Made by a program: the position numbers and the translations under genes
NCBI GenBank assembly: GCA_020848935.1
Contig: JADLHF010000265.1
Coordinates: forward strand, 1-50,276
Direction: 5' to 3'
Length of the DNA stretch: 50,276 nt
From: Acetobacteraceae bacterium
GTDB lineage: Bacteria > Pseudomonadota > Alphaproteobacteria > Acetobacterales > Acetobacteraceae
Part shown: piece by piece, positions 1 to 50,276 of the stretch
How positions within the stretch are numbered: the stretch's first letter is position 1
Layout of the letters: the number at the start of each line of letters is the position of its first letter
The notes under the pieces: generated by a model
The model's database searches: none
What the model was told of the DNA's origin: nothing
Seen by the model: only the letters and a program-made list of their open reading frames with translations

Positions 1-371
1 CCGGGCAGGTCGTTCACCCAGTGCAGCGCCAGGTTGGCCACCACAAGGTCGAAGCTCGCCGGCGCGAAGGGCAGGAACTCCTCATCCGCCGCCACGGCCA
101 ATCCACCGTTCAGCGCGGCCATCGCGGGCGACAGGTCGCAGCTGACCACCGCCAGCCCGCGCGCCCGCAGCATCGGTGCCACCACACCACGCCCGCCGAC
201 ATCCAGCGCGCGGGTGAAGCCGTGATGGGTGTCGTCCAGCCGGTCCAGCAGCCGGTCGGCCACCTCGCGCAGGATCGGCGCCGTCGCGCCCACCGTGGCG
301 GCGGCGCGGTCGCGGCGCAGCCGCAGGGCACGGCGGTCGAAGACCAGCATGGAGTCGTTCATCGCTGCCAT
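1..371 (-). CDS. SAM-dependent methyltransferase, 3' part cut off by window edge
   Basis: The start ATG is at 371 and the frame stays open for 123 codons to base 1, so only the N-terminal part is present. The N-terminus reads MLVFDRRALRLRRDRAA, a pattern seen in BioC/NDUFAF5-like methyltransferases. A class I SAM-binding motif (ALDVGGRGVVAP) follows, then CDLS as the acidic end of strand 2 and FDLVVANLALHWVNDLPG as motif post-I/II. These enzymes transfer a methyl group from S-adenosylmethionine; the substrate cannot be told from this fragment. It is divergent from the rhodanese gene at 434, with 62 bp between them. The methyltransferase fold is clear, the subfamily is inferred. Confidence 0.8.
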   Translation of the reverse strand, partial: MAAMNDSMLVFDRRALRLRRDRAAATVGATAPILREVADRLLDRLDDTHHGFTRALDVGGRGVVAPMLRARGLAVVSCDLSPAMAALNGGLAVAADEEFLPFAPASFDLVVANLALHWVNDLP

Positions 372-433
372 GTGCGCTTCCCGCGTGGCCCTGCCAAGGC
401 GTATGGTCCCGCGGAATCCGAGAGGAAGAATTC

Positions 434-1978
434 ATGCGCCGTATCGATGCACCCACGCTGCGCGGCTGGATCACCGATGGGAGCGAGCTGGCTTTGCTCG
501 ATGCGCGCGAGGAGGGCGAGTTCGGCGCCAGCCATCTGTTCTGGGCGGTGCCCTGCCCGTTCTCGCGGCGCGAACTGCGTGCGCCAGCCCTGTTGCCGCG
601 CCGCGCCACCCGTGTGGTGGTGTGCGACGACGGACGTGGCGTTGCGGAACAGCTCGGCACGTATCTGGAGTCGATCGGCTGCACCGATGTTGCCGTGCTC
701 GATGGCGGCACCCCGGCATGGGAGGCCGCGGGGAACGTGCTGTTCAGCGGCGTCAACGTGCCGTCGAAGGCCTTCGGCGAATGGGTGGAGCACCATTTCG
801 GCACCGAGAGCGTCGATCCCCCGCAGCTGAACGCCTGGCTGCAGGACGGGCGCGACATGGTGGTGCTGGACAGCCGCACGGTGGAGGAGTTCCGCCGCAT
901 GTCGATCCCGCGCGGCCGCTCGATGCCCGGCGGCGAACTGGCCTATCGCATCGCCGATCTGGTGCCGAACCCGGACACGCTGATCGTGGTGAACTGCGCC
1001 GGGCGCACCCGCTCGATCCTGGGCGCCGAGAGCCTGCGCCAGGCCGGGGTGCCGAACCGGGTGGTGGCGCTGCGAAATGGCACGATGGGTTGGGAGCTGG
1101 CCGGGCTGACCCCCGATCGCGGGCAGGCGGCCGAATTCACCCCAGGCCGGCCGAAGACCTTCGAGGTCGCCCGCCAGCGTGCCGAAGCCTTCGCCGCGCG
1201 CTCCGGCGTGCGGGTGATCGACGCCGCCGCCCTCGCCGCGCTGGAGGCCGATAGCGGCCGCACGCTCTATGTGCTCGACGTGCGCGATCCCGTGGAATAC
1301 CGCGGCGGCACGCGGCCCGGCGCCATTTCCGCCCCCGGCGGCCAACTGGTGCAGGCCACCGACACCTGGGTTGGCGTGCGCGGTGCCCGCCTGGCGCTGA
1401 TCGACGATGACGGCGTGCGGGCGCGGATGTCGGCTGCCTGGCTGCGCCAGATGGGCCATGGCGAGGTGTTCGTGGCCGAGGGTGCGCTCGGCACCTGGCA
1501 CCCGCCTGCACCGGCCTTGCCCGCCGCGCCGGCGGTGGATGCCGCCGCACTCGCCACGCCCGGCACGCTGGTGCTGGACCTCGCCCGCAGCATCGATTTC
1601 CGCGATGGCCATATCCCCGGCGCGGTCTGGGCGGTACGCGGCCGGCTCGCCGGGCTGGTGCCGCGCCTTGCCGCCGCCGCACAGGTGGTGGTGACCTCGC
1701 CCGACGGCGCGCTGGCCGCCCTGGCGGTGTCGGAAATCCAGGCACTGACCCAGGCGCCGGTGCGGATGCTGGCCGGCGGCACCGATGCCTGGACCCGCGC
1801 CGGCGGAACGCCCGTCCGCGACCGCATGGACCCGCCCGACGATGCCTGCATTGACTTCTATCTGCGCGCCTATGACCGCAATTCCGGCGTGGAGGAGGCG
1901 ATGAAGGCCTATCTGTCGTGGGAAATCGACCTGGTGCGCGAGATCGCGCGCGACGGCACAGTGCGTTTCGGCGTCTGA
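434..1978 (+). CDS. Rhodanese-related protein with four rhodanese-like domains
   Basis: The 514-residue protein consists of four rhodanese-like modules, at about 1-100, 125-225, 258-355 and 365-458, each with the DxR/DxxxxxxGHI-type entry and a terminal GGxxAW or equivalent. Rhodaneses move sulfane sulfur through a cysteine persulfide. Only module 2 has the canonical loop (CAGRTR, C188); module 1 has CDDGRG with C64. Module 3 has DDDG (D324) and module 4 has TSPDG (T421/S422) where the cysteine would be, so both look non-catalytic. The start has GAGGAAG about 8 bases upstream. The stop is 1 bp before comF, so the two are probably co-transcribed. The true sulfur acceptor is unknown. Confidence 0.85.
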   Translation: MRRIDAPTLRGWITDGSELALLDAREEGEFGASHLFWAVPCPFSRRELRAPALLPRRATRVVVCDDGRGVAEQLGTYLESIGCTDVAVLDGGTPAWEAAGNVLFSGVNVPSKAFGEWVEHHFGTESVDPPQLNAWLQDGRDMVVLDSRTVEEFRRMSIPRGRSMPGGELAYRIADLVPNPDTLIVVNCAGRTRSILGAESLRQAGVPNRVVALRNGTMGWELAGLTPDRGQAAEFTPGRPKTFEVARQRAEAFAARSGVRVIDAAALAALEADSGRTLYVLDVRDPVEYRGGTRPGAISAPGGQLVQATDTWVGVRGARLALIDDDGVRARMSAAWLRQMGHGEVFVAEGALGTWHPPAPALPAAPAVDAAALATPGTLVLDLARSIDFRDGHIPGAVWAVRGRLAGLVPRLAAAAQVVVTSPDGALAALAVSEIQALTQAPVRMLAGGTDAWTRAGGTPVRDRMDPPDDACIDFYLRAYDRNSGVEEAMKAYLSWEIDLVREIARDGTVRFGV

Positions 1979-1979
1979 C

Positions 1980-2744
1980 ATGCTGGTGGCGCGCCTGCTC
2001 GTCCGGCACGGCTGGCGCCTGGGCCTTGGCGCCGGCCGGGCGCTGCTGGATGCGCTATTGCCGCCGCATTGCCTGACCTGCGACACGCTGGTGGATGGCC
2101 CGGGTCAGCTCTGCCCGGAATGCTTCAGCACCACCAGCTTCATCACCGCGCCGCATTGCCTGACCTGCGGAGTAGCGTTCCCCCATCGCGGCGGCGAACT
2201 GGTCTGCGCCGACTGCGCCGCCGTGCCGCCACCATGGGGCGAGGCGCGGGCGGCATTGACGTATGACGCACAGTCGCGGCGGATGTTGCTGCCGTTCAAG
2301 CATGCCGACCGGCCGGAACTGGCGCAGGCCCTGGCCAGGATGATGGCGCGGGCCGGTACCGCCCTGCTGGCGCGGGCTGATCTGCTGGTGCCGGTGCCGC
2401 TGCACCGCGGCCGGTTGCTGTCGCGACGCTACAACCAGTCGGCGCTGCTGGCGCAGGCCCTGTCGCGCCTGTCCGGGGTGCGCTGCCTGCCCGACGCGCT
2501 GCGCCGCACCCGCGCCACCGTGTCGCTGGGCGAGCTGTCGGCGGCGGCGCGGGCCCGCATGCTGGACGGGGCGATCGCCGCACACCGGCCAGTGATGATT
2601 GCCGGGCGGCATGTGGTGCTGGTGGACGACGTGCTGACCAGTGGTGCCACCGCCAGGGCCTGCACTGCCGCCTTGCTGGATGCTGGTGCCGCCGGGGTGG
2701 ACGTGCTGGTCGCCGCCCGCGTCGGCGTGGCGAGGGAGGGCTGA
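1980..2744 (+). CDS. comF: ComF family phosphoribosyltransferase-like protein
   Basis: 254 residues with the ComF layout: an N-terminal zinc-binding region with cysteine pairs at C31/C34, C45/C48, C60/C63 and C76/C79, then a type I phosphoribosyltransferase domain. The PRPP loop VVLVDDVLTSGATA is at about 212-225. ComF proteins are linked to uptake of transforming DNA in naturally competent bacteria, where they act in the cytoplasm, but in many Alphaproteobacteria their role is untested. The gene starts 1 bp after the rhodanese stop and is followed 55 bp later by a glutaredoxin gene; a comF-grx pair is common in this class. Confidence 0.9.
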   Translation: MLVARLLVRHGWRLGLGAGRALLDALLPPHCLTCDTLVDGPGQLCPECFSTTSFITAPHCLTCGVAFPHRGGELVCADCAAVPPPWGEARAALTYDAQSRRMLLPFKHADRPELAQALARMMARAGTALLARADLLVPVPLHRGRLLSRRYNQSALLAQALSRLSGVRCLPDALRRTRATVSLGELSAAARARMLDGAIAAHRPVMIAGRHVVLVDDVLTSGATARACTAALLDAGAAGVDVLVAARVGVAREG

Positions 2745-2802
2745 AGGCCCACTTGCAACCGCGCCACCACGACACGACGATAGCTGGCTGAAGGAGGCGA
2801 TG

Positions 2803-3066
2803 ATGACCGAGATTGACATCTATACCCAGGACTGGTGCGGCTACTGCGCCCGCGCCAAGCAGCTGCTTCAGCGCAAGGGTGCATCCTATCGGGAGATCAA
2901 CGCCCCCAACGGCACCCCGGAGCGGGCCGAGGCGGTGGCGCGCTCCGGCGGGCGCACCACGGTGCCGCAGATCTTCATCGACGGACAGCATGTCGGCGGC
3001 TGCGACGAGCTGGTGGCGCTGGAGCGCACCGGGCGTCTTGACGCGTTGCTGGCGGGCGCCGCATAG
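2803..3066 (+). CDS. grxC: Glutaredoxin 3
   Basis: An 87-residue dithiol glutaredoxin. It has the redox motif CGYC (C12-C15), the cis-proline motif TVPQ (53-56) and the glutathione-binding GGCDEL (65-70), all at expected positions. It reduces protein disulfides and glutathione mixed disulfides in the cytoplasm. A strong Shine-Dalgarno AAGGAGG at 2791-2797 sits in front of two adjacent ATGs (2800 and 2803); I chose 2803 because it gives the better spacing and the usual N-terminus. The longer open frame back to 2641 lies inside comF and is not supported. Confidence 0.93.
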   Translation: MTEIDIYTQDWCGYCARAKQLLQRKGASYREINAPNGTPERAEAVARSGGRTTVPQIFIDGQHVGGCDELVALERTGRLDALLAGAA

Positions 3067-3137
3067 GCCGCGCGGCACCCCCCCTGGCGCCGGCGCTGGC
3101 CATTTGGCTCGACCTTCTCCGCCTTGGCGCGGCCGGC

Positions 3138-4169
3138 GTGGTGTTCCTCAGCCACGCCGGCACGCAGCGCATTTCCGGCGGGCTGCTGTACCAGTTCACC
3201 ACCTTCGGCGAGGCGGCGGTGGATGTGTTCTTCGTCCTGTCGGGCATCCTGATCGCCCAGGCGGCGACGTACCAAGATGCCGGCGGCTACGCTATCGCGC
3301 GCGCCGCGCGGCTCTATTCCGTGGTGCTGCCGTGTCTCGCCCTGGGCTGGTTGATGGATGTGACCGGACCGGCGCTGGACCCCATGGTCTATGCCGCCGC
3401 CCCGTTCTTCACCGGCTCTGCCGGCGCGATGCAGCTCGCCTCCAGCCTGTTGTTCCTGGACCACAACTGGTTTCGCCACGCCCAGCCGGGCAGCAACCTG
3501 CCGTATTGGTCGCTGTGCTTCGAGGCCTGGTACTATCTCGCCTTCGGCCTGCTGGTGTTCGCCAAACCGCCATGGAACTGGTTGGGCGCCATGATGGCGA
3601 TGCTGGCTGCCGGGCCAAAGATCGCGCTGCTGTTCCCGCTCTGGCTGCTGGGCGTGGCGTGCCAGCGCCGCATTGCCCATTGGGCCAGCACCGGCGGCGG
3701 CGTGTCACGCACCACCGCGTGGGCGCTGCTGCTGGGGCCGGTGGCCGCATGGGGCGCCCTACATGCCTGGGACCCGGTGGTGCGCGGTTGCTACCCGTTC
3801 ATGCAGTTCGAGCCGGGATTGGAATGCCTGGTGGCCGCCCGGAGCGACTACGCCATCGGCCTGGTGGTCGCGGCGCAGATTCTAGGCGTGCATGCCCTGG
3901 CGCCCACGTTGTGGCGCTGGTTGCGCCCGCTGGCGCGGCCGGCGTCCTGGCTCGCCGGCGCATCGTTCACCCTTTACCTGCTGCACGACCCGTTGCTGCA
4001 CTTCATCGTCGCCACCGCGCCCTGGCCGCCATCACACTGGGCCACCCGCGCGCTGGTGTTCCTGTTGCCGCCGTTGGTGGTGCTGGCGGTGGCAGAAGGC
4101 ACGGAACGGCGCCGGCGGGCCTGGCGCCACGCCCTGCTGTCCATCGCGCGACTGCTGCGGCCGGCATGA
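3138..4169 (+). CDS. Acyltransferase-3 family membrane protein, start unresolved
   Basis: A multi-pass membrane protein of the acyltransferase-3 (OafA/OatA-like) family, with about ten hydrophobic segments, the FFVLSGILIA motif after helix 2 and the late FTLYLLHDPLLHF motif. Such enzymes acylate sugars or lipids at the inner membrane; the substrate is not predictable. The family's first helix motif, here LDLLRLGAAGVVFLSH, begins upstream of the first usable start (GTG 3138), which would cut the helix. The frame is open back to TGA 3039-3041 but has no ATG, GTG or TTG there. A CTG start at 3084 or 3096, or a slip at the seven-C run 3078-3084, would repair it. The gene follows grxC closely. Confidence 0.75.
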   Translation: MVFLSHAGTQRISGGLLYQFTTFGEAAVDVFFVLSGILIAQAATYQDAGGYAIARAARLYSVVLPCLALGWLMDVTGPALDPMVYAAAPFFTGSAGAMQLASSLLFLDHNWFRHAQPGSNLPYWSLCFEAWYYLAFGLLVFAKPPWNWLGAMMAMLAAGPKIALLFPLWLLGVACQRRIAHWASTGGGVSRTTAWALLLGPVAAWGALHAWDPVVRGCYPFMQFEPGLECLVAARSDYAIGLVVAAQILGVHALAPTLWRWLRPLARPASWLAGASFTLYLLHDPLLHFIVATAPWPPSHWATRALVFLLPPLVVLAVAEGTERRRRAWRHALLSIARLLRPA

Positions 4170-4266
4170 ACGGCAGATCCTGCCACATGCCGGTAGCCGC
4201 GCGATGCCGGTAGCGGGGCGCGGCCACCTCGGCTAGCGTTGCCGCAATGACCAAGAGGGAATACGC

Positions 4267-5451
4267 ATGAGCGCCACAACCGGGCGACCGCTGCACGGGC
4301 TGCGGGTGATCGACATGACCACGACCATCGCCGGACCCTATTGCGCCCGGCTGCTGGCCGATGCCGGCGCGGACGTGATCAAGGTCGAGTCGCCCGAGGG
4401 TGAGCTGACCCGCCACCGGCCGCCGGTGCGCAACGGCGCCAGCACGTCCTATGGCGGGCTCAACGCCGGCAAGCGGTGCATGGTGCTGGACCTCAAGCAA
4501 CCCGCCTCGGTGGAGGTGGTGCGCCGCCTGGTCGCGAACGCCGACGTGCTGGTGGAGAATTTCCGCCCCGGCGTGATGGACCGCTTCGGCCTGGGCCATG
4601 CCGGGCTGACGGCGGCCAACCCGAAGCTGATCTACTGCGCCATTTCCGGCTTCGGCCAGACCGGGCCATCGTCCCAACTGGCGGCCTATGCCCCGGCGAT
4701 CCATGCGTCCTCGGGCTTCGACCTCGCCCACATGGCCTATCAGCCCGGCAGGACGATGCCGGATTACTGCGGCATCTACATCGCCGACGTGCTCACCGGC
4801 ACCTATGCCTATGGCGCGATCACCACCGCTCTGGTGCAGCGCCAGTCCACCGGCCGTGGGCAGGTGGTGGACGTGTCGATGCTGGAGGCGATGCTGAACC
4901 TGACCCTGGGCGAGGTCCAGGGCACCCAGTTCGAGTTGCCGCCGCCGCCGCCGCGCCACATGTTCGGCCCGGTGGCCACCGCCGACGGCTTCGTGCTGCC
5001 GGCGATTGCCAGCGAACGCTCCTTCCAGAACGCGGCGAAGGCAGCGGGGCGCGAGGACTGGATCATCGACCCGCGCTTCGCCAAATACCCCGACCGGCGC
5101 AACAACTGGGGTGCGATGATCGACGAGATGGAAGACTGGTCACGCACCCTGTCCACCGCGGACTGCGAGGCCGCGTTCAGCCGCCACGGCGTGCCCTGCT
5201 CCGCCTACCGCACCGTGGCCGAGGCATTGGCCGACCCGCAACTGGCCCACCGCCAGGCCCTGGCCGAAGTGCGTGACGCCGGCGGCAGCTTCCGCGTGAT
5301 GAACACTCCATTCCGCCTGTCCGGCGCCTCGACCCAGGTGCGCGATTTCGCCGCCGCCCTCGGCGAACACACCCGCGAAATCCTCGCCGAGGCCGGATAC
5401 TCCGCCGCCGAGATCGAGGCGATGGCGACGAGCGGCGCGATCAATCGATAG
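4267..5451 (+). CDS. CaiB/BaiF family CoA-transferase (class III)
   Basis: 394 residues, the normal length for class III CoA-transferases. The N-terminus GLRVIDMTTTIAGPYCARLLAD and the VENFRPGVMDRFGLG block are typical. D174 in IADVLTG aligns with the catalytic aspartate of formyl-CoA transferase that forms the mixed anhydride with the acyl group. The protein moves CoA between carboxylic acids through an interlocked dimer in the cytoplasm; the acid is unknown. The start follows AAGAGGGA at about 9 bases. It stands alone, 97 bp after the acyltransferase and 167 bp before the ATP-grasp operon. Confidence 0.9.
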   Translation: MSATTGRPLHGLRVIDMTTTIAGPYCARLLADAGADVIKVESPEGELTRHRPPVRNGASTSYGGLNAGKRCMVLDLKQPASVEVVRRLVANADVLVENFRPGVMDRFGLGHAGLTAANPKLIYCAISGFGQTGPSSQLAAYAPAIHASSGFDLAHMAYQPGRTMPDYCGIYIADVLTGTYAYGAITTALVQRQSTGRGQVVDVSMLEAMLNLTLGEVQGTQFELPPPPPRHMFGPVATADGFVLPAIASERSFQNAAKAAGREDWIIDPRFAKYPDRRNNWGAMIDEMEDWSRTLSTADCEAAFSRHGVPCSAYRTVAEALADPQLAHRQALAEVRDAGGSFRVMNTPFRLSGASTQVRDFAAALGEHTREILAEAGYSAAEIEAMATSGAINR

Positions 5452-5547
5452 GGCAAAATCTCGGCGGCGCAATCCCGTCGCACCGCGCAACCCTGGGCGG
5501 GGCAGGCGGGGACGGGGGGCGGCGTTCCCGGCCGTGTTCCCGCCTGT

Positions 5548-5563
5548 TGGCAGACTTGTTGCG
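5548..5563 (+). promoter_or_regulatory. Possible sigma-54 promoter of the ATP-grasp operon
   Basis: TGGCAGACTTGTTGCG matches the -24/-12 layout TGGCAnnNNNNTTGCn, with GG (5549-5550) and GC (5561-5562) at the required spacing. It lies 55 bases before the GTG start of the ATP-grasp gene, the only gene it could drive. A weak sigma-70-type reading (TTGGCA at 5547, TGCTAG at 5571) overlaps it, so the sigma factor is uncertain. No enhancer site was identified. Confidence 0.35.
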
Positions 5564-5618
5564 CGACCCGTGCTAGGGTGCACCGCAACACAGGTCGGGG
5601 ATACGGGAATGCAACGGG

Positions 5619-7067
5619 GTGCTTAAGAAGCAAGCCTACAGCACGGGCAACGCCACCGTCTGTTTCGACGAGATGCTGAACGAGGACCACACGCCGCGTG
5701 CGCCCTACCGCACCTTGTTCGACTGGCTGTTGCGCCAGACGCCCTCCGGCATCCGCGCCAAGCAGGCCGAGGCCGACGCCATCTTCCGGCGCCTGGGCAT
5801 TACCTTCGCCGTCTATGGCTCCGCGGAGTCCAACGAGCGGCTGATCCCGTTCGACCTGATCCCGCGCGTGATCGCCGCCGCCGAATGGCGCTTCCTGGAG
5901 CGCGGGATCGAGCAGCGGGTGCGGGCGCTGAACGCCTTCCTGCACGACATCTACCACCGCCAGGAGATCGTGCGCGCCGGGCGCATCCCGTCCGACCTGG
6001 TGAACGGCAACGACGCCTTCCTGCCGCAGATGATGGGCTTCGACCCGCCGCGCGGGGTGTATTCCCACATCATCGGCACAGACATCGTGCGTACCTCCGA
6101 GGACGGATTCTTCGTGCTGGAGGACAATCTGCGCACCCCCTCGGGCGTGTCCTACATGCTCGAGAACCGCGAGACGATGATGCACCTGTTCCCGGAAATG
6201 TTCGCCGCCCACCGGGTGGCGCCGGTGGAACGCTATCCCGAACTGCTGCGCCAGACCCTGCAGAGCGTGGCGCCAGCGGGCTGCGATGGCGACCCGACGG
6301 TGGCCGTGCTGACCCCCGGCATCTACAACTCGGCCTATTTCGAGCACGCCTTCCTGGCCGACCAGATGGGCGTCGAGCTGGTACAGGGTGCTGACCTGGA
6401 GGTGGCCGATGGCGCGCTGTGGATGCGCACCATCCGCGGCCGCGCCCGGGTGGACGTGCTGTACCGCCGCATCGACGACGCCTTCATCGACCCACTGAAC
6501 TTCCGCCCGGATTCGATGCTCGGCGTGCCCGGCCTGTTCGACCTCTACCGCGCCGGGCGCGTCACCCTGGCCAATGCGCCGGGCACCGGCATTGCCGACG
6601 ACAAGGCGGTCTATGCCTACGTGCCTGATATCGTCGAGTTCTATACCGGGGAGAAGCCGATCCTGAAGAACGTCGCCACCTTCCGCTGCTCGAACCCCGA
6701 GGAACGCGCCCATGTGCTGACCCATCTGGAGGAGCTGGTGGTCAAGGAAGTGCACGGCTCCGGCGGCTACGGCATGCTGATCGGCCCGCGCTCCACCCGC
6801 CAGCAGCGCATCGACTTCGCCGCCCGCATCCGCGCCAACCCGTCCAACTACATCGCCCAACCCACGCTCGCCCTGTCCACCTGCCCGGCCTTCGCCGCCG
6901 GCGGGGTGGGGCCGCGCCATGTCGACCTCCGCCCCTTCGTACTGGTCGGCGACCGGGTTCGCGTGGTGCCCGGCGGGCTCACCCGGGTGGCGCTGAAGCG
7001 CGGCTCGCTGGTGGTCAACTCCAGCCAGGGAGGCGGCACCAAGGACACCTGGGTGCTGGAGGATTGA
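5619..7067 (+). CDS. Circularly permuted type 2 ATP-grasp protein
   Basis: 482 residues matching the circularly permuted ATP-grasp family, with the N-terminal FDEM signature at about 16-19, the FLVLEDNLRTPSGVSYMLENR-type block and the KEVHGSGGYGM ATP-binding segment. ATP-grasp enzymes join a carboxylate to an amine or thiol through an acyl phosphate. This subfamily is predicted from gene neighbourhoods to be a peptide or amide ligase, with no settled substrate. The start is GTG 5619; the ATG at 5609 hits a stop five codons later. The stop overlaps the region before the alpha-E gene (ATG at 7070), so the three genes 5619-8846 form an operon. Confidence 0.88.
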   Translation: MLKKQAYSTGNATVCFDEMLNEDHTPRAPYRTLFDWLLRQTPSGIRAKQAEADAIFRRLGITFAVYGSAESNERLIPFDLIPRVIAAAEWRFLERGIEQRVRALNAFLHDIYHRQEIVRAGRIPSDLVNGNDAFLPQMMGFDPPRGVYSHIIGTDIVRTSEDGFFVLEDNLRTPSGVSYMLENRETMMHLFPEMFAAHRVAPVERYPELLRQTLQSVAPAGCDGDPTVAVLTPGIYNSAYFEHAFLADQMGVELVQGADLEVADGALWMRTIRGRARVDVLYRRIDDAFIDPLNFRPDSMLGVPGLFDLYRAGRVTLANAPGTGIADDKAVYAYVPDIVEFYTGEKPILKNVATFRCSNPEERAHVLTHLEELVVKEVHGSGGYGMLIGPRSTRQQRIDFAARIRANPSNYIAQPTLALSTCPAFAAGGVGPRHVDLRPFVLVGDRVRVVPGGLTRVALKRGSLVVNSSQGGGTKDTWVLED

Positions 7068-7069
7068 GC

Positions 7070-8014
7070 ATGCTGGGTCGAACCGCCTCCAGCCTGTTCT
7101 GGATGACCCGCTACATGGAACGGGCGGAAAACATCGCCCGGCTGACCCAGGTGGGCCACCGCATCTCGATGACGCCGGACAGTACCGGCGGATACCGCGA
7201 GGACTGGAAATCCACCCTGGCCAGTGCAGGGTGCCTGGACGCCTTTGCCGCGCGGGGCACCACGCTGTCGGCCGCCGAGGCGCAGCGTTTCCTGGTGTTC
7301 GATCGCGACCACCCCAGTTCGATCCGCGCCTGCCTGGAAGCGGCGCGCAACAACGGCCGCTCGGTGCGCACTGCCCTGACGCGGGAGATGTGGGAGGCGC
7401 TGAACTCCACCTGGATCGCCTTCGCCGCCATCGACCCGGCCGGCGTCGGGCCAGGTGCCATGGCCGAGCTGCTGGATTGGGTGCGCCAGCGCTCCGGCCA
7501 GTTCCGCGGCGCCATGCTGGGCAGCCTGCTGCGCGACGAGGGCTTCCACTTCTGCCAGCTCGGCACCTTCATCGAGCGCGCCGACAATACCGCGCGAATC
7601 CTGGAGGTGAAGTACAATGTGCTGCTGCCGGCCTATGAGGCGATGGGCGGCGAGCGCGACCTGCACCAGTGGGACACCATCCTGCGCTCGCTGTCCGCAG
7701 TCAGCGCCTATCGGTACTTCTACCGCGATCGCATCCGCCCGCGCACCCTGGCCGAATTCCTGATGCTGCGCCCGGAGATGCCGCGCTCGCTGCGCTTCTG
7801 CTGCGACTTCATCGCCCCCTCGCTGGCCAGCCTGGCCACAATGACCGGCGGCGGCACGCAGAGCCTGCCGGTGGGCGAGGCACTGGCCAGCGACATGCGC
7901 GTGGCCGACCTGGACGACATCCTGCGCGGCGGGCTGCGGGAGTACCTGGGCGAATTCCTGAACCGCAACGCCGCGGTCGCCCAGGCCACCGCCGCCGACT
8001 ACCATTTCGATTGA
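7070..8014 (+). CDS. Alpha-E domain protein (DUF403 family)
   Basis: 314 residues of a mostly helical protein with the family N-terminus LGRTASSLFWMTRYMERAENIARL. A second conserved block, FHFCQLGTFIERADNTARILEVKYN, is near the middle. The biochemical role is unknown. The family occurs almost always beside a circularly permuted ATP-grasp gene and a transglutaminase, and was proposed from that context to be part of a peptide-modifying system. ATG 7070 follows GGAGG at 7058-7062 and starts 2 bp after the ATP-grasp stop; the TTG at 7064 is less likely. The transglutaminase gene begins 7 bp after its stop. Confidence 0.88.
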   Translation: MLGRTASSLFWMTRYMERAENIARLTQVGHRISMTPDSTGGYREDWKSTLASAGCLDAFAARGTTLSAAEAQRFLVFDRDHPSSIRACLEAARNNGRSVRTALTREMWEALNSTWIAFAAIDPAGVGPGAMAELLDWVRQRSGQFRGAMLGSLLRDEGFHFCQLGTFIERADNTARILEVKYNVLLPAYEAMGGERDLHQWDTILRSLSAVSAYRYFYRDRIRPRTLAEFLMLRPEMPRSLRFCCDFIAPSLASLATMTGGGTQSLPVGEALASDMRVADLDDILRGGLREYLGEFLNRNAAVAQATAADYHFD

Positions 8015-8021
8015 GGGATTG

Positions 8022-8846
8022 ATGCGAATCGCGATCACCCACACCACCACCTATCGCAGCACCGGCGCGTCGCGCGCCATCCAGGCGCTGCGCCTGACGC
8101 CGCCGGCCGGCCCGTCGCAGGCGGTGCTGTCGTGGCAGGTGCGCACGCAAGGTGCCGGCGCCCCGTTGCGCTACACTGACGCGTTCGGCAATGCCGTGGA
8201 ACTCGTTGCCTCCCAGGGTCCGGTGACCGACGTGGAGATCGTCGCCGAAGGGGTGGTGGAGACCACGGAGACCGCCGGCGTTGTCGGTCACACTGGCGAG
8301 GCCATGGCCCCCGCGGTATGCCTGCGCCAGACCAGGCTGACCGAACCCGACGACGCCATCCGCACCTTCGCCGAGTCCTGCCGGCGCCACGGCATCCTGG
8401 CCAGCCTGCACGCGATTCTGGACGGGCTGCACGAGCAGGTCGCCTACGACACCACGGCAACGACCAGCGAAACCACGGCCGCCGCCGCCTTCGCCGCCCG
8501 CCGCGGAGTGTGCCAGGACCACGCCCACATCTTCATCGCCGCCGCCCGCACGCTGGGCATCCCGGCGCGCTATGTCACCGGCTACATGCTGACCGATGGC
8601 GGCGAGTCCGTCGCCCACCACGCCTGGGCCGAAGCGCTGGCGCCGGATCTCGGCTGGATCGGCTTCGATCCGGCAAACGGCCAGTGCCCGACCGACCGCT
8701 ATATCCGCCTGGCCATCGGCCTGGACGCCATCGAGGCCGCGCCAGTGCGTGGCATGCGACTGGGTGGGGCAAGCGAGCAGATGGAGGTGGTGGTGTCGGT
8801 GGCCCAGCAGGGGCAATCGCAATCGCAGAGCCAAAAGCAGCAGTAG
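8022..8846 (+). CDS. Transglutaminase-like cysteine protease family protein
   Basis: 274 residues with an N-terminal beta-rich domain (bacterial transglutaminase N-terminal type, about 1-90) followed by a transglutaminase core. The catalytic triad is visible: C164 in RRGVCQDHAH, H200 in HHAWAE and D216 in GFDPANG. Bacterial members are usually proteases or amidases rather than cross-linking enzymes. It closes the ATP-grasp/alpha-E operon; one member may make an amide bond and another break it, but that is inference. The C-terminal tail (about 255-274) is rich in Q and S. ATG 8022 is preferred to TTG 8019 because GAGGGA lies just upstream. An AT-rich repeat starts 38 bp after the stop. Confidence 0.9.
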   Translation: MRIAITHTTTYRSTGASRAIQALRLTPPAGPSQAVLSWQVRTQGAGAPLRYTDAFGNAVELVASQGPVTDVEIVAEGVVETTETAGVVGHTGEAMAPAVCLRQTRLTEPDDAIRTFAESCRRHGILASLHAILDGLHEQVAYDTTATTSETTAAAAFAARRGVCQDHAHIFIAAARTLGIPARYVTGYMLTDGGESVAHHAWAEALAPDLGWIGFDPANGQCPTDRYIRLAIGLDAIEAAPVRGMRLGGASEQMEVVVSVAQQGQSQSQSQKQQ

Positions 8847-8884
8847 CGCGGGTTCGCCAAAGTTGAATGAAGTGAGAAGAAGAA

Positions 8885-9002
8885 GTTCTTTTTTGAAAAA
8901 AGAACCAAAAAACTTTATCAATGATGCCCTGAGGCACCGATGGTGCCAACCGATGAATAATGTCGAAAAATCTTTTTGCTTCTTTTTCTTCAGAAAAAGA
9001 AG
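8885..9002 (+). repeat. AT-rich two-hairpin element, copy 1
   Basis: 118 bp. The left hairpin (8885-8905) has arms GTTCTTTTTT and AAAAAAGAAC. The right hairpin (8979-9002) has arms CTTCTTTTTCT and AGAAAAAGAAG with a two-base loop. Each is followed inward by a conserved tail (CAAAAAACTTTAT and, on the other strand, CAAAAAGATTTTT). The spacer contains a GGCACC-GAT-GGTGCC stem (8933-8947). It lies between convergent genes, 8 bp from the ampG-like stop. It resembles a REPIN or 3'-end element. Confidence 0.85.
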
Positions 9003-9010
9003 ACCTTCCC

Positions 9011-10282
9011 TTACCTACTCTTGACGCGACCACTCAAGCCCTGCGGCATCGGTGGAAAGTGCCGCAGGATCACGAGCATCAGCACCATCGACGGCAGGGC
9101 GGAGAACATTGCCACGCTGTAGAACGCCGTCCAGCCCAGGGCCTGGGCGCCGAAGCCCGACAGGCCGCCCAGGGTATGGGACGCCATTGCCGCGATTGAC
9201 GACAACAGGGCGTATTGGGTGGCGGTGAAGCGCAGGGTGCACAGGCTGGAGAGGTAGGCGATGAAGGCGGCCATCGCCATCGCCTGCACAAAGGCTTCCA
9301 GCGCCACGGTGGTGTAGAGCAGGGCCGTATTCCCCGGGTGCAGGGTCAGCACGACGTAGAGCGACATGAAGCCCATCTGGGTGAAGCCGGTGGCGATCAG
9401 TGCCCGGCCCATGCCGAGCCAGGCGACCAGGGTGCCGCCCATGGCGTAGCCCAGCAGGGTGCAGGTGAGGGAGATCGGCCCGGTTGCCAGCGCCACCGTC
9501 GCCCGATCGAATCCGAGCGCGCGATAGAGCGGGGCGAGCATTTTCCCGGCCAGCGCCTCGTCCAGGTAGAACAGCGCGACATAGGCCAAGACCAGCCAGG
9601 CGCCGGGGCGGGCGAGGAAGTCGCGCAGCGGCTCCACGATCGCCGCGGCCACGCGCGCACCCAAGCGGGAAGGGGCAGGCGGGGTTTCGGGGGGTTCCGG
9701 CTCACCGGCGAGCAGCGTGACGCCGAGGCCGATGACGAACAGGCCGGCGACGCCCAGCAAGGCGCCGTGCCAGCCCAGCCAGCCGACACTGGCGATGACG
9801 CCGGCGCCGGAGGTCAGCATGGCGGCGCGATAGCCCAGCACATAGGCACCGAGCGCGGGACCCTGGCTGTCGGGCGGGAAGGTCTCGATGCGCCAGGCGT
9901 CGATCACGATGTCCTGGCTGGCCGACAGGAAGGCGATGCCGGCGGCGATCAGGAAGGTGGGCAACGGGTGGATGTGCGGGCTGGAGAACGCCAGGGCGGC
10001 GATGGCCAGTGCCAGGGCTGGCTGGATTGCCGCCAGCCAGCCACGCCGTCGGCCAAGGAAGGCCAGTGGCGCACGCTGGTCGAGCAGCGGGGACCAGAGG
10101 AATTTCAGCGTGTAGGCGAGGCCGATATTGGCGGTCAGCCCGATGGCGGCCAGGGAGATGCCGCCCTCGGCGAGCCACTGGGTGAGGGTGAAGCCCGAGA
10201 GCGGCAAGGGCAGGCCGGCGAAGTAGCCGAAGGCGGCCATGGTGAACAGGCGGCGGTCGCGCAGGAAGGGCGGCAATGTCAT
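9011..10282 (-). CDS. AmpG-like MFS permease
   Basis: 423 residues with about twelve membrane segments. The N-terminal GYFAGLPLPLSGFTLTQWLAEGGI and the segment AYTLKFLWSPLLDQ match the AmpG family, whose known members import anhydro-muropeptides released from peptidoglycan across the inner membrane. The IVIDAWRIETFPPDSQG loop after helix 4 is also AmpG-like. ATG 10282 (MTLPPFLRDRR) is chosen because AGGA precedes it and the protein then has normal length; the open frame extends upstream but would overlap the divergent MFS gene. The exact substrate is inferred from family only. Confidence 0.82.
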   Translation of the reverse strand: MTLPPFLRDRRLFTMAAFGYFAGLPLPLSGFTLTQWLAEGGISLAAIGLTANIGLAYTLKFLWSPLLDQRAPLAFLGRRRGWLAAIQPALALAIAALAFSSPHIHPLPTFLIAAGIAFLSASQDIVIDAWRIETFPPDSQGPALGAYVLGYRAAMLTSGAGVIASVGWLGWHGALLGVAGLFVIGLGVTLLAGEPEPPETPPAPSRLGARVAAAIVEPLRDFLARPGAWLVLAYVALFYLDEALAGKMLAPLYRALGFDRATVALATGPISLTCTLLGYAMGGTLVAWLGMGRALIATGFTQMGFMSLYVVLTLHPGNTALLYTTVALEAFVQAMAMAAFIAYLSSLCTLRFTATQYALLSSIAAMASHTLGGLSGFGAQALGWTAFYSVAMFSALPSMVLMLVILRHFPPMPQGLSGRVKSR

Positions 10283-10351
10283 GGTGCCATCCTGCCCGGT
10301 GGCGCCGCGTCGGTTCCAGGGCGATTGACCAACAGGTGGCGGAGCCGGGTC

Positions 10352-11590
10352 ATGCTGGTGGGTGAGGAATGGTGGCGGCCATTGCCGCCGGGGGTCTCGG
10401 GGGACGTGAAGCGGCTGCTGGCCGCGCGCGCCCTGCGGGCGTTCGTGGATGGGATGGTGGCGATCCTGTTGCCGATCCATCTGCATGAGCGGGGGTTTTC
10501 GCCGCTGGCAATCGGCGCATTGCTGACGGCGACCCTGGTGGGATCGGCGCTGTGCACCCTGGCGGTGGGGTGGCTGGCGCATCGGGGCAGCCGGCGTCGT
10601 TGGCTGGCCGGGGCCTGCGCGTTGATGGCCGCGACGGGGGTTGGCTTCGCGGTGGCCGGCGAGTTCTGGGTGCTGCTGGCGGTGGCGTTCCTGGGAACGC
10701 TGAACCCGAGCAGCGGGGATGTCAGCCTGTTCCTGCCGCTGGAGCATACGGCGCTGGCGCAGGCGGTGGCGCCAGTGCGGCGAACGGCGGTGTTCGCCCG
10801 GTATAGCTTGGCGGGCACGTTGGCGGGGGCCGTGGGAACACTGGCCGCATCGTGGCCGCATGCGATCGGGGCCGGGTTGGGGATGGGCGCGCAGGCCGTG
10901 ATGGCTGGGGTGTTCCTGCTGTACTCGGCGTGCGCGCTGGGGGCGTGGGCATTGTACCGGCCGCTTTCGCCGGCGGTTGAGACGCCGGTGGCGGAGGGAC
11001 CGAGGGTGGCGCTGGGGCCGTCGCGGCGGATTGTCTTTGGGCTGTCCGGGTTGTTTGCGCTGGACAGCCTGGGCAGCGGCTTCTTCGTGCAGTCGCTGCT
11101 GGCGCTGTGGCTGTACGACACCTTCGATCTGTCACTGCCGACGACGGCCGCGATCCTGTTCTGGGCCGGGCTGTGTTCGGCGGTCTCGTACCTGGCGGCG
11201 GTGCCCCTGGCAGCGCGGATCGGCTTGATCAACACGATGGTGTTCACGCACCTGCCGTCGAGCCTGATGGTGATGGCGTTGCCGTTCGCACCGAATCTCG
11301 CCGTGGCCATTGCACTGCTGCTGGCGCGCGCTGCGCTGTCGAACATGGATGTGCCGACGCGCACTTCCTATGTGATGGCAGTGGTGACGCCGGCGGAGCG
11401 ACCGGCCGCGGCCAGCATGACGGCCACGGCCAAGAGCCTGGCCGCCGCCGTCGGCCCGGCGCTGGCAGGCTGGCTGATGACGGCGTCGGCATTTGCCTGG
11501 CCGCTGCTGATTGGTGGCGCAATGAAGGCCAGCTACGATCTGTTGCTGCTGTGGCGCTTTCAGCGGGTGAAGCCGCCCGAGGAACGGTAG
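10352..11590 (+). CDS. MFS transporter
   Basis: 412 residues with about twelve hydrophobic segments and a central cytoplasmic loop near 190-215. The first helix pair includes ALRAFVDGMVAILLPIHLHERG, and a GxLADRxGRR-like loop appears as GWLAHRGSRRRW (about 71-82). It belongs to the major facilitator superfamily and is most likely an exporter of small molecules, but no substrate can be named. ATG 10352 is chosen because it gives the family's usual length; the much longer open frame to 9215 runs antisense through the AmpG-like gene. The two MFS genes are divergent, sharing a 69 bp promoter region. Confidence 0.8.
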   Translation: MLVGEEWWRPLPPGVSGDVKRLLAARALRAFVDGMVAILLPIHLHERGFSPLAIGALLTATLVGSALCTLAVGWLAHRGSRRRWLAGACALMAATGVGFAVAGEFWVLLAVAFLGTLNPSSGDVSLFLPLEHTALAQAVAPVRRTAVFARYSLAGTLAGAVGTLAASWPHAIGAGLGMGAQAVMAGVFLLYSACALGAWALYRPLSPAVETPVAEGPRVALGPSRRIVFGLSGLFALDSLGSGFFVQSLLALWLYDTFDLSLPTTAAILFWAGLCSAVSYLAAVPLAARIGLINTMVFTHLPSSLMVMALPFAPNLAVAIALLLARAALSNMDVPTRTSYVMAVVTPAERPAAASMTATAKSLAAAVGPALAGWLMTASAFAWPLLIGGAMKASYDLLLLWRFQRVKPPEER

Positions 11591-11665
11591 CACTGTCGCC
11601 GGCACGTCGCCCTCTCGCCAAGCGCGGTACAATCCGCCATGTCGGGGCTCCCGAGGAGAAGTGCG

Positions 11666-13228
11666 ATGACCGACATCCTGATCGCCCGCGGCGATGCGCC
11701 CTGCCTGCTGCATCTGTCCACCGCCAACCGCCACGGCCTGATCGCCGGCGCCACCGGCACCGGCAAGACGGTCACGCTGCAGGTGATGGCCGAGGCGTTC
11801 TCGGCGGCCGGCGTGCCGGTCTTCTGTGCCGATATCAAGGGCGACCTGTCGGGCATCGCCATGCCCGGGCGGCCGAACCCGAAGCTGGAAGCCCGGGCGG
11901 CAAGGCTGGGTGTCGCGGACTACAGCTATCGCGCCGCGCCGGCCGTGTTCTGGGATGTCTTTGGCAACCAGGGCCACCCGGTTCGCGCCACGGTGGCCGA
12001 AATGGGTCCGGTGCTGTTGGCGCGGATGCTGGAACTGACCGACGCGCAGGAGGGCGTGCTGAACATCGCCTTCGCCCTCGCCGACACCGAGGGCCTGTTG
12101 CTGCTCGACTTCAAGGATCTCCGCGCCATCCTCGGCCACGTCGCGGAACGCGCCAGCGAACTCGGCACCGAATACGGCAATGTTTCCAAAGCCAGCGTCG
12201 GCACCATCCAAAGAAAGCTCCTGGTGCTGGACCAGCAGGACGGCGAGAGCTTCTTCGGCGAGCCGGCACTCGCCCTGTCCGACCTGATGCTGCTGACCCC
12301 GGACGGACGCGGAGCGGTGAACATCCTGGCCGCCGACAAGCTGATCCAGGCCCCCCGCCTCTATGCCACCTTCCTGCTGTGGCTGCTGTCCGAACTGTTC
12401 GAGCAACTTCCGGAAGTCGGCGACCTGGACAAGCCCAAGCTGGTGTTCTTCTTCGACGAAGCCCACCTTCTGTTCCGCGACGCCCCGAAAGGCCTGGTGG
12501 AGAAGGTCGAACAGGTGGTGCGGCTGATCCGCAGCAAGGGCGTGGGCGTCTATTTCGTGACGCAAAACCCGCTCGACCTGCCGCAGACCGTGCTCGCCCA
12601 GCTCGGCAACCGCGTCCAGCACGCCCTGCGCGCCTTCACCCCGGCCGACCAGAAAGCCGTGCGCGCGGCGGCCGAGACCTTCCGGGCCAACCCGCGCCTG
12701 AACGTCGCCCAGGCGATCACCGAGCTTGAGGTGGGCGAGGCGCTGGTCTCCCTGCTCGACGATCGCGGCATCCCCGGCATCGTCCAGCGCGCCAAGGTGG
12801 CCCCGCCGCGCAGCCGTATGGGGCCGGTCACGGCTGAGGAGCGTGCCGATCTGATCTCCCGCTCGCCGCTGGCCGGACGTTACGAGGCGGCACTGGATCG
12901 GGAATCGGCCTATGAATTGCTGAACGATCGCGCCCAGGGGATTGCCGAAGCCACCCCGCAGCCGGCAAGAGTCGACGCCGGCAACCCCTGGGGCGCTGCC
13001 GCCGTCGCCCCGGAGCCGCCGCGCCGCGCTGCCTACGACCCGCCAGCCCGAGCCCGCCGCGCGCCCGAACCCGCCGCCCCCGCCGACCCGCTGATGGCCA
13101 TGCTCCTCGGCAGCGGCCGCCGCGAGGGCGTCGGCGAGGCCTTCGCCAAATCGATCGCCCGCAGTCTCGGCGGCCAGGTCGGCCGAAGCGTGGTGCGCGG
13201 GCTGCTGGGATCGATCCTCAGGCGTTAG
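11666..13228 (+). CDS. HerA-like ATPase, DUF853 family
   Basis: 520 residues. The Walker A motif GATGTGKT is at 28-35 in the segment ANRHGLIAGATGTGKTVTLQ, and the Walker B motif LVFFFDEAHLLF is near 258. YFVTQNPLDLP is a sensor-like motif, and the protein ends in a proline/alanine-rich linker and a short SLGGQVGRSVVRGLLGSILRR tail. Members of DUF853 resemble the C-terminal half of HerA/FtsK-type DNA translocases, but the cellular role is unproven; no NurA-type nuclease gene is adjacent. ATG 11666 has GAGGAGAAG upstream, so the ATG at 11639 is less likely. The stop overlaps the convergent gene's stop by 4 bp. Confidence 0.85.
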   Translation: MTDILIARGDAPCLLHLSTANRHGLIAGATGTGKTVTLQVMAEAFSAAGVPVFCADIKGDLSGIAMPGRPNPKLEARAARLGVADYSYRAAPAVFWDVFGNQGHPVRATVAEMGPVLLARMLELTDAQEGVLNIAFALADTEGLLLLDFKDLRAILGHVAERASELGTEYGNVSKASVGTIQRKLLVLDQQDGESFFGEPALALSDLMLLTPDGRGAVNILAADKLIQAPRLYATFLLWLLSELFEQLPEVGDLDKPKLVFFFDEAHLLFRDAPKGLVEKVEQVVRLIRSKGVGVYFVTQNPLDLPQTVLAQLGNRVQHALRAFTPADQKAVRAAAETFRANPRLNVAQAITELEVGEALVSLLDDRGIPGIVQRAKVAPPRSRMGPVTAEERADLISRSPLAGRYEAALDRESAYELLNDRAQGIAEATPQPARVDAGNPWGAAAVAPEPPRRAAYDPPARARRAPEPAAPADPLMAMLLGSGRREGVGEAFAKSIARSLGGQVGRSVVRGLLGSILRR

Positions 13229-14760
13229 CCCGCCAGCTCCGGCACTCGCCGCAGCAACGCCGCGTGAAGCTCGCCCCGCCGTGACCACAGGTCGCGATAC
13301 CACTGCACCCGCGCCCGCACTTGATAGGCGAGCATGCGATGCTGCGCGATATCCGCCCGCCCGCGCTCGGCCAGGGCGCACGCGGCATCGGGATCGGCCA
13401 CCACCCGCATCAGCCGGTCGTACAGCCCCGTCGGCCCATCGAAGATCAGCCCGGTTTCACCGTCGTTGATGCTCTGGCCATAAACCACCGGCGACGCCAG
13501 GGCCACCGCCCGGTGCGAGGCGGCCTCCAGGTATTTCAGGTCGGATTTGCAGCGGTTGAACAGCGTATCGCGCAGCGGCATGAACGACACCTCGCAGCGC
13601 GCCAGGATGTCCAGGTAGCCGGAATAGTCGCATAGCGGGGTGAACACCTTGTGCGGCGTGGCCAGCGCGTCGAAGAAGGCCCGGTCGGCGATGACATGAA
13701 AGCGCAGCGCGCCCCCGCTGTCCGCCGCCGCGGCGTCCAGCGCCTCGACATAGCCAGGCCAGTCCTCCTCGCGGTTCAGCGCGGCAAACAGCATGGTGAC
13801 CTGGCCGGGCACGGCAAAATTCGCCGGCGCCGGCAGGCGGCGAATGGCGTTGGCAAATACCGCGACCTCCTGATTCTCCCGCCCGAACACCTCGGCCAAA
13901 GCCGGGGTGGAGGTCTGGATGGCATGCACGGCCCTGAAATTCTGGACGTCGGACCGGTATAGAATCGGAATCTGCGAGGGGTGGTCGTCGAACTCGCATA
14001 CCACCAGCCAGCCACGTACCATCAGGCTACGCAGTTTCGCCAACCCCTCGGCGCCCAGCAACGCCGGGCGATGCAGGATGAAGATGCCGGCGGCGCCGTC
14101 GAGAAATGGCACGGCCTCGAACTGGTTGGTGATATCGGCGGCAATCGTCGGCTCGGTGGACAGCGCCGCCATCGGCTCCACCACCCGAACCTGGCTGACC
14201 CCGCCAATGGGCGGCAGCATGCTGGAGAACACGCGCAGCGGCGGCACCGGAGCTGCGGTGACCCGCCAAGTCACAAGGTCCGCGCCGCCCAGCGTGAGCG
14301 CCTCGGCGTCCACGGGATGCAGGCCCGCATCCGTGAGCAGGGCATGCTGCGCCGCCTGGTTGGCCGATGCCAGCCAGGCCACCAGCACGCCCGCTTCCGC
14401 CAGGCTGCGGCCCAGTTCGTTCAGCAACTCGCCGGGCGCGGCCAGCCGTTCCACCAGCCCGGGACCCAGCAGGATGCAGTCGGCCGGCGGCAGGGGCGGC
14501 AACGGCCCGGGCTCGGGGGCCAGGCAATAGACCTCGTCCAAGATTGCGGCCGCGCGAGCGGCCAGCGCCGGATCCGCCTCGATGCCGATCAGCCGCGCCC
14601 GCGGGTTGCGGTCGCGAAACGCCGCGACCGCCCGCCCATCGCCGCAGCCGAGATGGACCACCAACCCGGCGGAAAGCGGTATCTTGTCGGCGAGGCATGG
14701 CGTTTCGGCCAAGGGGGCAGCCAGGGCCGTTCCTGGCCCATCATGGCGTGGGGGCAACAT
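13225..14760 (-). CDS. Methyltransferase-glycosyltransferase fusion protein
   Basis: 511 residues in two parts. The N-terminal 1-170 has SAM-binding features: VVHLGCGDGRAVAAF (about 34-48) with IGIEAD after strand 2. The C-terminal 185-511 resembles family 4-type glycosyltransferases, with a PPIGGVSQVRVVEP opening, CEFDDHP, and a late DLKYLEAASHRAVALASPVVYG donor-site region, where a conserved acidic residue would contact the nucleotide sugar. Proteins of this layout usually decorate cell-surface polysaccharide or glycoprotein in the cytoplasm. No other surface-polysaccharide genes are adjacent, so the acceptor is unknown. It is convergent with the HerA-like gene and divergent from the GNAT gene. 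Confidence 0.75.
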   Translation of the reverse strand: MLPPRHDGPGTALAAPLAETPCLADKIPLSAGLVVHLGCGDGRAVAAFRDRNPRARLIGIEADPALAARAAAILDEVYCLAPEPGPLPPLPPADCILLGPGLVERLAAPGELLNELGRSLAEAGVLVAWLASANQAAQHALLTDAGLHPVDAEALTLGGADLVTWRVTAAPVPPLRVFSSMLPPIGGVSQVRVVEPMAALSTEPTIAADITNQFEAVPFLDGAAGIFILHRPALLGAEGLAKLRSLMVRGWLVVCEFDDHPSQIPILYRSDVQNFRAVHAIQTSTPALAEVFGRENQEVAVFANAIRRLPAPANFAVPGQVTMLFAALNREEDWPGYVEALDAAAADSGGALRFHVIADRAFFDALATPHKVFTPLCDYSGYLDILARCEVSFMPLRDTLFNRCKSDLKYLEAASHRAVALASPVVYGQSINDGETGLIFDGPTGLYDRLMRVVADPDAACALAERGRADIAQHRMLAYQVRARVQWYRDLWSRRGELHAALLRRVPELAG

Positions 14761-14854
14761 CGTCTCCGTCTCGCTCGCCGCAAACTACCGTGCGGCAGCC
14801 AGGCGCGGTAGTGTGACGCTCGTTGCGTATCCGACTGGCAAAGGAGGTCCCGCC

Positions 14855-15292
14855 ATGCGCATCCGCCCCGCCGATGCCACCGACACGCCAGCGGTCGCGC
14901 GCATCGTGCGCGATGCCTACACCATGTATATCGCCCGCATCGGCAAGCCGCCCGGCCCGATGCTGGACGACTACGCCGCCCTGATCCGCAGCCACTGCGT
15001 CTGGGTCGCCGGCGCCCCGGTTGCCGGCCTGATCGTGCTGCTGCCGGAAGCCGACCACCTGCTGCTGGACAACATCGCCGTCGATCCCGCCGCCCAGGGC
15101 ACCGGCATCGGCCGTGCCCTGATGCAATTCGCCGATGCCGAGGCAGCGCGGCGTGGCTACGCCGAATTGCGGCTGTACACCCACCTGATGATGACCGAGA
15201 ACATCGCGCTCTATGCCCGCACCGGTTGGACCGAGACCGGACGCGGCGAACAGAACGGCTTTTCCCGGGTGTTCTTCCGCAAGCGGCTATGA
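14855..15292 (+). CDS. GNAT family N-acetyltransferase
   Basis: 145 residues with the GNAT fold: an N-terminal MRIRPADATDTPAVARIV segment, the LDNIAVDPAAQGTGIGRAL acetyl-CoA motif (QGTGIGR at 81-87) and a C-terminal ALYARTGWTETGR. It transfers an acetyl group from acetyl-CoA to an amine of an unidentified small molecule or protein. AAGGAGG at 14841-14847 sits 7 bases before the ATG, which fixes the start against the longer open frame to 14582. The gene is single; the AT-rich element copy 2 begins 33 bp after the stop. Confidence 0.92.
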   Translation: MRIRPADATDTPAVARIVRDAYTMYIARIGKPPGPMLDDYAALIRSHCVWVAGAPVAGLIVLLPEADHLLLDNIAVDPAAQGTGIGRALMQFADAEAARRGYAELRLYTHLMMTENIALYARTGWTETGRGEQNGFSRVFFRKRL

Positions 15293-15325
15293 GGTCGGAG
15301 TGTCTCAAGAAAGAAAAAGCAAGGT

Positions 15326-15444
15326 CTTCTTTTTCTGAAGAAAAAGAAGCAAAAAAGACTTCATCCATTGTTCATCATGGGGTGACGTTGTGCCACCACA
15401 CTCCAATTATCGAAGTTTTTTGGTTCTTTTTTTCAAAAAAGAAC
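15326..15444 (-). repeat. AT-rich two-hairpin element, copy 2
   Basis: 119 bp, reverse orientation to copy 1. Hairpin 15326-15349 has arms CTTCTTTTTCT and AGAAAAAGAAG; hairpin 15423-15444 has arms GTTCTTTTTT and AAAAAAGAAC. The spacer shares the words GTTCATCA and CACACTCCAAT with copies 5 and 6 read in the same direction. It lies between convergent genes, 33 bp after the GNAT stop and 8 bp from the mtnP stop. Confidence 0.85.
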
Positions 15445-15452
15445 ATCCTGCC

Positions 15453-16337
15453 CTATCCAGCGGCAAGCACCCGCCCCGCCACCGCATCCAGCTTCGCCAA
15501 CAGCGCCGGGTCACGCTTTTCCGGTGCGGTAATCAGCGCATGATCCAGCGCGCGATCGCAGCCGGCCGGGCAGGGCCCGCGCGCCGCACCGATCAGCGGC
15601 ACCACCGCGCGCACCAGGTCGCGGGCGTGTGCCGCGTTGTCCAGCAGCACCTTCACCACTGCCTCCACGGTGACGTGGTCGTGGTCGGGGTGCCAGCAAT
15701 CGTAGTCGGTGACCATTGCCACGGTGGCGTAGCAAAGCTCTGCCTCGCGGGCGAGCTTGGCCTCCGGCATGTTCGTCATGCCGATCACCGCGCAGCCCCA
15801 GGAGCGGTAAAGTTCGCTCTCGGCCTTGGTGGAGAATTGCGGTCCTTCCATCACCAGGTAGGTGCCGCCGCGCGTCACCGGCAGGCCAATGGCGCGCGCT
15901 GCCGCCTCCGCCGCATCGCCCAGGCGCGGGCAGACCGGATGGGCCACCGAGACATGGGCCACGCAGCCAGCGCCGAAGAAGCTCTTCTCGCGGGCGAAGC
16001 TGCGGTCGATGAACTGGTCAACGATCACAAAATGCCCCGGCGGCAACTCGGCCTTCAGGCTGCCGACCGCCGACAGCGACAGCACGTCGGTGCAGCCCAT
16101 GCGCTTCAGCGCGTCGATGTTGGCGCGGTAGTTCAGGTCCGTGGGCGACAGGGCGTGGCCGCGGCCATGGCGTGGCAGGAAGACACAGCGCGTCTCACCC
16201 AGCCAGCCCTCCAGCAACTCGTCGGAGGGGTCACCCCAGGGGGTGGCGACCGTGACCCAGCGCTGCCGCTCCAGGCCCTCGATGTCATACAGGCCGGAAC
16301 CACCGATGATGCCAATGACGGGGGTGATCTCGGGCAT
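15453..16337 (-). CDS. mtnP: S-methyl-5'-thioadenosine phosphorylase
   Basis: 294 residues of the purine nucleoside phosphorylase superfamily. The N-terminal IIGGSGLYDIEGL, the phosphate-site FLPRHGRGHALSPTDLNYRANIDALK region and the purine-site EGPQFSTKAESELYR and GMTNMPEAKLAREAELCYATVAMVTDYDCW blocks are the MTAP signature. It splits methylthioadenosine into adenine and methylthioribose-1-phosphate, feeding the methionine salvage pathway. ATG 16337 follows GGAG by 7 bases; the ATG at 16349 has no such site. It follows petC in the same direction with a 110 bp gap, so it may have its own promoter. No other salvage gene is nearby. Confidence 0.94.
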   Translation of the reverse strand: MPEITPVIGIIGGSGLYDIEGLERQRWVTVATPWGDPSDELLEGWLGETRCVFLPRHGRGHALSPTDLNYRANIDALKRMGCTDVLSLSAVGSLKAELPPGHFVIVDQFIDRSFAREKSFFGAGCVAHVSVAHPVCPRLGDAAEAAARAIGLPVTRGGTYLVMEGPQFSTKAESELYRSWGCAVIGMTNMPEAKLAREAELCYATVAMVTDYDCWHPDHDHVTVEAVVKVLLDNAAHARDLVRAVVPLIGAARGPCPAGCDRALDHALITAPEKRDPALLAKLDAVAGRVLAAG

Positions 16338-16356
16338 GGCGGACTCCATCAGGCAG

Positions 16357-16395
16357 GCAAGGCCAAGGGCTTTGCCCGTCGCTCCGCGAACCGGC
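16357..16395 (-). repeat. Hairpin upstream of mtnP, possibly a decayed GC-rich repeat
   Basis: On the minus strand the gap between petC and mtnP carries GGGCAAAGCCCTTGGCCTTG. This resembles part of the GC-rich element at 26368-26390 (GGGGCAAAGCCCCTGGCC). It can fold as a 7 bp stem. It may be a remnant of that repeat or the petABC terminator region; there is no T-run. Confidence 0.3.
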
Positions 16396-16447
16396 AGGGC
16401 CCCGGGACTCCCTTGCTCAGCTCAGGGACGGGGCGCCGCCCACGTTG

Positions 16448-17209
16448 TCAGTGCACGTCGGCCCAAACCTTGCGCTTGGCGGCATAGGTGACGCCGGTCA
16501 TGAAGATCAGGAACAGCACCACTTTCACACCCAGGCGCTTGCGCACCTCCATCTCCGGCTCGGCGATATAGGCCAGGAAGGTGGTGACATCCCGCGCCAT
16601 CTGCTCGACCGAGGCGCGGGTGCCGTCGGCATAGGTCACGCGTCCGTCCGAAAGCGGTGCCGGCATGGCGATCTGGTGGCCGGCGAAGTACTTGTTGTAG
16701 TACATCCCGTCGCCCAGCTTCATGTCGGCGGGCGGCTCGGCATAGCCGGCGAGCAGGTTGTAGAGTTGGTCGGCACCGCCGGCACGCGCCTTGATGATCA
16801 CCGACAGGTCGGGTGGGTAGGCTCCGTTGAAGGTGGCGCGCGCCGCCGTTTCGTTGGGGTAAGGCGCACGGAAATGGTCCGATGGCCGCGCGGGGCGCTC
16901 GGCCGGCTGGCCGTCATCGTCGATGCTTGGCACCATCACCGCGGCGGCAATCGCCTCGATCTCCTTGTGCGTCAATCCGATGCCGCCGAGGTCGCGATAA
17001 TAGGCATGCTTGACCGAGTGGCAGGCGGCGCAGACCTCGCTGTAAACCTGGAAGCCGCGTTGCGCCGCCGCACGGTCGAAGGTGCCGAACGGGCCGCTGA
17101 AGCTCCAATTCTGCGGCGGGAACGTCAACTCGCCCTCCGCCGCCGTGGCGGCGACAGGCGTTGCCAGGGCCAGCAGGGCCGCGGCCGCAGCGATACGAAG
17201 GAAGCCCAT
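16448..17209 (-). CDS. petC: Cytochrome c1 subunit of the bc1 complex
   Basis: 253 residues with a signal peptide (about 1-24, cleavage after ATAA) and the haem-binding CAACH at 60-64. A conserved IAMPAPL supplies the likely methionine ligand, and a C-terminal anchor helix (KVVLFLIFMTGVTYAA) precedes KRKVW. It carries electrons from the Rieske protein to soluble or membrane cytochrome c in the periplasm. Its ATG overlaps the cytochrome b stop (TGATG at 17207-17211), so translation is probably coupled in the petABC operon. Length is normal for the family. Confidence 0.95.
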   Translation of the reverse strand: MGFLRIAAAAALLALATPVAATAAEGELTFPPQNWSFSGPFGTFDRAAAQRGFQVYSEVCAACHSVKHAYYRDLGGIGLTHKEIEAIAAAVMVPSIDDDGQPAERPARPSDHFRAPYPNETAARATFNGAYPPDLSVIIKARAGGADQLYNLLAGYAEPPADMKLGDGMYYNKYFAGHQIAMPAPLSDGRVTYADGTRASVEQMARDVTTFLAYIAEPEMEVRKRLGVKVVLFLIFMTGVTYAAKRKVWADVH

Positions 17210-18486
17210 CACGCCTTCTCCATCGGCTTGGCTGCGGCGCCGCCCGGAAGGGGGCCACCCCCACCTCCATCCGCAAGGACGGCCCTGCTGATGCTCTCCG
17301 GCAGCGGCAACGGCCGCTCGAACTTGCCCAGCACCGGCAGGATCACCAGGAAGTGCAGGAAATAATATGCGGTCGCCACGCGCGACAGCACCACCCAGAT
17401 CCCTTCGGGCGGCTTGCCACCGCACACCAGCAGCACCGCGCAGGCCAGCACCAGCACCCAGAACAGGATGCGATAGACCGGGCGGTAGCGGGCGCTGCGC
17501 ACCGGCGAGGTGTCCAGCCACGGCACCAGCGCCAGCACGCCGATCGAGCCGAACATCAGCAGCACGCCGCCCAGTTTGTCGGGCACCGAGCGCAGAATGG
17601 CATAGAACGGCAGGAAGTACCATTCCGGCACGATGTGCGCTGGCGTCACCAGCGGGTTGGCCGGGATGTAGTTGTCGGCATGACCCAGATAGTTCGGCGC
17701 AAAGAACACCAGCAGCGCGAACACGATCAGATAGACGCAGATGCCCACGCTGTCCTTGATGGTGTAGTACGGATGGAACGGCAGCGTGTCCTGCGGCCCT
17801 TTCACCTCGATGCCCAGCGGGTTGTTCGACCCGGTGATGTGCAGGGCGGCGATGTGCAGGAACACCACGCCCACCAGCACGAACGGCAGCAGGTAGTGCA
17901 GGCTGAAGAACCGGTTCAGCGTCGCGTTGTCCACCGAGAAGCCGCCCCACAGCCAGGTGACGATGTAATCGCCCACCAGCGGGAAGGCGGAGAACAGGTT
18001 GGTGATGACCGTCGCCCCCCAGTATGACATCTGGCCCCAGGGCAGCACGTAGCCCATGAAGGCGGTGGCCATCATCAGCAGCAGGATCACCACGCCGAGG
18101 ATCCACAGCAGCTCGCGCGGCATCTTGTAGGAGCCGTAGTACAGGCCACGCGCCAAATGGATATAGACCACGATGAAGAACATCGAACCGCCGTTGGCAT
18201 GCACATAGCGCAGCAGCCAGCCGAAATTCACGTCGCGCATGATGCGTTCGACGGAATCGAACGCCATGGTGGCGTGCGGCGTGTAGTTCATCGCCAGGAA
18301 GATGCCCGTGGCGATCATGATCACCAGGTTGACCATCGCCAGTGCGCCGAAATTCCACAGGTAGTTGAAGTTGCGCGGGGTGGGAAACACCCCGTACTCC
18401 TTCTGCATCATGGTGAAGATCGGCAGGCGCGAATCAACCCAGCGGATGACGGGATTCTCGAACTCGCTCTTGTGCAGGCCGGCCAT
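17209..18486 (-). CDS. petB: Cytochrome b subunit of the bc1 complex
   Basis: 425 residues, a full-length cytochrome b with about eight transmembrane helices. The Qo-site motif [14 protein letters not shown] is present, as are the haem-ligand histidines in the [24 protein letters not shown] and [21 protein letters not shown] regions and the [18 protein letters not shown] stretch. It oxidises ubiquinol and passes electrons across the inner membrane during the Q cycle. It sits between petA and petC. The glycine-rich tail [19 protein letters not shown] is a slight extension. The start ATG at 18486 has GGAG about 10 bases upstream. Confidence 0.96.
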
Positions 18487-18542
18487 GTAGATGTGCTCCG
18501 AAGGCTGCGATCGCTCTCAGCAGTCGCGGGGGGTGGCGGCGA

Positions 18543-19112
18543 TCAGCCGATCTTGATCTTGGTGTCGCCCTCGAAGGCGTACGGCGGCACCGGGAGGTTG
18601 GCCGGCGCGGGACCTCGGCGAACGCGGCCAGACGTATCGTATTCACTGCCGTGGCAAGGGCAGAACCAGCCGCCATATTCACCGCGCACCTCGGTGCTGC
18701 GATTGCCCAGCGGGACGCAGCCGAGATGGGTGCAGATGCCGACCACGATCAGCCACTGGTCGTGCCCGGGCTTGACGCGGCTGGCATCGGTGGCGGGATC
18801 CGGCAGGCGCAGCTTGTCGGCGGCGCGCGCCTCTTCGATTTCCGTTGGCGTGCGGTGGCGCACGAACACCGGCTTACCGCGCCACACGACCGTGATCGCC
18901 TGCCCGGCAACGATGGGGGACAGGTCCACAGTGGTGGACGACAGCGCCAGCACGTCGGCGGCCGGGTTCATGCTGTCGATCATGGGCCAGACGATGGCAC
19001 CCACGCCAACCGCCGCGCCGGCACCGGCGACCAGCTTGAGGAAGTCGCGCTTCGTGACCTCGGCCCCGCCCGAATGCGGGGCGGGATGGGGGGCGGCGGC
19101 GCTTTCAGCCAT
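18543..19112 (-). CDS. petA: Rieske iron-sulfur subunit of the bc1 complex
   Basis: 189 residues with a membrane anchor at about 27-48 and the two cluster-binding loops CTHLGC (127-132) and CPCHGS (151-156). These hold a 2Fe-2S cluster with two cysteines and two histidines, and a cysteine pair that forms a disulfide. It takes one electron from ubiquinol and hands it to cytochrome c1. Rieske proteins cross the membrane by the Tat path; the signal here reads TKRDFLK, a lysine-arginine pair instead of the usual twin arginine. ATG 19112 follows GAGGT and is the only start giving a normal N-terminus. petB follows after 56 bp. Confidence 0.95.
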
Positions 19113-19420
19113 ACGTGACCTCGAGTGATCTGCCCTTGCGGGGCGTTTCGCACCTGATCCGCGGCGGCGGGTCGGCAATCGCCCCACGCGGATCGTCGTC
19201 AGCCTCCACTCCGCGGCAGGAGCCGAACGGCACCGCGACGCGGTTTCCGTCGGCCTGCTGCAACCGAGCAGACGAACGCCGAATAAGCCCAACATGCGCA
19301 TGCGGCAAGGCCCAGCCACCCGCAATCCGGCTTTTTGCGCGCGTTCGCCACATTAGGTGCCGTTGGTGCCCTCCGCAACACACCCTCCCTGTTCTATCCT
19401 CGCCGGATCAGGAGTCCGCG
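19113..19420. other. 308 bp divergent intergenic region between petA and hemF
   Basis: No open reading frame here has coding features. It must hold the promoters of the petABC operon (leftward) and hemF (rightward). A Shine-Dalgarno AGGAG lies 8 bases before hemF and GAGGT before petA. I found no convincing sigma-70 hexamer pair, and no FNR-type or other regulator site that I would stand behind. The AT-rich element is absent. Confidence 0.6.
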
Positions 19421-20317
19421 ATGACCGACACCCCGCCCCCCCCGCACGCGGCCATCCGCGACGACGCCAGCGCCTGGTTCGCCACCCTGCGCGATCGGCT
19501 TTGCGCCGAATTCGAGGCGATCGAGGATGAAGCCGCCGGCCTGCCCCTTTATGGCCCCGGCCAGCCCGGGCGGTTCGCCCGCACGTCCTGGTCCCGCCCC
19601 ACGCCAGACGGCGCGCCCGGCGGCGGCGGGGTGATGAGCGTGATGCGTGGGCGGGTGTTCGAGAAGGTCGGCGTCAACGTCTCCACCGTGATGGGCGAAT
19701 TCAGCCCGGAATTCCGCGCCCAGATCCCCGGCGCGGCCGAGGACCCGCGGTTCTGGGCCAGCGGCGTCAGCCTGGTGGCCCACATGGCCAGCCCGCGCGT
19801 GCCTGCCGCCCACTTCAACACCCGTATGCTGGTCACCACACGCGGCTGGTTCGGCGGCGGCGGCGACCTGACCCCGATGGCGCTCGATGCACCGGAGGCG
19901 GTGGCCGACGCCGCCCGCTTCCACACCGCCTTCAGATCCGCCTGCGACCGCCACGACCCCGCCTACTACCCGAAATTCAAGGAATGGTGCGACCGCTACT
20001 TCTTCCTGCCGCACCGCAACGAGCCGCGCGGCGCCGGCGGAATCTTCTTCGACCAGCACTTCACCGGCAGCGTGGCGGCGGATTTCGCCTTCATCCGCGA
20101 TGTCGGCCTGGCCTTCCTCGATGCCTATCCCGCCATCATTCGCGCCCGCATGGCCGAACCTTGGACGCCGGCCGAACGCCAGCACCAATTGGTCCGCCGC
20201 GGCCGATACGTGGAATTCAACCTGATCCACGACCGCGGCACCCTGTTCGGGCTGAAAACCGGCGGCAATGTCGAGGCCATCCTGATGAGCCTGCCGCCGG
20301 CGGTGGCCTGGCCGTAG
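19421..20317 (+). CDS. hemF: Aerobic coproporphyrinogen III oxidase
   Basis: 299 residues, typical for HemF. Diagnostic stretches include [72 protein letters not shown] and [23 protein letters not shown]. It decarboxylates coproporphyrinogen III to protoporphyrinogen IX with oxygen in the cytoplasm, so the cell makes haem under aerobic conditions. It lies beside petABC, whose products need haem, but reads in the opposite direction. The ATG at 19421 follows AGGAG; the open frame runs upstream to 19115 but its translation is not family-like. The stop lies in a hairpin shared with the convergent MsbA-like gene. Confidence 0.95.
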
Positions 20318-20354
20318 GGCAGGGCGGCAAGGCCAGGTCTCTGCGCTGCCCTAC
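20314..20354. terminator. Hairpin covering the convergent hemF and MsbA-like stop codons
   Basis: GTAGGGCAG (20314-20322) pairs perfectly with CTGCCCTAC (20346-20354) around a 23-base loop. The hemF TAG (20315-20317) and the minus-strand TAG (20351-20353) are both in the stem. It may act as a two-way terminator or mRNA 3'-end stabiliser; there is no following T-run. Confidence 0.4.
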
Positions 20355-22117
20355 CCCGCCAGCGCCTGCGTCCGCACCAGGCGGGCATAGGCACCCTCGG
20401 CCGCCAGGAGTTCGGCGTGCGTGCCCTGTTCCACGGCACGGCCCTCGGCCAGTACCACCACCAGGTCGGCATCACGCACGGTGGACAGGCGATGGGCGAC
20501 GATGATGGTGGTGCGCCCGGCCCGCAGCCGGCCCAGCGCCTCCTGGACCAGCGCCTCGCTTTCGGTGTCCAGCGCACTGGTTGCCTCATCCAGCAGCAGC
20601 ACGCGTGGGTCGCGCAACAGGGCACGGGCGATGCACACGCGCTGGCGCTGGCCGCCCGACAGGCGGCCCCCGCCGGGGCCGACGCGGGTCTCGTAGCCCT
20701 CCGGCAAGGCCGCGATGAACTGGTCCGCCGCCGCCGCCGCCGCCGCTTCGCGGACCTGCGCCTCGGTGGCGCCGGCGCGGCCCATGCGGATATTGGCGGC
20801 GATGGTGTCGTCGAACAGCAGCGTGTCCTGGCCGACATAGGCGATGGCGTCGCGCAGGCTGGCCAGGGTGACGTCGCGCAGATCCGCGCCGTCCAGCCGG
20901 ATGCGCCCGGACGCCACGTCATGCAGGCGCGGGATCAGCGCCAGCGCCGTCGATTTGCCGGCACCCGAGGCACCGACCAGCGCCACCGTCAGGCCGGGCG
21001 CGGCAACAAAGGACAGGTCGTGCAGGCCGCTTCGTCCGTCGGGATAGGCGAAGGCGACATGCTCGAATTCCAGCCGCCCCTGGCCCGGTGGCAGCGCCAC
21101 GGCATCGCGGCGCTCGGCAACCGCCGGTTTCTCGTCGATGACGGAGAACACCCGCACCAGCCCCGCCAAACCTTCCTGCACCGCGGCATTCAGCGAGCCG
21201 AGCGCGCGCAACGGCCGCGAGGCGATCAGCAGCGCGGTGATGAACCCGGTGAAATGCCCCAGCGAGCCATCGCCCTGGGCGGCGCGCCAGCCGACGAAGC
21301 CGATCACCGCGGCCACCGCCGCGCCCCCGATCACTTCCAACAACGGATCGATGCGCGCCCGGCTGCGCGCCATACGCAGCAGCGCCCGGTACAGCTCGGC
21401 GAACGCGCCCGAGGCGCGGGCGGTCTCGGACGCCTCCAGCCGATAGGCGCGCACCGTGCGCGCCTGGGCGAAGCTTTCGTTGAGCAGGGCGGCGGTCAGC
21501 CCGATCTGCTCCTGCATGCCGCCGGATTGGCGGCGGATGCGGCGGCCGATCTTCTCGATCGGGATGCCGGCGATCGGATACAGCAGTGCCGCGATCAGGC
21601 TCAGCTTCCAGTCCAGCCACAGCATCGAGCCGACCAAGCCTATCACGGTCAGCGCATCGGCGATGCCGTTCACCGCACGGGTCATGGCCTCGCGGATGAT
21701 GGTGGCATCGGTGGTGAACCGCGCCGCCCAGGCGGCCGGCGCCTCGCGCTCCAGCCGCGCCAGGTCGCCCTGGGTGAGGTGGGCGAACATGCGTTCCTGC
21801 AGGGCGCGGATCACCCGCAGCACCAGTTTCTGCACCGCCACGTTCTGGATATACTGCGCCAGCGCCTTGACCGAGGTGACCGCCACCACCAGCACGGGAA
21901 GCTGGTACAGGATGCGCCGGTCACGCGCCTCGAACATGCTGAAGGCGTGGTCGATCACCACCGGATACAGCGCCTGGGTGCCGGCCATCACCAGGGTCAG
22001 CGCCAGGATCGTCCAGATCAGGCCGCGATGCCCGCGCACCTGCTCGCGCCACAGGCGGCGGACCAGCGCCTGGGTGCTGTCGGCGGAAAGCGAGGTGGGG
22101 CGGGCCATGCCGGGCAT
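20351..22117 (-). CDS. MsbA-like ABC exporter (fused permease and ATPase)
   Basis: 588 residues: six transmembrane helices in about 1-310 and a nucleotide-binding domain in about 345-580. Walker A GASGAGKST is near 385, the signature LSGGQ near 485 and Walker B VLLLDEATSALD near 507. Half-size exporters of this type flip lipid A core or other lipids outward across the inner membrane. With lpxK and waaA in the window, lipid A is plausible, but multidrug or lipid cargo cannot be excluded. It starts 3 bp after the cca stop, so it ends the DUF1285-Nudix-DUF6111-cca operon. ATG 22117 or 22108 is possible. Confidence 0.85.
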   Translation of the reverse strand: MPGMARPTSLSADSTQALVRRLWREQVRGHRGLIWTILALTLVMAGTQALYPVVIDHAFSMFEARDRRILYQLPVLVVAVTSVKALAQYIQNVAVQKLVLRVIRALQERMFAHLTQGDLARLEREAPAAWAARFTTDATIIREAMTRAVNGIADALTVIGLVGSMLWLDWKLSLIAALLYPIAGIPIEKIGRRIRRQSGGMQEQIGLTAALLNESFAQARTVRAYRLEASETARASGAFAELYRALLRMARSRARIDPLLEVIGGAAVAAVIGFVGWRAAQGDGSLGHFTGFITALLIASRPLRALGSLNAAVQEGLAGLVRVFSVIDEKPAVAERRDAVALPPGQGRLEFEHVAFAYPDGRSGLHDLSFVAAPGLTVALVGASGAGKSTALALIPRLHDVASGRIRLDGADLRDVTLASLRDAIAYVGQDTLLFDDTIAANIRMGRAGATEAQVREAAAAAAADQFIAALPEGYETRVGPGGGRLSGGQRQRVCIARALLRDPRVLLLDEATSALDTESEALVQEALGRLRAGRTTIIVAHRLSTVRDADLVVVLAEGRAVEQGTHAELLAAEGAYARLVRTQALAG

Positions 22118-22120
22118 GTA

Positions 22121-23296
22121 TCAGCCCGCCAACCTCCGCGCCAATTCAGCGCGACAGTCCGCGCCATCGGCACGGCAGCCGCCGGCAAGCCACCAGCCCC
22201 GCAGATCACGCAGCAGCGCGCCCATCGCCGGACCGGCCGCCACCCCCTGGGCGGCGAGGTCGCGCCCGGCCAGCGGAAACACCGGCACCGGCATCGCCGT
22301 CAGCCGCGCCCGCAGCGCGTCGCCGCGCCCGGCCAGCCACGTCGCGCCGACCAGAATCGCCTTTTCGGTATCCGCCAGGGCGCGGCGCAGGTCGTCGTCG
22401 TCGGCATCGTCGGCCGGCGCGGCGGCGGCACGCAGCGCCATCAGCCGCGCCGCCTCGGCACCGGACAGTTTCAGCCGCGCCGCCGCGTCCGCCCCGCTGC
22501 CCTCGATCAGGGCAGCCAAAAGCAGCACCGGCTCCCGTGGTGCGCCGGCCGATACCACGGCGGCCAGGACCGCCCCGTCTCCTGCCTCCGGCAACACCGC
22601 GTCCAACACACCGCAGTCGCGCATCAAAGCAATCGCGCCGACGGGGTCGGGCCCGGTCAGAATCCGCTTCAGTTCCCCCCACACCCGCTCCGCCGACAGC
22701 CGACCCAGCCCGGCCACCCCGGCGCGGATCGCTGCCACCGCCGCGCCATCCGGTGCACCGCGCCCGTAACGGGCATGGAAGCGAAAGAACCGCAGCACGC
22801 GAAGATAATCCTCGGCCACACGCTCCGACGCCACGCCGACAAACCGCACCCGCCCGGCGGTCAGGTCGTCGCGCCCGCCGAAGTAATCATGCAGCGTGCC
22901 GTCGGCGGACATCGACATCGCATTGATGGTGAAATCGCGCCGCGCCGCGTCGGCCCGCCAGTCCTCGGTGAAGGCCACCTCCGCGTGCCGTCCGTCGGTG
23001 GCGACATCGCGGCGCAGCGTCGTCACCTCGAAGCCGCGATGCCGCGCCACCGCGGTCACGGTGCCATGGGCAAGCCCGGTCGGCACCGCCTTCAGCCCGG
23101 CCGCGCGCAACGCCGCCATCACCGCTTCCGGTGGGTCGGGGGTCGCCAGGTCGATATCCGCCACCTGTTGTCCCATCAGCGCATCGCGCACGCAGCCGCC
23201 CACCAGCCGTGCCCGCGGCAGCGCGGCCAGCACGTCGCGCAGCGCGGGATCGGCCAGGAACGCGGGCGGCTGCGCCATGCGCCCGTCGGACGTCAT
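22121..23296 (-). CDS. cca: CCA-adding tRNA nucleotidyltransferase
   Basis: 391 residues of the class II nucleotidyltransferase/poly(A) polymerase family. RLVGGCVRDALMG (30-42) gives the nucleotide loop and DID (47-49) the two catalytic aspartates. The RRDFTINAM block is near 125 and RVWGELKRIL in the RNA-binding head follows. It adds or repairs the 3' CCA of tRNAs. This matters here because tRNA-Thr in this window has no encoded CCA. The ATG at 23296 overlaps the DUF6111 stop (ATGA), showing an operon. A second ATG (23278) lies six codons in. Confidence 0.92.
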   Translation of the reverse strand: MTSDGRMAQPPAFLADPALRDVLAALPRARLVGGCVRDALMGQQVADIDLATPDPPEAVMAALRAAGLKAVPTGLAHGTVTAVARHRGFEVTTLRRDVATDGRHAEVAFTEDWRADAARRDFTINAMSMSADGTLHDYFGGRDDLTAGRVRFVGVASERVAEDYLRVLRFFRFHARYGRGAPDGAAVAAIRAGVAGLGRLSAERVWGELKRILTGPDPVGAIALMRDCGVLDAVLPEAGDGAVLAAVVSAGAPREPVLLLAALIEGSGADAAARLKLSGAEAARLMALRAAAAPADDADDDDLRRALADTEKAILVGATWLAGRGDALRARLTAMPVPVFPLAGRDLAAQGVAAGPAMGALLRDLRGWWLAGGCRADGADCRAELARRLAG

Positions 23297-23541
23297 GGCC
23301 CGGTGCGACGTATCGCGCGGCCCGGCACCACCCTGTCGCCGTCCATATGCGGCGGTACATAGGCCATGTCGGGCGGCACCGCCTGGGTCAGCTCCAGCCA
23401 GGCGGCGGCCAGCACCATCACCGCCATCGCGCCGATCGTCCCCCACAGCAGTTGCTGCGTGTAGCGCTTGCCCTGCCACAGCCACAGCGCGTAGCCGGCG
23501 AACGGCAACAGGAACAGCAGGCCTTCCAACAGGCGCAGCAT
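23293..23541 (-). CDS. Small membrane protein, DUF6111 family
   Basis: 82 residues with two hydrophobic helices (about 5-22 and 32-52) and a C-terminal PPHMDGDRVVPGRAIRR tail. It matches short DUF6111 proteins in Alphaproteobacteria, found between a Nudix hydrolase and cca as here. No function is known; topology suggests a small inner-membrane protein. The ATG at 23541 gives this form; the longer open frame to 23667 lies inside the Nudix gene and is not family-like. The stop overlaps the cca start. Confidence 0.72.
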   Translation of the reverse strand: MLRLLEGLLFLLPFAGYALWLWQGKRYTQQLLWGTIGAMAVMVLAAAWLELTQAVPPDMAYVPPHMDGDRVVPGRAIRRTGP

Positions 23542-23557
23542 CGTGCGGCTTCCTCGC

Positions 23558-24268
23558 CTATGCCGCGGTGCGCAGGCGATGCGCCAGATGCACCAGCATC
23601 GCCGCAGTCGCGCCCCAGATGTAGTGATCGGGGTGCGGCCAGACCCAGAACTCGCGCCACGCGCCACGGAAATGCGACCGCCGCCGCTGCGGCGCCGCCG
23701 GATCCAGCAACACGGACAGCGGCAGCGCGAACACCGACTCCACCTCGTCCGGCGACGGCACCAGCCCCAGGTCGCCCAGTTCCGCCCCGTCCGGCAACAG
23801 GCCCAGCACCGGCGTCACGCGATAGCCGGTGCCGGTCACGTAGTCGCCCAGCCGTCCCAGCAATTCCACCCGGCCGCGCGCCAACCCCACCTCCTCCTCC
23901 GCCTCGCGCAGGGCGGCATGCTCGGGACTGGCGTCGTCCGGGTCGATGCGCCCGCCGGGGAAGCTCACCTGTCCCGCATGTTTTTTCAGATGGGCGGTGC
24001 GCTTGGTCAGCAGCACCCCCGGTGCCGCCCCCAGCACCAGCGAGATCAACACCGCCGCCGGCACCAGCACCTCGCCGGCCGCAACAAACCCGTCGTCACC
24101 CGCCAGGCGCGCATCCCTCAGGCACGCACCTCCTGGGCCGGAGAGCGGCATGCCGATCGCCGGAGGATCAACCAGAACGGGCGGCGCCGACATGCCCGCC
24201 CCGGGCACCAGGACAGGGGCGGGAAGCGGTGCGCACAGCCGCGCCCGCAGGAGATTGCGATTCACCAT
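23558..24268 (-). CDS. Nudix hydrolase, CoA pyrophosphatase type
   Basis: 236 residues. The CoA-pyrophosphatase signature LLTKRTAHLKKHAGQVSFPGG is at about 86-106 and the Nudix box end LREAEEEVGL at 120-129, with E125 and E126 as metal ligands. The family splits coenzyme A into 4'-phosphopantetheine and 3',5'-ADP. The first 65 residues are longer than in many members; a start nearer residue 26 is possible. It lies between DUF1285 and DUF6111 in an operon leading to cca. Confidence 0.86.
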   Translation of the reverse strand: MVNRNLLRARLCAPLPAPVLVPGAGMSAPPVLVDPPAIGMPLSGPGGACLRDARLAGDDGFVAAGEVLVPAAVLISLVLGAAPGVLLTKRTAHLKKHAGQVSFPGGRIDPDDASPEHAALREAEEEVGLARGRVELLGRLGDYVTGTGYRVTPVLGLLPDGAELGDLGLVPSPDEVESVFALPLSVLLDPAAPQRRRSHFRGAWREFWVWPHPDHYIWGATAAMLVHLAHRLRTAA

Positions 24269-24305
24269 GCCACCCTACGCCCCGCGGCTCCGCCCCGCCA
24301 GCCGG

Positions 24306-24950
24306 TCACGTCTCGTCCGGATCGCCCTCGCCGGGCCGATCGCCATCCGGCCAATCGCCTTCCTGCCAATCGCCTTCCGGCAGGTCGCCCAGCGGGAAAA
24401 AGCATCCGCTGCTCCACACGCCCAGCACCTGGCGCCCCTGCACCTCGCCCGGCTCGGCCAGCGCCACCAGCTCATAGTACACCGCCCGGCCGATTCGCGC
24501 CTCCAGCGCAAACCGCCCGGCGCCGTCGCGGACATGGACATAAGGCGTCGGCTCGCAGGAGACGATGTCGTGGGCCATGCGGATCGGGTGCTTCGGCCCG
24601 GCAGTCACCACCTGGTCGATATTGGTGCGGAAGGTCAGGACCTGGTCGCGCCCAACCCCGGCCCAACCCAGCTCCACCGCCACGAACGGCGCATCCTCCA
24701 CCACGATCACGCCGCGCTCGGCCGGCGTTTCCAACAGGAACTGCCCCGCCGCGTCACGCCGCAGCACCGAGGCGAACAGGCACACCAATTCCTTGCGGCC
24801 GATCACGCTGCCCCGGTAATGCCACGTCCCGTCGCGCTGGATCACGAAGGGCAGCGTGCCATGGTCGAAAGGCCGCCGCGCGCCCGCGGCAACCCCCTCC
24901 CCCTTGGTCGCGGCCGCCCCACAAGCCCTGCGTCGGATCAGATCGTTCAC
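24306..24950 (-). CDS. DUF1285 family protein
   Basis: About 214 residues from GTG 24950. The core reads LPFVIQRDGTWHYRGSVIGRKELVCLFASVLRRDA, VIVVEDAPFVAVEL, LTFRTNIDQVVTAGPKHPIR and VSCEPTPYVHVRDG, which matches DUF1285. The function is unknown; the family appears in Alphaproteobacteria beside Nudix and cca genes and near MoxR, as here. The C-terminus ends in a repetitive acidic tract (GDWQEGDWPDGDRPGEGD). The start is uncertain: no strong Shine-Dalgarno is seen and the open frame extends to 25076. It is divergent from the MoxR gene. Confidence 0.78.
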   Translation of the reverse strand: MNDLIRRRACGAAATKGEGVAAGARRPFDHGTLPFVIQRDGTWHYRGSVIGRKELVCLFASVLRRDAAGQFLLETPAERGVIVVEDAPFVAVELGWAGVGRDQVLTFRTNIDQVVTAGPKHPIRMAHDIVSCEPTPYVHVRDGAGRFALEARIGRAVYYELVALAEPGEVQGRQVLGVWSSGCFFPLGDLPEGDWQEGDWPDGDRPGEGDPDET

Positions 24951-25123
24951 ATCGCGCACCCCGGGACAGAGAATGCTTCCGCCCTGCCCGTTGATATAGG
25001 TAGCATCCCCCCATCTGTGAAAGTGGCGGGCGGTGAAACCGGCAGGTTTGAGGGTCGCAACCCCGCAATTGCGCACAATCTGTCGCTCGACGCCCCCGGA
25101 TCACGCCCACCAGGATGAAGCTC

Positions 25124-26155
25124 ATGTCCGCCACCCCCACGCCATTCCAGCCCGCGCCGCCGGCTTCCGGTCAGGCCACCGACGACCTGCTCGGCCAGAT
25201 CGAGGCACTGGGCCAAAAGGCCGCCGCCGCCCGCGCCCAGATCGGCCGCGCCATCTACGGCCAGCCGGAGGTGGTGGACCAGACGCTGATCACCCTGCTC
25301 TCGGGCGGCCACGTGCTGCTGGTCGGCGTGCCCGGCCTGGGCAAGTCCAAGCTGGTGGAAACCCTGGCCGTCGTCATGGGCCTCGCCCACAAGCGCGTGC
25401 AGTTCACGCCAGATCTGATGCCCGCCGACATCCTGGGCAGCGAAGTGCTGGACGAAGGCACCGACGGCCGCCGCCACTTCCGCTTCGTGCCCGGCCCGGT
25501 GTTCTGCCAACTTCTGATGGCCGACGAGATCAACCGCGCCTCGCCGCGCACCCAGTCCGCCCTGCTCCAGGCGATGCAGGAACAACGCGTCGCCATCGGC
25601 GGCGTCGAACACATCCTGCCCCGCCCGTTCCATGTCCTGGCCACCCAGAACCCGATCGAGCAGGAAGGCACCTACCCCCTGCCGGAAGCCCAGCTCGACC
25701 GCTTCCTGCTGGAAGTCCAGGTCACCTACCCCGACCTCGCCGCCGAGCGTGCCATGCTGATCGCCACCACCGGCAGCACCGAGGACGCACCGAGCCAGGC
25801 ACTGACCGCCGAAGACCTGATGGCCGCCCAGGCCCTGATCCGCCGCGTGCCGGTGGGCGAAACCGTGGTCGATGCCATCCTGAAACTGGTTCGCGGCGGC
25901 CGCCCGGAATCCAGCGACGACGAAACCATCCGCCGCCACGTCGCCTGGGGCCCCGGCCCGCGCGCCGCCCAGGCGCTGATGCTCGCCTGCCGCGCCCGCG
26001 CCCTGCTGGACAACCGCCTCGCCCCCTCCATCGACGACGTCGCCGCCCTCGCGCCGCCCGTGCTGCGCCACCGCATGGCGCTGAACTTCTCCGCCCGCGC
26101 CGACGGCATCGCACTCGACACCGTCATCGCGGGGCTGGTGGAGCGGCTTGGGTGA
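25124..26155 (+). CDS. MoxR family AAA+ ATPase
   Basis: 343 residues with the AAA_3 fold: Walker A GVPGLGKS (68-75), Walker B LLMADEINR (about 129-137), sensor 1 LATQNP near 170 and a lid domain with SIDDVAALAPPVLRHRM near 305. MoxR ATPases act as chaperones in metal-centre insertion or protein-complex assembly, with VWA and DUF58 partners encoded nearby, as here. The ATG at 25124 has AGGA 8 bases upstream; 25115 is an alternative with no such site. It is divergent from DUF1285 and is followed by a GC-rich repeat before DUF58. Confidence 0.92.
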   Translation: MSATPTPFQPAPPASGQATDDLLGQIEALGQKAAAARAQIGRAIYGQPEVVDQTLITLLSGGHVLLVGVPGLGKSKLVETLAVVMGLAHKRVQFTPDLMPADILGSEVLDEGTDGRRHFRFVPGPVFCQLLMADEINRASPRTQSALLQAMQEQRVAIGGVEHILPRPFHVLATQNPIEQEGTYPLPEAQLDRFLLEVQVTYPDLAAERAMLIATTGSTEDAPSQALTAEDLMAAQALIRRVPVGETVVDAILKLVRGGRPESSDDETIRRHVAWGPGPRAAQALMLACRARALLDNRLAPSIDDVAALAPPVLRHRMALNFSARADGIALDTVIAGLVERLG

Positions 26156-26223
26156 GGGGAGATCAGAGCAGGCAGGGCCAGGGCGCTGCCGTCGCGGCGC
26201 GAAGCCGCGCCACTGGGGACCCG

Positions 26224-26383
26224 CCAGGGGGCCGAGCCCCCTGGACCCTCAAATCATTCGCCTTTGGCGAGAGGGGCCAACACAGCTGTCGCAACCACAT
26301 CGTCGGCCCCTCGCGCCAAAGGCGAAAAGGTCCGGGGATCCAAGGGCTCGGCCCTTGGTGGGGTCCAGGGGCAAAGCCCCTGG
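26224..26383 (+). repeat. GC-rich multi-hairpin element between moxR and DUF58
   Basis: 160 bp in a 256 bp gap. Two 22-base arms (26257-26278 and 26305-26326) are inverted repeats with one mismatch, separated by 26 bases. Three further stems flank them: 26224-26244 (CCAGGGGGC arms), 26340-26358 (CCAAGGGC arms) and 26365-26383 (CCAGGGGC arms, AAA loop). It looks like a REPIN-type element. No other full copy is in the window. Confidence 0.7.
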
Positions 26384-26411
26384 CCTTCCTTGCTCCGGCA
26401 CCCCCCACCCC

Positions 26412-27281
26412 ATGACCGTCTCCGCCAGGCGCGCCGAGGCGTTGGGGGCTCGCCTGCCCCCGTTGCAGGTGGCGGCCGAGCGGGTGGCGGCGACGGTGGC
26501 GCAGGGGGTGCATGGGCGTCGCCGCGTTGGCCAGGGGGACTCGTTCTGGCAGTACCGCCCCTTCCTGGCCGGCGATGACGCCGCGCGGATCGACTGGCGC
26601 CAATCGGCGCGCACCGACCGGCATTACGTGCGCGAGACCGAGTGGGAGGCGGCGCAGACCGTTTGTTTGTGGCGCGACGGTTCGGCGAGCATGCGCTGGC
26701 GCTCCAGGGCGGCACCGGTGGAGAAGATCGCCCGGGCGGAGCTGCTGCTGCTGGCGCTGGCCTCGCTGCTGCTGCGCGGCGGCGAGCGGGTGCGGTTGAT
26801 CGGCGGCGCGCCGCGCAGCCTGTCCGGCCGGGTGGGGCTGGATCGCCTGGCCGACCAGCTCGCCCGCCTGCCCGAGAGTGGCGGCATGCCGCCCGAGGCG
26901 CCGGTGCCGCGCCATGCCCGCGTGGTGCTGATCGGCGACCTGCTGGCGCCGCTCGACGAGATCCAGCGCACCGTCGCGCGACTGGCCGCGGTGCCGGCCA
27001 GCGGCCACCTGCTCCAGGTGCTGGACCCCGCCGAGGCGCTGCTGCCGTATCAGGGCCGAGTGCGGTTCGAGGGGCTGGAGCGGGAGGCCGACACCCTGAT
27101 CCCGCGGGTGGAAGGCGTGCGCGACGCCTATGCCGCGCGGTTGGCGGCGCAGCAGAAGGGGTTGGCGGCGATCGCCACCGCGGCCGGCTGGGGCTTCGCC
27201 GTGCACCACACCGACCACGCGCCGGAAGCGGCGCTGCTGGGGCTGTATACCGCCCTGGCGCCGCAGGGTGGCCGGCGGTGA
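26412..27281 (+). CDS. DUF58 domain protein
   Basis: 289 residues. The family core is in the segment GRRRVGQGDSFWQYRPFLAGDDAARIDWRQSARTDRHYVRETEWE (about 35-79), with VCLWRDGSASM after it. The role is unknown; DUF58 proteins accompany MoxR ATPases and VWA proteins and may be substrates or partners in an assembly complex. The stop codon overlaps the next gene's GTG start (GTGA at 27278-27281), so translation is coupled. The ATG at 26412 is chosen since the frame upstream is inside the repeat element. Confidence 0.87.
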   Translation: MTVSARRAEALGARLPPLQVAAERVAATVAQGVHGRRRVGQGDSFWQYRPFLAGDDAARIDWRQSARTDRHYVRETEWEAAQTVCLWRDGSASMRWRSRAAPVEKIARAELLLLALASLLLRGGERVRLIGGAPRSLSGRVGLDRLADQLARLPESGGMPPEAPVPRHARVVLIGDLLAPLDEIQRTVARLAAVPASGHLLQVLDPAEALLPYQGRVRFEGLEREADTLIPRVEGVRDAYAARLAAQQKGLAAIATAAGWGFAVHHTDHAPEAALLGLYTALAPQGGRR

Positions 27282-29992
27282 TCTTTGCCACGCCCTGGGT
27301 GCTGCTGGCGCTGGCCGCCCTGCCGCTGCTGTGGTGGCTGCTGCGCATCACGCCGCCCAGCCCGCATACCGTGGCCTTTCCCGCCATCCGCCTGCTGTTC
27401 GGCCTGACCGCGCCGGAGGAGACGCCGGCCCGCACGCCGTGGTGGCTGCTGGCGCTGCGCATGCTGGCTGCCGCCCTGGTGATCGTCGGGCTGGCGCGCC
27501 CGGTGCTGGATGCCGGCGCCTCGCTCGCCGGCGGCGGCCCGCTGGTGCTGGTGGTCGATGACGGCTGGGCGGCGGCACCGGACTGGTCGCGCCGGATGGC
27601 CGCGGCCAGCGGCGTGCTGGACCGGGCGGAGCGCGCCGGGCGCGATGTCGCCCTGCTGACCACCGCGCCGTCCGAGGCCGACGCGGCCTCCCCCGTGGCC
27701 AGCGTGGCCATGCCGGTCGCCGAACTGCGCCCCCGTCTTTCGGCGCTGCGCCCGAAGCCCTGGCCGGTGGACCGCACCGCCGCGGCGGCCGCCCTGCGCC
27801 CCTGGGCCGGGCGCGGCGGGGCGGCCTATGTCGCCGACGGCTTGGCCGGGCCGGGCTGGGACAGCTTCGCCGCGGCGCTGGCCGCCATCGGCCCGGTCAC
27901 CGTGCTGCGCGACGAGGTGCCGCCCGCCCGCCTGCTGCTGCCGCCGCGCGCCGAAGTCGACCGCCTGGTGGCACGGCTGCAACAGGCACCGCGCCCGCTG
28001 CCCGAGACAGTCGCGGTGCTGGCCCAGTCCGGCGATGCACGCACCCTGGCGCGGGTCGAGGCGACGATCCCGGCCGGCACCGGCACGGTCGAGCTGCCGA
28101 TCCTGCTGCCGCCGGAACTGCGCAACCGCCTGTCCCGGCTGGTGGTCGAGGGTCCGCCCTCGGCCGGCGGCGTGGTGCTGCTGGACGAACGCTGGCGCCG
28201 CCGCCCGGTGGGCCTGCTGGCCGGCGACGCGGTGGCCGCCGCGATCCCGCTCTCCGGCATGCTGTATTACCTGCGCCGCGCGCTGGACCCCTATGTGGAG
28301 CTGCGCGTCGGCGACCTCGCCAGCCTGCTGTCGCGCGAGATTTCCGTCCTGATCCTGGCCGACCACGTGGTGGCCGCCGGGCCCGAGGCGGCGATGTTGG
28401 CCAACTGGGTGGAGAAGGGCGGGTTGCTGCTGCGCTTCGCCGGCCCGCGTGTCGCGCAAGGGCGCGCTTCGGACATGGCCGAGCAGCCCGACGCGCTGCT
28501 GCCGGTGACGCTGCTGGCCGGCGACCGCCAGCTGGGCGGCGCCATGTCCTGGAGCCAGCCGGCCGGGCTGGACGACTTCCCACCCAACTCACCCTTCGCC
28601 GGGCTGAAGGTGCCGGCCGAGGTGCGTGTCACCCGCCAGGTCCTGGCCCAGCCCGATGCCCACCTGGCGGCGGCCACCTGGGCGCGGCTGGCCGACGGCA
28701 CTCCGTTGGTCACCCAGGCCACGCGCGGCCTGGGCCGGGTGGTGCTGTTCCACACCACCGCGAATGCCGACTGGTCGGACCTCGCCTTGTCCGGGCTGTT
28801 CGTCGATATGCTGCGCCGGCTGGTGGCGCTGTCGGCGGGAATTTCCGGCATCACCGAGGCCGACGGCACGCGGCTGGCGCCGGTGGAAACGCTGGACGGG
28901 TTCGGCGTCGCCGGCCCGCCGCAGGCCGCCGCCGCCGCCCTGACCGCCGGCGAAATCGCCACCGCCGCCGCCTCGCCGCGCCATCCGCCGGGGTTGTACG
29001 GGCCGGAAAGCGGCCGCCGCACCCTGAATCTCGGCACCCGCCACCCGCCGCTGGTCGCCGCCCCGCCAGTGCCCGGCGCGCGCGAGGAGCCGGTGGCCGG
29101 CGCCGCGCCGGAACGCCTGCTGGCACCCTGGCTGCTCGCCGCCGCCCTGGCGCTGCTGGCGATCGACCTGCTGCTGTCCCTGCGCCTGCGCGGCCTGTTC
29201 CGCGCCCGGGCGGGCGCCGGCGCCGCCGTCCTGCTGCTGGCGGTGGCCCTGCCCGCCCAGGCGCAGACCCTGCTGCCGTCCCCCCCGCCGCCGAACCCGG
29301 CGCTGGTCACCCAACTCGCCTACGTCGTCACCGGCGACGCGCAGGTGGACGGCATCGTCCGCGCCGGGCTGCTCGGCCTGTCGGACTACGTCAACCGCCG
29401 CACCAATGCCGCCCTCGGCGAGCCCGCCCCGGTGACGCCCGGCGAGACCGACCTGTCGTTCTACCCCCTGCTGTACTGGCCGATCGTGCCCGGCAGCCCG
29501 AAGCTGTCCGGCGCCGCCGTCACCGCGCTGAACGCATTCATGGCCCATGGCGGCATCATCCTGATCGACACCCGCAACGGCGGCAGCGGCGAAGGGTTCA
29601 ACGCCGGCAGCGAGGCGGCGCTGGCGCAACTGGCCCAAAACCTCGCCGTGCCGCCGCTGGCGCCGCTGACCCCGCAGCACGTGCTCGCCCGCAGCTTCTA
29701 CCTGCTTCATGATTTCCCCGGCCGCTTCGACGGCGACGATGTCTGGGTGCAGCGCGCCCAGGACCGCACCAACGACAGCGTGTCCCCGGTGATCATCGGC
29801 GGCCACGACTGGGCAGCGGCCTGGGCCATCGACGCCCAGGGCCGCAACCCCTACGCCACCCTGCCCGGCGGCGCCCGCCAACGCACCCTGGCCTACCGCT
29901 TCGGGGTGAACCTGGTGATGTACGCCCTGACCGGCAACTACAAAGGCGACCAGGTCCACATCCCGGCCATCCTGGAAAGGCTGGGACAATGA
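27278..29992 (+). CDS. BatA-type N-terminal domain plus DUF4159 membrane protein
   Basis: 904 residues. The N-terminus (VIFATPWVLLALAALPLLWWLL) with two helices is an aerotolerance-regulator (BatA) N-terminal region. A long extracytoplasmic part follows. Helices near 614-635 and a signal-like stretch near 645-665 (ending ALPAQAQ) precede a C-terminal DUF4159 domain (about 675-904). It probably sits in the inner membrane with MoxR and DUF58 partners. The function is unknown. The start is GTG 27278, overlapping DUF58. The stop TGA (29990-29992) lies inside the AT-rich repeat copy 3. Confidence 0.85.
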   Translation: MIFATPWVLLALAALPLLWWLLRITPPSPHTVAFPAIRLLFGLTAPEETPARTPWWLLALRMLAAALVIVGLARPVLDAGASLAGGGPLVLVVDDGWAAAPDWSRRMAAASGVLDRAERAGRDVALLTTAPSEADAASPVASVAMPVAELRPRLSALRPKPWPVDRTAAAAALRPWAGRGGAAYVADGLAGPGWDSFAAALAAIGPVTVLRDEVPPARLLLPPRAEVDRLVARLQQAPRPLPETVAVLAQSGDARTLARVEATIPAGTGTVELPILLPPELRNRLSRLVVEGPPSAGGVVLLDERWRRRPVGLLAGDAVAAAIPLSGMLYYLRRALDPYVELRVGDLASLLSREISVLILADHVVAAGPEAAMLANWVEKGGLLLRFAGPRVAQGRASDMAEQPDALLPVTLLAGDRQLGGAMSWSQPAGLDDFPPNSPFAGLKVPAEVRVTRQVLAQPDAHLAAATWARLADGTPLVTQATRGLGRVVLFHTTANADWSDLALSGLFVDMLRRLVALSAGISGITEADGTRLAPVETLDGFGVAGPPQAAAAALTAGEIATAAASPRHPPGLYGPESGRRTLNLGTRHPPLVAAPPVPGAREEPVAGAAPERLLAPWLLAAALALLAIDLLLSLRLRGLFRARAGAGAAVLLLAVALPAQAQTLLPSPPPPNPALVTQLAYVVTGDAQVDGIVRAGLLGLSDYVNRRTNAALGEPAPVTPGETDLSFYPLLYWPIVPGSPKLSGAAVTALNAFMAHGGIILIDTRNGGSGEGFNAGSEAALAQLAQNLAVPPLAPLTPQHVLARSFYLLHDFPGRFDGDDVWVQRAQDRTNDSVSPVIIGGHDWAAAWAIDAQGRNPYATLPGGARQRTLAYRFGVNLVMYALTGNYKGDQVHIPAILERLGQ

Positions 29993-30070
29993 ATAAAAGT
30001 TTTTTGGTTCTGTTTTTCAAAAAAGAACAGCGCTTTTTTTTGGAAAAAGAAGCAAAAACTTTTATCCATA
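29989..30070. repeat. AT-rich hairpin element, copy 3, compact inside-out form
   Basis: 82 bp. It holds a tail (ATGAATAAAAG), a hairpin with arms GTTCTGTTTTT and AAAAAAGAAC (30007-30028), AGCG, then a hairpin with arms CTTTTTTTT and AAAAAGAAG (30033-30052), and a tail (CAAAAACTTTTATCCAT). The tails point outward, whereas in other copies they point inward. It carries the stop codon of the DUF4159 gene. Confidence 0.75.
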
Positions 30071-30095
30071 AGAACAGCACGCCGGCGGGTGCGCC

Positions 30096-32225
30096 ATGAG
30101 GATGGAGCAGGCGATTGCCGCCATCCGGTTCGAGCCGGTGCTGCCGCTGGCATTGCTGGCTGCGCTGGCGTTGCTGTGCCTTGCCGTCGTTGGCGTCGCG
30201 CTGTGGCTGCGCGCCCGCGGCACCGTCTGGCGCATCCTGGCCTTCGCCGTGCTGATGCTATGGCTGTCCGGCCCGCGCGTGGTGGAGGAAACGCGCGAGG
30301 GCCTGTCCGACATCGCCCTGCTGGTGGTGGACGAAAGCGCCAGCATGCAGGTGGGCAACCGCGCCGCCCTGGCCGAACGCGCGCGCACCGGCATCGAGGC
30401 CCAGATTCGCGCCCTGCCCGGCCTGGAACTGCGCACCGTCACGGTGCCCGAGGCCGGCAGCGAGGGAACCAAGCTGTTCGCCGCCATCGAGCGCGGCCTG
30501 GCCGACATCCCGCGCGCCCGCCTGGCCGGCATCGTCGCGATCACCGACGGCCAGGCCCATGACGTGCCCGCCACCCAGGTCGCCGAGGCCCCGCTGCACG
30601 TCCTGATCCCGGCCAAGGGCGAGGAGGTCGATCGCCGGGTGCGGGTGGTCGAGGCGCCAGGCTACGGCATCGTCGGCAAATCGGTGACATTGCGGGTGGT
30701 GGTGGAGGACCTCGGCCTGCCCAATCGCGGCCTGGCCACCGGCCGCACCGCGCGGCTCACCATCCGGCGGGACGGCGAGCCGCCGGTCACCCAGGACACC
30801 CCGCCAGGGGTCGAGCGCACGCTGGAAATCCCCATCACCCGCGGCGGCCCCACCGTGGTGGAGGTCGCCGTCGAACCGCGGGCCGGCGAGGTCAGCCAGG
30901 CCAACAACCGCGCGGTGGTCACCATCAACGGCGTGCGCGACCGGCTGCGCGTGCTGCTGGTCTCCGGCGAGCCGCATCCCGGCGAGCGCACCTGGCGTCG
31001 GCTGCTGAAATCCGACCCGGCAGTGGATCTGGTGCATTTCACCATCCTGCGGCCGCCGGAAAAGGATGACATGACGCCGCTCAACGAGCTGGCGCTGATC
31101 GCCTTTCCCGTGCGCGAACTGTTCCAGGTCAAGATCAGGGATTTCGACCTGATCATCATGGACCGCTTCGCCAACCGCTCCACCCTGCCACCGGTCTATC
31201 TGCGCAACATCGCCGACTACGTGCGCCAGGGCGGCGCCCTGCTGATGAGCGCCGGGCCGGAATTCGCCTCCACCTATTCGCTGGCCGCCAGCCCGCTTGC
31301 CGCCGTGCTGCCGGCCCGTCCGGCCTCCAACAGCACCTCCCCGGGCGGCAACGCGGTGGTGGAGGAAGCATTCCGCCCCGAGGTCACCGCCCTGGGCGCG
31401 CGCCACCCGGTCACCGAGAACCTGCCCGGCTGGAAGGACGGCGCCCCGCCCGCCTGGGGCCGCTGGTACCGCCGCATCGAGCCGGCCAACCTGCGCGGCG
31501 ACGTGGTGCTGGCAGCACCCACCGCTGGCGGCCAGCCCGCCCCGTTGCTGACCCTGGAGCATGTCGGCGAAGGCCGCACCGCCCTGCTGCTGTCCGACCA
31601 GATCTGGTTGTGGTCGCGCGGCCACGATGGCGGCGGGCCGCAAAGCGAGCTGCTGCGCCGCGTCGCCCACTGGCTGATGAAGGAGCCGGAGCTGGAGGAG
31701 GTCGCCCTGCTGGCCCGCATCGAGCGCGGCCAGCTGACCGTCCAGCGCCGCACCACCGAGGACACCGCGCCGCCCGCCCTCACCGTCACCGACCCCGACG
31801 GCGCCCAGACCCGCCTTGCCGCCACCGCCACCCGCCCCGGCCGCGCCCTGGCCACCATGCCCGCCGCCGCCCCCGGAGTGTGGAGCGTCAGCGACGGTGC
31901 CCGCACCGCCTATGCCGCCTCAGGCGCCGCCAATCCGGTGGAAACCGCCGACCTGCGCGCCACCGCCACCCTCCTGGCCGCCCAGGTCGCCGCCACCGGC
32001 GGCAGCGTGCAGTGGCTCGAAGACCCGCGCATGCCCGCCGGCACGCCGACCCTGCGCCGCACCGAGGTGAACCGCGAGGCCGGCGGCACCGGCTGGATCG
32101 GCCTGCAACGCCGCCACGACCACCTGGTGACCGGCATCACCGCCAATCCGCTGCTGCCATCCTGGCTGGCGCTGCCGCTGATCCTGGGCCTGGTCCTGCT
32201 GGCCTGGCGGCGCGAGGGGGCATGA
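30096..32225 (+). CDS. VWA-like membrane protein, MoxR-cluster partner
   Basis: 709 residues: helices at about 16-38 and 45-60, then a periplasmic-type region with DESAS (79-83), a match to the metal-site DxSxS of von Willebrand A domains. A glutamine-amidotransferase-like stretch (about 350-500, starting LRVLLVSGEPHPGERTWRRLL) follows, and a C-terminal helix is at about 685-703. No catalytic cysteine is evident. It probably works with MoxR, DUF58 and DUF4159. ATG 30096 is used; 30102 is a close alternative. The AT-rich repeat separates it from the preceding gene. Confidence 0.8.
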   Translation: MRMEQAIAAIRFEPVLPLALLAALALLCLAVVGVALWLRARGTVWRILAFAVLMLWLSGPRVVEETREGLSDIALLVVDESASMQVGNRAALAERARTGIEAQIRALPGLELRTVTVPEAGSEGTKLFAAIERGLADIPRARLAGIVAITDGQAHDVPATQVAEAPLHVLIPAKGEEVDRRVRVVEAPGYGIVGKSVTLRVVVEDLGLPNRGLATGRTARLTIRRDGEPPVTQDTPPGVERTLEIPITRGGPTVVEVAVEPRAGEVSQANNRAVVTINGVRDRLRVLLVSGEPHPGERTWRRLLKSDPAVDLVHFTILRPPEKDDMTPLNELALIAFPVRELFQVKIRDFDLIIMDRFANRSTLPPVYLRNIADYVRQGGALLMSAGPEFASTYSLAASPLAAVLPARPASNSTSPGGNAVVEEAFRPEVTALGARHPVTENLPGWKDGAPPAWGRWYRRIEPANLRGDVVLAAPTAGGQPAPLLTLEHVGEGRTALLLSDQIWLWSRGHDGGGPQSELLRRVAHWLMKEPELEEVALLARIERGQLTVQRRTTEDTAPPALTVTDPDGAQTRLAATATRPGRALATMPAAAPGVWSVSDGARTAYAASGAANPVETADLRATATLLAAQVAATGGSVQWLEDPRMPAGTPTLRRTEVNREAGGTGWIGLQRRHDHLVTGITANPLLPSWLALPLILGLVLLAWRREGA

Positions 32226-32333
32226 TCGCCGCCCGAAATACCCACTCTTCCGGCGTCTCGGGTGGCTGGTGTCGCGCGCCGGCCCGCGGCGAAGCTGCCG
32301 CAGGGGGCCGGCCGGTGTCGGCGCGCAAGGCCA

Positions 32334-32858
32334 ATGACCCATACCCGCACCCTGGAGGACCGTGTTTTCGAAGCGCCTGAACATTCCCCGCGCGGCCTGC
32401 CCGCCCTGTTCGCGCTGGTCGGTTTCGTCGGCCTGTGCCTGCTGGTGGGTGCCGCCGGCAGCAGCATCACCGCCGACAGCGTGCGCGGCTGGTACCTCAC
32501 CCTCGCCCGCCCGCCCGGCGTGCCGCCCGGCATCGCCTTCCCCGTGGTGTGGACCACCCTGTATGTGATGATGGGCACCGCGGCCTGGCTCGCCTGGCGG
32601 AAGCCGGGCCACCGCCGGGCGCTGCGCCTGTGGGGCTGGCAATTGCTGGCCAACGCATTGTGGACGCCGGCGTTCTTCGGCCTGCAAAGCCCCACCCTCG
32701 GCCTGGTGGTGCTCGCCATCCTCTTGCCCTTGATCGCGCTCACCCTGCACGCGCTGTGGCAACTGGACCGCCGCGCCGGGCTGCTGATGCTGCCATATTT
32801 GCTTTGGAGCCTGTATGCGACGTATCTCAACCTCGGGTTCCGGTGGCTGAACCCGTGA
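32334..32858 (+). CDS. TspO/MBR family protein
   Basis: 174 residues with five helices. The family motifs WYLTLARPPGVPPGIAFPVVWTTLYVMMG and LLANALWTPAFFGLQSPTLGLVV are present, ending in LLWSLYATYLNLGFRWLN. TspO proteins bind porphyrins and cholesterol-like molecules in the outer or inner membrane, and in photosynthetic Alphaproteobacteria TspO affects pigment gene expression; the role here is not predictable. The N-terminal 28 residues before the first helix are longer than usual. The ATG at 32334 is weakly supported (AAGG only 3 bases upstream). It follows the VWA-like gene by 108 bp. Confidence 0.88.
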   Translation: MTHTRTLEDRVFEAPEHSPRGLPALFALVGFVGLCLLVGAAGSSITADSVRGWYLTLARPPGVPPGIAFPVVWTTLYVMMGTAAWLAWRKPGHRRALRLWGWQLLANALWTPAFFGLQSPTLGLVVLAILLPLIALTLHALWQLDRRAGLLMLPYLLWSLYATYLNLGFRWLNP

Positions 32859-32869
32859 CGGAAAGGCGG

Positions 32870-33547
32870 ATGGCGAACATGCAGCGACACACCGATCTCG
32901 GCCATCCGGCCCTGGCGATGCTGGCCGCAGCAGTGCTGGCCGCAGCAGTGCTGGGCGCAGCGATGCTGGCCTCGACCGCCAGCCCGGCGGCGGCACAGGT
33001 GGGCGGCATCGGCCGCTCGCCGTTCCTGCAAGGGGCGGAGACCCCGTCATCGGCCGTCGCCAAGCCCAGCGGCCTTCCCGGCGCCCGCCGCGGCCAGGCC
33101 GCCGTCGCCCCGGCCGAGCGCTCCGCCCTCGACATGCCCCCGACCGAGGCGCTGTTCGACGCGGTGAACCGCGGCGACATGGCCAGCGCGCGCGACGCCA
33201 TCAGCCGCGGCGCCGATCTGCAGGGGCGCAACATCCTCGGCCTCACGCCGCTGGAACTGGCCATCGACCTCGGCCGCAACGAGCTGACCTTCCTGCTGCT
33301 GTCGATGCGCGGTGCCGCCAGTGCCGGCGCGCCTCCCGCCCATGCCGCCGGCCCGGCCGCCCCCCGCGCCGCACCGGCCCGCGCCCCTGCCGCCACCCCC
33401 GCCGCCACCCCCCCCGCCACCCCCGCCGCCACCCCCCCTGCCACCCCCGTCGCCGCTGCTCCGCGCATCCGCCAAAACGGCGCCGCCGCCGTCGGTACCC
33501 CGGCCCCGCAAGCCGGCTTCCTCGGCTTCGGCGCCCCCATTCGCTGA
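32870..33547 (+). CDS. Secreted or periplasmic ankyrin-like protein with repetitive tail
   Basis: 225 residues. A signal peptide (about 10-42) contains a 15-base tandem repeat coding LAAAV, LAAAV, LGAAM. The middle (about 92-145: TEALFDAVNRGDMASARDAISRGADLQ then LGLTPLELAIDLGRNELTFLLL) fits one to two ankyrin repeats. The tail is made of A, P and T repeats (AATP/PATP) near 33390-33450, coded by a C-rich simple repeat. The protein partner is unknown. It starts 11 bp after the TspO stop. Function cannot be assigned beyond protein binding. Confidence 0.65.
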   Translation: MANMQRHTDLGHPALAMLAAAVLAAAVLGAAMLASTASPAAAQVGGIGRSPFLQGAETPSSAVAKPSGLPGARRGQAAVAPAERSALDMPPTEALFDAVNRGDMASARDAISRGADLQGRNILGLTPLELAIDLGRNELTFLLLSMRGAASAGAPPAHAAGPAAPRAAPARAPAATPAATPPATPAATPPATPVAAAPRIRQNGAAAVGTPAPQAGFLGFGAPIR

Positions 33548-33569
33548 TTTCCGCCCGAGGGGACAGGCC

Positions 33570-34412
33570 ATGAGCACCGAAATCGACTGGACCAGGCTGA
33601 CCGGGCCGCAAATCCGCGCCGTCGCCGCCCGCGCCGCCGACCACCCGCTGGGCGCCCTGGCGGTGCTGCCGGTCGGCTCGCTGGAACAGCACGGCCCCCA
33701 TCTGCCGGTCATCACCGACACCCGCACCGCGTGGGAGGTCGCCATCCGCGCCGCGCGCCTGGCCGCCCCCGCCACGCCGGTGCTGGTCCTGCCCGGCATG
33801 TGGACCGGCATGAGCGAGCATCATTTGCCCTTCGGCGGCACCATCACCCTGAACTTCGCCGAGTTCCGCGGCGTCATCTCCGGCGTCGCCCGCTCGCTGC
33901 GCGCCATCGGCTTCACCCGCCTGCTGCTGGTCAACGGCCATGGCGGCAACATCGACCCCCTGGCCGTCGCCGCGCGCGAACTGGCCGTCGAGTACGGCCT
34001 GCCGATCGTCGCCTGCACGCCCTGGCACGTCGCCGCCGCGGCGGTGGCGGAGATCCTGGAGAAGCAGAAAGCCCCCGCCCATGCCTGCGAGGCCGAAACC
34101 TCGGTGATGCTCGCCATGACCCCGGACACGGTGCAGACCGACAAGCTGGAGGAAGCCGTCCGCCAGGCCCCGCCCGCCATCACCGGCCGCGCCGGCTACA
34201 GCCGCTTCTGGAGCTTTTCGGAGCGCGCGCCAATCACCGGCACCATCGGCGACCCTCGCGCCGGCACCGCCGAGAAGGGCGAGCGCCTGCTGGACGCCAT
34301 GGCCGCCGCCCTGGCCGAAGCTATGGTGGACCCCGTGCTGTGGCGCGCCCCCGATCCCGTCTGGTCCGCCGGGCGCGGGCTGGGGCCGACGGCAGGCTCG
34401 GCGCTGGACTGA
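33570..34412 (+). CDS. Creatininase family amidohydrolase
   Basis: 280 residues. The family motifs are LPVGSLEQHGPHLPVITD (metal ligands E and H), then MSEHHLPFGGTITL, LLLVNGHGGN (N-G-H-G-G-N) and CEAETSVMLA, with E in the last as a metal ligand. Members are metal-dependent amidohydrolases acting on cyclic amides such as creatinine, or on precursors such as the mycofactocin peptide. The substrate here is unknown, since no mycofactocin genes are near. The ATG at 33570 follows GAGGGGACAGG. A repeat element begins 12 bp after its stop. Confidence 0.88.
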   Translation: MSTEIDWTRLTGPQIRAVAARAADHPLGALAVLPVGSLEQHGPHLPVITDTRTAWEVAIRAARLAAPATPVLVLPGMWTGMSEHHLPFGGTITLNFAEFRGVISGVARSLRAIGFTRLLLVNGHGGNIDPLAVAARELAVEYGLPIVACTPWHVAAAAVAEILEKQKAPAHACEAETSVMLAMTPDTVQTDKLEEAVRQAPPAITGRAGYSRFWSFSERAPITGTIGDPRAGTAEKGERLLDAMAAALAEAMVDPVLWRAPDPVWSAGRGLGPTAGSALD

Positions 34413-34424
34413 GAAAGGAAGGAC

Positions 34425-34542
34425 GTTCTTTTTTGAAAAAAAGAACCAAAAAACTTTTATTCATTTAGGTCTGTGAATGGCGTCCAGAGTCCACTCTTAA
34501 TGGATGAAAGTCTTTTTGCTTCTTTTTCTTCAGAAAAAGAAG
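34425..34542 (+). repeat. AT-rich two-hairpin element, copy 4
   Basis: 118 bp, same orientation as copy 1. Hairpins are at 34425-34446 (GTTCTTTTTT arms) and 34519-34542 (CTTCTTTTTCT arms). The spacer differs most from the other copies and has a GAGTCC/ACTC stem instead of GGCAC/GTGCC. It lies between two genes on the same strand, 12 bp after the creatininase stop and 64 bp before waaA. Confidence 0.85.
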
Positions 34543-34606
34543 TGCTGCCTTCCTGCTTCCATCCCCCCGCTGGATGAAGCCGCCCCGCCATGCTACCGCC
34601 GGTTCC

Positions 34607-35887
34607 ATGCATCCACCCATCCCCTGGCGCCTCTACGCCGCGCTGGCGACCCTCGCCGCCCCGGCGCTGCGCCTGCTGCTGCGCCGCCGCGCGGCTCGGG
34701 GCAAGGAGATCGCGTCCCGCCTGCGGGAACGCGAAGGCATCGACCCCACGTCGCGCCCGCCCGGCCGGCTGATCTGGCTGCACGCCGCCAGCGTGGGCGA
34801 GGCGATTTCCATCCTGCCCGTGCTCACCGCCCTGCCGGCGACGATCCATGTGCTGCTGACCACCGGCACAGTCACCTCCGCCGCGATCCTGGCAAGCCGG
34901 CTGCCGGAGTTGGGGCTCGCGGCGCGCGTCACCCACCGCTTCGCGCCGCTGGACGTGCCCGCCTGGGCGGCGCGCTTTCTCGACCACTGGCACCCCGATG
35001 CCGCCGGCTTCGTCGAGAGCGAGATCTGGCCCACCCTGCTGCGCGCCTGCCGCGCCCGCGACATCCCGACGATGTTGCTCAATGCCCGCATCTCGCCACG
35101 CAGCTTCGCCCGCTGGCGCCGCCTGCCGCGCTTGGCGGCCGACCTGTTCGGTGGCTTCGCCATCGTCCAGGCGCAGTCGGCGGCGGTGGCGGAACGGTTG
35201 CGCGCCCTCGGCGCACCATGCGTCATCGACGCGGGCAACCTGAAATTCGCCGCCGCCCCGCTGCCCCATGACCCCGCCGAGCTGTCCCGCCTGCGCGCCC
35301 TGGCCGATGGCAGGCCGCTCTGGCTTGCCGCCAGCACCAATGCCGGCGAGGAAGCCCTGCTGCTGCCGGTGCACGACGCATTGGCGCGGCGCTTCCCCGG
35401 CCTGCTGACCATCATCGCGCCCCGCCACCCCGAACGCGGCGCCGAGATCGCCGCCCTGGCCGCCCCCCGGCCCGCCACCCGCCGCGCCCTCGGCGAGGAC
35501 CCGCCCGCCGCGGCCGGGGTCTGGGTGGCCGATACGCTCGGCGAGCTCGGGCTGTTCTACCGCCTGTCCGGCCACGCCTTCGTCGGCCGGTCGCTGGTGC
35601 CGCTTGGCGGCCAGAACCCGATCGAACCGGCCCGGCTGGGCTGTGCCGTTGCGGTCGGCCCGCACGTGTTCAATTTCCCCGAGGCGGTTCAAACCCTCGA
35701 AGCCGCCGGTGGGCTCACCCGCATCGCCGATGCCGCCGCCCTGGCGGAGTGGGTGGCAGCGATGCTGGCCGACCCCGCCCGCGCCGCCGCCATGGGCGCG
35801 GCCGGACAGGCGGCGGTCAGCGGATTCGAGTGCCTGCCGGCGCGCATCGCCGGCCTGCTGACCGGGCTGGCCGATGCGCTCGCCTGA
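34607..35887 (+). CDS. waaA: 3-deoxy-D-manno-octulosonic acid transferase
   Basis: 426 residues from ATG 34607 (MHPPIPWRLYAA). Typical motifs are IWLHAASVGEAIS, LLTTGTVTSA, FVESEIWPTLL, LLNARISPRSF and the C-terminal FVGRSLVPLGGQNPIEPA. The enzyme transfers Kdo from CMP-Kdo to lipid IVA on the inner face of the inner membrane. It is GT-B type. The ATG at 34574 would add 11 residues; I see no reason to prefer it. Its end overlaps lpxK by 14 bp. Confidence 0.93.
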   Translation: MHPPIPWRLYAALATLAAPALRLLLRRRAARGKEIASRLREREGIDPTSRPPGRLIWLHAASVGEAISILPVLTALPATIHVLLTTGTVTSAAILASRLPELGLAARVTHRFAPLDVPAWAARFLDHWHPDAAGFVESEIWPTLLRACRARDIPTMLLNARISPRSFARWRRLPRLAADLFGGFAIVQAQSAAVAERLRALGAPCVIDAGNLKFAAAPLPHDPAELSRLRALADGRPLWLAASTNAGEEALLLPVHDALARRFPGLLTIIAPRHPERGAEIAALAAPRPATRRALGEDPPAAAGVWVADTLGELGLFYRLSGHAFVGRSLVPLGGQNPIEPARLGCAVAVGPHVFNFPEAVQTLEAAGGLTRIADAAALAEWVAAMLADPARAAAMGAAGQAAVSGFECLPARIAGLLTGLADALA

Positions 35888-36812
35888 GTTCTGGCGCCAT
35901 GACCGGGTGCTGGCGCGGCTGTTGGCGCCGCTGGGGTGGTGCTATGCCGCCGCCACCGCCCGGCGCGTGGCCCGCCCCGGCTGGCGCGCGCCGGTGCCGG
36001 TGCTGTGCATCGGCAACCCCGGCGCCGGCGGCAGCGGCAAGACCACGGTGGCGCTGGACCTCGGCGCCCGGCTCGCCGCCCGCGGTCGCCGCGTCGCCTT
36101 CCTCACCCGCGGCCATGGCGGGCGGCAGCGCGGCCCGCTGCACGTCGATCCCGCCCGCCATACCGCCGCCGAAGTGGGCGACGAGGCGCTGCTGCTGGCC
36201 GCCCTCGCACCCGCCTACCTGGGCGCCGACCGCGCTGCCACCGCTCGCCTGGCCATCGCCGAGGGCGCGCAGGTGCTGGTGCTCGATGACGGGTTGCAGA
36301 ACCCGACCCTGGAAAAGACCCTGTCCCTGCTGGTGATCGACGGTGCCGTCGGCTTCGGCAACGCCCGCGTCCACCCGGCCGGACCGCTGCGCGAACCGAT
36401 CGCCGCCGCCGCCGCGCGCTGTGGCGCCGCGATCCTGATCGGCGCAGACGCCACCGGCGCCCTCGCCCACCTGCCGCCCATACTGCCGGTGCTGCGGGCA
36501 CATCTGGTATCCGACCCCCCGCCCCCCGGCGCCTTGATCGCCATCGCCGGCATCGGCCGCCCGGAAAAATTCCGCGAGACGCTGGAGGCCGCCGGCGGTG
36601 ACGTGCGCCGCCTGCACGACTTCCCCGACCATCATGCCTATACCGAGGCCGAGCTGCGCCCGATCCTGGCAGCGGCCGGCGACGCCACCGTGGTCACCAC
36701 GCCGAAGGACATGATACGCGTGCCTCCCGCCCTGCGCGCCGCGATTGTCGCGGTCGGGGTCCGCCTGGCCTGGGACGACCCGCCCGACATCCTGCTGGAG
36801 CGCCTCGCATGA
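35874..36812 (+). CDS. lpxK: Tetraacyldisaccharide 4'-kinase
   Basis: 312 residues. The P-loop GNPGAGGSGKTTVA lies at about 47-60 and LTRGHGGRQRGPLHVD, VGDEALLLA and VLDDGLQNPTLEKTLSLLVID follow, all LpxK signatures. It phosphorylates the 4' position of lipid A disaccharide at the inner membrane. The start overlaps waaA, so translation is coupled, and the SLC13 gene follows with an ATGA overlap (36809-36812). Normal length. Confidence 0.93.
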   Translation: MRSPEFWRHDRVLARLLAPLGWCYAAATARRVARPGWRAPVPVLCIGNPGAGGSGKTTVALDLGARLAARGRRVAFLTRGHGGRQRGPLHVDPARHTAAEVGDEALLLAALAPAYLGADRAATARLAIAEGAQVLVLDDGLQNPTLEKTLSLLVIDGAVGFGNARVHPAGPLREPIAAAAARCGAAILIGADATGALAHLPPILPVLRAHLVSDPPPPGALIAIAGIGRPEKFRETLEAAGGDVRRLHDFPDHHAYTEAELRPILAAAGDATVVTTPKDMIRVPPALRAAIVAVGVRLAWDDPPDILLERLA

Positions 36813-38626
36813 CCCGTGACCAGGCCGTGATCCTCGCCGTGCTGGTCGGTGCCGTGCTGCTGTTCCTGTGGGGCAAGTGGCGGCACGACATGGTGGCCGT
36901 CGGCGCGCTGCTGGCCACCGTCGCGGCCGGGCTGGTGGCGCCGGATGCCGCCTTTGCCGGCTTCGGCCACCCCGCGGTGGTGACCGTGGCCTGCGTGCTG
37001 GTGCTCAGCCGCGGCCTGCAGGAATCCGGCGCGGTGGACCTGGTGTCGCACAAGTTGCTGCCCTCCGGCGCCGGGCCGGTGGCCACCATCGCCGGGATCA
37101 CCGCGCTGGCCGCCCTGCTGTCGGCGTTCATGAACAATGTCGGCGCCTTGGCGCTGCTGATGCCGCTGGCCATCCAGCTCGCCGCCCGCCACGACCTGCC
37201 GCCGGGCAAGGTGCTGATGCCGCTGGCGTTCGGCTCCATCCTGGGCGGCATGACCACGCTGATCGGCACGCCGCCCAACCTGATCGTGGCCGGCTTCCGC
37301 GCGCACACCAGGCAGCCCGGCTTCGGCATGTTCGACTACACGCCGGTGGGCCTGGCGGTCGCGCTGTCCGGCATCGCCTTCATCACCCTGATCGGCTGGC
37401 GCCTGGTCCCCGCCCGCACCCGCGCCGACGCCGCGGCCTTCGATACCGGTGCCTATCTGACCGAGGCGCGCATCCCGGAGAAGGCCAAGGCCGTCGGCAT
37501 GACCCTGCGCGAGGTCGATGCCGCGCTGGACGAGGCCGATGCCCAGGTGGTCGGGCTGGTGCGCGGCGGCATGCGCATCGCCGCCCCGCATCCCGGACGG
37601 CGGCTGCGCGCCGCCGACATCCTGGTGATCGAGGCCGAGCCGAAATCGATGTCCGCCGCCCTGTCCAGCCTCGGCCTGGCGCTGGAGGAGGCGGTGCCGC
37701 CGCCCGAGGACGACGAGGCCAAGCCCAAGAACGGCGGCGAAGGCGAAGCGGCCGAGGTCTCGGCCGGCGGGGAAAGCGGGCTGATCGAACTGGCGGTGCT
37801 GCCGGGTTCCATGCTGGCCGGCCGCTCGGCCACCGATATCCGCCTGCGCAGCACCTTCAGCATCAACCTGCTGGCCATCTCGCGCAGCGGCCAGCGCACG
37901 CTGCGGCGGCTGCGCACCGAACCGCTGCGCGCCGGCGACGTGCTGCTGATGCAGGGCAGCGCCGAGGCGGTGGCCGCCTTCGCCGCGCAATACGGCTGCG
38001 TGCCGCTGGCCGAACGCACCCTGCGCCTGCCGGACAAGCGCCGCGCCCTGACCGCCGGCGCGGTGATGGCCGCTGCCGTGATCGCCGCCGCCTCGGGGCT
38101 GATGGCGCCGGCGATCGCGTTTGCCGGCGGCATGCTGGCGGCGATGGTACTGCGCGTGGTCTCGATCCGCCGCGTCTATGACGCGATCGACTGGCCGGTG
38201 GTGGTGCTGCTCGGCGCGCTGATCCCGGTGGCCGGCGCCATGTCCTCCACCGGGGCGGCCGACCTGATCGCCCGCCTGCTGATGGAGCAGATCGCCCGGG
38301 GCCAGCCGGTGGTGGCGCTGGTGGTCATCCTGGTCGTGACGATGACCCTGTCGGACTTCATGAACAACGCCGCCACCACGGCGGTGATGTGCCCGATCGC
38401 CATCGGTGCCGCCACCGGGCTGGGGGTCAGCACCGACCCGTTCCTGATGGCCGTGGCCGTCGGCGCCTCCTGCGCCTTCCTCACGCCGATCGGCCACCAG
38501 AACAACACCCTGATCCTGGGCCCCGGCGGCTTCCGCTTCGGCGACTACTGGAAGCTCGGCCTGCCGCTGGAGGTGATCGTGGTGGCGGTCAGCGTGCCGC
38601 TGCTGCTGCTGGTCTGGCCCATGTAG
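36809..38626 (+). CDS. SLC13-family permease with TrkA-C domains
   Basis: 605 residues. Two membrane halves (about 1-200 and 410-605) have the family motifs SAFMNNVGALALLMPLAIQ and SDFMNNAATTAVMCPIAIG. Between them lie two TrkA-C-like domains (about 210-280 and 325-400). TIGTPPNLIV-like sequence (LIGTPPNLIVAG) is the substrate-loop signature of divalent anion/sodium symporters; sulfate, phosphate or dicarboxylate are possible. It overlaps lpxK by ATGA but that does not prove a shared role. Its stop is 3 bp from the convergent xseA stop. Confidence 0.88.
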   Translation: MTRDQAVILAVLVGAVLLFLWGKWRHDMVAVGALLATVAAGLVAPDAAFAGFGHPAVVTVACVLVLSRGLQESGAVDLVSHKLLPSGAGPVATIAGITALAALLSAFMNNVGALALLMPLAIQLAARHDLPPGKVLMPLAFGSILGGMTTLIGTPPNLIVAGFRAHTRQPGFGMFDYTPVGLAVALSGIAFITLIGWRLVPARTRADAAAFDTGAYLTEARIPEKAKAVGMTLREVDAALDEADAQVVGLVRGGMRIAAPHPGRRLRAADILVIEAEPKSMSAALSSLGLALEEAVPPPEDDEAKPKNGGEGEAAEVSAGGESGLIELAVLPGSMLAGRSATDIRLRSTFSINLLAISRSGQRTLRRLRTEPLRAGDVLLMQGSAEAVAAFAAQYGCVPLAERTLRLPDKRRALTAGAVMAAAVIAAASGLMAPAIAFAGGMLAAMVLRVVSIRRVYDAIDWPVVVLLGALIPVAGAMSSTGAADLIARLLMEQIARGQPVVALVVILVVTMTLSDFMNNAATTAVMCPIAIGAATGLGVSTDPFLMAVAVGASCAFLTPIGHQNNTLILGPGGFRFGDYWKLGLPLEVIVVAVSVPLLLLVWPM

Positions 38627-38629
38627 CGG

Positions 38630-40078
38630 CTACAGCGGCAAGGCGCCCTGGCGCGATCGCCCCCGCCCGCCATCGGCGGTGGCCGCCACCTCGCCATCGG
38701 CCAGCCGCAGCCGCAGGGGCTGGCCGGGCCGGATCGCCGCCGCACTGGTCAACGGATGGCCGGCGGGATCGCTGACGATGGCAAAGCCGCGCTCCAGCAC
38801 CCTCGCATAGGACAGCGCCTCCAGGTGCGAAGCGGTGCCCGACAGCCGGGCGGCGGCCTCGCGCAGCCGGGCGCGCAGCGGCGCTTCGGTCAGCCGCGGC
38901 AGCACCCGTGCCGCCAGCGCCGCGCGCTGCGCCACCGCATGGCGCAGCGCCGAACGCAGCTTCTCCCCCACCAGCGCCAGCGCCGCCCGCCGCGCCGCCA
39001 CCAGGCCGGGCAGGTCGGGCAGCCGCGCCGCCGCCCGGTCCAGCCCGGCACGGCGCGCCGCCAGCAGATTGGGCAGCGCCAGCGCCAGCCGTTGCGCCCG
39101 GTCGTCCAGCCGCTGCCGCGCGGTGCCCAGCAGGCCCGGCAGGTCGGGCAGGCCGCGCTCGGCCCGTTGCAGCCCCAGCCGCCGCTCCTGCATCATCCGG
39201 TTCAGCGCGCCGGTCAGCCGGGCGCCCTTCTGCTGCAAATCGGCAGCGATCTCCACCCGGCTCGGCACCGCCAGTTCCGCCGCCGCGGTTGGCGTCGGCG
39301 CCCGCCGGTCGGAAGCGAAGTCGATCAGCGTGGTGTCGGTCTCGTGCCCCACGGCGGAGATCAGCGGGATCGTGCTGGCCGCCGCCGCGCGCACCACCGC
39401 CTCGTCGTTGAACGCCATCAGGTCTTCCAGGCTGCCGCCGCCGCGCGCCACGATCACCACGTCCGGCCGCGGCACCGCCCCGCCGGGCTCCAGCGCGGAG
39501 AACCCGTTGATGGCATCGGCAATCCGCTGCGCCGCCCCCTCGCCCTGCACCGGCACCGCCCACAGGATCAGCCGCCGGGGAAAGCGCCGCGCCAGGGTGG
39601 TCTTGATGTCCTGGATCACCGCGCCCTGCGCCGAGGTCACCACCCCGATCACCTCCGGCAGCAGCGGCAGGGCCCGCTTGCGCGCGGCATCGAACAACCC
39701 CTCCTCGGCCAGCCGCAGCCGCAGCGCCTCGATGCGCGCCAGCAGCGCCCCGGCGCCGGCATACTCCATCCGCTCGACGATCAGCTGGTACGATGACCGC
39801 TCGCCATAGGCGGAGATCTTGCCCTGCGCCACCACCTCCACCCCGTTCTCCGGCACCAGGCCGAGCCGGGGCACCGAGAACTTCCAGACCACGCCGGAAA
39901 TCTTGCCGCCCTCGTCCTTCAGCGCGAAATAGATGTGCCCGCTGGGATAGCGCTTCAGCTCGGTGATCTCGCCGCGCACCCGGATGCGCCCGAAGGCGCC
40001 CTCCAGCGTGCGCTTCACCGCGCCGGAGATTTCCGAGACCGAGTACTCGGGAACGTTGGAAGTCGCCTGTTCGTCCAT
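38630..40078 (-). CDS. xseA: Exodeoxyribonuclease VII large subunit
   Basis: 482 residues. An N-terminal OB-fold domain (about 10-110, EYSVSEISGAVKRTLEGAFGRIRVRGEI) precedes the catalytic region, with GVVTSAQGAVIQDI, PDVVIVARGGGSLEDLMAFNDEAVVRA and SAVGHETDTTLIDFASDRRAPTPTAAAELAVP. A long coiled-coil C-terminal part follows, which binds XseB. The enzyme degrades single-stranded DNA to short oligonucleotides. No xseB is adjacent. It is divergent from purD with 47 bp between starts. Confidence 0.95.
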   Translation of the reverse strand: MDEQATSNVPEYSVSEISGAVKRTLEGAFGRIRVRGEITELKRYPSGHIYFALKDEGGKISGVVWKFSVPRLGLVPENGVEVVAQGKISAYGERSSYQLIVERMEYAGAGALLARIEALRLRLAEEGLFDAARKRALPLLPEVIGVVTSAQGAVIQDIKTTLARRFPRRLILWAVPVQGEGAAQRIADAINGFSALEPGGAVPRPDVVIVARGGGSLEDLMAFNDEAVVRAAAASTIPLISAVGHETDTTLIDFASDRRAPTPTAAAELAVPSRVEIAADLQQKGARLTGALNRMMQERRLGLQRAERGLPDLPGLLGTARQRLDDRAQRLALALPNLLAARRAGLDRAAARLPDLPGLVAARRAALALVGEKLRSALRHAVAQRAALAARVLPRLTEAPLRARLREAAARLSGTASHLEALSYARVLERGFAIVSDPAGHPLTSAAAIRPGQPLRLRLADGEVAATADGGRGRSRQGALPL

Positions 40079-40125
40079 CCCGCCACCCTATGCTAGAGCC
40101 AGCCCGCTTTGAAGGAGGCAGGTCG

Positions 40126-41418
40126 ATGCGCGTTCTGGTGATCGGGTCGGGCGGGCGCGAGCACGCGCTGTGCTGGAAGCTGGCCGCCTCGCCGCTGCTG
40201 ACCAAACTCTGGTGCGCGCCCGGCAACCCCGGCACCGCCGCCCATGCCGAGAACGTGCCGATCGGCGCGCTGGACATCGCCGCCCTGGTCGCCTTCGCCA
40301 CCGCCCACCAGGTCGATCTCGTCGTGCCCGGCCCCGAAGCCCCGCTGGTCGCCGGCATCGCCGACGCCATGGAAGCCGCCGGCATCGCCTGCTGCGGCCC
40401 CTCCGCCGCCGCCGCCCGCCTGGAAGGCAGCAAGAGCTTCACCCACGAGATCTGCGAGGCCGCCGGCATCCCCGCCGCGCTGTGGGAACGCTTCGACGAC
40501 GCCGAGGCCGCCCGCGAATTCGTCCGCCGGCGCGGCGCGCCGATCGTGGTCAAGGCCGACGGGCTGGCCGCCGGCAAGGGCGTGGTGGTCGCCGCCAGCG
40601 AAGCCGAGGCCGAAGCCGCCATCGCCGATTTCATGGAAACCGGCAGCCTCGGCGAGGCCGGCCGCACCGTGGTGATCGAGGAATGCCTGCTGGGCGAGGA
40701 GGTCAGCGTCTTCGCCCTGTGCGACGGCACCACCGCCATCCCGCTCGGCAGCGCCCAGGACCACAAGCGCGCCGGCGACGGCGACACCGGGCCGAACACC
40801 GGCGGCATGGGCGCGTATTCCCCGCCATCCGCCCTGTCGCCCGGCCTGGAGGCGGCGGTGATGGAGCGCATCATCCGCCCCGCCCTGGCCGAGATGGCCC
40901 GCCGCGGCAGCCCGTTCCGTGGCATCCTGTTCGCCGGGCTGATGCTCACCGAGGACGGCCCCAAGCTGATCGAGTTCAACGTCCGCTTCGGCGACCCGGA
41001 ATGCCAGGTGATCCTCCCCCGCCTGATCGACGACCTGCTGCCCGCGCTCCAGGCCGCGGTGGACGGCGAACTGGCCAACATCTCGCTGCGCTTCCGCCCG
41101 GACGCGGCACTCGCCGTCGTGGTCGCCGCCCGCGGCTACCCCGGCGCCTATCGCCGCCACACCCCGATCGGCGGCGTCGCGGCGGCGTCCGCCGTGCCGG
41201 GTGCGGTGGTGTTCCACGCCGGCACCGATATGCGCGATGGCCAGCTGGTCAGCAGCGGCGGGCGGGTGCTGAGCGTGGTCGGCACCGCCGCCGGCCTGCA
41301 AGCCGCCCATGACGCCGCCTACGCCGCGGTGGATAAGCTGAACTGGCCGGATGGCTTCTGCCGGCGCGATATCGGCTGGCGCGGGTTGGGGAAGGGGAGT
41401 CACGCCGCACAAGTGTAA
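40126..41418 (+). CDS. purD: Phosphoribosylamine-glycine ligase
   Basis: 430 residues. It begins MRVLVIGSGGREHALCWKL and has the ATP-grasp features of PurD, VVKADGLAAGKGVVVA, SVFALCDG, QDHKRAGDGDTGPNTGGMGAYSP and LIEFNVRFGDPECQV. It joins glycine to phosphoribosylamine in purine synthesis, in the cytoplasm. GAAGGAGG at 40111-40118 fixes the start at 40126; the earlier start at 40090 lies in the divergent promoter region. An AT-rich repeat starts 2 bp after the stop. Confidence 0.97.
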   Translation: MRVLVIGSGGREHALCWKLAASPLLTKLWCAPGNPGTAAHAENVPIGALDIAALVAFATAHQVDLVVPGPEAPLVAGIADAMEAAGIACCGPSAAAARLEGSKSFTHEICEAAGIPAALWERFDDAEAAREFVRRRGAPIVVKADGLAAGKGVVVAASEAEAEAAIADFMETGSLGEAGRTVVIEECLLGEEVSVFALCDGTTAIPLGSAQDHKRAGDGDTGPNTGGMGAYSPPSALSPGLEAAVMERIIRPALAEMARRGSPFRGILFAGLMLTEDGPKLIEFNVRFGDPECQVILPRLIDDLLPALQAAVDGELANISLRFRPDAALAVVVAARGYPGAYRRHTPIGGVAAASAVPGAVVFHAGTDMRDGQLVSSGGRVLSVVGTAAGLQAAHDAAYAAVDKLNWPDGFCRRDIGWRGLGKGSHAAQV

Positions 41419-41420
41419 GG

Positions 41421-41539
41421 CTTCTTTTTGTGAACAAAAAGAAGCAAAAAAACTTCATTCACTGTCCATCACGTGGCACCGCCGTGCCCTCACGCTCCAA
41501 TGAATGAAAGTTTTTTGGTTCTTTTTTTCAAAAAAGAGC
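41421..41539 (-). repeat. AT-rich two-hairpin element, copy 5
   Basis: 119 bp, same orientation as copy 2. Hairpin 41421-41444 has arms CTTCTTTTTGT and ACAAAAAGAAG: relative to the CTTCTTTTTCT/AGAAAAAGAAG of other copies, a C-G pair has become G-C, a double change that keeps pairing. The second hairpin is 41518-41539. The spacer has a GGCAC-CGCC-GTGCC stem. It lies between the purD and molybdenum-hydroxylase stops. Confidence 0.85.
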
Positions 41540-41553
41540 ACCTTTCCTACACT

Positions 41554-43806
41554 TCAACCCCCCAGCACTTCCATCACCTTCGGCGGCGACATCGGCAGGC
41601 TGTAGAAACGCTTGCCCAGCGCGTCATAGACCGCGTTGCTGATCGCCGCCAGCGGCGGCACCAGCGGCGCCTCGCCGGCCCCGCGCACGCCCTGCGGATG
41701 CTTCGGATTGGGCAGCTCCAGCACCACCGGCTCGATCATCGGCACGTCCGAGCAGACCGGCATGCGGTAGTCCAGGAAGCTGGCGTTATCCAGCCGCCCC
41801 TGCTTGTCGTACAGGTATTCCTCCGACAGCGCCCAGCCGATGCCCTGCACCACGCCGCCCTGGATCTGCCCCTCGACATAATCGGGATGCAGCGCCCGGC
41901 CGACATCCTGCGCCGCGGTGTAGCGCAGCACCCGGATGATCCCCAGTTCCTCGTCCACTTCCACATCCACCACATGGGTGGCAAAGCCGGGATCGGCGCC
42001 CGTGGTGGTCAGCTGCACGCCGGCCCCGATCGGCCCGCCCATCTCGTTGGCCTTCGCTGCCAGCTCCTTCAGCGTCAGCGGCGGGAACTGCCCGGCATTG
42101 GCACCCGCCGGCCGCGCCTCGCCATCCGACCAGGCCACCGCCTCCGGCTCGATCTTCCAGATCTTCGCCGCCCGCTCGCGCAACTGCGTAATCACCTTCT
42201 CCGCCGACTGCGTCACCACCATCGCCGAGGCGAAGGTCACCCGGCTGCCGCCGGTCAGGTTGGAGAACCCGATCGAGGAGGTATCGCCGATCAGCACGGA
42301 AACCCGGCTGTGGTCGATGCCCAGCAGCTCCGCCGCGACATTGGCGATCGACGCCCGGCTGCCGCCGACATCGGGATGCCCCGTGGTCACGGTCACATTG
42401 CCGTCCTCGGTGATGTTCAGCTGGGCGCTGCTCTCGCCGCCGGCATTGTACCAGAAGCCCGAGGCCACGCCCCGTCCCCGCCGCACGCCCTTGGCCGGCG
42501 CCCGGTCCAGTGGCGCCGCATAATGCGGGTGGTTCCTGATCGCCTGGATCGTCTCCTTGAAGGTGACATCGCCGAACACCGCGCCATAGGCGGCCTTGGT
42601 GCCCTTCCCCGCGGAGTTCTTCAGGCGCAGCTCCAGCGGATCGATCCCCAGCGTCTCCGCCAGCTCATCGATCACCGTTTCGGTGGCATAGGCCCCCAGC
42701 GGCGCCCCCGGCGCGCGATAGGCCGTCACCTTCGAGCGGTTGGAGACCACGTCGTACCCCACCGACAGCACGTTGGCGATCTCGTACGGCGCGAACGAAC
42801 ACCCCACCGGCCCGCGCACCGGCCCGCCCGGCAGGCAGCCGGCCTGGATGTGGAACGTGCCCTGGGCGGCCACGATGGTGCCGTCCTTCTTCGCGCCGAT
42901 CTTCACCGTGCTCATCGAGCCCGAGGTCGGGCCGGTGGCGCGGAACACCTCGTCGCGGCTCATCACCATCTTCACCGGCCGCCCGCTCTTGCGCGACAGC
43001 AGCACGGCGATCGGTTCCAGGTAGATGACGGTCTTGGCGCCGAATCCCCCGCCGATCTCGGCCGGGATGGCGCGGATGCTGCTTTGCGGAATCCCGGTCA
43101 GCAGCGCGGTCATCGCGCGCACCATGAACTGGCCCTGGCTCGACGACCAGATCGTCACCTTTCCATCGGCCGTGCAACTCACCGTGCAGGCCTGCGGCTC
43201 GATATAGCCCTGGTGCACCGGGCGGGTCTTGAAGCTGCGCTCGATGATCACGTCGGCACTGGCGAACCCGGCCTCGATGTCGCCCAGCTTGTTGACCATC
43301 GTGCTGGCGATGTTGGACGGCTTGCCCTCGTGGCGCAGGAAATCATGCAGCAGCGGCGCATCCGGCCTGATCGCATCCTCGATCTCGATGACATGCGGCA
43401 GAACCTCGTACTCCACCTCGATCAACCGGCAAGCCTCGGCGGCGATCTCCTCGCTGATCGCGGCCACGGCGGCGACGGGGTGGCCATGGAACAGCGCCTT
43501 TTCCCGCGCCATCACGTTGCGGCTCATCCAGCGCATGTCCTGGATGCCCAGCATCACCGGCGTGTCGACCGGGAACTCCGTGATGTCCCGTGCCGTGACC
43601 ACCGCCTTCACCCCCGGCAGCGCCGCGGCCTTCGCGGTGTCGATGCCGCGGATATTGGCATGGGCATGCGGACTGCGCAGAATCTTGGCCCAGATCATGC
43701 CCGGCATGGCGTTGTCGGCCGAATACCCGGCCCGGCCCGTCACCTTGTCCGCGCCGTCGGGGCGAATGGTGCGCTGGCCAATCCATTTGTTGTCGATGGC
43801 GTTCAT
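41554..43806 (-). CDS. Molybdopterin-binding large subunit, xanthine dehydrogenase family
   Basis: 750 residues. GGGFGAKT (about 249-256) and the active-site region TAYRAPGAPLGAYATE (near 360-375) are present, with QGIGWALSEEY and VRGAGEAPLVPPLAAISNAV near the C-terminus. It binds molybdenum cofactor and, with the two smaller subunits, hydroxylates a substrate using water. The AYRAPGAP loop lacks the CO dehydrogenase form I signature (AYxCSFR), so CO is an unlikely substrate; purine, aromatic or heterocyclic substrates are possible. Its start overlaps the Fe-S gene stop (TGATG at 43804-43808). Confidence 0.88.
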   Translation of the reverse strand: MNAIDNKWIGQRTIRPDGADKVTGRAGYSADNAMPGMIWAKILRSPHAHANIRGIDTAKAAALPGVKAVVTARDITEFPVDTPVMLGIQDMRWMSRNVMAREKALFHGHPVAAVAAISEEIAAEACRLIEVEYEVLPHVIEIEDAIRPDAPLLHDFLRHEGKPSNIASTMVNKLGDIEAGFASADVIIERSFKTRPVHQGYIEPQACTVSCTADGKVTIWSSSQGQFMVRAMTALLTGIPQSSIRAIPAEIGGGFGAKTVIYLEPIAVLLSRKSGRPVKMVMSRDEVFRATGPTSGSMSTVKIGAKKDGTIVAAQGTFHIQAGCLPGGPVRGPVGCSFAPYEIANVLSVGYDVVSNRSKVTAYRAPGAPLGAYATETVIDELAETLGIDPLELRLKNSAGKGTKAAYGAVFGDVTFKETIQAIRNHPHYAAPLDRAPAKGVRRGRGVASGFWYNAGGESSAQLNITEDGNVTVTTGHPDVGGSRASIANVAAELLGIDHSRVSVLIGDTSSIGFSNLTGGSRVTFASAMVVTQSAEKVITQLRERAAKIWKIEPEAVAWSDGEARPAGANAGQFPPLTLKELAAKANEMGGPIGAGVQLTTTGADPGFATHVVDVEVDEELGIIRVLRYTAAQDVGRALHPDYVEGQIQGGVVQGIGWALSEEYLYDKQGRLDNASFLDYRMPVCSDVPMIEPVVLELPNPKHPQGVRGAGEAPLVPPLAAISNAVYDALGKRFYSLPMSPPKVMEVLGG

Positions 43807-44285
43807 CAGGCAGCCCCCCTCATGTCGGCGGCGGTTTCCAGCACGGCGCGCACGATCTTGTCATAGCCGGTGCAGCGGCACAGGTTGCCGGCCAGCCAGT
43901 AGCGCACCTCGGTCTCGCTGGGGTCGGGGTTCTGCTCCAGCAGCGACCGCGCCGCGATCAGGAAGCCCGGCGTGCAGATGCCGCATTGCAGCGCGGCCAT
44001 CTCCAGGAATTTCTGCTGCAACGGGTGCAACCGGTCGCCCTGCGCCATCCCCTCGATCGTCCCGACCTTCCGGCCGCGAATCTCCGGCGCCAGCACCAGG
44101 CAGGAACACACCAGCCGCCCATCCAGCGTGATCGAGCAGGCGCCGCAATCCCCGGTGCCGCAGCCTTCCTTGCTGCCGGTCAGCCCCAGCGTGTTGCGCA
44201 GCACGTCCAGCACCGTCTGCGCCGGCGTGCACAGGAATTCCACCTCCTCGCCATTGATCGTGGTGGTGACATGAAGCTTGCTCAT
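43806..44285 (-). CDS. (2Fe-2S) small subunit of the molybdenum hydroxylase
   Basis: 159 residues with the two-cluster layout. The plant-type ferredoxin site is C42, C47, C50 and C62 (GCGTGDCGAC then LVC), and the helical site is C101, C104, C136 and C138 (CGIC, CRC). It carries electrons between the molybdenum centre and FAD. The ATG at 44285 gives the usual MSKLHVTTTINGEEVEF start. It sits between the FAD gene (45177-44290) and the large subunit, the classical M-S-L order. The start is 4 bp after the FAD gene's stop. Confidence 0.95.
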   Translation of the reverse strand: MSKLHVTTTINGEEVEFLCTPAQTVLDVLRNTLGLTGSKEGCGTGDCGACSITLDGRLVCSCLVLAPEIRGRKVGTIEGMAQGDRLHPLQQKFLEMAALQCGICTPGFLIAARSLLEQNPDPSETEVRYWLAGNLCRCTGYDKIVRAVLETAADMRGAA

Positions 44286-44289
44286 CGTC

Positions 44290-45177
44290 TCAGTTCCTCC
44301 CGGCACGTTCGGCGGCAATCGCCACGCTGCGCCGCAGCAGCACGCCGGCGGCCCTGACGCGATAGGCGATGGTGCCGCGCTTGTCGTCGATCGGGTTGCA
44401 CGCCGCCCGGCACGCCGCCGCCGCCGCGTCCACCGCCGCATCCTCCAGCCGGCTGCCCACCAGCGCCCGGCCGGCATCCGCCACCAGCAGCACCGTCGGC
44501 GCCACCGCCCCCAGCCCCACGCGGGCCGCCGTCACCACGCCATCGGCCAGGGTCAGGTTCACCCCCACCCCCACCACGGCGATGTCCATCTCGGTGCGCG
44601 GGATCATCCGCAGATAGGCATCGCCCGACCCCGGCGGCCGCGGCGGCAGGGTGAAGCTGACCACGATCTCGCCCGGCGCCAGGTTGGTGCGGCCGGGACC
44701 TGCGGGAAACGCCTCCACCGCCAGCTGCCGCCGCCCCTTCGGCCCCTGCACCGTCACCACCGCGCCGGCGGCCACCATCGCCGGCACGCTGTCGCCGGCC
44801 GGCGAGGCATTGCACAGATTGCCGCCCGCCGAGGCCCGCCCCTGCACCTGCGTCGAGCCGATCAGGTTGATCGCCTCCAGCACGCCGGGCCACACCGTGC
44901 CGAAGCGCGGATGCTCGCCCAGCACCGCGCCGGACACGGCGGCGCCAAGGGTGAAGCTGCCATCGGCGCCCTCGGCAATATCGGTCAGCTCGCCGATGCC
45001 CTTGATGTCGATGATCACCCCCGGCCGCGCCACGCCATTGCGCATCTGCACCAGCAGGTCGGTGCCGCCGGCCAGGATGCGCGCGGCCCCCTGCGCCGCG
45101 GCATAGGCCGAAATCGCGTCGTCGAGCGTCTCGGGCGCCAGGAATCGAATATCGGTCATTGTCATTTCCGCGGTCAT
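44290..45177 (-). CDS. FAD-binding subunit of the molybdenum hydroxylase
   Basis: 295 residues. The FAD domain has RILAGGTDLLVQMRNG and a TLGAAVSGAVLGEHP segment, followed by SAGGNLCNASPAGDSVP, which is typical of subunit M. The C-terminal region ends VRAAGVLLRRSVAIAAERAG. It reduces FAD and then an unknown acceptor. GGGGAG lies 6 bases before ATG 45177; later ATGs at 45165 and 45159 (MTDIRFLAPE) are alternatives. It begins the three-gene operon. No cofactor-insertion chaperone gene is visible beside it. Confidence 0.9.
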   Translation of the reverse strand: MTAEMTMTDIRFLAPETLDDAISAYAAAQGAARILAGGTDLLVQMRNGVARPGVIIDIKGIGELTDIAEGADGSFTLGAAVSGAVLGEHPRFGTVWPGVLEAINLIGSTQVQGRASAGGNLCNASPAGDSVPAMVAAGAVVTVQGPKGRRQLAVEAFPAGPGRTNLAPGEIVVSFTLPPRPPGSGDAYLRMIPRTEMDIAVVGVGVNLTLADGVVTAARVGLGAVAPTVLLVADAGRALVGSRLEDAAVDAAAAACRAACNPIDDKRGTIAYRVRAAGVLLRRSVAIAAERAGRN

Positions 45178-45344
45178 TTCCACTCCCCGCATGTCAGCCG
45201 GTGCAGGGTTCCCCCAAGGCTACCGCGCGCGCCGGGCGCACGATAGCCCTTGTTGCACCCGCCCGGGGATCATCGAATACTGCCGCCGCCACGTGCCAGC
45301 TTCGCGCGCCCGACCCGCGCACCCACGCAGAAGGAGGACGGCCA

Positions 45345-46094
45345 ATGTCATTCTACCGGGGCATGACCTGCGAGAACGTCACCCTCACCGGCCACCAGGG
45401 CACGCCGATCACCGCCTACGTCGCCCGCCCCTCCGGCCCCGGCCCGCATCCCGGCGTGGTGCTCATCCACCACCTCCCGGGCTGGAGCGAGCTGTACATC
45501 GAAACCACCCGCCGCTTCGCCCATCACGGCTACCTCGCCATCTGCGCCAACCTTTACGAGCGCGCCGGCCCCGGCAACCCGGACGACGTCGCCGCCACCG
45601 TGCGCGCCGGCGGCGGCATCGCCGATGCCCAGATGGTCGGCGACACCGAAGCCGCGGTGAAATGGATGCGCGCCCAGCCCACCCATAACGGCAAGGTCGG
45701 CGTGTTCGGCTCCTGCTCCGGCGGCCGCCACGCGGTGATCTACGCCAGTCGGAAAGCCGACGTCGATGCCTGCGCCGACCTCTGGGGCGGCCGCGTGGTC
45801 ATGGCGCCCGACGAGCTCAACGCCAACACCCCGACAGCCCCGATCGACATGACCCGCGACCTCTGCTGCCCGCTCCTCGGCCTGTTCGGCAACGACGACC
45901 GCGCCCCCAGCCCCGAACAGGTCAACCAGCACGAGGCCGCGCTCAAGCAGCACAACAAACCCTACGAATTCCACCGCTACGACGGCGCCGGCCACGGCTT
46001 CTTCTACTGGCACCGCCCGCTCTACCGCCCGGAACAGGCGATGGACGGCTGGGCCAAGGTCTTCGCCTTCTTCGGCAAGCACCTGGCGGCATAG
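45345..46094 (+). CDS. Dienelactone hydrolase family protein
   Basis: 249 residues with the alpha/beta hydrolase fold. The catalytic nucleophile is C124 in FGSCSGG (a cysteine, as in dienelactone hydrolases), with a likely aspartate at D184 or D185 (FGNDDRAPS) and H217 in GAGHGFF. The family opens lactone or ester rings. The substrate is unknown; no aromatic-degradation genes are adjacent. AAGGAGG at 45331-45337 fixes the start. It is followed after 11 bp by a small DUF6295-like gene. Confidence 0.92.
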   Translation: MSFYRGMTCENVTLTGHQGTPITAYVARPSGPGPHPGVVLIHHLPGWSELYIETTRRFAHHGYLAICANLYERAGPGNPDDVAATVRAGGGIADAQMVGDTEAAVKWMRAQPTHNGKVGVFGSCSGGRHAVIYASRKADVDACADLWGGRVVMAPDELNANTPTAPIDMTRDLCCPLLGLFGNDDRAPSPEQVNQHEAALKQHNKPYEFHRYDGAGHGFFYWHRPLYRPEQAMDGWAKVFAFFGKHLAA

Positions 46095-46105
46095 GCGCGC
46101 CCGCC

Positions 46106-46381
46106 ATGTGCACCTCGATCATCGAGATCGCCCGCGCCGAAGGCATGGCCAAGCGCGGCGACACCTGGTTCCCCCTGGCCCAGTCCGTCGTCGCCTACGA
46201 CCACGCCCGCCACGCCCCGCTTGGCGATGTCATCACCCTGGACTTCCTCAACACCAGCCTCGGCCCCACCGCCCGCGCCGGGGTGGAGCTGACGCTGGAC
46301 TCCGCCCGCGACCTGCGCGCCGCGCTCGACCGCGCCATCGCCGCCGCCGAGTTCGAGGAGGCGGAAGTGCGGGGGGTTTGA
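46106..46381 (+). CDS. Small protein, probable DUF6295 family
   Basis: 91 residues. It starts MCTSIIEI and has GDTWFPLAQSVVAYDHARHAPLGDVITLDFLN, a pattern I associate with DUF6295, where a MCT start and an HA-P segment recur; this assignment is from memory. No catalytic residues are known. It follows the dienelactone hydrolase gene by 11 bp on the same strand, so they may be co-transcribed. The stop lies 33 bp before the AT-rich repeat copy 6. Confidence 0.6.
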   Translation: MCTSIIEIARAEGMAKRGDTWFPLAQSVVAYDHARHAPLGDVITLDFLNTSLGPTARAGVELTLDSARDLRAALDRAIAAAEFEEAEVRGV

Positions 46382-46414
46382 GTATCCAAGCAGCAAATAA
46401 GGCAAGGGGAAGCA

Positions 46415-46533
46415 GTTCTTTTTTGAAAAAAAGAACCAAAAAACTTTTATTCATTGGAGTGTGAGGCACGGGCGTGGCGCGCGATGAACAATGAACGAAA
46501 GTCTTTTTGCTTCTTTTTCTTCAGAAAAAGAAG
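46415..46533 (+). repeat. AT-rich two-hairpin element, copy 6
   Basis: 119 bp, same orientation as copy 1. Hairpins are at 46415-46436 and 46510-46533. The spacer has a GGCACG/CGTGGC stem and, read on the minus strand, shares CACACTCCAAT and TGTTCATC with copy 2. It lies 66 bp from the tRNA-Thr 3' end. Confidence 0.85.
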
Positions 46534-46599
46534 ACCTTCCTTCCCCTTCTCGCCACGCCTCGATGACGGCGGATCCGCAACATTCACGCGCCAGGAAAA

Positions 46600-46671
46600 T
46601 GCCGGGTGCAGGATTCGAACCCGCGACCTTCGGTTTACAAAACCGCTGCACTACCACTGTGCTAACCCGGC
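46600..46671 (-). tRNA. tRNA-Thr, anticodon UGU
   Basis: 72 nucleotides folding as a full cloverleaf on the minus strand. The acceptor stem is GCCGGGT with ACCCGGC, the D stem GCAC with GTGC, the anticodon loop TTTGTAA (anticodon TGT, reading ACA) and the T stem GCGGG with CCTGC around TTCGAAT. The discriminator base is A. The 3' CCA is not encoded (next bases are ATT), so it must be added by the cca product, which is in this window. The anticodon stem has a G-A pair at its outer end. Confidence 0.95.
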
Positions 46672-46805
46672 GCCGACCTGGCCCTGCATAGCGAATCCCG
46701 TGCCCGCGCGCCACCCGCCGGCGCAACCTTGCCCTGCGCCAGCGCATCGCCGCGCGGTCCGCCGTGCTGATAGGATCGAACGCGCAGACAACGAAGGAAC
46801 AGGCC

Positions 46806-49268
46806 ATGTCCGGCGCCACCGCGGTCCCGCCCCAGATCTCCCCCCTTCCTGCCGACCGCCTCTACCGGGCGGCCGACATCTCCTCCCTGGCCTTCACCAC
46901 CACCGCCGACCTCGCCCCGCTGCCCGGCCTGGAGGACCAGCCCCGCGCGCGTGACGCCATCCGCCTCGGCACCGCGATGGCGCGCGACGGCTTCAACATC
47001 TTCGCCATCGGCGCCGCCGGCTCCCGGCTCCAACCGGCCCTGCGCGGCCTGCTCGACCAGGCCGCGCAGGGCCGGCCGGAGCCCCGCGATTGGGCCTATG
47101 TCTATAACTTCGCCGACCCGCAGCGCCCGATCGCGCTCGGCCTGCCGCCCGGCCGCGCACCGCTGCTGCAACGCGCCATCCACGAACTGATCGACGACCT
47201 GCGCTCCATCCTGCCGGCGGTGTTCGAGGGCGACGACTACCAGAAGCGCCGCGCCGCCCTGCTGCAATCGATCCAGGCCAAGAGCGAGGCCGCCTTCGCC
47301 GCCCTCAACCAGAAGGCAACCGAGGCCGGCATCGCCATCATGCGCACGCCCAACGGCTTCGCCATGGCGCCGATGAAGGACGGCAAGGTGGTGCCGCCCG
47401 CCGAGTTCAACGCCTGGCCGGAAGCCGAGCAACAGGCCGCCCGCAGCGCCATCGAGGGGCTGGAGCACGACCTGGAGGAAACCCTGCGCGGCGTGCCACG
47501 GGTGGAGAAGGAACAGCGCGACGCCGTCCGCGCGCTGGACCGCGAAGTGGCCGCCTTCGCCATCGCCCAGCCCTTCGCCGAGGCCGGGGAAACCTTCGCC
47601 GACCTCGCCCCGGTGCAGGACTTCCTGGCCGCGATGCGCGAGGACGTGCTCGAAACCCTGCCGCTCTTCGCCTCGCCCGAGGTCGCGGCCCAGGCCGGCG
47701 CCCCCCTGCGCGAGGCCCGCGCCGGCCCCCGCCTGGCCGGCCCGTTCGAGCGTTACGACGTCAACGTGCTGGTCACCCAGGCGGACAGTGCCGCCGGCGC
47801 CCCGGTGATCGAGGAACTGCACCCCACCCTGGGAAACCTGGTCGGGCGCATCGAATACCAGCAGATGCAGGGCGCGCTGGTGACCAATTTCCGCCTGATC
47901 CGCGCCGGCGCCCTGCACCGCGCCAATGGCGGCACCCTGATGGTGGACGTGCGCGCCCTGCTGACCGAGCCGTTCAGCTGGCCCGCCCTCAAGCGCGCCC
48001 TGACCCAGCGCCGCATCGTCATCGAGGACGTCGCCCGCTTCGTCGGCCTGGCCGCCACCGTCTCGCTGGAACCGGACCCGATTCCGCTCGACATCAAGGT
48101 GGTGCTGTACGGCGAACGCCAGCTCTACTGGCTGCTGGAGGCGGTGGACCCCGAGCTGTCGCGCCACTTCAAGGTGCTGGCCGATTTCGACGACGAGCTG
48201 GACCGTACCCCGGGCGGCGAGGCGCTGATGGCCCGGCTGATCGCCTCCATGGCGTCGCGCGTCGGGCTGCGCCCGCTGGACCGCGACGCCGTCACCCGCA
48301 CCATCGAGCATGCCGCCCGCCTGGCCGACGACGCCGACAAGCTGACCCTGCTGGTCGAGCGCCTGGGCGACACGCTGGCCGAGGCCGACCACCTCGCCAG
48401 CCAGCTCGGCCGCGACACCATCGGCTGCACCGACATCGACGCCGCCATCGCCGCGCGCATCCACCGCGCCCAACGCATCCGCGAACGCAGCCAGGAGATG
48501 ATCCTGCGCGACATCGCCCTGATCGACACCACCGGCAGCCAGGTCGGACAGGTCAACGGCCTCTCCGTGCTCAGCGTCGGCGGCTTCGCCTTCGGCCGGC
48601 CCACCCGCATCACCTGCCAGACCCGCCCCGGCAGCGGGCGGATCGTCGATATCGAGCGCGAGGTGAAGCTGGGCGGGCCATTGCACAGCAAGGGCGTGCT
48701 GATCCTCGGCGGCCTGCTTGGCAGCCGCTACGCCCTCGACGGCCCGATGTCGCTCGCCGCCAGCCTGGTGTTCGAGCAGTCCTATGGCGGCGTCGATGGC
48801 GACAGCGCCAGCTCGGCCGAGTTCTACGCCCTGGTCTCCGCCCTGGCCGAACTGCCGCTGCGCCAGGACCTGGCGGTCACCGGCTCGGTCAACCAGCACG
48901 GCGAGGTCCAGGCGATCGGCGGCGTCAACGAGAAGATCGAGGGCTTCTTCGACATCTGCGCCGCCCGCGGCCTGACCGGCACCCAGGGCGTGCTGATCCC
49001 CGCCGCCAACGCCCAGCACCTGATGCTGCGCGCCGACATCGTCGCCGCCTGCCGGCAGGGCCGCTTCGCCATCTATCCCGTCACCACCATCGACCAGGGC
49101 ATCGCCCTGCTGACCGGCCGGCCCGCCGGCGCGCGCGGGGCCGATGGCGCCTATCCCACCGGCAGCGTCAACGCGGCGGTGGAGGCACGGCTGGCACGCT
49201 TCGCCAAGGCGATGCCGCATCGCGGCCCCGAACAACCCGGCACCCCGGCGCGGGAGACCCAAGCATGA
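46806..49268 (+). CDS. Lon-like ATP-dependent protease with degenerate P-loop
   Basis: 820 residues, resembling the LonB/AAA_32-type proteases. The P-loop position reads GAAGSRLQP (69-77), without the GKS/T lysine. RANGGTLMVDVRALL is the Walker B region. The C-terminal protease domain has S667 in GDSASS and K710 in NEKIEGF; the 43-residue spacing equals that of E. coli Lon (S679 to K722), so the Ser-Lys dyad is convincing. These proteases degrade unfolded proteins in the cytoplasm, with uncertain ATP dependence. ATG 46806 follows AAGGA; 46764 is an alternative. The stop overlaps the next gene (ATGA). Confidence 0.88.
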   Translation: MSGATAVPPQISPLPADRLYRAADISSLAFTTTADLAPLPGLEDQPRARDAIRLGTAMARDGFNIFAIGAAGSRLQPALRGLLDQAAQGRPEPRDWAYVYNFADPQRPIALGLPPGRAPLLQRAIHELIDDLRSILPAVFEGDDYQKRRAALLQSIQAKSEAAFAALNQKATEAGIAIMRTPNGFAMAPMKDGKVVPPAEFNAWPEAEQQAARSAIEGLEHDLEETLRGVPRVEKEQRDAVRALDREVAAFAIAQPFAEAGETFADLAPVQDFLAAMREDVLETLPLFASPEVAAQAGAPLREARAGPRLAGPFERYDVNVLVTQADSAAGAPVIEELHPTLGNLVGRIEYQQMQGALVTNFRLIRAGALHRANGGTLMVDVRALLTEPFSWPALKRALTQRRIVIEDVARFVGLAATVSLEPDPIPLDIKVVLYGERQLYWLLEAVDPELSRHFKVLADFDDELDRTPGGEALMARLIASMASRVGLRPLDRDAVTRTIEHAARLADDADKLTLLVERLGDTLAEADHLASQLGRDTIGCTDIDAAIAARIHRAQRIRERSQEMILRDIALIDTTGSQVGQVNGLSVLSVGGFAFGRPTRITCQTRPGSGRIVDIEREVKLGGPLHSKGVLILGGLLGSRYALDGPMSLAASLVFEQSYGGVDGDSASSAEFYALVSALAELPLRQDLAVTGSVNQHGEVQAIGGVNEKIEGFFDICAARGLTGTQGVLIPAANAQHLMLRADIVAACRQGRFAIYPVTTIDQGIALLTGRPAGARGADGAYPTGSVNAAVEARLARFAKAMPHRGPEQPGTPARETQA

Positions 49269-50119
49269 CGCCCCCCACCAGCTTCCGCCGCCTGGTGCTG
49301 GAGGTCGGGCAGGGCGCCTCCGGCCCCTCCACCCTGCGCGGCGCCGCCGAACTGGCGCGGTTCCTCGGCCTCGCCCTGCATTGCGTGCTGGTCCAGGACG
49401 AGGCGCTGTTCAACCTGCCCTCCGCGCGCGAGCTGCGGCTGCCGACGCGCGAATGGCGCAAGCTCGACCCCGGCCAGCTCGCCGCCGAGTTCGCCGCCAT
49501 GGAGACGGCGCTGCGCCGCAACCTCGAAGCCCTCGGCGTCAGCCTGGGGATCGCCCAGGCGCTGGAGGTGCAGCGCGGCGACCCCGAGGCCTGCCTGGTC
49601 GGGCTGTGCGTCGCCGGCGACATCGTGGTGCTGGCCGAGGGCGCGCCCGGCCAGCCGCGCCCGCACCTCGCCGCGCGGCTGCACGCGCTGGCCCTGCGCT
49701 CGGCCGCCTCGGTGCTGCTGCTGCCCGCCGCCCCGCCGCCCGCGGCAACCCCGGTCGCCGCCGTTCTGGCCAACCCCGACGACCCCGCGCTCGCGGTGGC
49801 CGCCACCATCGCCGCCGCGTCCGGCGCGGCGCTGCTGGTGGTGCTGGCCGAAGGCGACGCGGCGCAGGTCGCAGCCCACGCCGCGCGCATGGGCATCCCG
49901 CCCGCCCGGCTCGCGCTGCGTCCCGCCGGCGGGCACGACGCCGCCGCGCTCGATGCCGCACTGGGGGTGACGCGCACGCGGCTGCTGGTGATGGATGCGG
50001 CCTCCTGGGACAATGGCGACCTGGCCTCGGTGCTCGCCCGCCGCCACGCCACCCCGGTGCTGCTGGTGGAGACCCGCGCGCCGGCCGATCAGACCCCGCT
50101 GAACTCCGCCAGCCGATAG
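49265..50119 (+). CDS. Universal-stress-like protein, two tandem halves
   Basis: 284 residues with two alpha/beta halves (about 1-155 and 160-284), each ending in a VLLL or LLV strand. The first half reads LAEGAPGQPRPHLAARLHALALRSAASVLLLP, a loose USP-like ATP-site pattern; the usual GxxGxxxxxxGS motif is not clear. It has ATG overlapping the lon stop, so it is probably translated with the protease. It overlaps the convergent serB gene's 3' end by 31 bp. The function is not known and the family assignment is tentative. Confidence 0.6.
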   Translation: MTPPTSFRRLVLEVGQGASGPSTLRGAAELARFLGLALHCVLVQDEALFNLPSARELRLPTREWRKLDPGQLAAEFAAMETALRRNLEALGVSLGIAQALEVQRGDPEACLVGLCVAGDIVVLAEGAPGQPRPHLAARLHALALRSAASVLLLPAAPPPAATPVAAVLANPDDPALAVAATIAAASGAALLVVLAEGDAAQVAAHAARMGIPPARLALRPAGGHDAAALDAALGVTRTRLLVMDAASWDNGDLASVLARRHATPVLLVETRAPADQTPLNSASR

Positions 50120-50276
50120 CCCTGCGCGAACAGCAGCGCCCGCAGATTGGCATGGCGCACCTGCGCCCGCGCCTGTGCCGCCACGATCGGCTTGGCCCGG
50201 AACGCCACCCCCAGCCCGGCGGCGGCCAGCATCTGCAGGTCGTTCGCCCCATCCCCCACCGTCAGCGTCGCCGACA
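50089..50276 (-). CDS. serB: Phosphoserine phosphatase, 3' end only
   Basis: The last 61 codons of a haloacid-dehalogenase phosphatase. LTVGDGANDLQMLAAAGLGVAFRAKP is the SerB motif III/IV region, in which GDGANDxxML binds magnesium, followed by a short helix and stop. SerB removes phosphate from phosphoserine, the last step of serine synthesis. The 5' part lies beyond the window, so the catalytic DxD motif cannot be checked. It is convergent with the stress-like gene and overlaps it by 31 bp. Confidence 0.9.
   Translation of the reverse strand, partial: SATLTVGDGANDLQMLAAAGLGVAFRAKPIVAAQARAQVRHANLRALLFAQGYRLAEFSGV

Follow-up and report, generated by a model that had tools for sequence, protein, structure and literature searches.

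The window analysed here, 50,276 nt of contig JADLHF010000265.1 from an Acetobacteraceae bacterium, raises the question of what an AT-rich repeat is doing in a high-GC bacterium. The repeat is a cassette of about 120–150 bases that occurs at hundreds of sites, directly 3' of many stop codons, and it looks like a two-way transcription stop signal. This placement at gene 3' ends is the strongest clue to its nature and was missed by an earlier note on this DNA.

Five full copies, which that note had described as 118–119 bp long with a hairpin at each end and conserved inward tails, were all recovered at the coordinates given, with these features. Element 1 (8874..9013, + strand, A to B; cmsearch 130 bits) is built from a left arm, an A hairpin (8885-8905), an inner stem region (8906-8978), a B hairpin (8979-9002) and a right arm, and separates two convergent genes, whose ends are at 8846 (+) and 9011 (-). 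Element 2 (15315..15455, - strand, A to B; cmsearch 142.6 bits), with its B hairpin at 15326-15349 and its A hairpin at 15423-15444, is likewise flanked by convergent genes, which end at 15292 (+) and 15453 (-). Element 3 (34414..34553, + strand, A to B; cmsearch 136.7 bits; A hairpin 34425-34446, B hairpin 34519-34542) has a creatininase-family gene (stop at 34412) 12 nt before it and a co-directional gene downstream at 34607. Element 4 (41410..41550, - strand, A to B; cmsearch 140 bits; B hairpin 41421-41444, A hairpin 41518-41539), whose B hairpin is the B2 variant CTTCTTTTTGTGAACAAAAAGAAG, lies between purD (ending at 41418, +) and a molybdopterin-binding dehydrogenase gene (ending at 41554, -). 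Element 5 (46404..46544, + strand, A to B; cmsearch 165.8 bits; A hairpin 46415-46436, B hairpin 46510-46533) lies between a DUF6295 gene (ending at 46381, +) and a tRNA gene (46600-46671, -). Its site is convergent because the tRNA gene lies on the - strand; the gene caller, blind to RNA genes, scored it as co-directional. The copy at about 29980-30070, previously taken for a compact sixth version, is not a shortened element. Its hairpins stand back to back with the tails pointing outward, in the order outward tail, A hairpin, short joint, B-like hairpin, outward tail (29980..30075, no strand; A hairpin 30007-30028; its ends score 50.1 and 34.6 bits in cmsearch). This inside-out copy overlaps the stop codon of the gene at 27278-29992 (+), and the next gene lies at 30102 (+).

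Counts of the hairpin patterns in the element's own genome, compared with a reversed-pattern control, place the family far beyond chance. The A-end hairpin, with up to 2 mismatches allowed, gave 156 forward and 162 reverse matches (reversed pattern 0) and the B-end hairpin 340/325 (control 0/0), per-strand counts that are not to be summed since the end hairpins are near-palindromic and most sites match on both strands. Among loci retrieved by hairpin or BLAST, which form a biased and overlapping set, the paired ends were A+B in 57/57, with 117–119 bp the commonest lengths and 19 single ends besides. The inverted relation of the two ends that had been proposed is upheld. Removal of identical and edge-cut copies left 50, and model R1 was built on the 41 of these that measure 113-121 bp. 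As a second sample, we used the window and nine contig stretches not picked for the element, taken from the longest contigs among those listed (448 kb, about a tenth of the genome). It holds 48 paired elements (42 A+B, 6 B+B and no A+A) and 20 single ends. The paired elements span 79-173 bp between their outer hairpin edges, and 29/48 fall at 117-120 bp, in line with the earlier expectation of many dispersed copies of one length. Full-length matches that were checked have a GC content of 0.31-0.52, compared with 0.71 for the window. Elements cover 2.2% of the bases in the 448-kb sample and contain 178 of its 199 A/T runs of at least 6. An Rfam search of the window at gathering score returned no family match to the element, only a tRNA, and a search of open-licence PMC text yielded no recognised description of this repeat, six of its sequence strings remaining unmatched there.

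The element extends beyond 118 bp into a left arm rich in purines and a right arm rich in pyrimidines; in many cases the purine arm starts at the stop codon of the gene (TAAGGAAGG, TAGGAAGG). The end hairpins and A/T tracts are nearly invariant, while the centre diverges yet tends to keep pairing, and at one site shared by two species the central stem is wholly different. The GGCAC/GTGCC stem previously reported for the spacer is clear in only some of the copies. In 52 of 77 copies the centre folds with z below -2, and the two halves of a centre pair better with each other than when exchanged (permutations as good: 57/5000 in the own genome, 0/5000 in congeners). Pairing of the outer arms, by comparison, was no better within copies than between copies (2710 and 3696 of 5000), and RNAalifold recovered the two end hairpins only. 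A cloverleaf with a covarying outer stem was rejected, as covariation in 41 copies was not above shuffles (score 145/500, paired cells 116/500). Also rejected was a DNA uptake sequence, a short motif that is frequent in coding DNA as well: AAAAAGAACCAA occurs 47 times in elements and never outside, AAAAAGAAGCAA 54 times in elements and 3 times outside, and the motif is absent from called genes.

Location was assessed against genes called by our own codon-usage script rather than by an annotation pipeline; the script places starts only roughly and does not see RNA genes. Across the 448 kb, gaps of at least 100 bp hold an element or single end in 22/29 convergent, 40/90 co-directional and 0/34 divergent cases (convergent against divergent, Fisher p = 3e-11; convergent against co-directional, p = 0.005), which leaves 7/29 large convergent gaps without one. 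None of the 57 divergent gaps in the sample holds an element, and random placement by gap length would put 9.2 of 46 elements in divergent gaps (P(0) = 5e-5). A called gene 3' end lies within 60 nt of 44/48 paired elements, and at co-directional sites the element hugs the upstream stop codon. Stop codons beside elements are TAG or TAA in 41/57 cases, compared with 96/333 elsewhere (p = 1e-9). Independent PGAP annotation of Pseudoroseomonas cervicalis plasmid copies places one 10 nt past a stop codon and 3-4 nt before the end of a convergent gene, and a second between co-directional genes.

Both the sequence and the folds show a stem with a long U-rich tract after it. On either strand, a polymerase leaving the centre would first transcribe the variable stem-loop. 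Next would come about 20 nt rich in U (GUCUUUUUGCUUCUUUUUCUUC in one direction, AAGUUUUUUGGUUCUUUUUUUC in the opposite one), and after them the A-rich side of an end hairpin. Together, the stem and the U-rich stretch would release polymerase coming in from both directions, which fits the occurrence of the element in either orientation and its bias towards convergent genes. Our favoured reading, which we hold to be probable though far from certain, is a dispersed intrinsic terminator that works in both directions, departs from the canonical build, makes up transcription-unit 3' ends and spreads by copying. We rest it on the location at gene ends in the sample and on the plasmids, the concentration of A/T runs, the pairing of the centres, the TAG/TAA excess, and two observations given below, the half element of MG945182 and the element at the purD junction. 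Termination, any role of the end hairpins, and the copying with its direction are inferences. The element lacks the build of a canonical intrinsic terminator, in which a GC-rich stem is directly followed by a T-tract, and its inner stem base is AT-rich, unlike textbook terminators. A strict rule of GC-stem plus T-tract fires at 0/87 element-bearing gene ends and at 3/301 others; with stems of any composition the T-tract rule fires at 5/87 and 3/301. A terminator consensus scan of window positions 1-20000 and 30000-49999 gave 8 hits against 8.9 in shuffles and 4 against 5.8, touching a single element, at an end hairpin, and detecting no central stem. Counting further against a terminator are the 7/29 large convergent gaps without an element, its frequent absence from the same site in relatives within the genus, and the cloverleaf and outer-arm results above; moreover, any insertion that harms promoters would likewise be kept out of divergent gaps.

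The same transcripts could instead be stabilised or processed, with the hairpins blocking 3'-5' exonucleases or RNase III cutting a long stem, and with termination occurring elsewhere or by Rho. Three hairpins beside stop codons would suit such a signal, as would the minimum-energy folds of 2/4 copies, in which the A-rich and U-rich strands pair as one long rod. However, a 3'-UTR signal needs neither the symmetry nor the convergent preference (22/29 against 40/90 co-directional), and we regard it as quite unlikely. Less probable still, and very unlikely in our view, is a site acting at the DNA level between converging genes, by cruciform formation or by binding gyrase or a nucleoid protein. 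The AT inverted repeats, near-perfect and fixed in sequence, accord with it, and constant hairpins suggest recognition, but it does not require a central stem that keeps pairing as its sequence changes, and co-directional copies hug the upstream stop codon.

The repeat is present in related Acetobacteraceae: all 9/9 genus genomes searched carry it, while presence in the family is patchy (50/200 genomes) and copy number within genus g17 runs from 0 to 183/203 among 13 genomes listed. All rows of the order-level search came from one family, so absence outside it rests on the purD loci, 78/80 of which lack a match to the repeat, and on searches of plasmids and phages. The repeat of genus g68 (G192) has the same hairpin type and the CAAAAAACTTT tail; an inverted partner tail occurs within 300 nt in 0/30 of its loci, making it a relative and not the same paired element. 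Half an element, an exact match of 39 nt, is carried by the Microviridae record MG945182; read along the annotated features, it comes after a GC-rich stem in 3/3 cases seen, of 7 in the record.

Orthologous sites reveal both gain and turnover of elements, and the same site is often element-free in relatives within the genus. G007 carries an element at the purD junction, whereas stop codons abut in G005 and G008 (the neighbouring gene was matched by eye for G001 and G004, and by flank alignment for G003, G005 and G008). Close species pairs of the G002/G003/G005/G008 kind share 93-96% identity at purD. By parsimony, a whole element was gained at one orthologous junction, which lends weight to the mobile repeat suggested earlier. 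New copies would appear at gene ends via some copying process, and insertions before genes would be lost to selection. Two further ideas were discarded: wholesale donation of the G007 centre by another cassette (its exact sequence occurs in 2 of the 252 loci covered, both copies of the same contig) and a replication-strand bias in G069 (20 exact matches, all '+' among the matches listed; 33 forward and 33 reverse in a fuller search).

Presence and absence at orthologous sites, the range in copy number, the patchy distribution, and inverted terminal repeats on a unit of under about 200 bp could also describe a MITE-like or otherwise mobile palindrome with no role in the cell, whose restriction to gene ends would merely reflect the purging of insertions elsewhere; PMC3049150 argues likewise about pneumococcal repeats. 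Even decay would be expected of such a selfish copy, but the hairpins and tracts are near-invariant and the diverging centre tends to keep pairing. The high occupancy of large convergent gaps (22/29) also speaks against it. At two filled/empty junctions, one clean and the other loose, no target-site duplication is clear by eye. In the 448-kb sample no facing ends surround a gene, as they would in an autonomous parent with the same ends, and within 5 kb there is one facing pair of single ends, 189 bp apart. We judge a functionless repeat unlikely, though not negligible. A bolder version of the terminator reading, tentative and with the odds against it, would make the element a mobile 3'-end cassette that installs a stop codon together with a two-way terminator, has become the chief source of U-tract terminators for this 71% GC genome, and swaps its central stem and end modules while the flanks stay fixed. 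If so, termination sites would turn over between species by copy-and-exchange and not by point mutation.

The repeat had also been assigned the REPIN plan. REPINs and REPs are defined by a RAYT transposase and a GTAG/CGTC tag. Two REP-like palindromes with conserved tails in inverted orientation are indeed present, and the elements resemble REP-RAYT systems in being extragenic, dispersed and numerous. A RAYT (TnpA-REP) transposase could act in trans, and the Y1 transposase domain PF01797 matches 7 of 28 relatives, including congeners G002, G003 and G008. It has 0 matches in the own genome (assembly 95.2% complete; control positive in 5/14 known genomes), however, and is absent from the high-copy genomes G004, G006, G028, G050, G118 and G351. 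In the 41-copy alignment, read by eye, no hairpin is directly flanked by GTAG or CGTC, and the tag is absent from A1; according to PMC3733652, Acetobacteraceae lack CGTC repeats. The plan stands and the RAYT and tag do not, and with AT-rich hairpins tied to gene 3' ends as further differences, we reject a RAYT-driven REPIN as highly improbable.

The family bears on the ways in which transcription ends in high-GC bacteria and on the origin of terminators. One repeat, at gene ends and in hundreds of copies, holds most of the long A/T runs of the genome sample. If the element terminates, transcription-unit ends in this lineage would be supplied by a spreading element, and the filled, empty and centre-swapped versions that exist at the same junctions form a natural comparison set.

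Bidirectional intrinsic terminators have an A-tract, stem and U-tract that are symmetrical for both strands, and they lie at gene ends. The element shares this symmetry and location. Unlike them, it has invariant flanking AT hairpins, is copied genome-wide, and has an AT-rich stem base missed by simple detectors. The closest precedent is the pneumococcal SPRITE (PMC3049150). By description, both are interspersed, AT-rich relative to their own genome and under 200 bp, with a stem and then a long U-rich tract; both lie near 3' ends and are most strongly enriched between convergent genes, and neither has a known mobilising enzyme. SPRITE is described there as 30 copies in one pneumococcal genome with one 18-bp duplex, whereas the present element, from a different phylum, has hundreds of copies, two end hairpins, a variable central stem and purine/pyrimidine arms.

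The five full copies that the earlier note placed at 8885–9002, 15326–15444, 34425–34542, 41421–41539 and 46415–46533 were recovered with exactly these coordinates and hairpins. The sixth, described there as compact (about 29980–30070), turned out to be a different arrangement, with the hairpins back to back and the tails pointing outward. In the full element, the A-end hairpin reads GTTCTTTTTTGAAAAAA(A)GAAC and the B-end hairpin CTTCTTTTTCTTCAGAAAAAGAAG, and both ends carry the inward tail C-A(5-6)-(G)ACTT. Aligning 41 full copies revealed a variable middle between two almost invariant end hairpins. Beyond the hairpins, a purine-rich left arm (AAGGAAGG) and a pyrimidine-rich right arm (CCTTCCTT) extend for about 10–15 nt and then fade.

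The A hairpin matches 156 and 162 times on the two strands of its own genome and the B hairpin 340 and 325 times, with 0 matches to the reversed-pattern controls; as the hairpins are near-palindromic, most sites are counted on both strands. All nine genomes of the genus that we searched carry the element, with 175 to 340 forward matches each. Across the family, 50 of 200 genomes, from 31 of 102 genera, have the B hairpin with at most 3 mismatches. For the longer A-hairpin-plus-tail pattern, these figures are 70 of 299 and 25 of 64, all of the listed matches coming from the same family. Controls for these surveys gave 0, apart from a few genomes with one match each. Within one genus (g17), counts range from 0 to 183/203. 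Among 80 named purD neighbourhoods across Alphaproteobacteria, the covariance model matched only two, both congeneric MAG loci (L128, L129). Two annotated Pseudoroseomonas cervicalis plasmids match over 75–80% of the query length; five further plasmid records match 14–23% of it and have a chance-like appearance.

Gene ends are the preferred location. Our 448-kb sample of the own genome, made up of the window and nine contig stretches, contains 48 paired elements plus 20 single ends. Among convergent gaps, 24 of 56 hold an element or single end (22 of the 29 that measure 100 bp or more); the figures are 40 of 276 for co-directional gaps (40 of the 90 that long) and 0 of 57 for divergent gaps (0 of the 34 that long). 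One paired element sits over a questionable ORF of 82 codons and another lies at a stretch edge. For 44 of the 48 paired elements, a called gene 3′ end lies within 60 nt, and where a gene end is this close to an element (57 cases) the hairpin begins 0–40 nt past the stop. TAG or TAA stops are found at 41 of these 57 ends versus 96 of 333 elsewhere, because the purine arm often starts with the stop itself; this is so for purD of two congeners (G006 and G007). PGAP annotation of the P. cervicalis plasmids agrees, placing one copy between convergent and one between co-directional genes.

Although elements make up only 2.2% of the sample, they hold 359 of its 442 A/T runs that are 5 nt or longer and 178 of the 199 that are 6 or longer. 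Position, symmetry, the convergent-pair preference and these tracts favour termination, and on such sequence features the element likely terminates transcription. Speaking against it, textbook detectors do not single out the elements. A strict terminator rule recognised 0 of 87 element-bearing gene ends versus 3 of 301 others, and allowing any stem composition 5 of 87 versus 3 of 301. A terminator scan of two parts of the window, 20 kb each, gave no excess; it met only one element, at an end hairpin. Termination, if any, would operate via a long AT-based stem with a double U-tract, or be aided by the invariant end hairpins. Also in favour of termination is the unverified Microviridae genome MG945182 from cattle blood, where a 39-nt exact half element (5906–5944) follows a GC-rich stem when read in the orientation shared by all 3 features annotated in that stretch (the record has 7). 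Either the genome belongs to a phage infecting a host from the Acetobacteraceae, or its assembly is chimeric or contaminated.

When everything between the end hairpins was folded, A/T tracts included, 52 of 77 centres folded better than dinucleotide shuffles (z below −2, mean −3.3). Beyond the A/T tracts, a centre's own halves outpair exchanged ones, permutations being as good in 57 of 5000 cases in the own genome and 0 of 5000 in congeners, where some centres form inverted repeats longer than 15 bp that are perfect or nearly so. A full cloverleaf is opposed by three results: outer arms pair no better with their own partners than with exchanged ones (2710 and 3696 of 5000 permutations as good), the 45-pair structure does not rise above column shuffles, and RNAalifold retains the end hairpins alone.

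Orthologous sites in the genus reveal gain and turnover. At one of them, G005 and G007 share flanks (86 and 91% identical) and end hairpins, whereas their centres are unrelated and each self-complementary. At another, the B hairpin has a six-T form in G002, G003 and G008 versus the CTTCTTTTTGTTCACAAAAAGAAG form in G006. The differing centres could possibly reflect exchange between copies via the shared ends. At the purD junction, G007 carries a whole element; in G005 and G008, whose flanks match, the two stop codons abut, and by eye the same seems true of G001 and G004. G002 (L125) and G003 (L123) hold another palindrome, CTAGAGGGATGGCCGACC..GGTCGGCCATCCCTCTAG, whose bounding CTAG motifs suggest an insertion there. 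Elements are present in G000 and G006, with different neighbour genes. As G002, G003, G005 and G008 form one group (93–96%) with G007 next (86–89%), and G001 and G004 fall outside (71–79% in the purD stretches, up to 87% in one neighbouring stretch), the simplest reading of these alignments would be a gain in the G007 line.

By eye, the nine loci at a phosphorylase gene 3′ end comprise full elements in G000, G002 and G005, and single ends in G003 (L233), G008 (L234) and G007 (L238), the remainder replaced by sequence with GGTGGCGGGTCCGCTTCGCGACCCGCCCTA-like palindromes. G006 has a GC-rich double-hairpin repeat, and in G001 and G004 an A-type end is fused to a GC-type one. A creatininase gene has the element in G000 alone among the loci compared (by eye).

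Other repeats also came to light. The GC-rich type at gene ends (CCAGGGCTCTGCCCTGGACC ... CAGGGGCCAAGCCCCTGGACC) was seen in G006 (L237), G005 (L244), and G001 and G004 (L239 and L240, one end fused to an A-type AT end), and in the own genome at C191:48984 and C100:16865; allowing at most 3 mismatches, its first motif matches ten times in 448 kb. Two convergent gaps of the own genome that lack the AT element (C191:4425–4631 and C11:31793–32014) have a further repeat in common around TTGACCCATGARG.ATGGGTCAACGCGGG (by eye). In G192, of genus g68, a related repeat (L256–L285) combines the hairpin GCCGCTTTTTTGWAAAAAAGCGGC with the same CAAAAAACTTT tail (29/37 matches), and a conserved CGCCCC.AACGTTTT stretch lies ahead of it; an inverted partner tail within 300 nt was found in 0 of 30 loci.

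Hundreds of identical 22–24 nt hairpins and the gain of a whole element imply that copying is needed. No Y1 transposase was found in the own genome, 7 of 28 relatives have one without its presence following copy number, and the 448-kb sample revealed no larger element bounded by these ends. The element resembles the REPIN plan proposed earlier in its overall layout but fails on the two features tested, the RAYT and the tag. We file the element among terminator-like small interspersed repeats, as a new variant. Nearest in behaviour is the Streptococcus pneumoniae repeat SPRITE (PMC3049150), which is AT-rich, terminator-like and interspersed and is likewise over-represented between convergent genes and close to 3′ ends.
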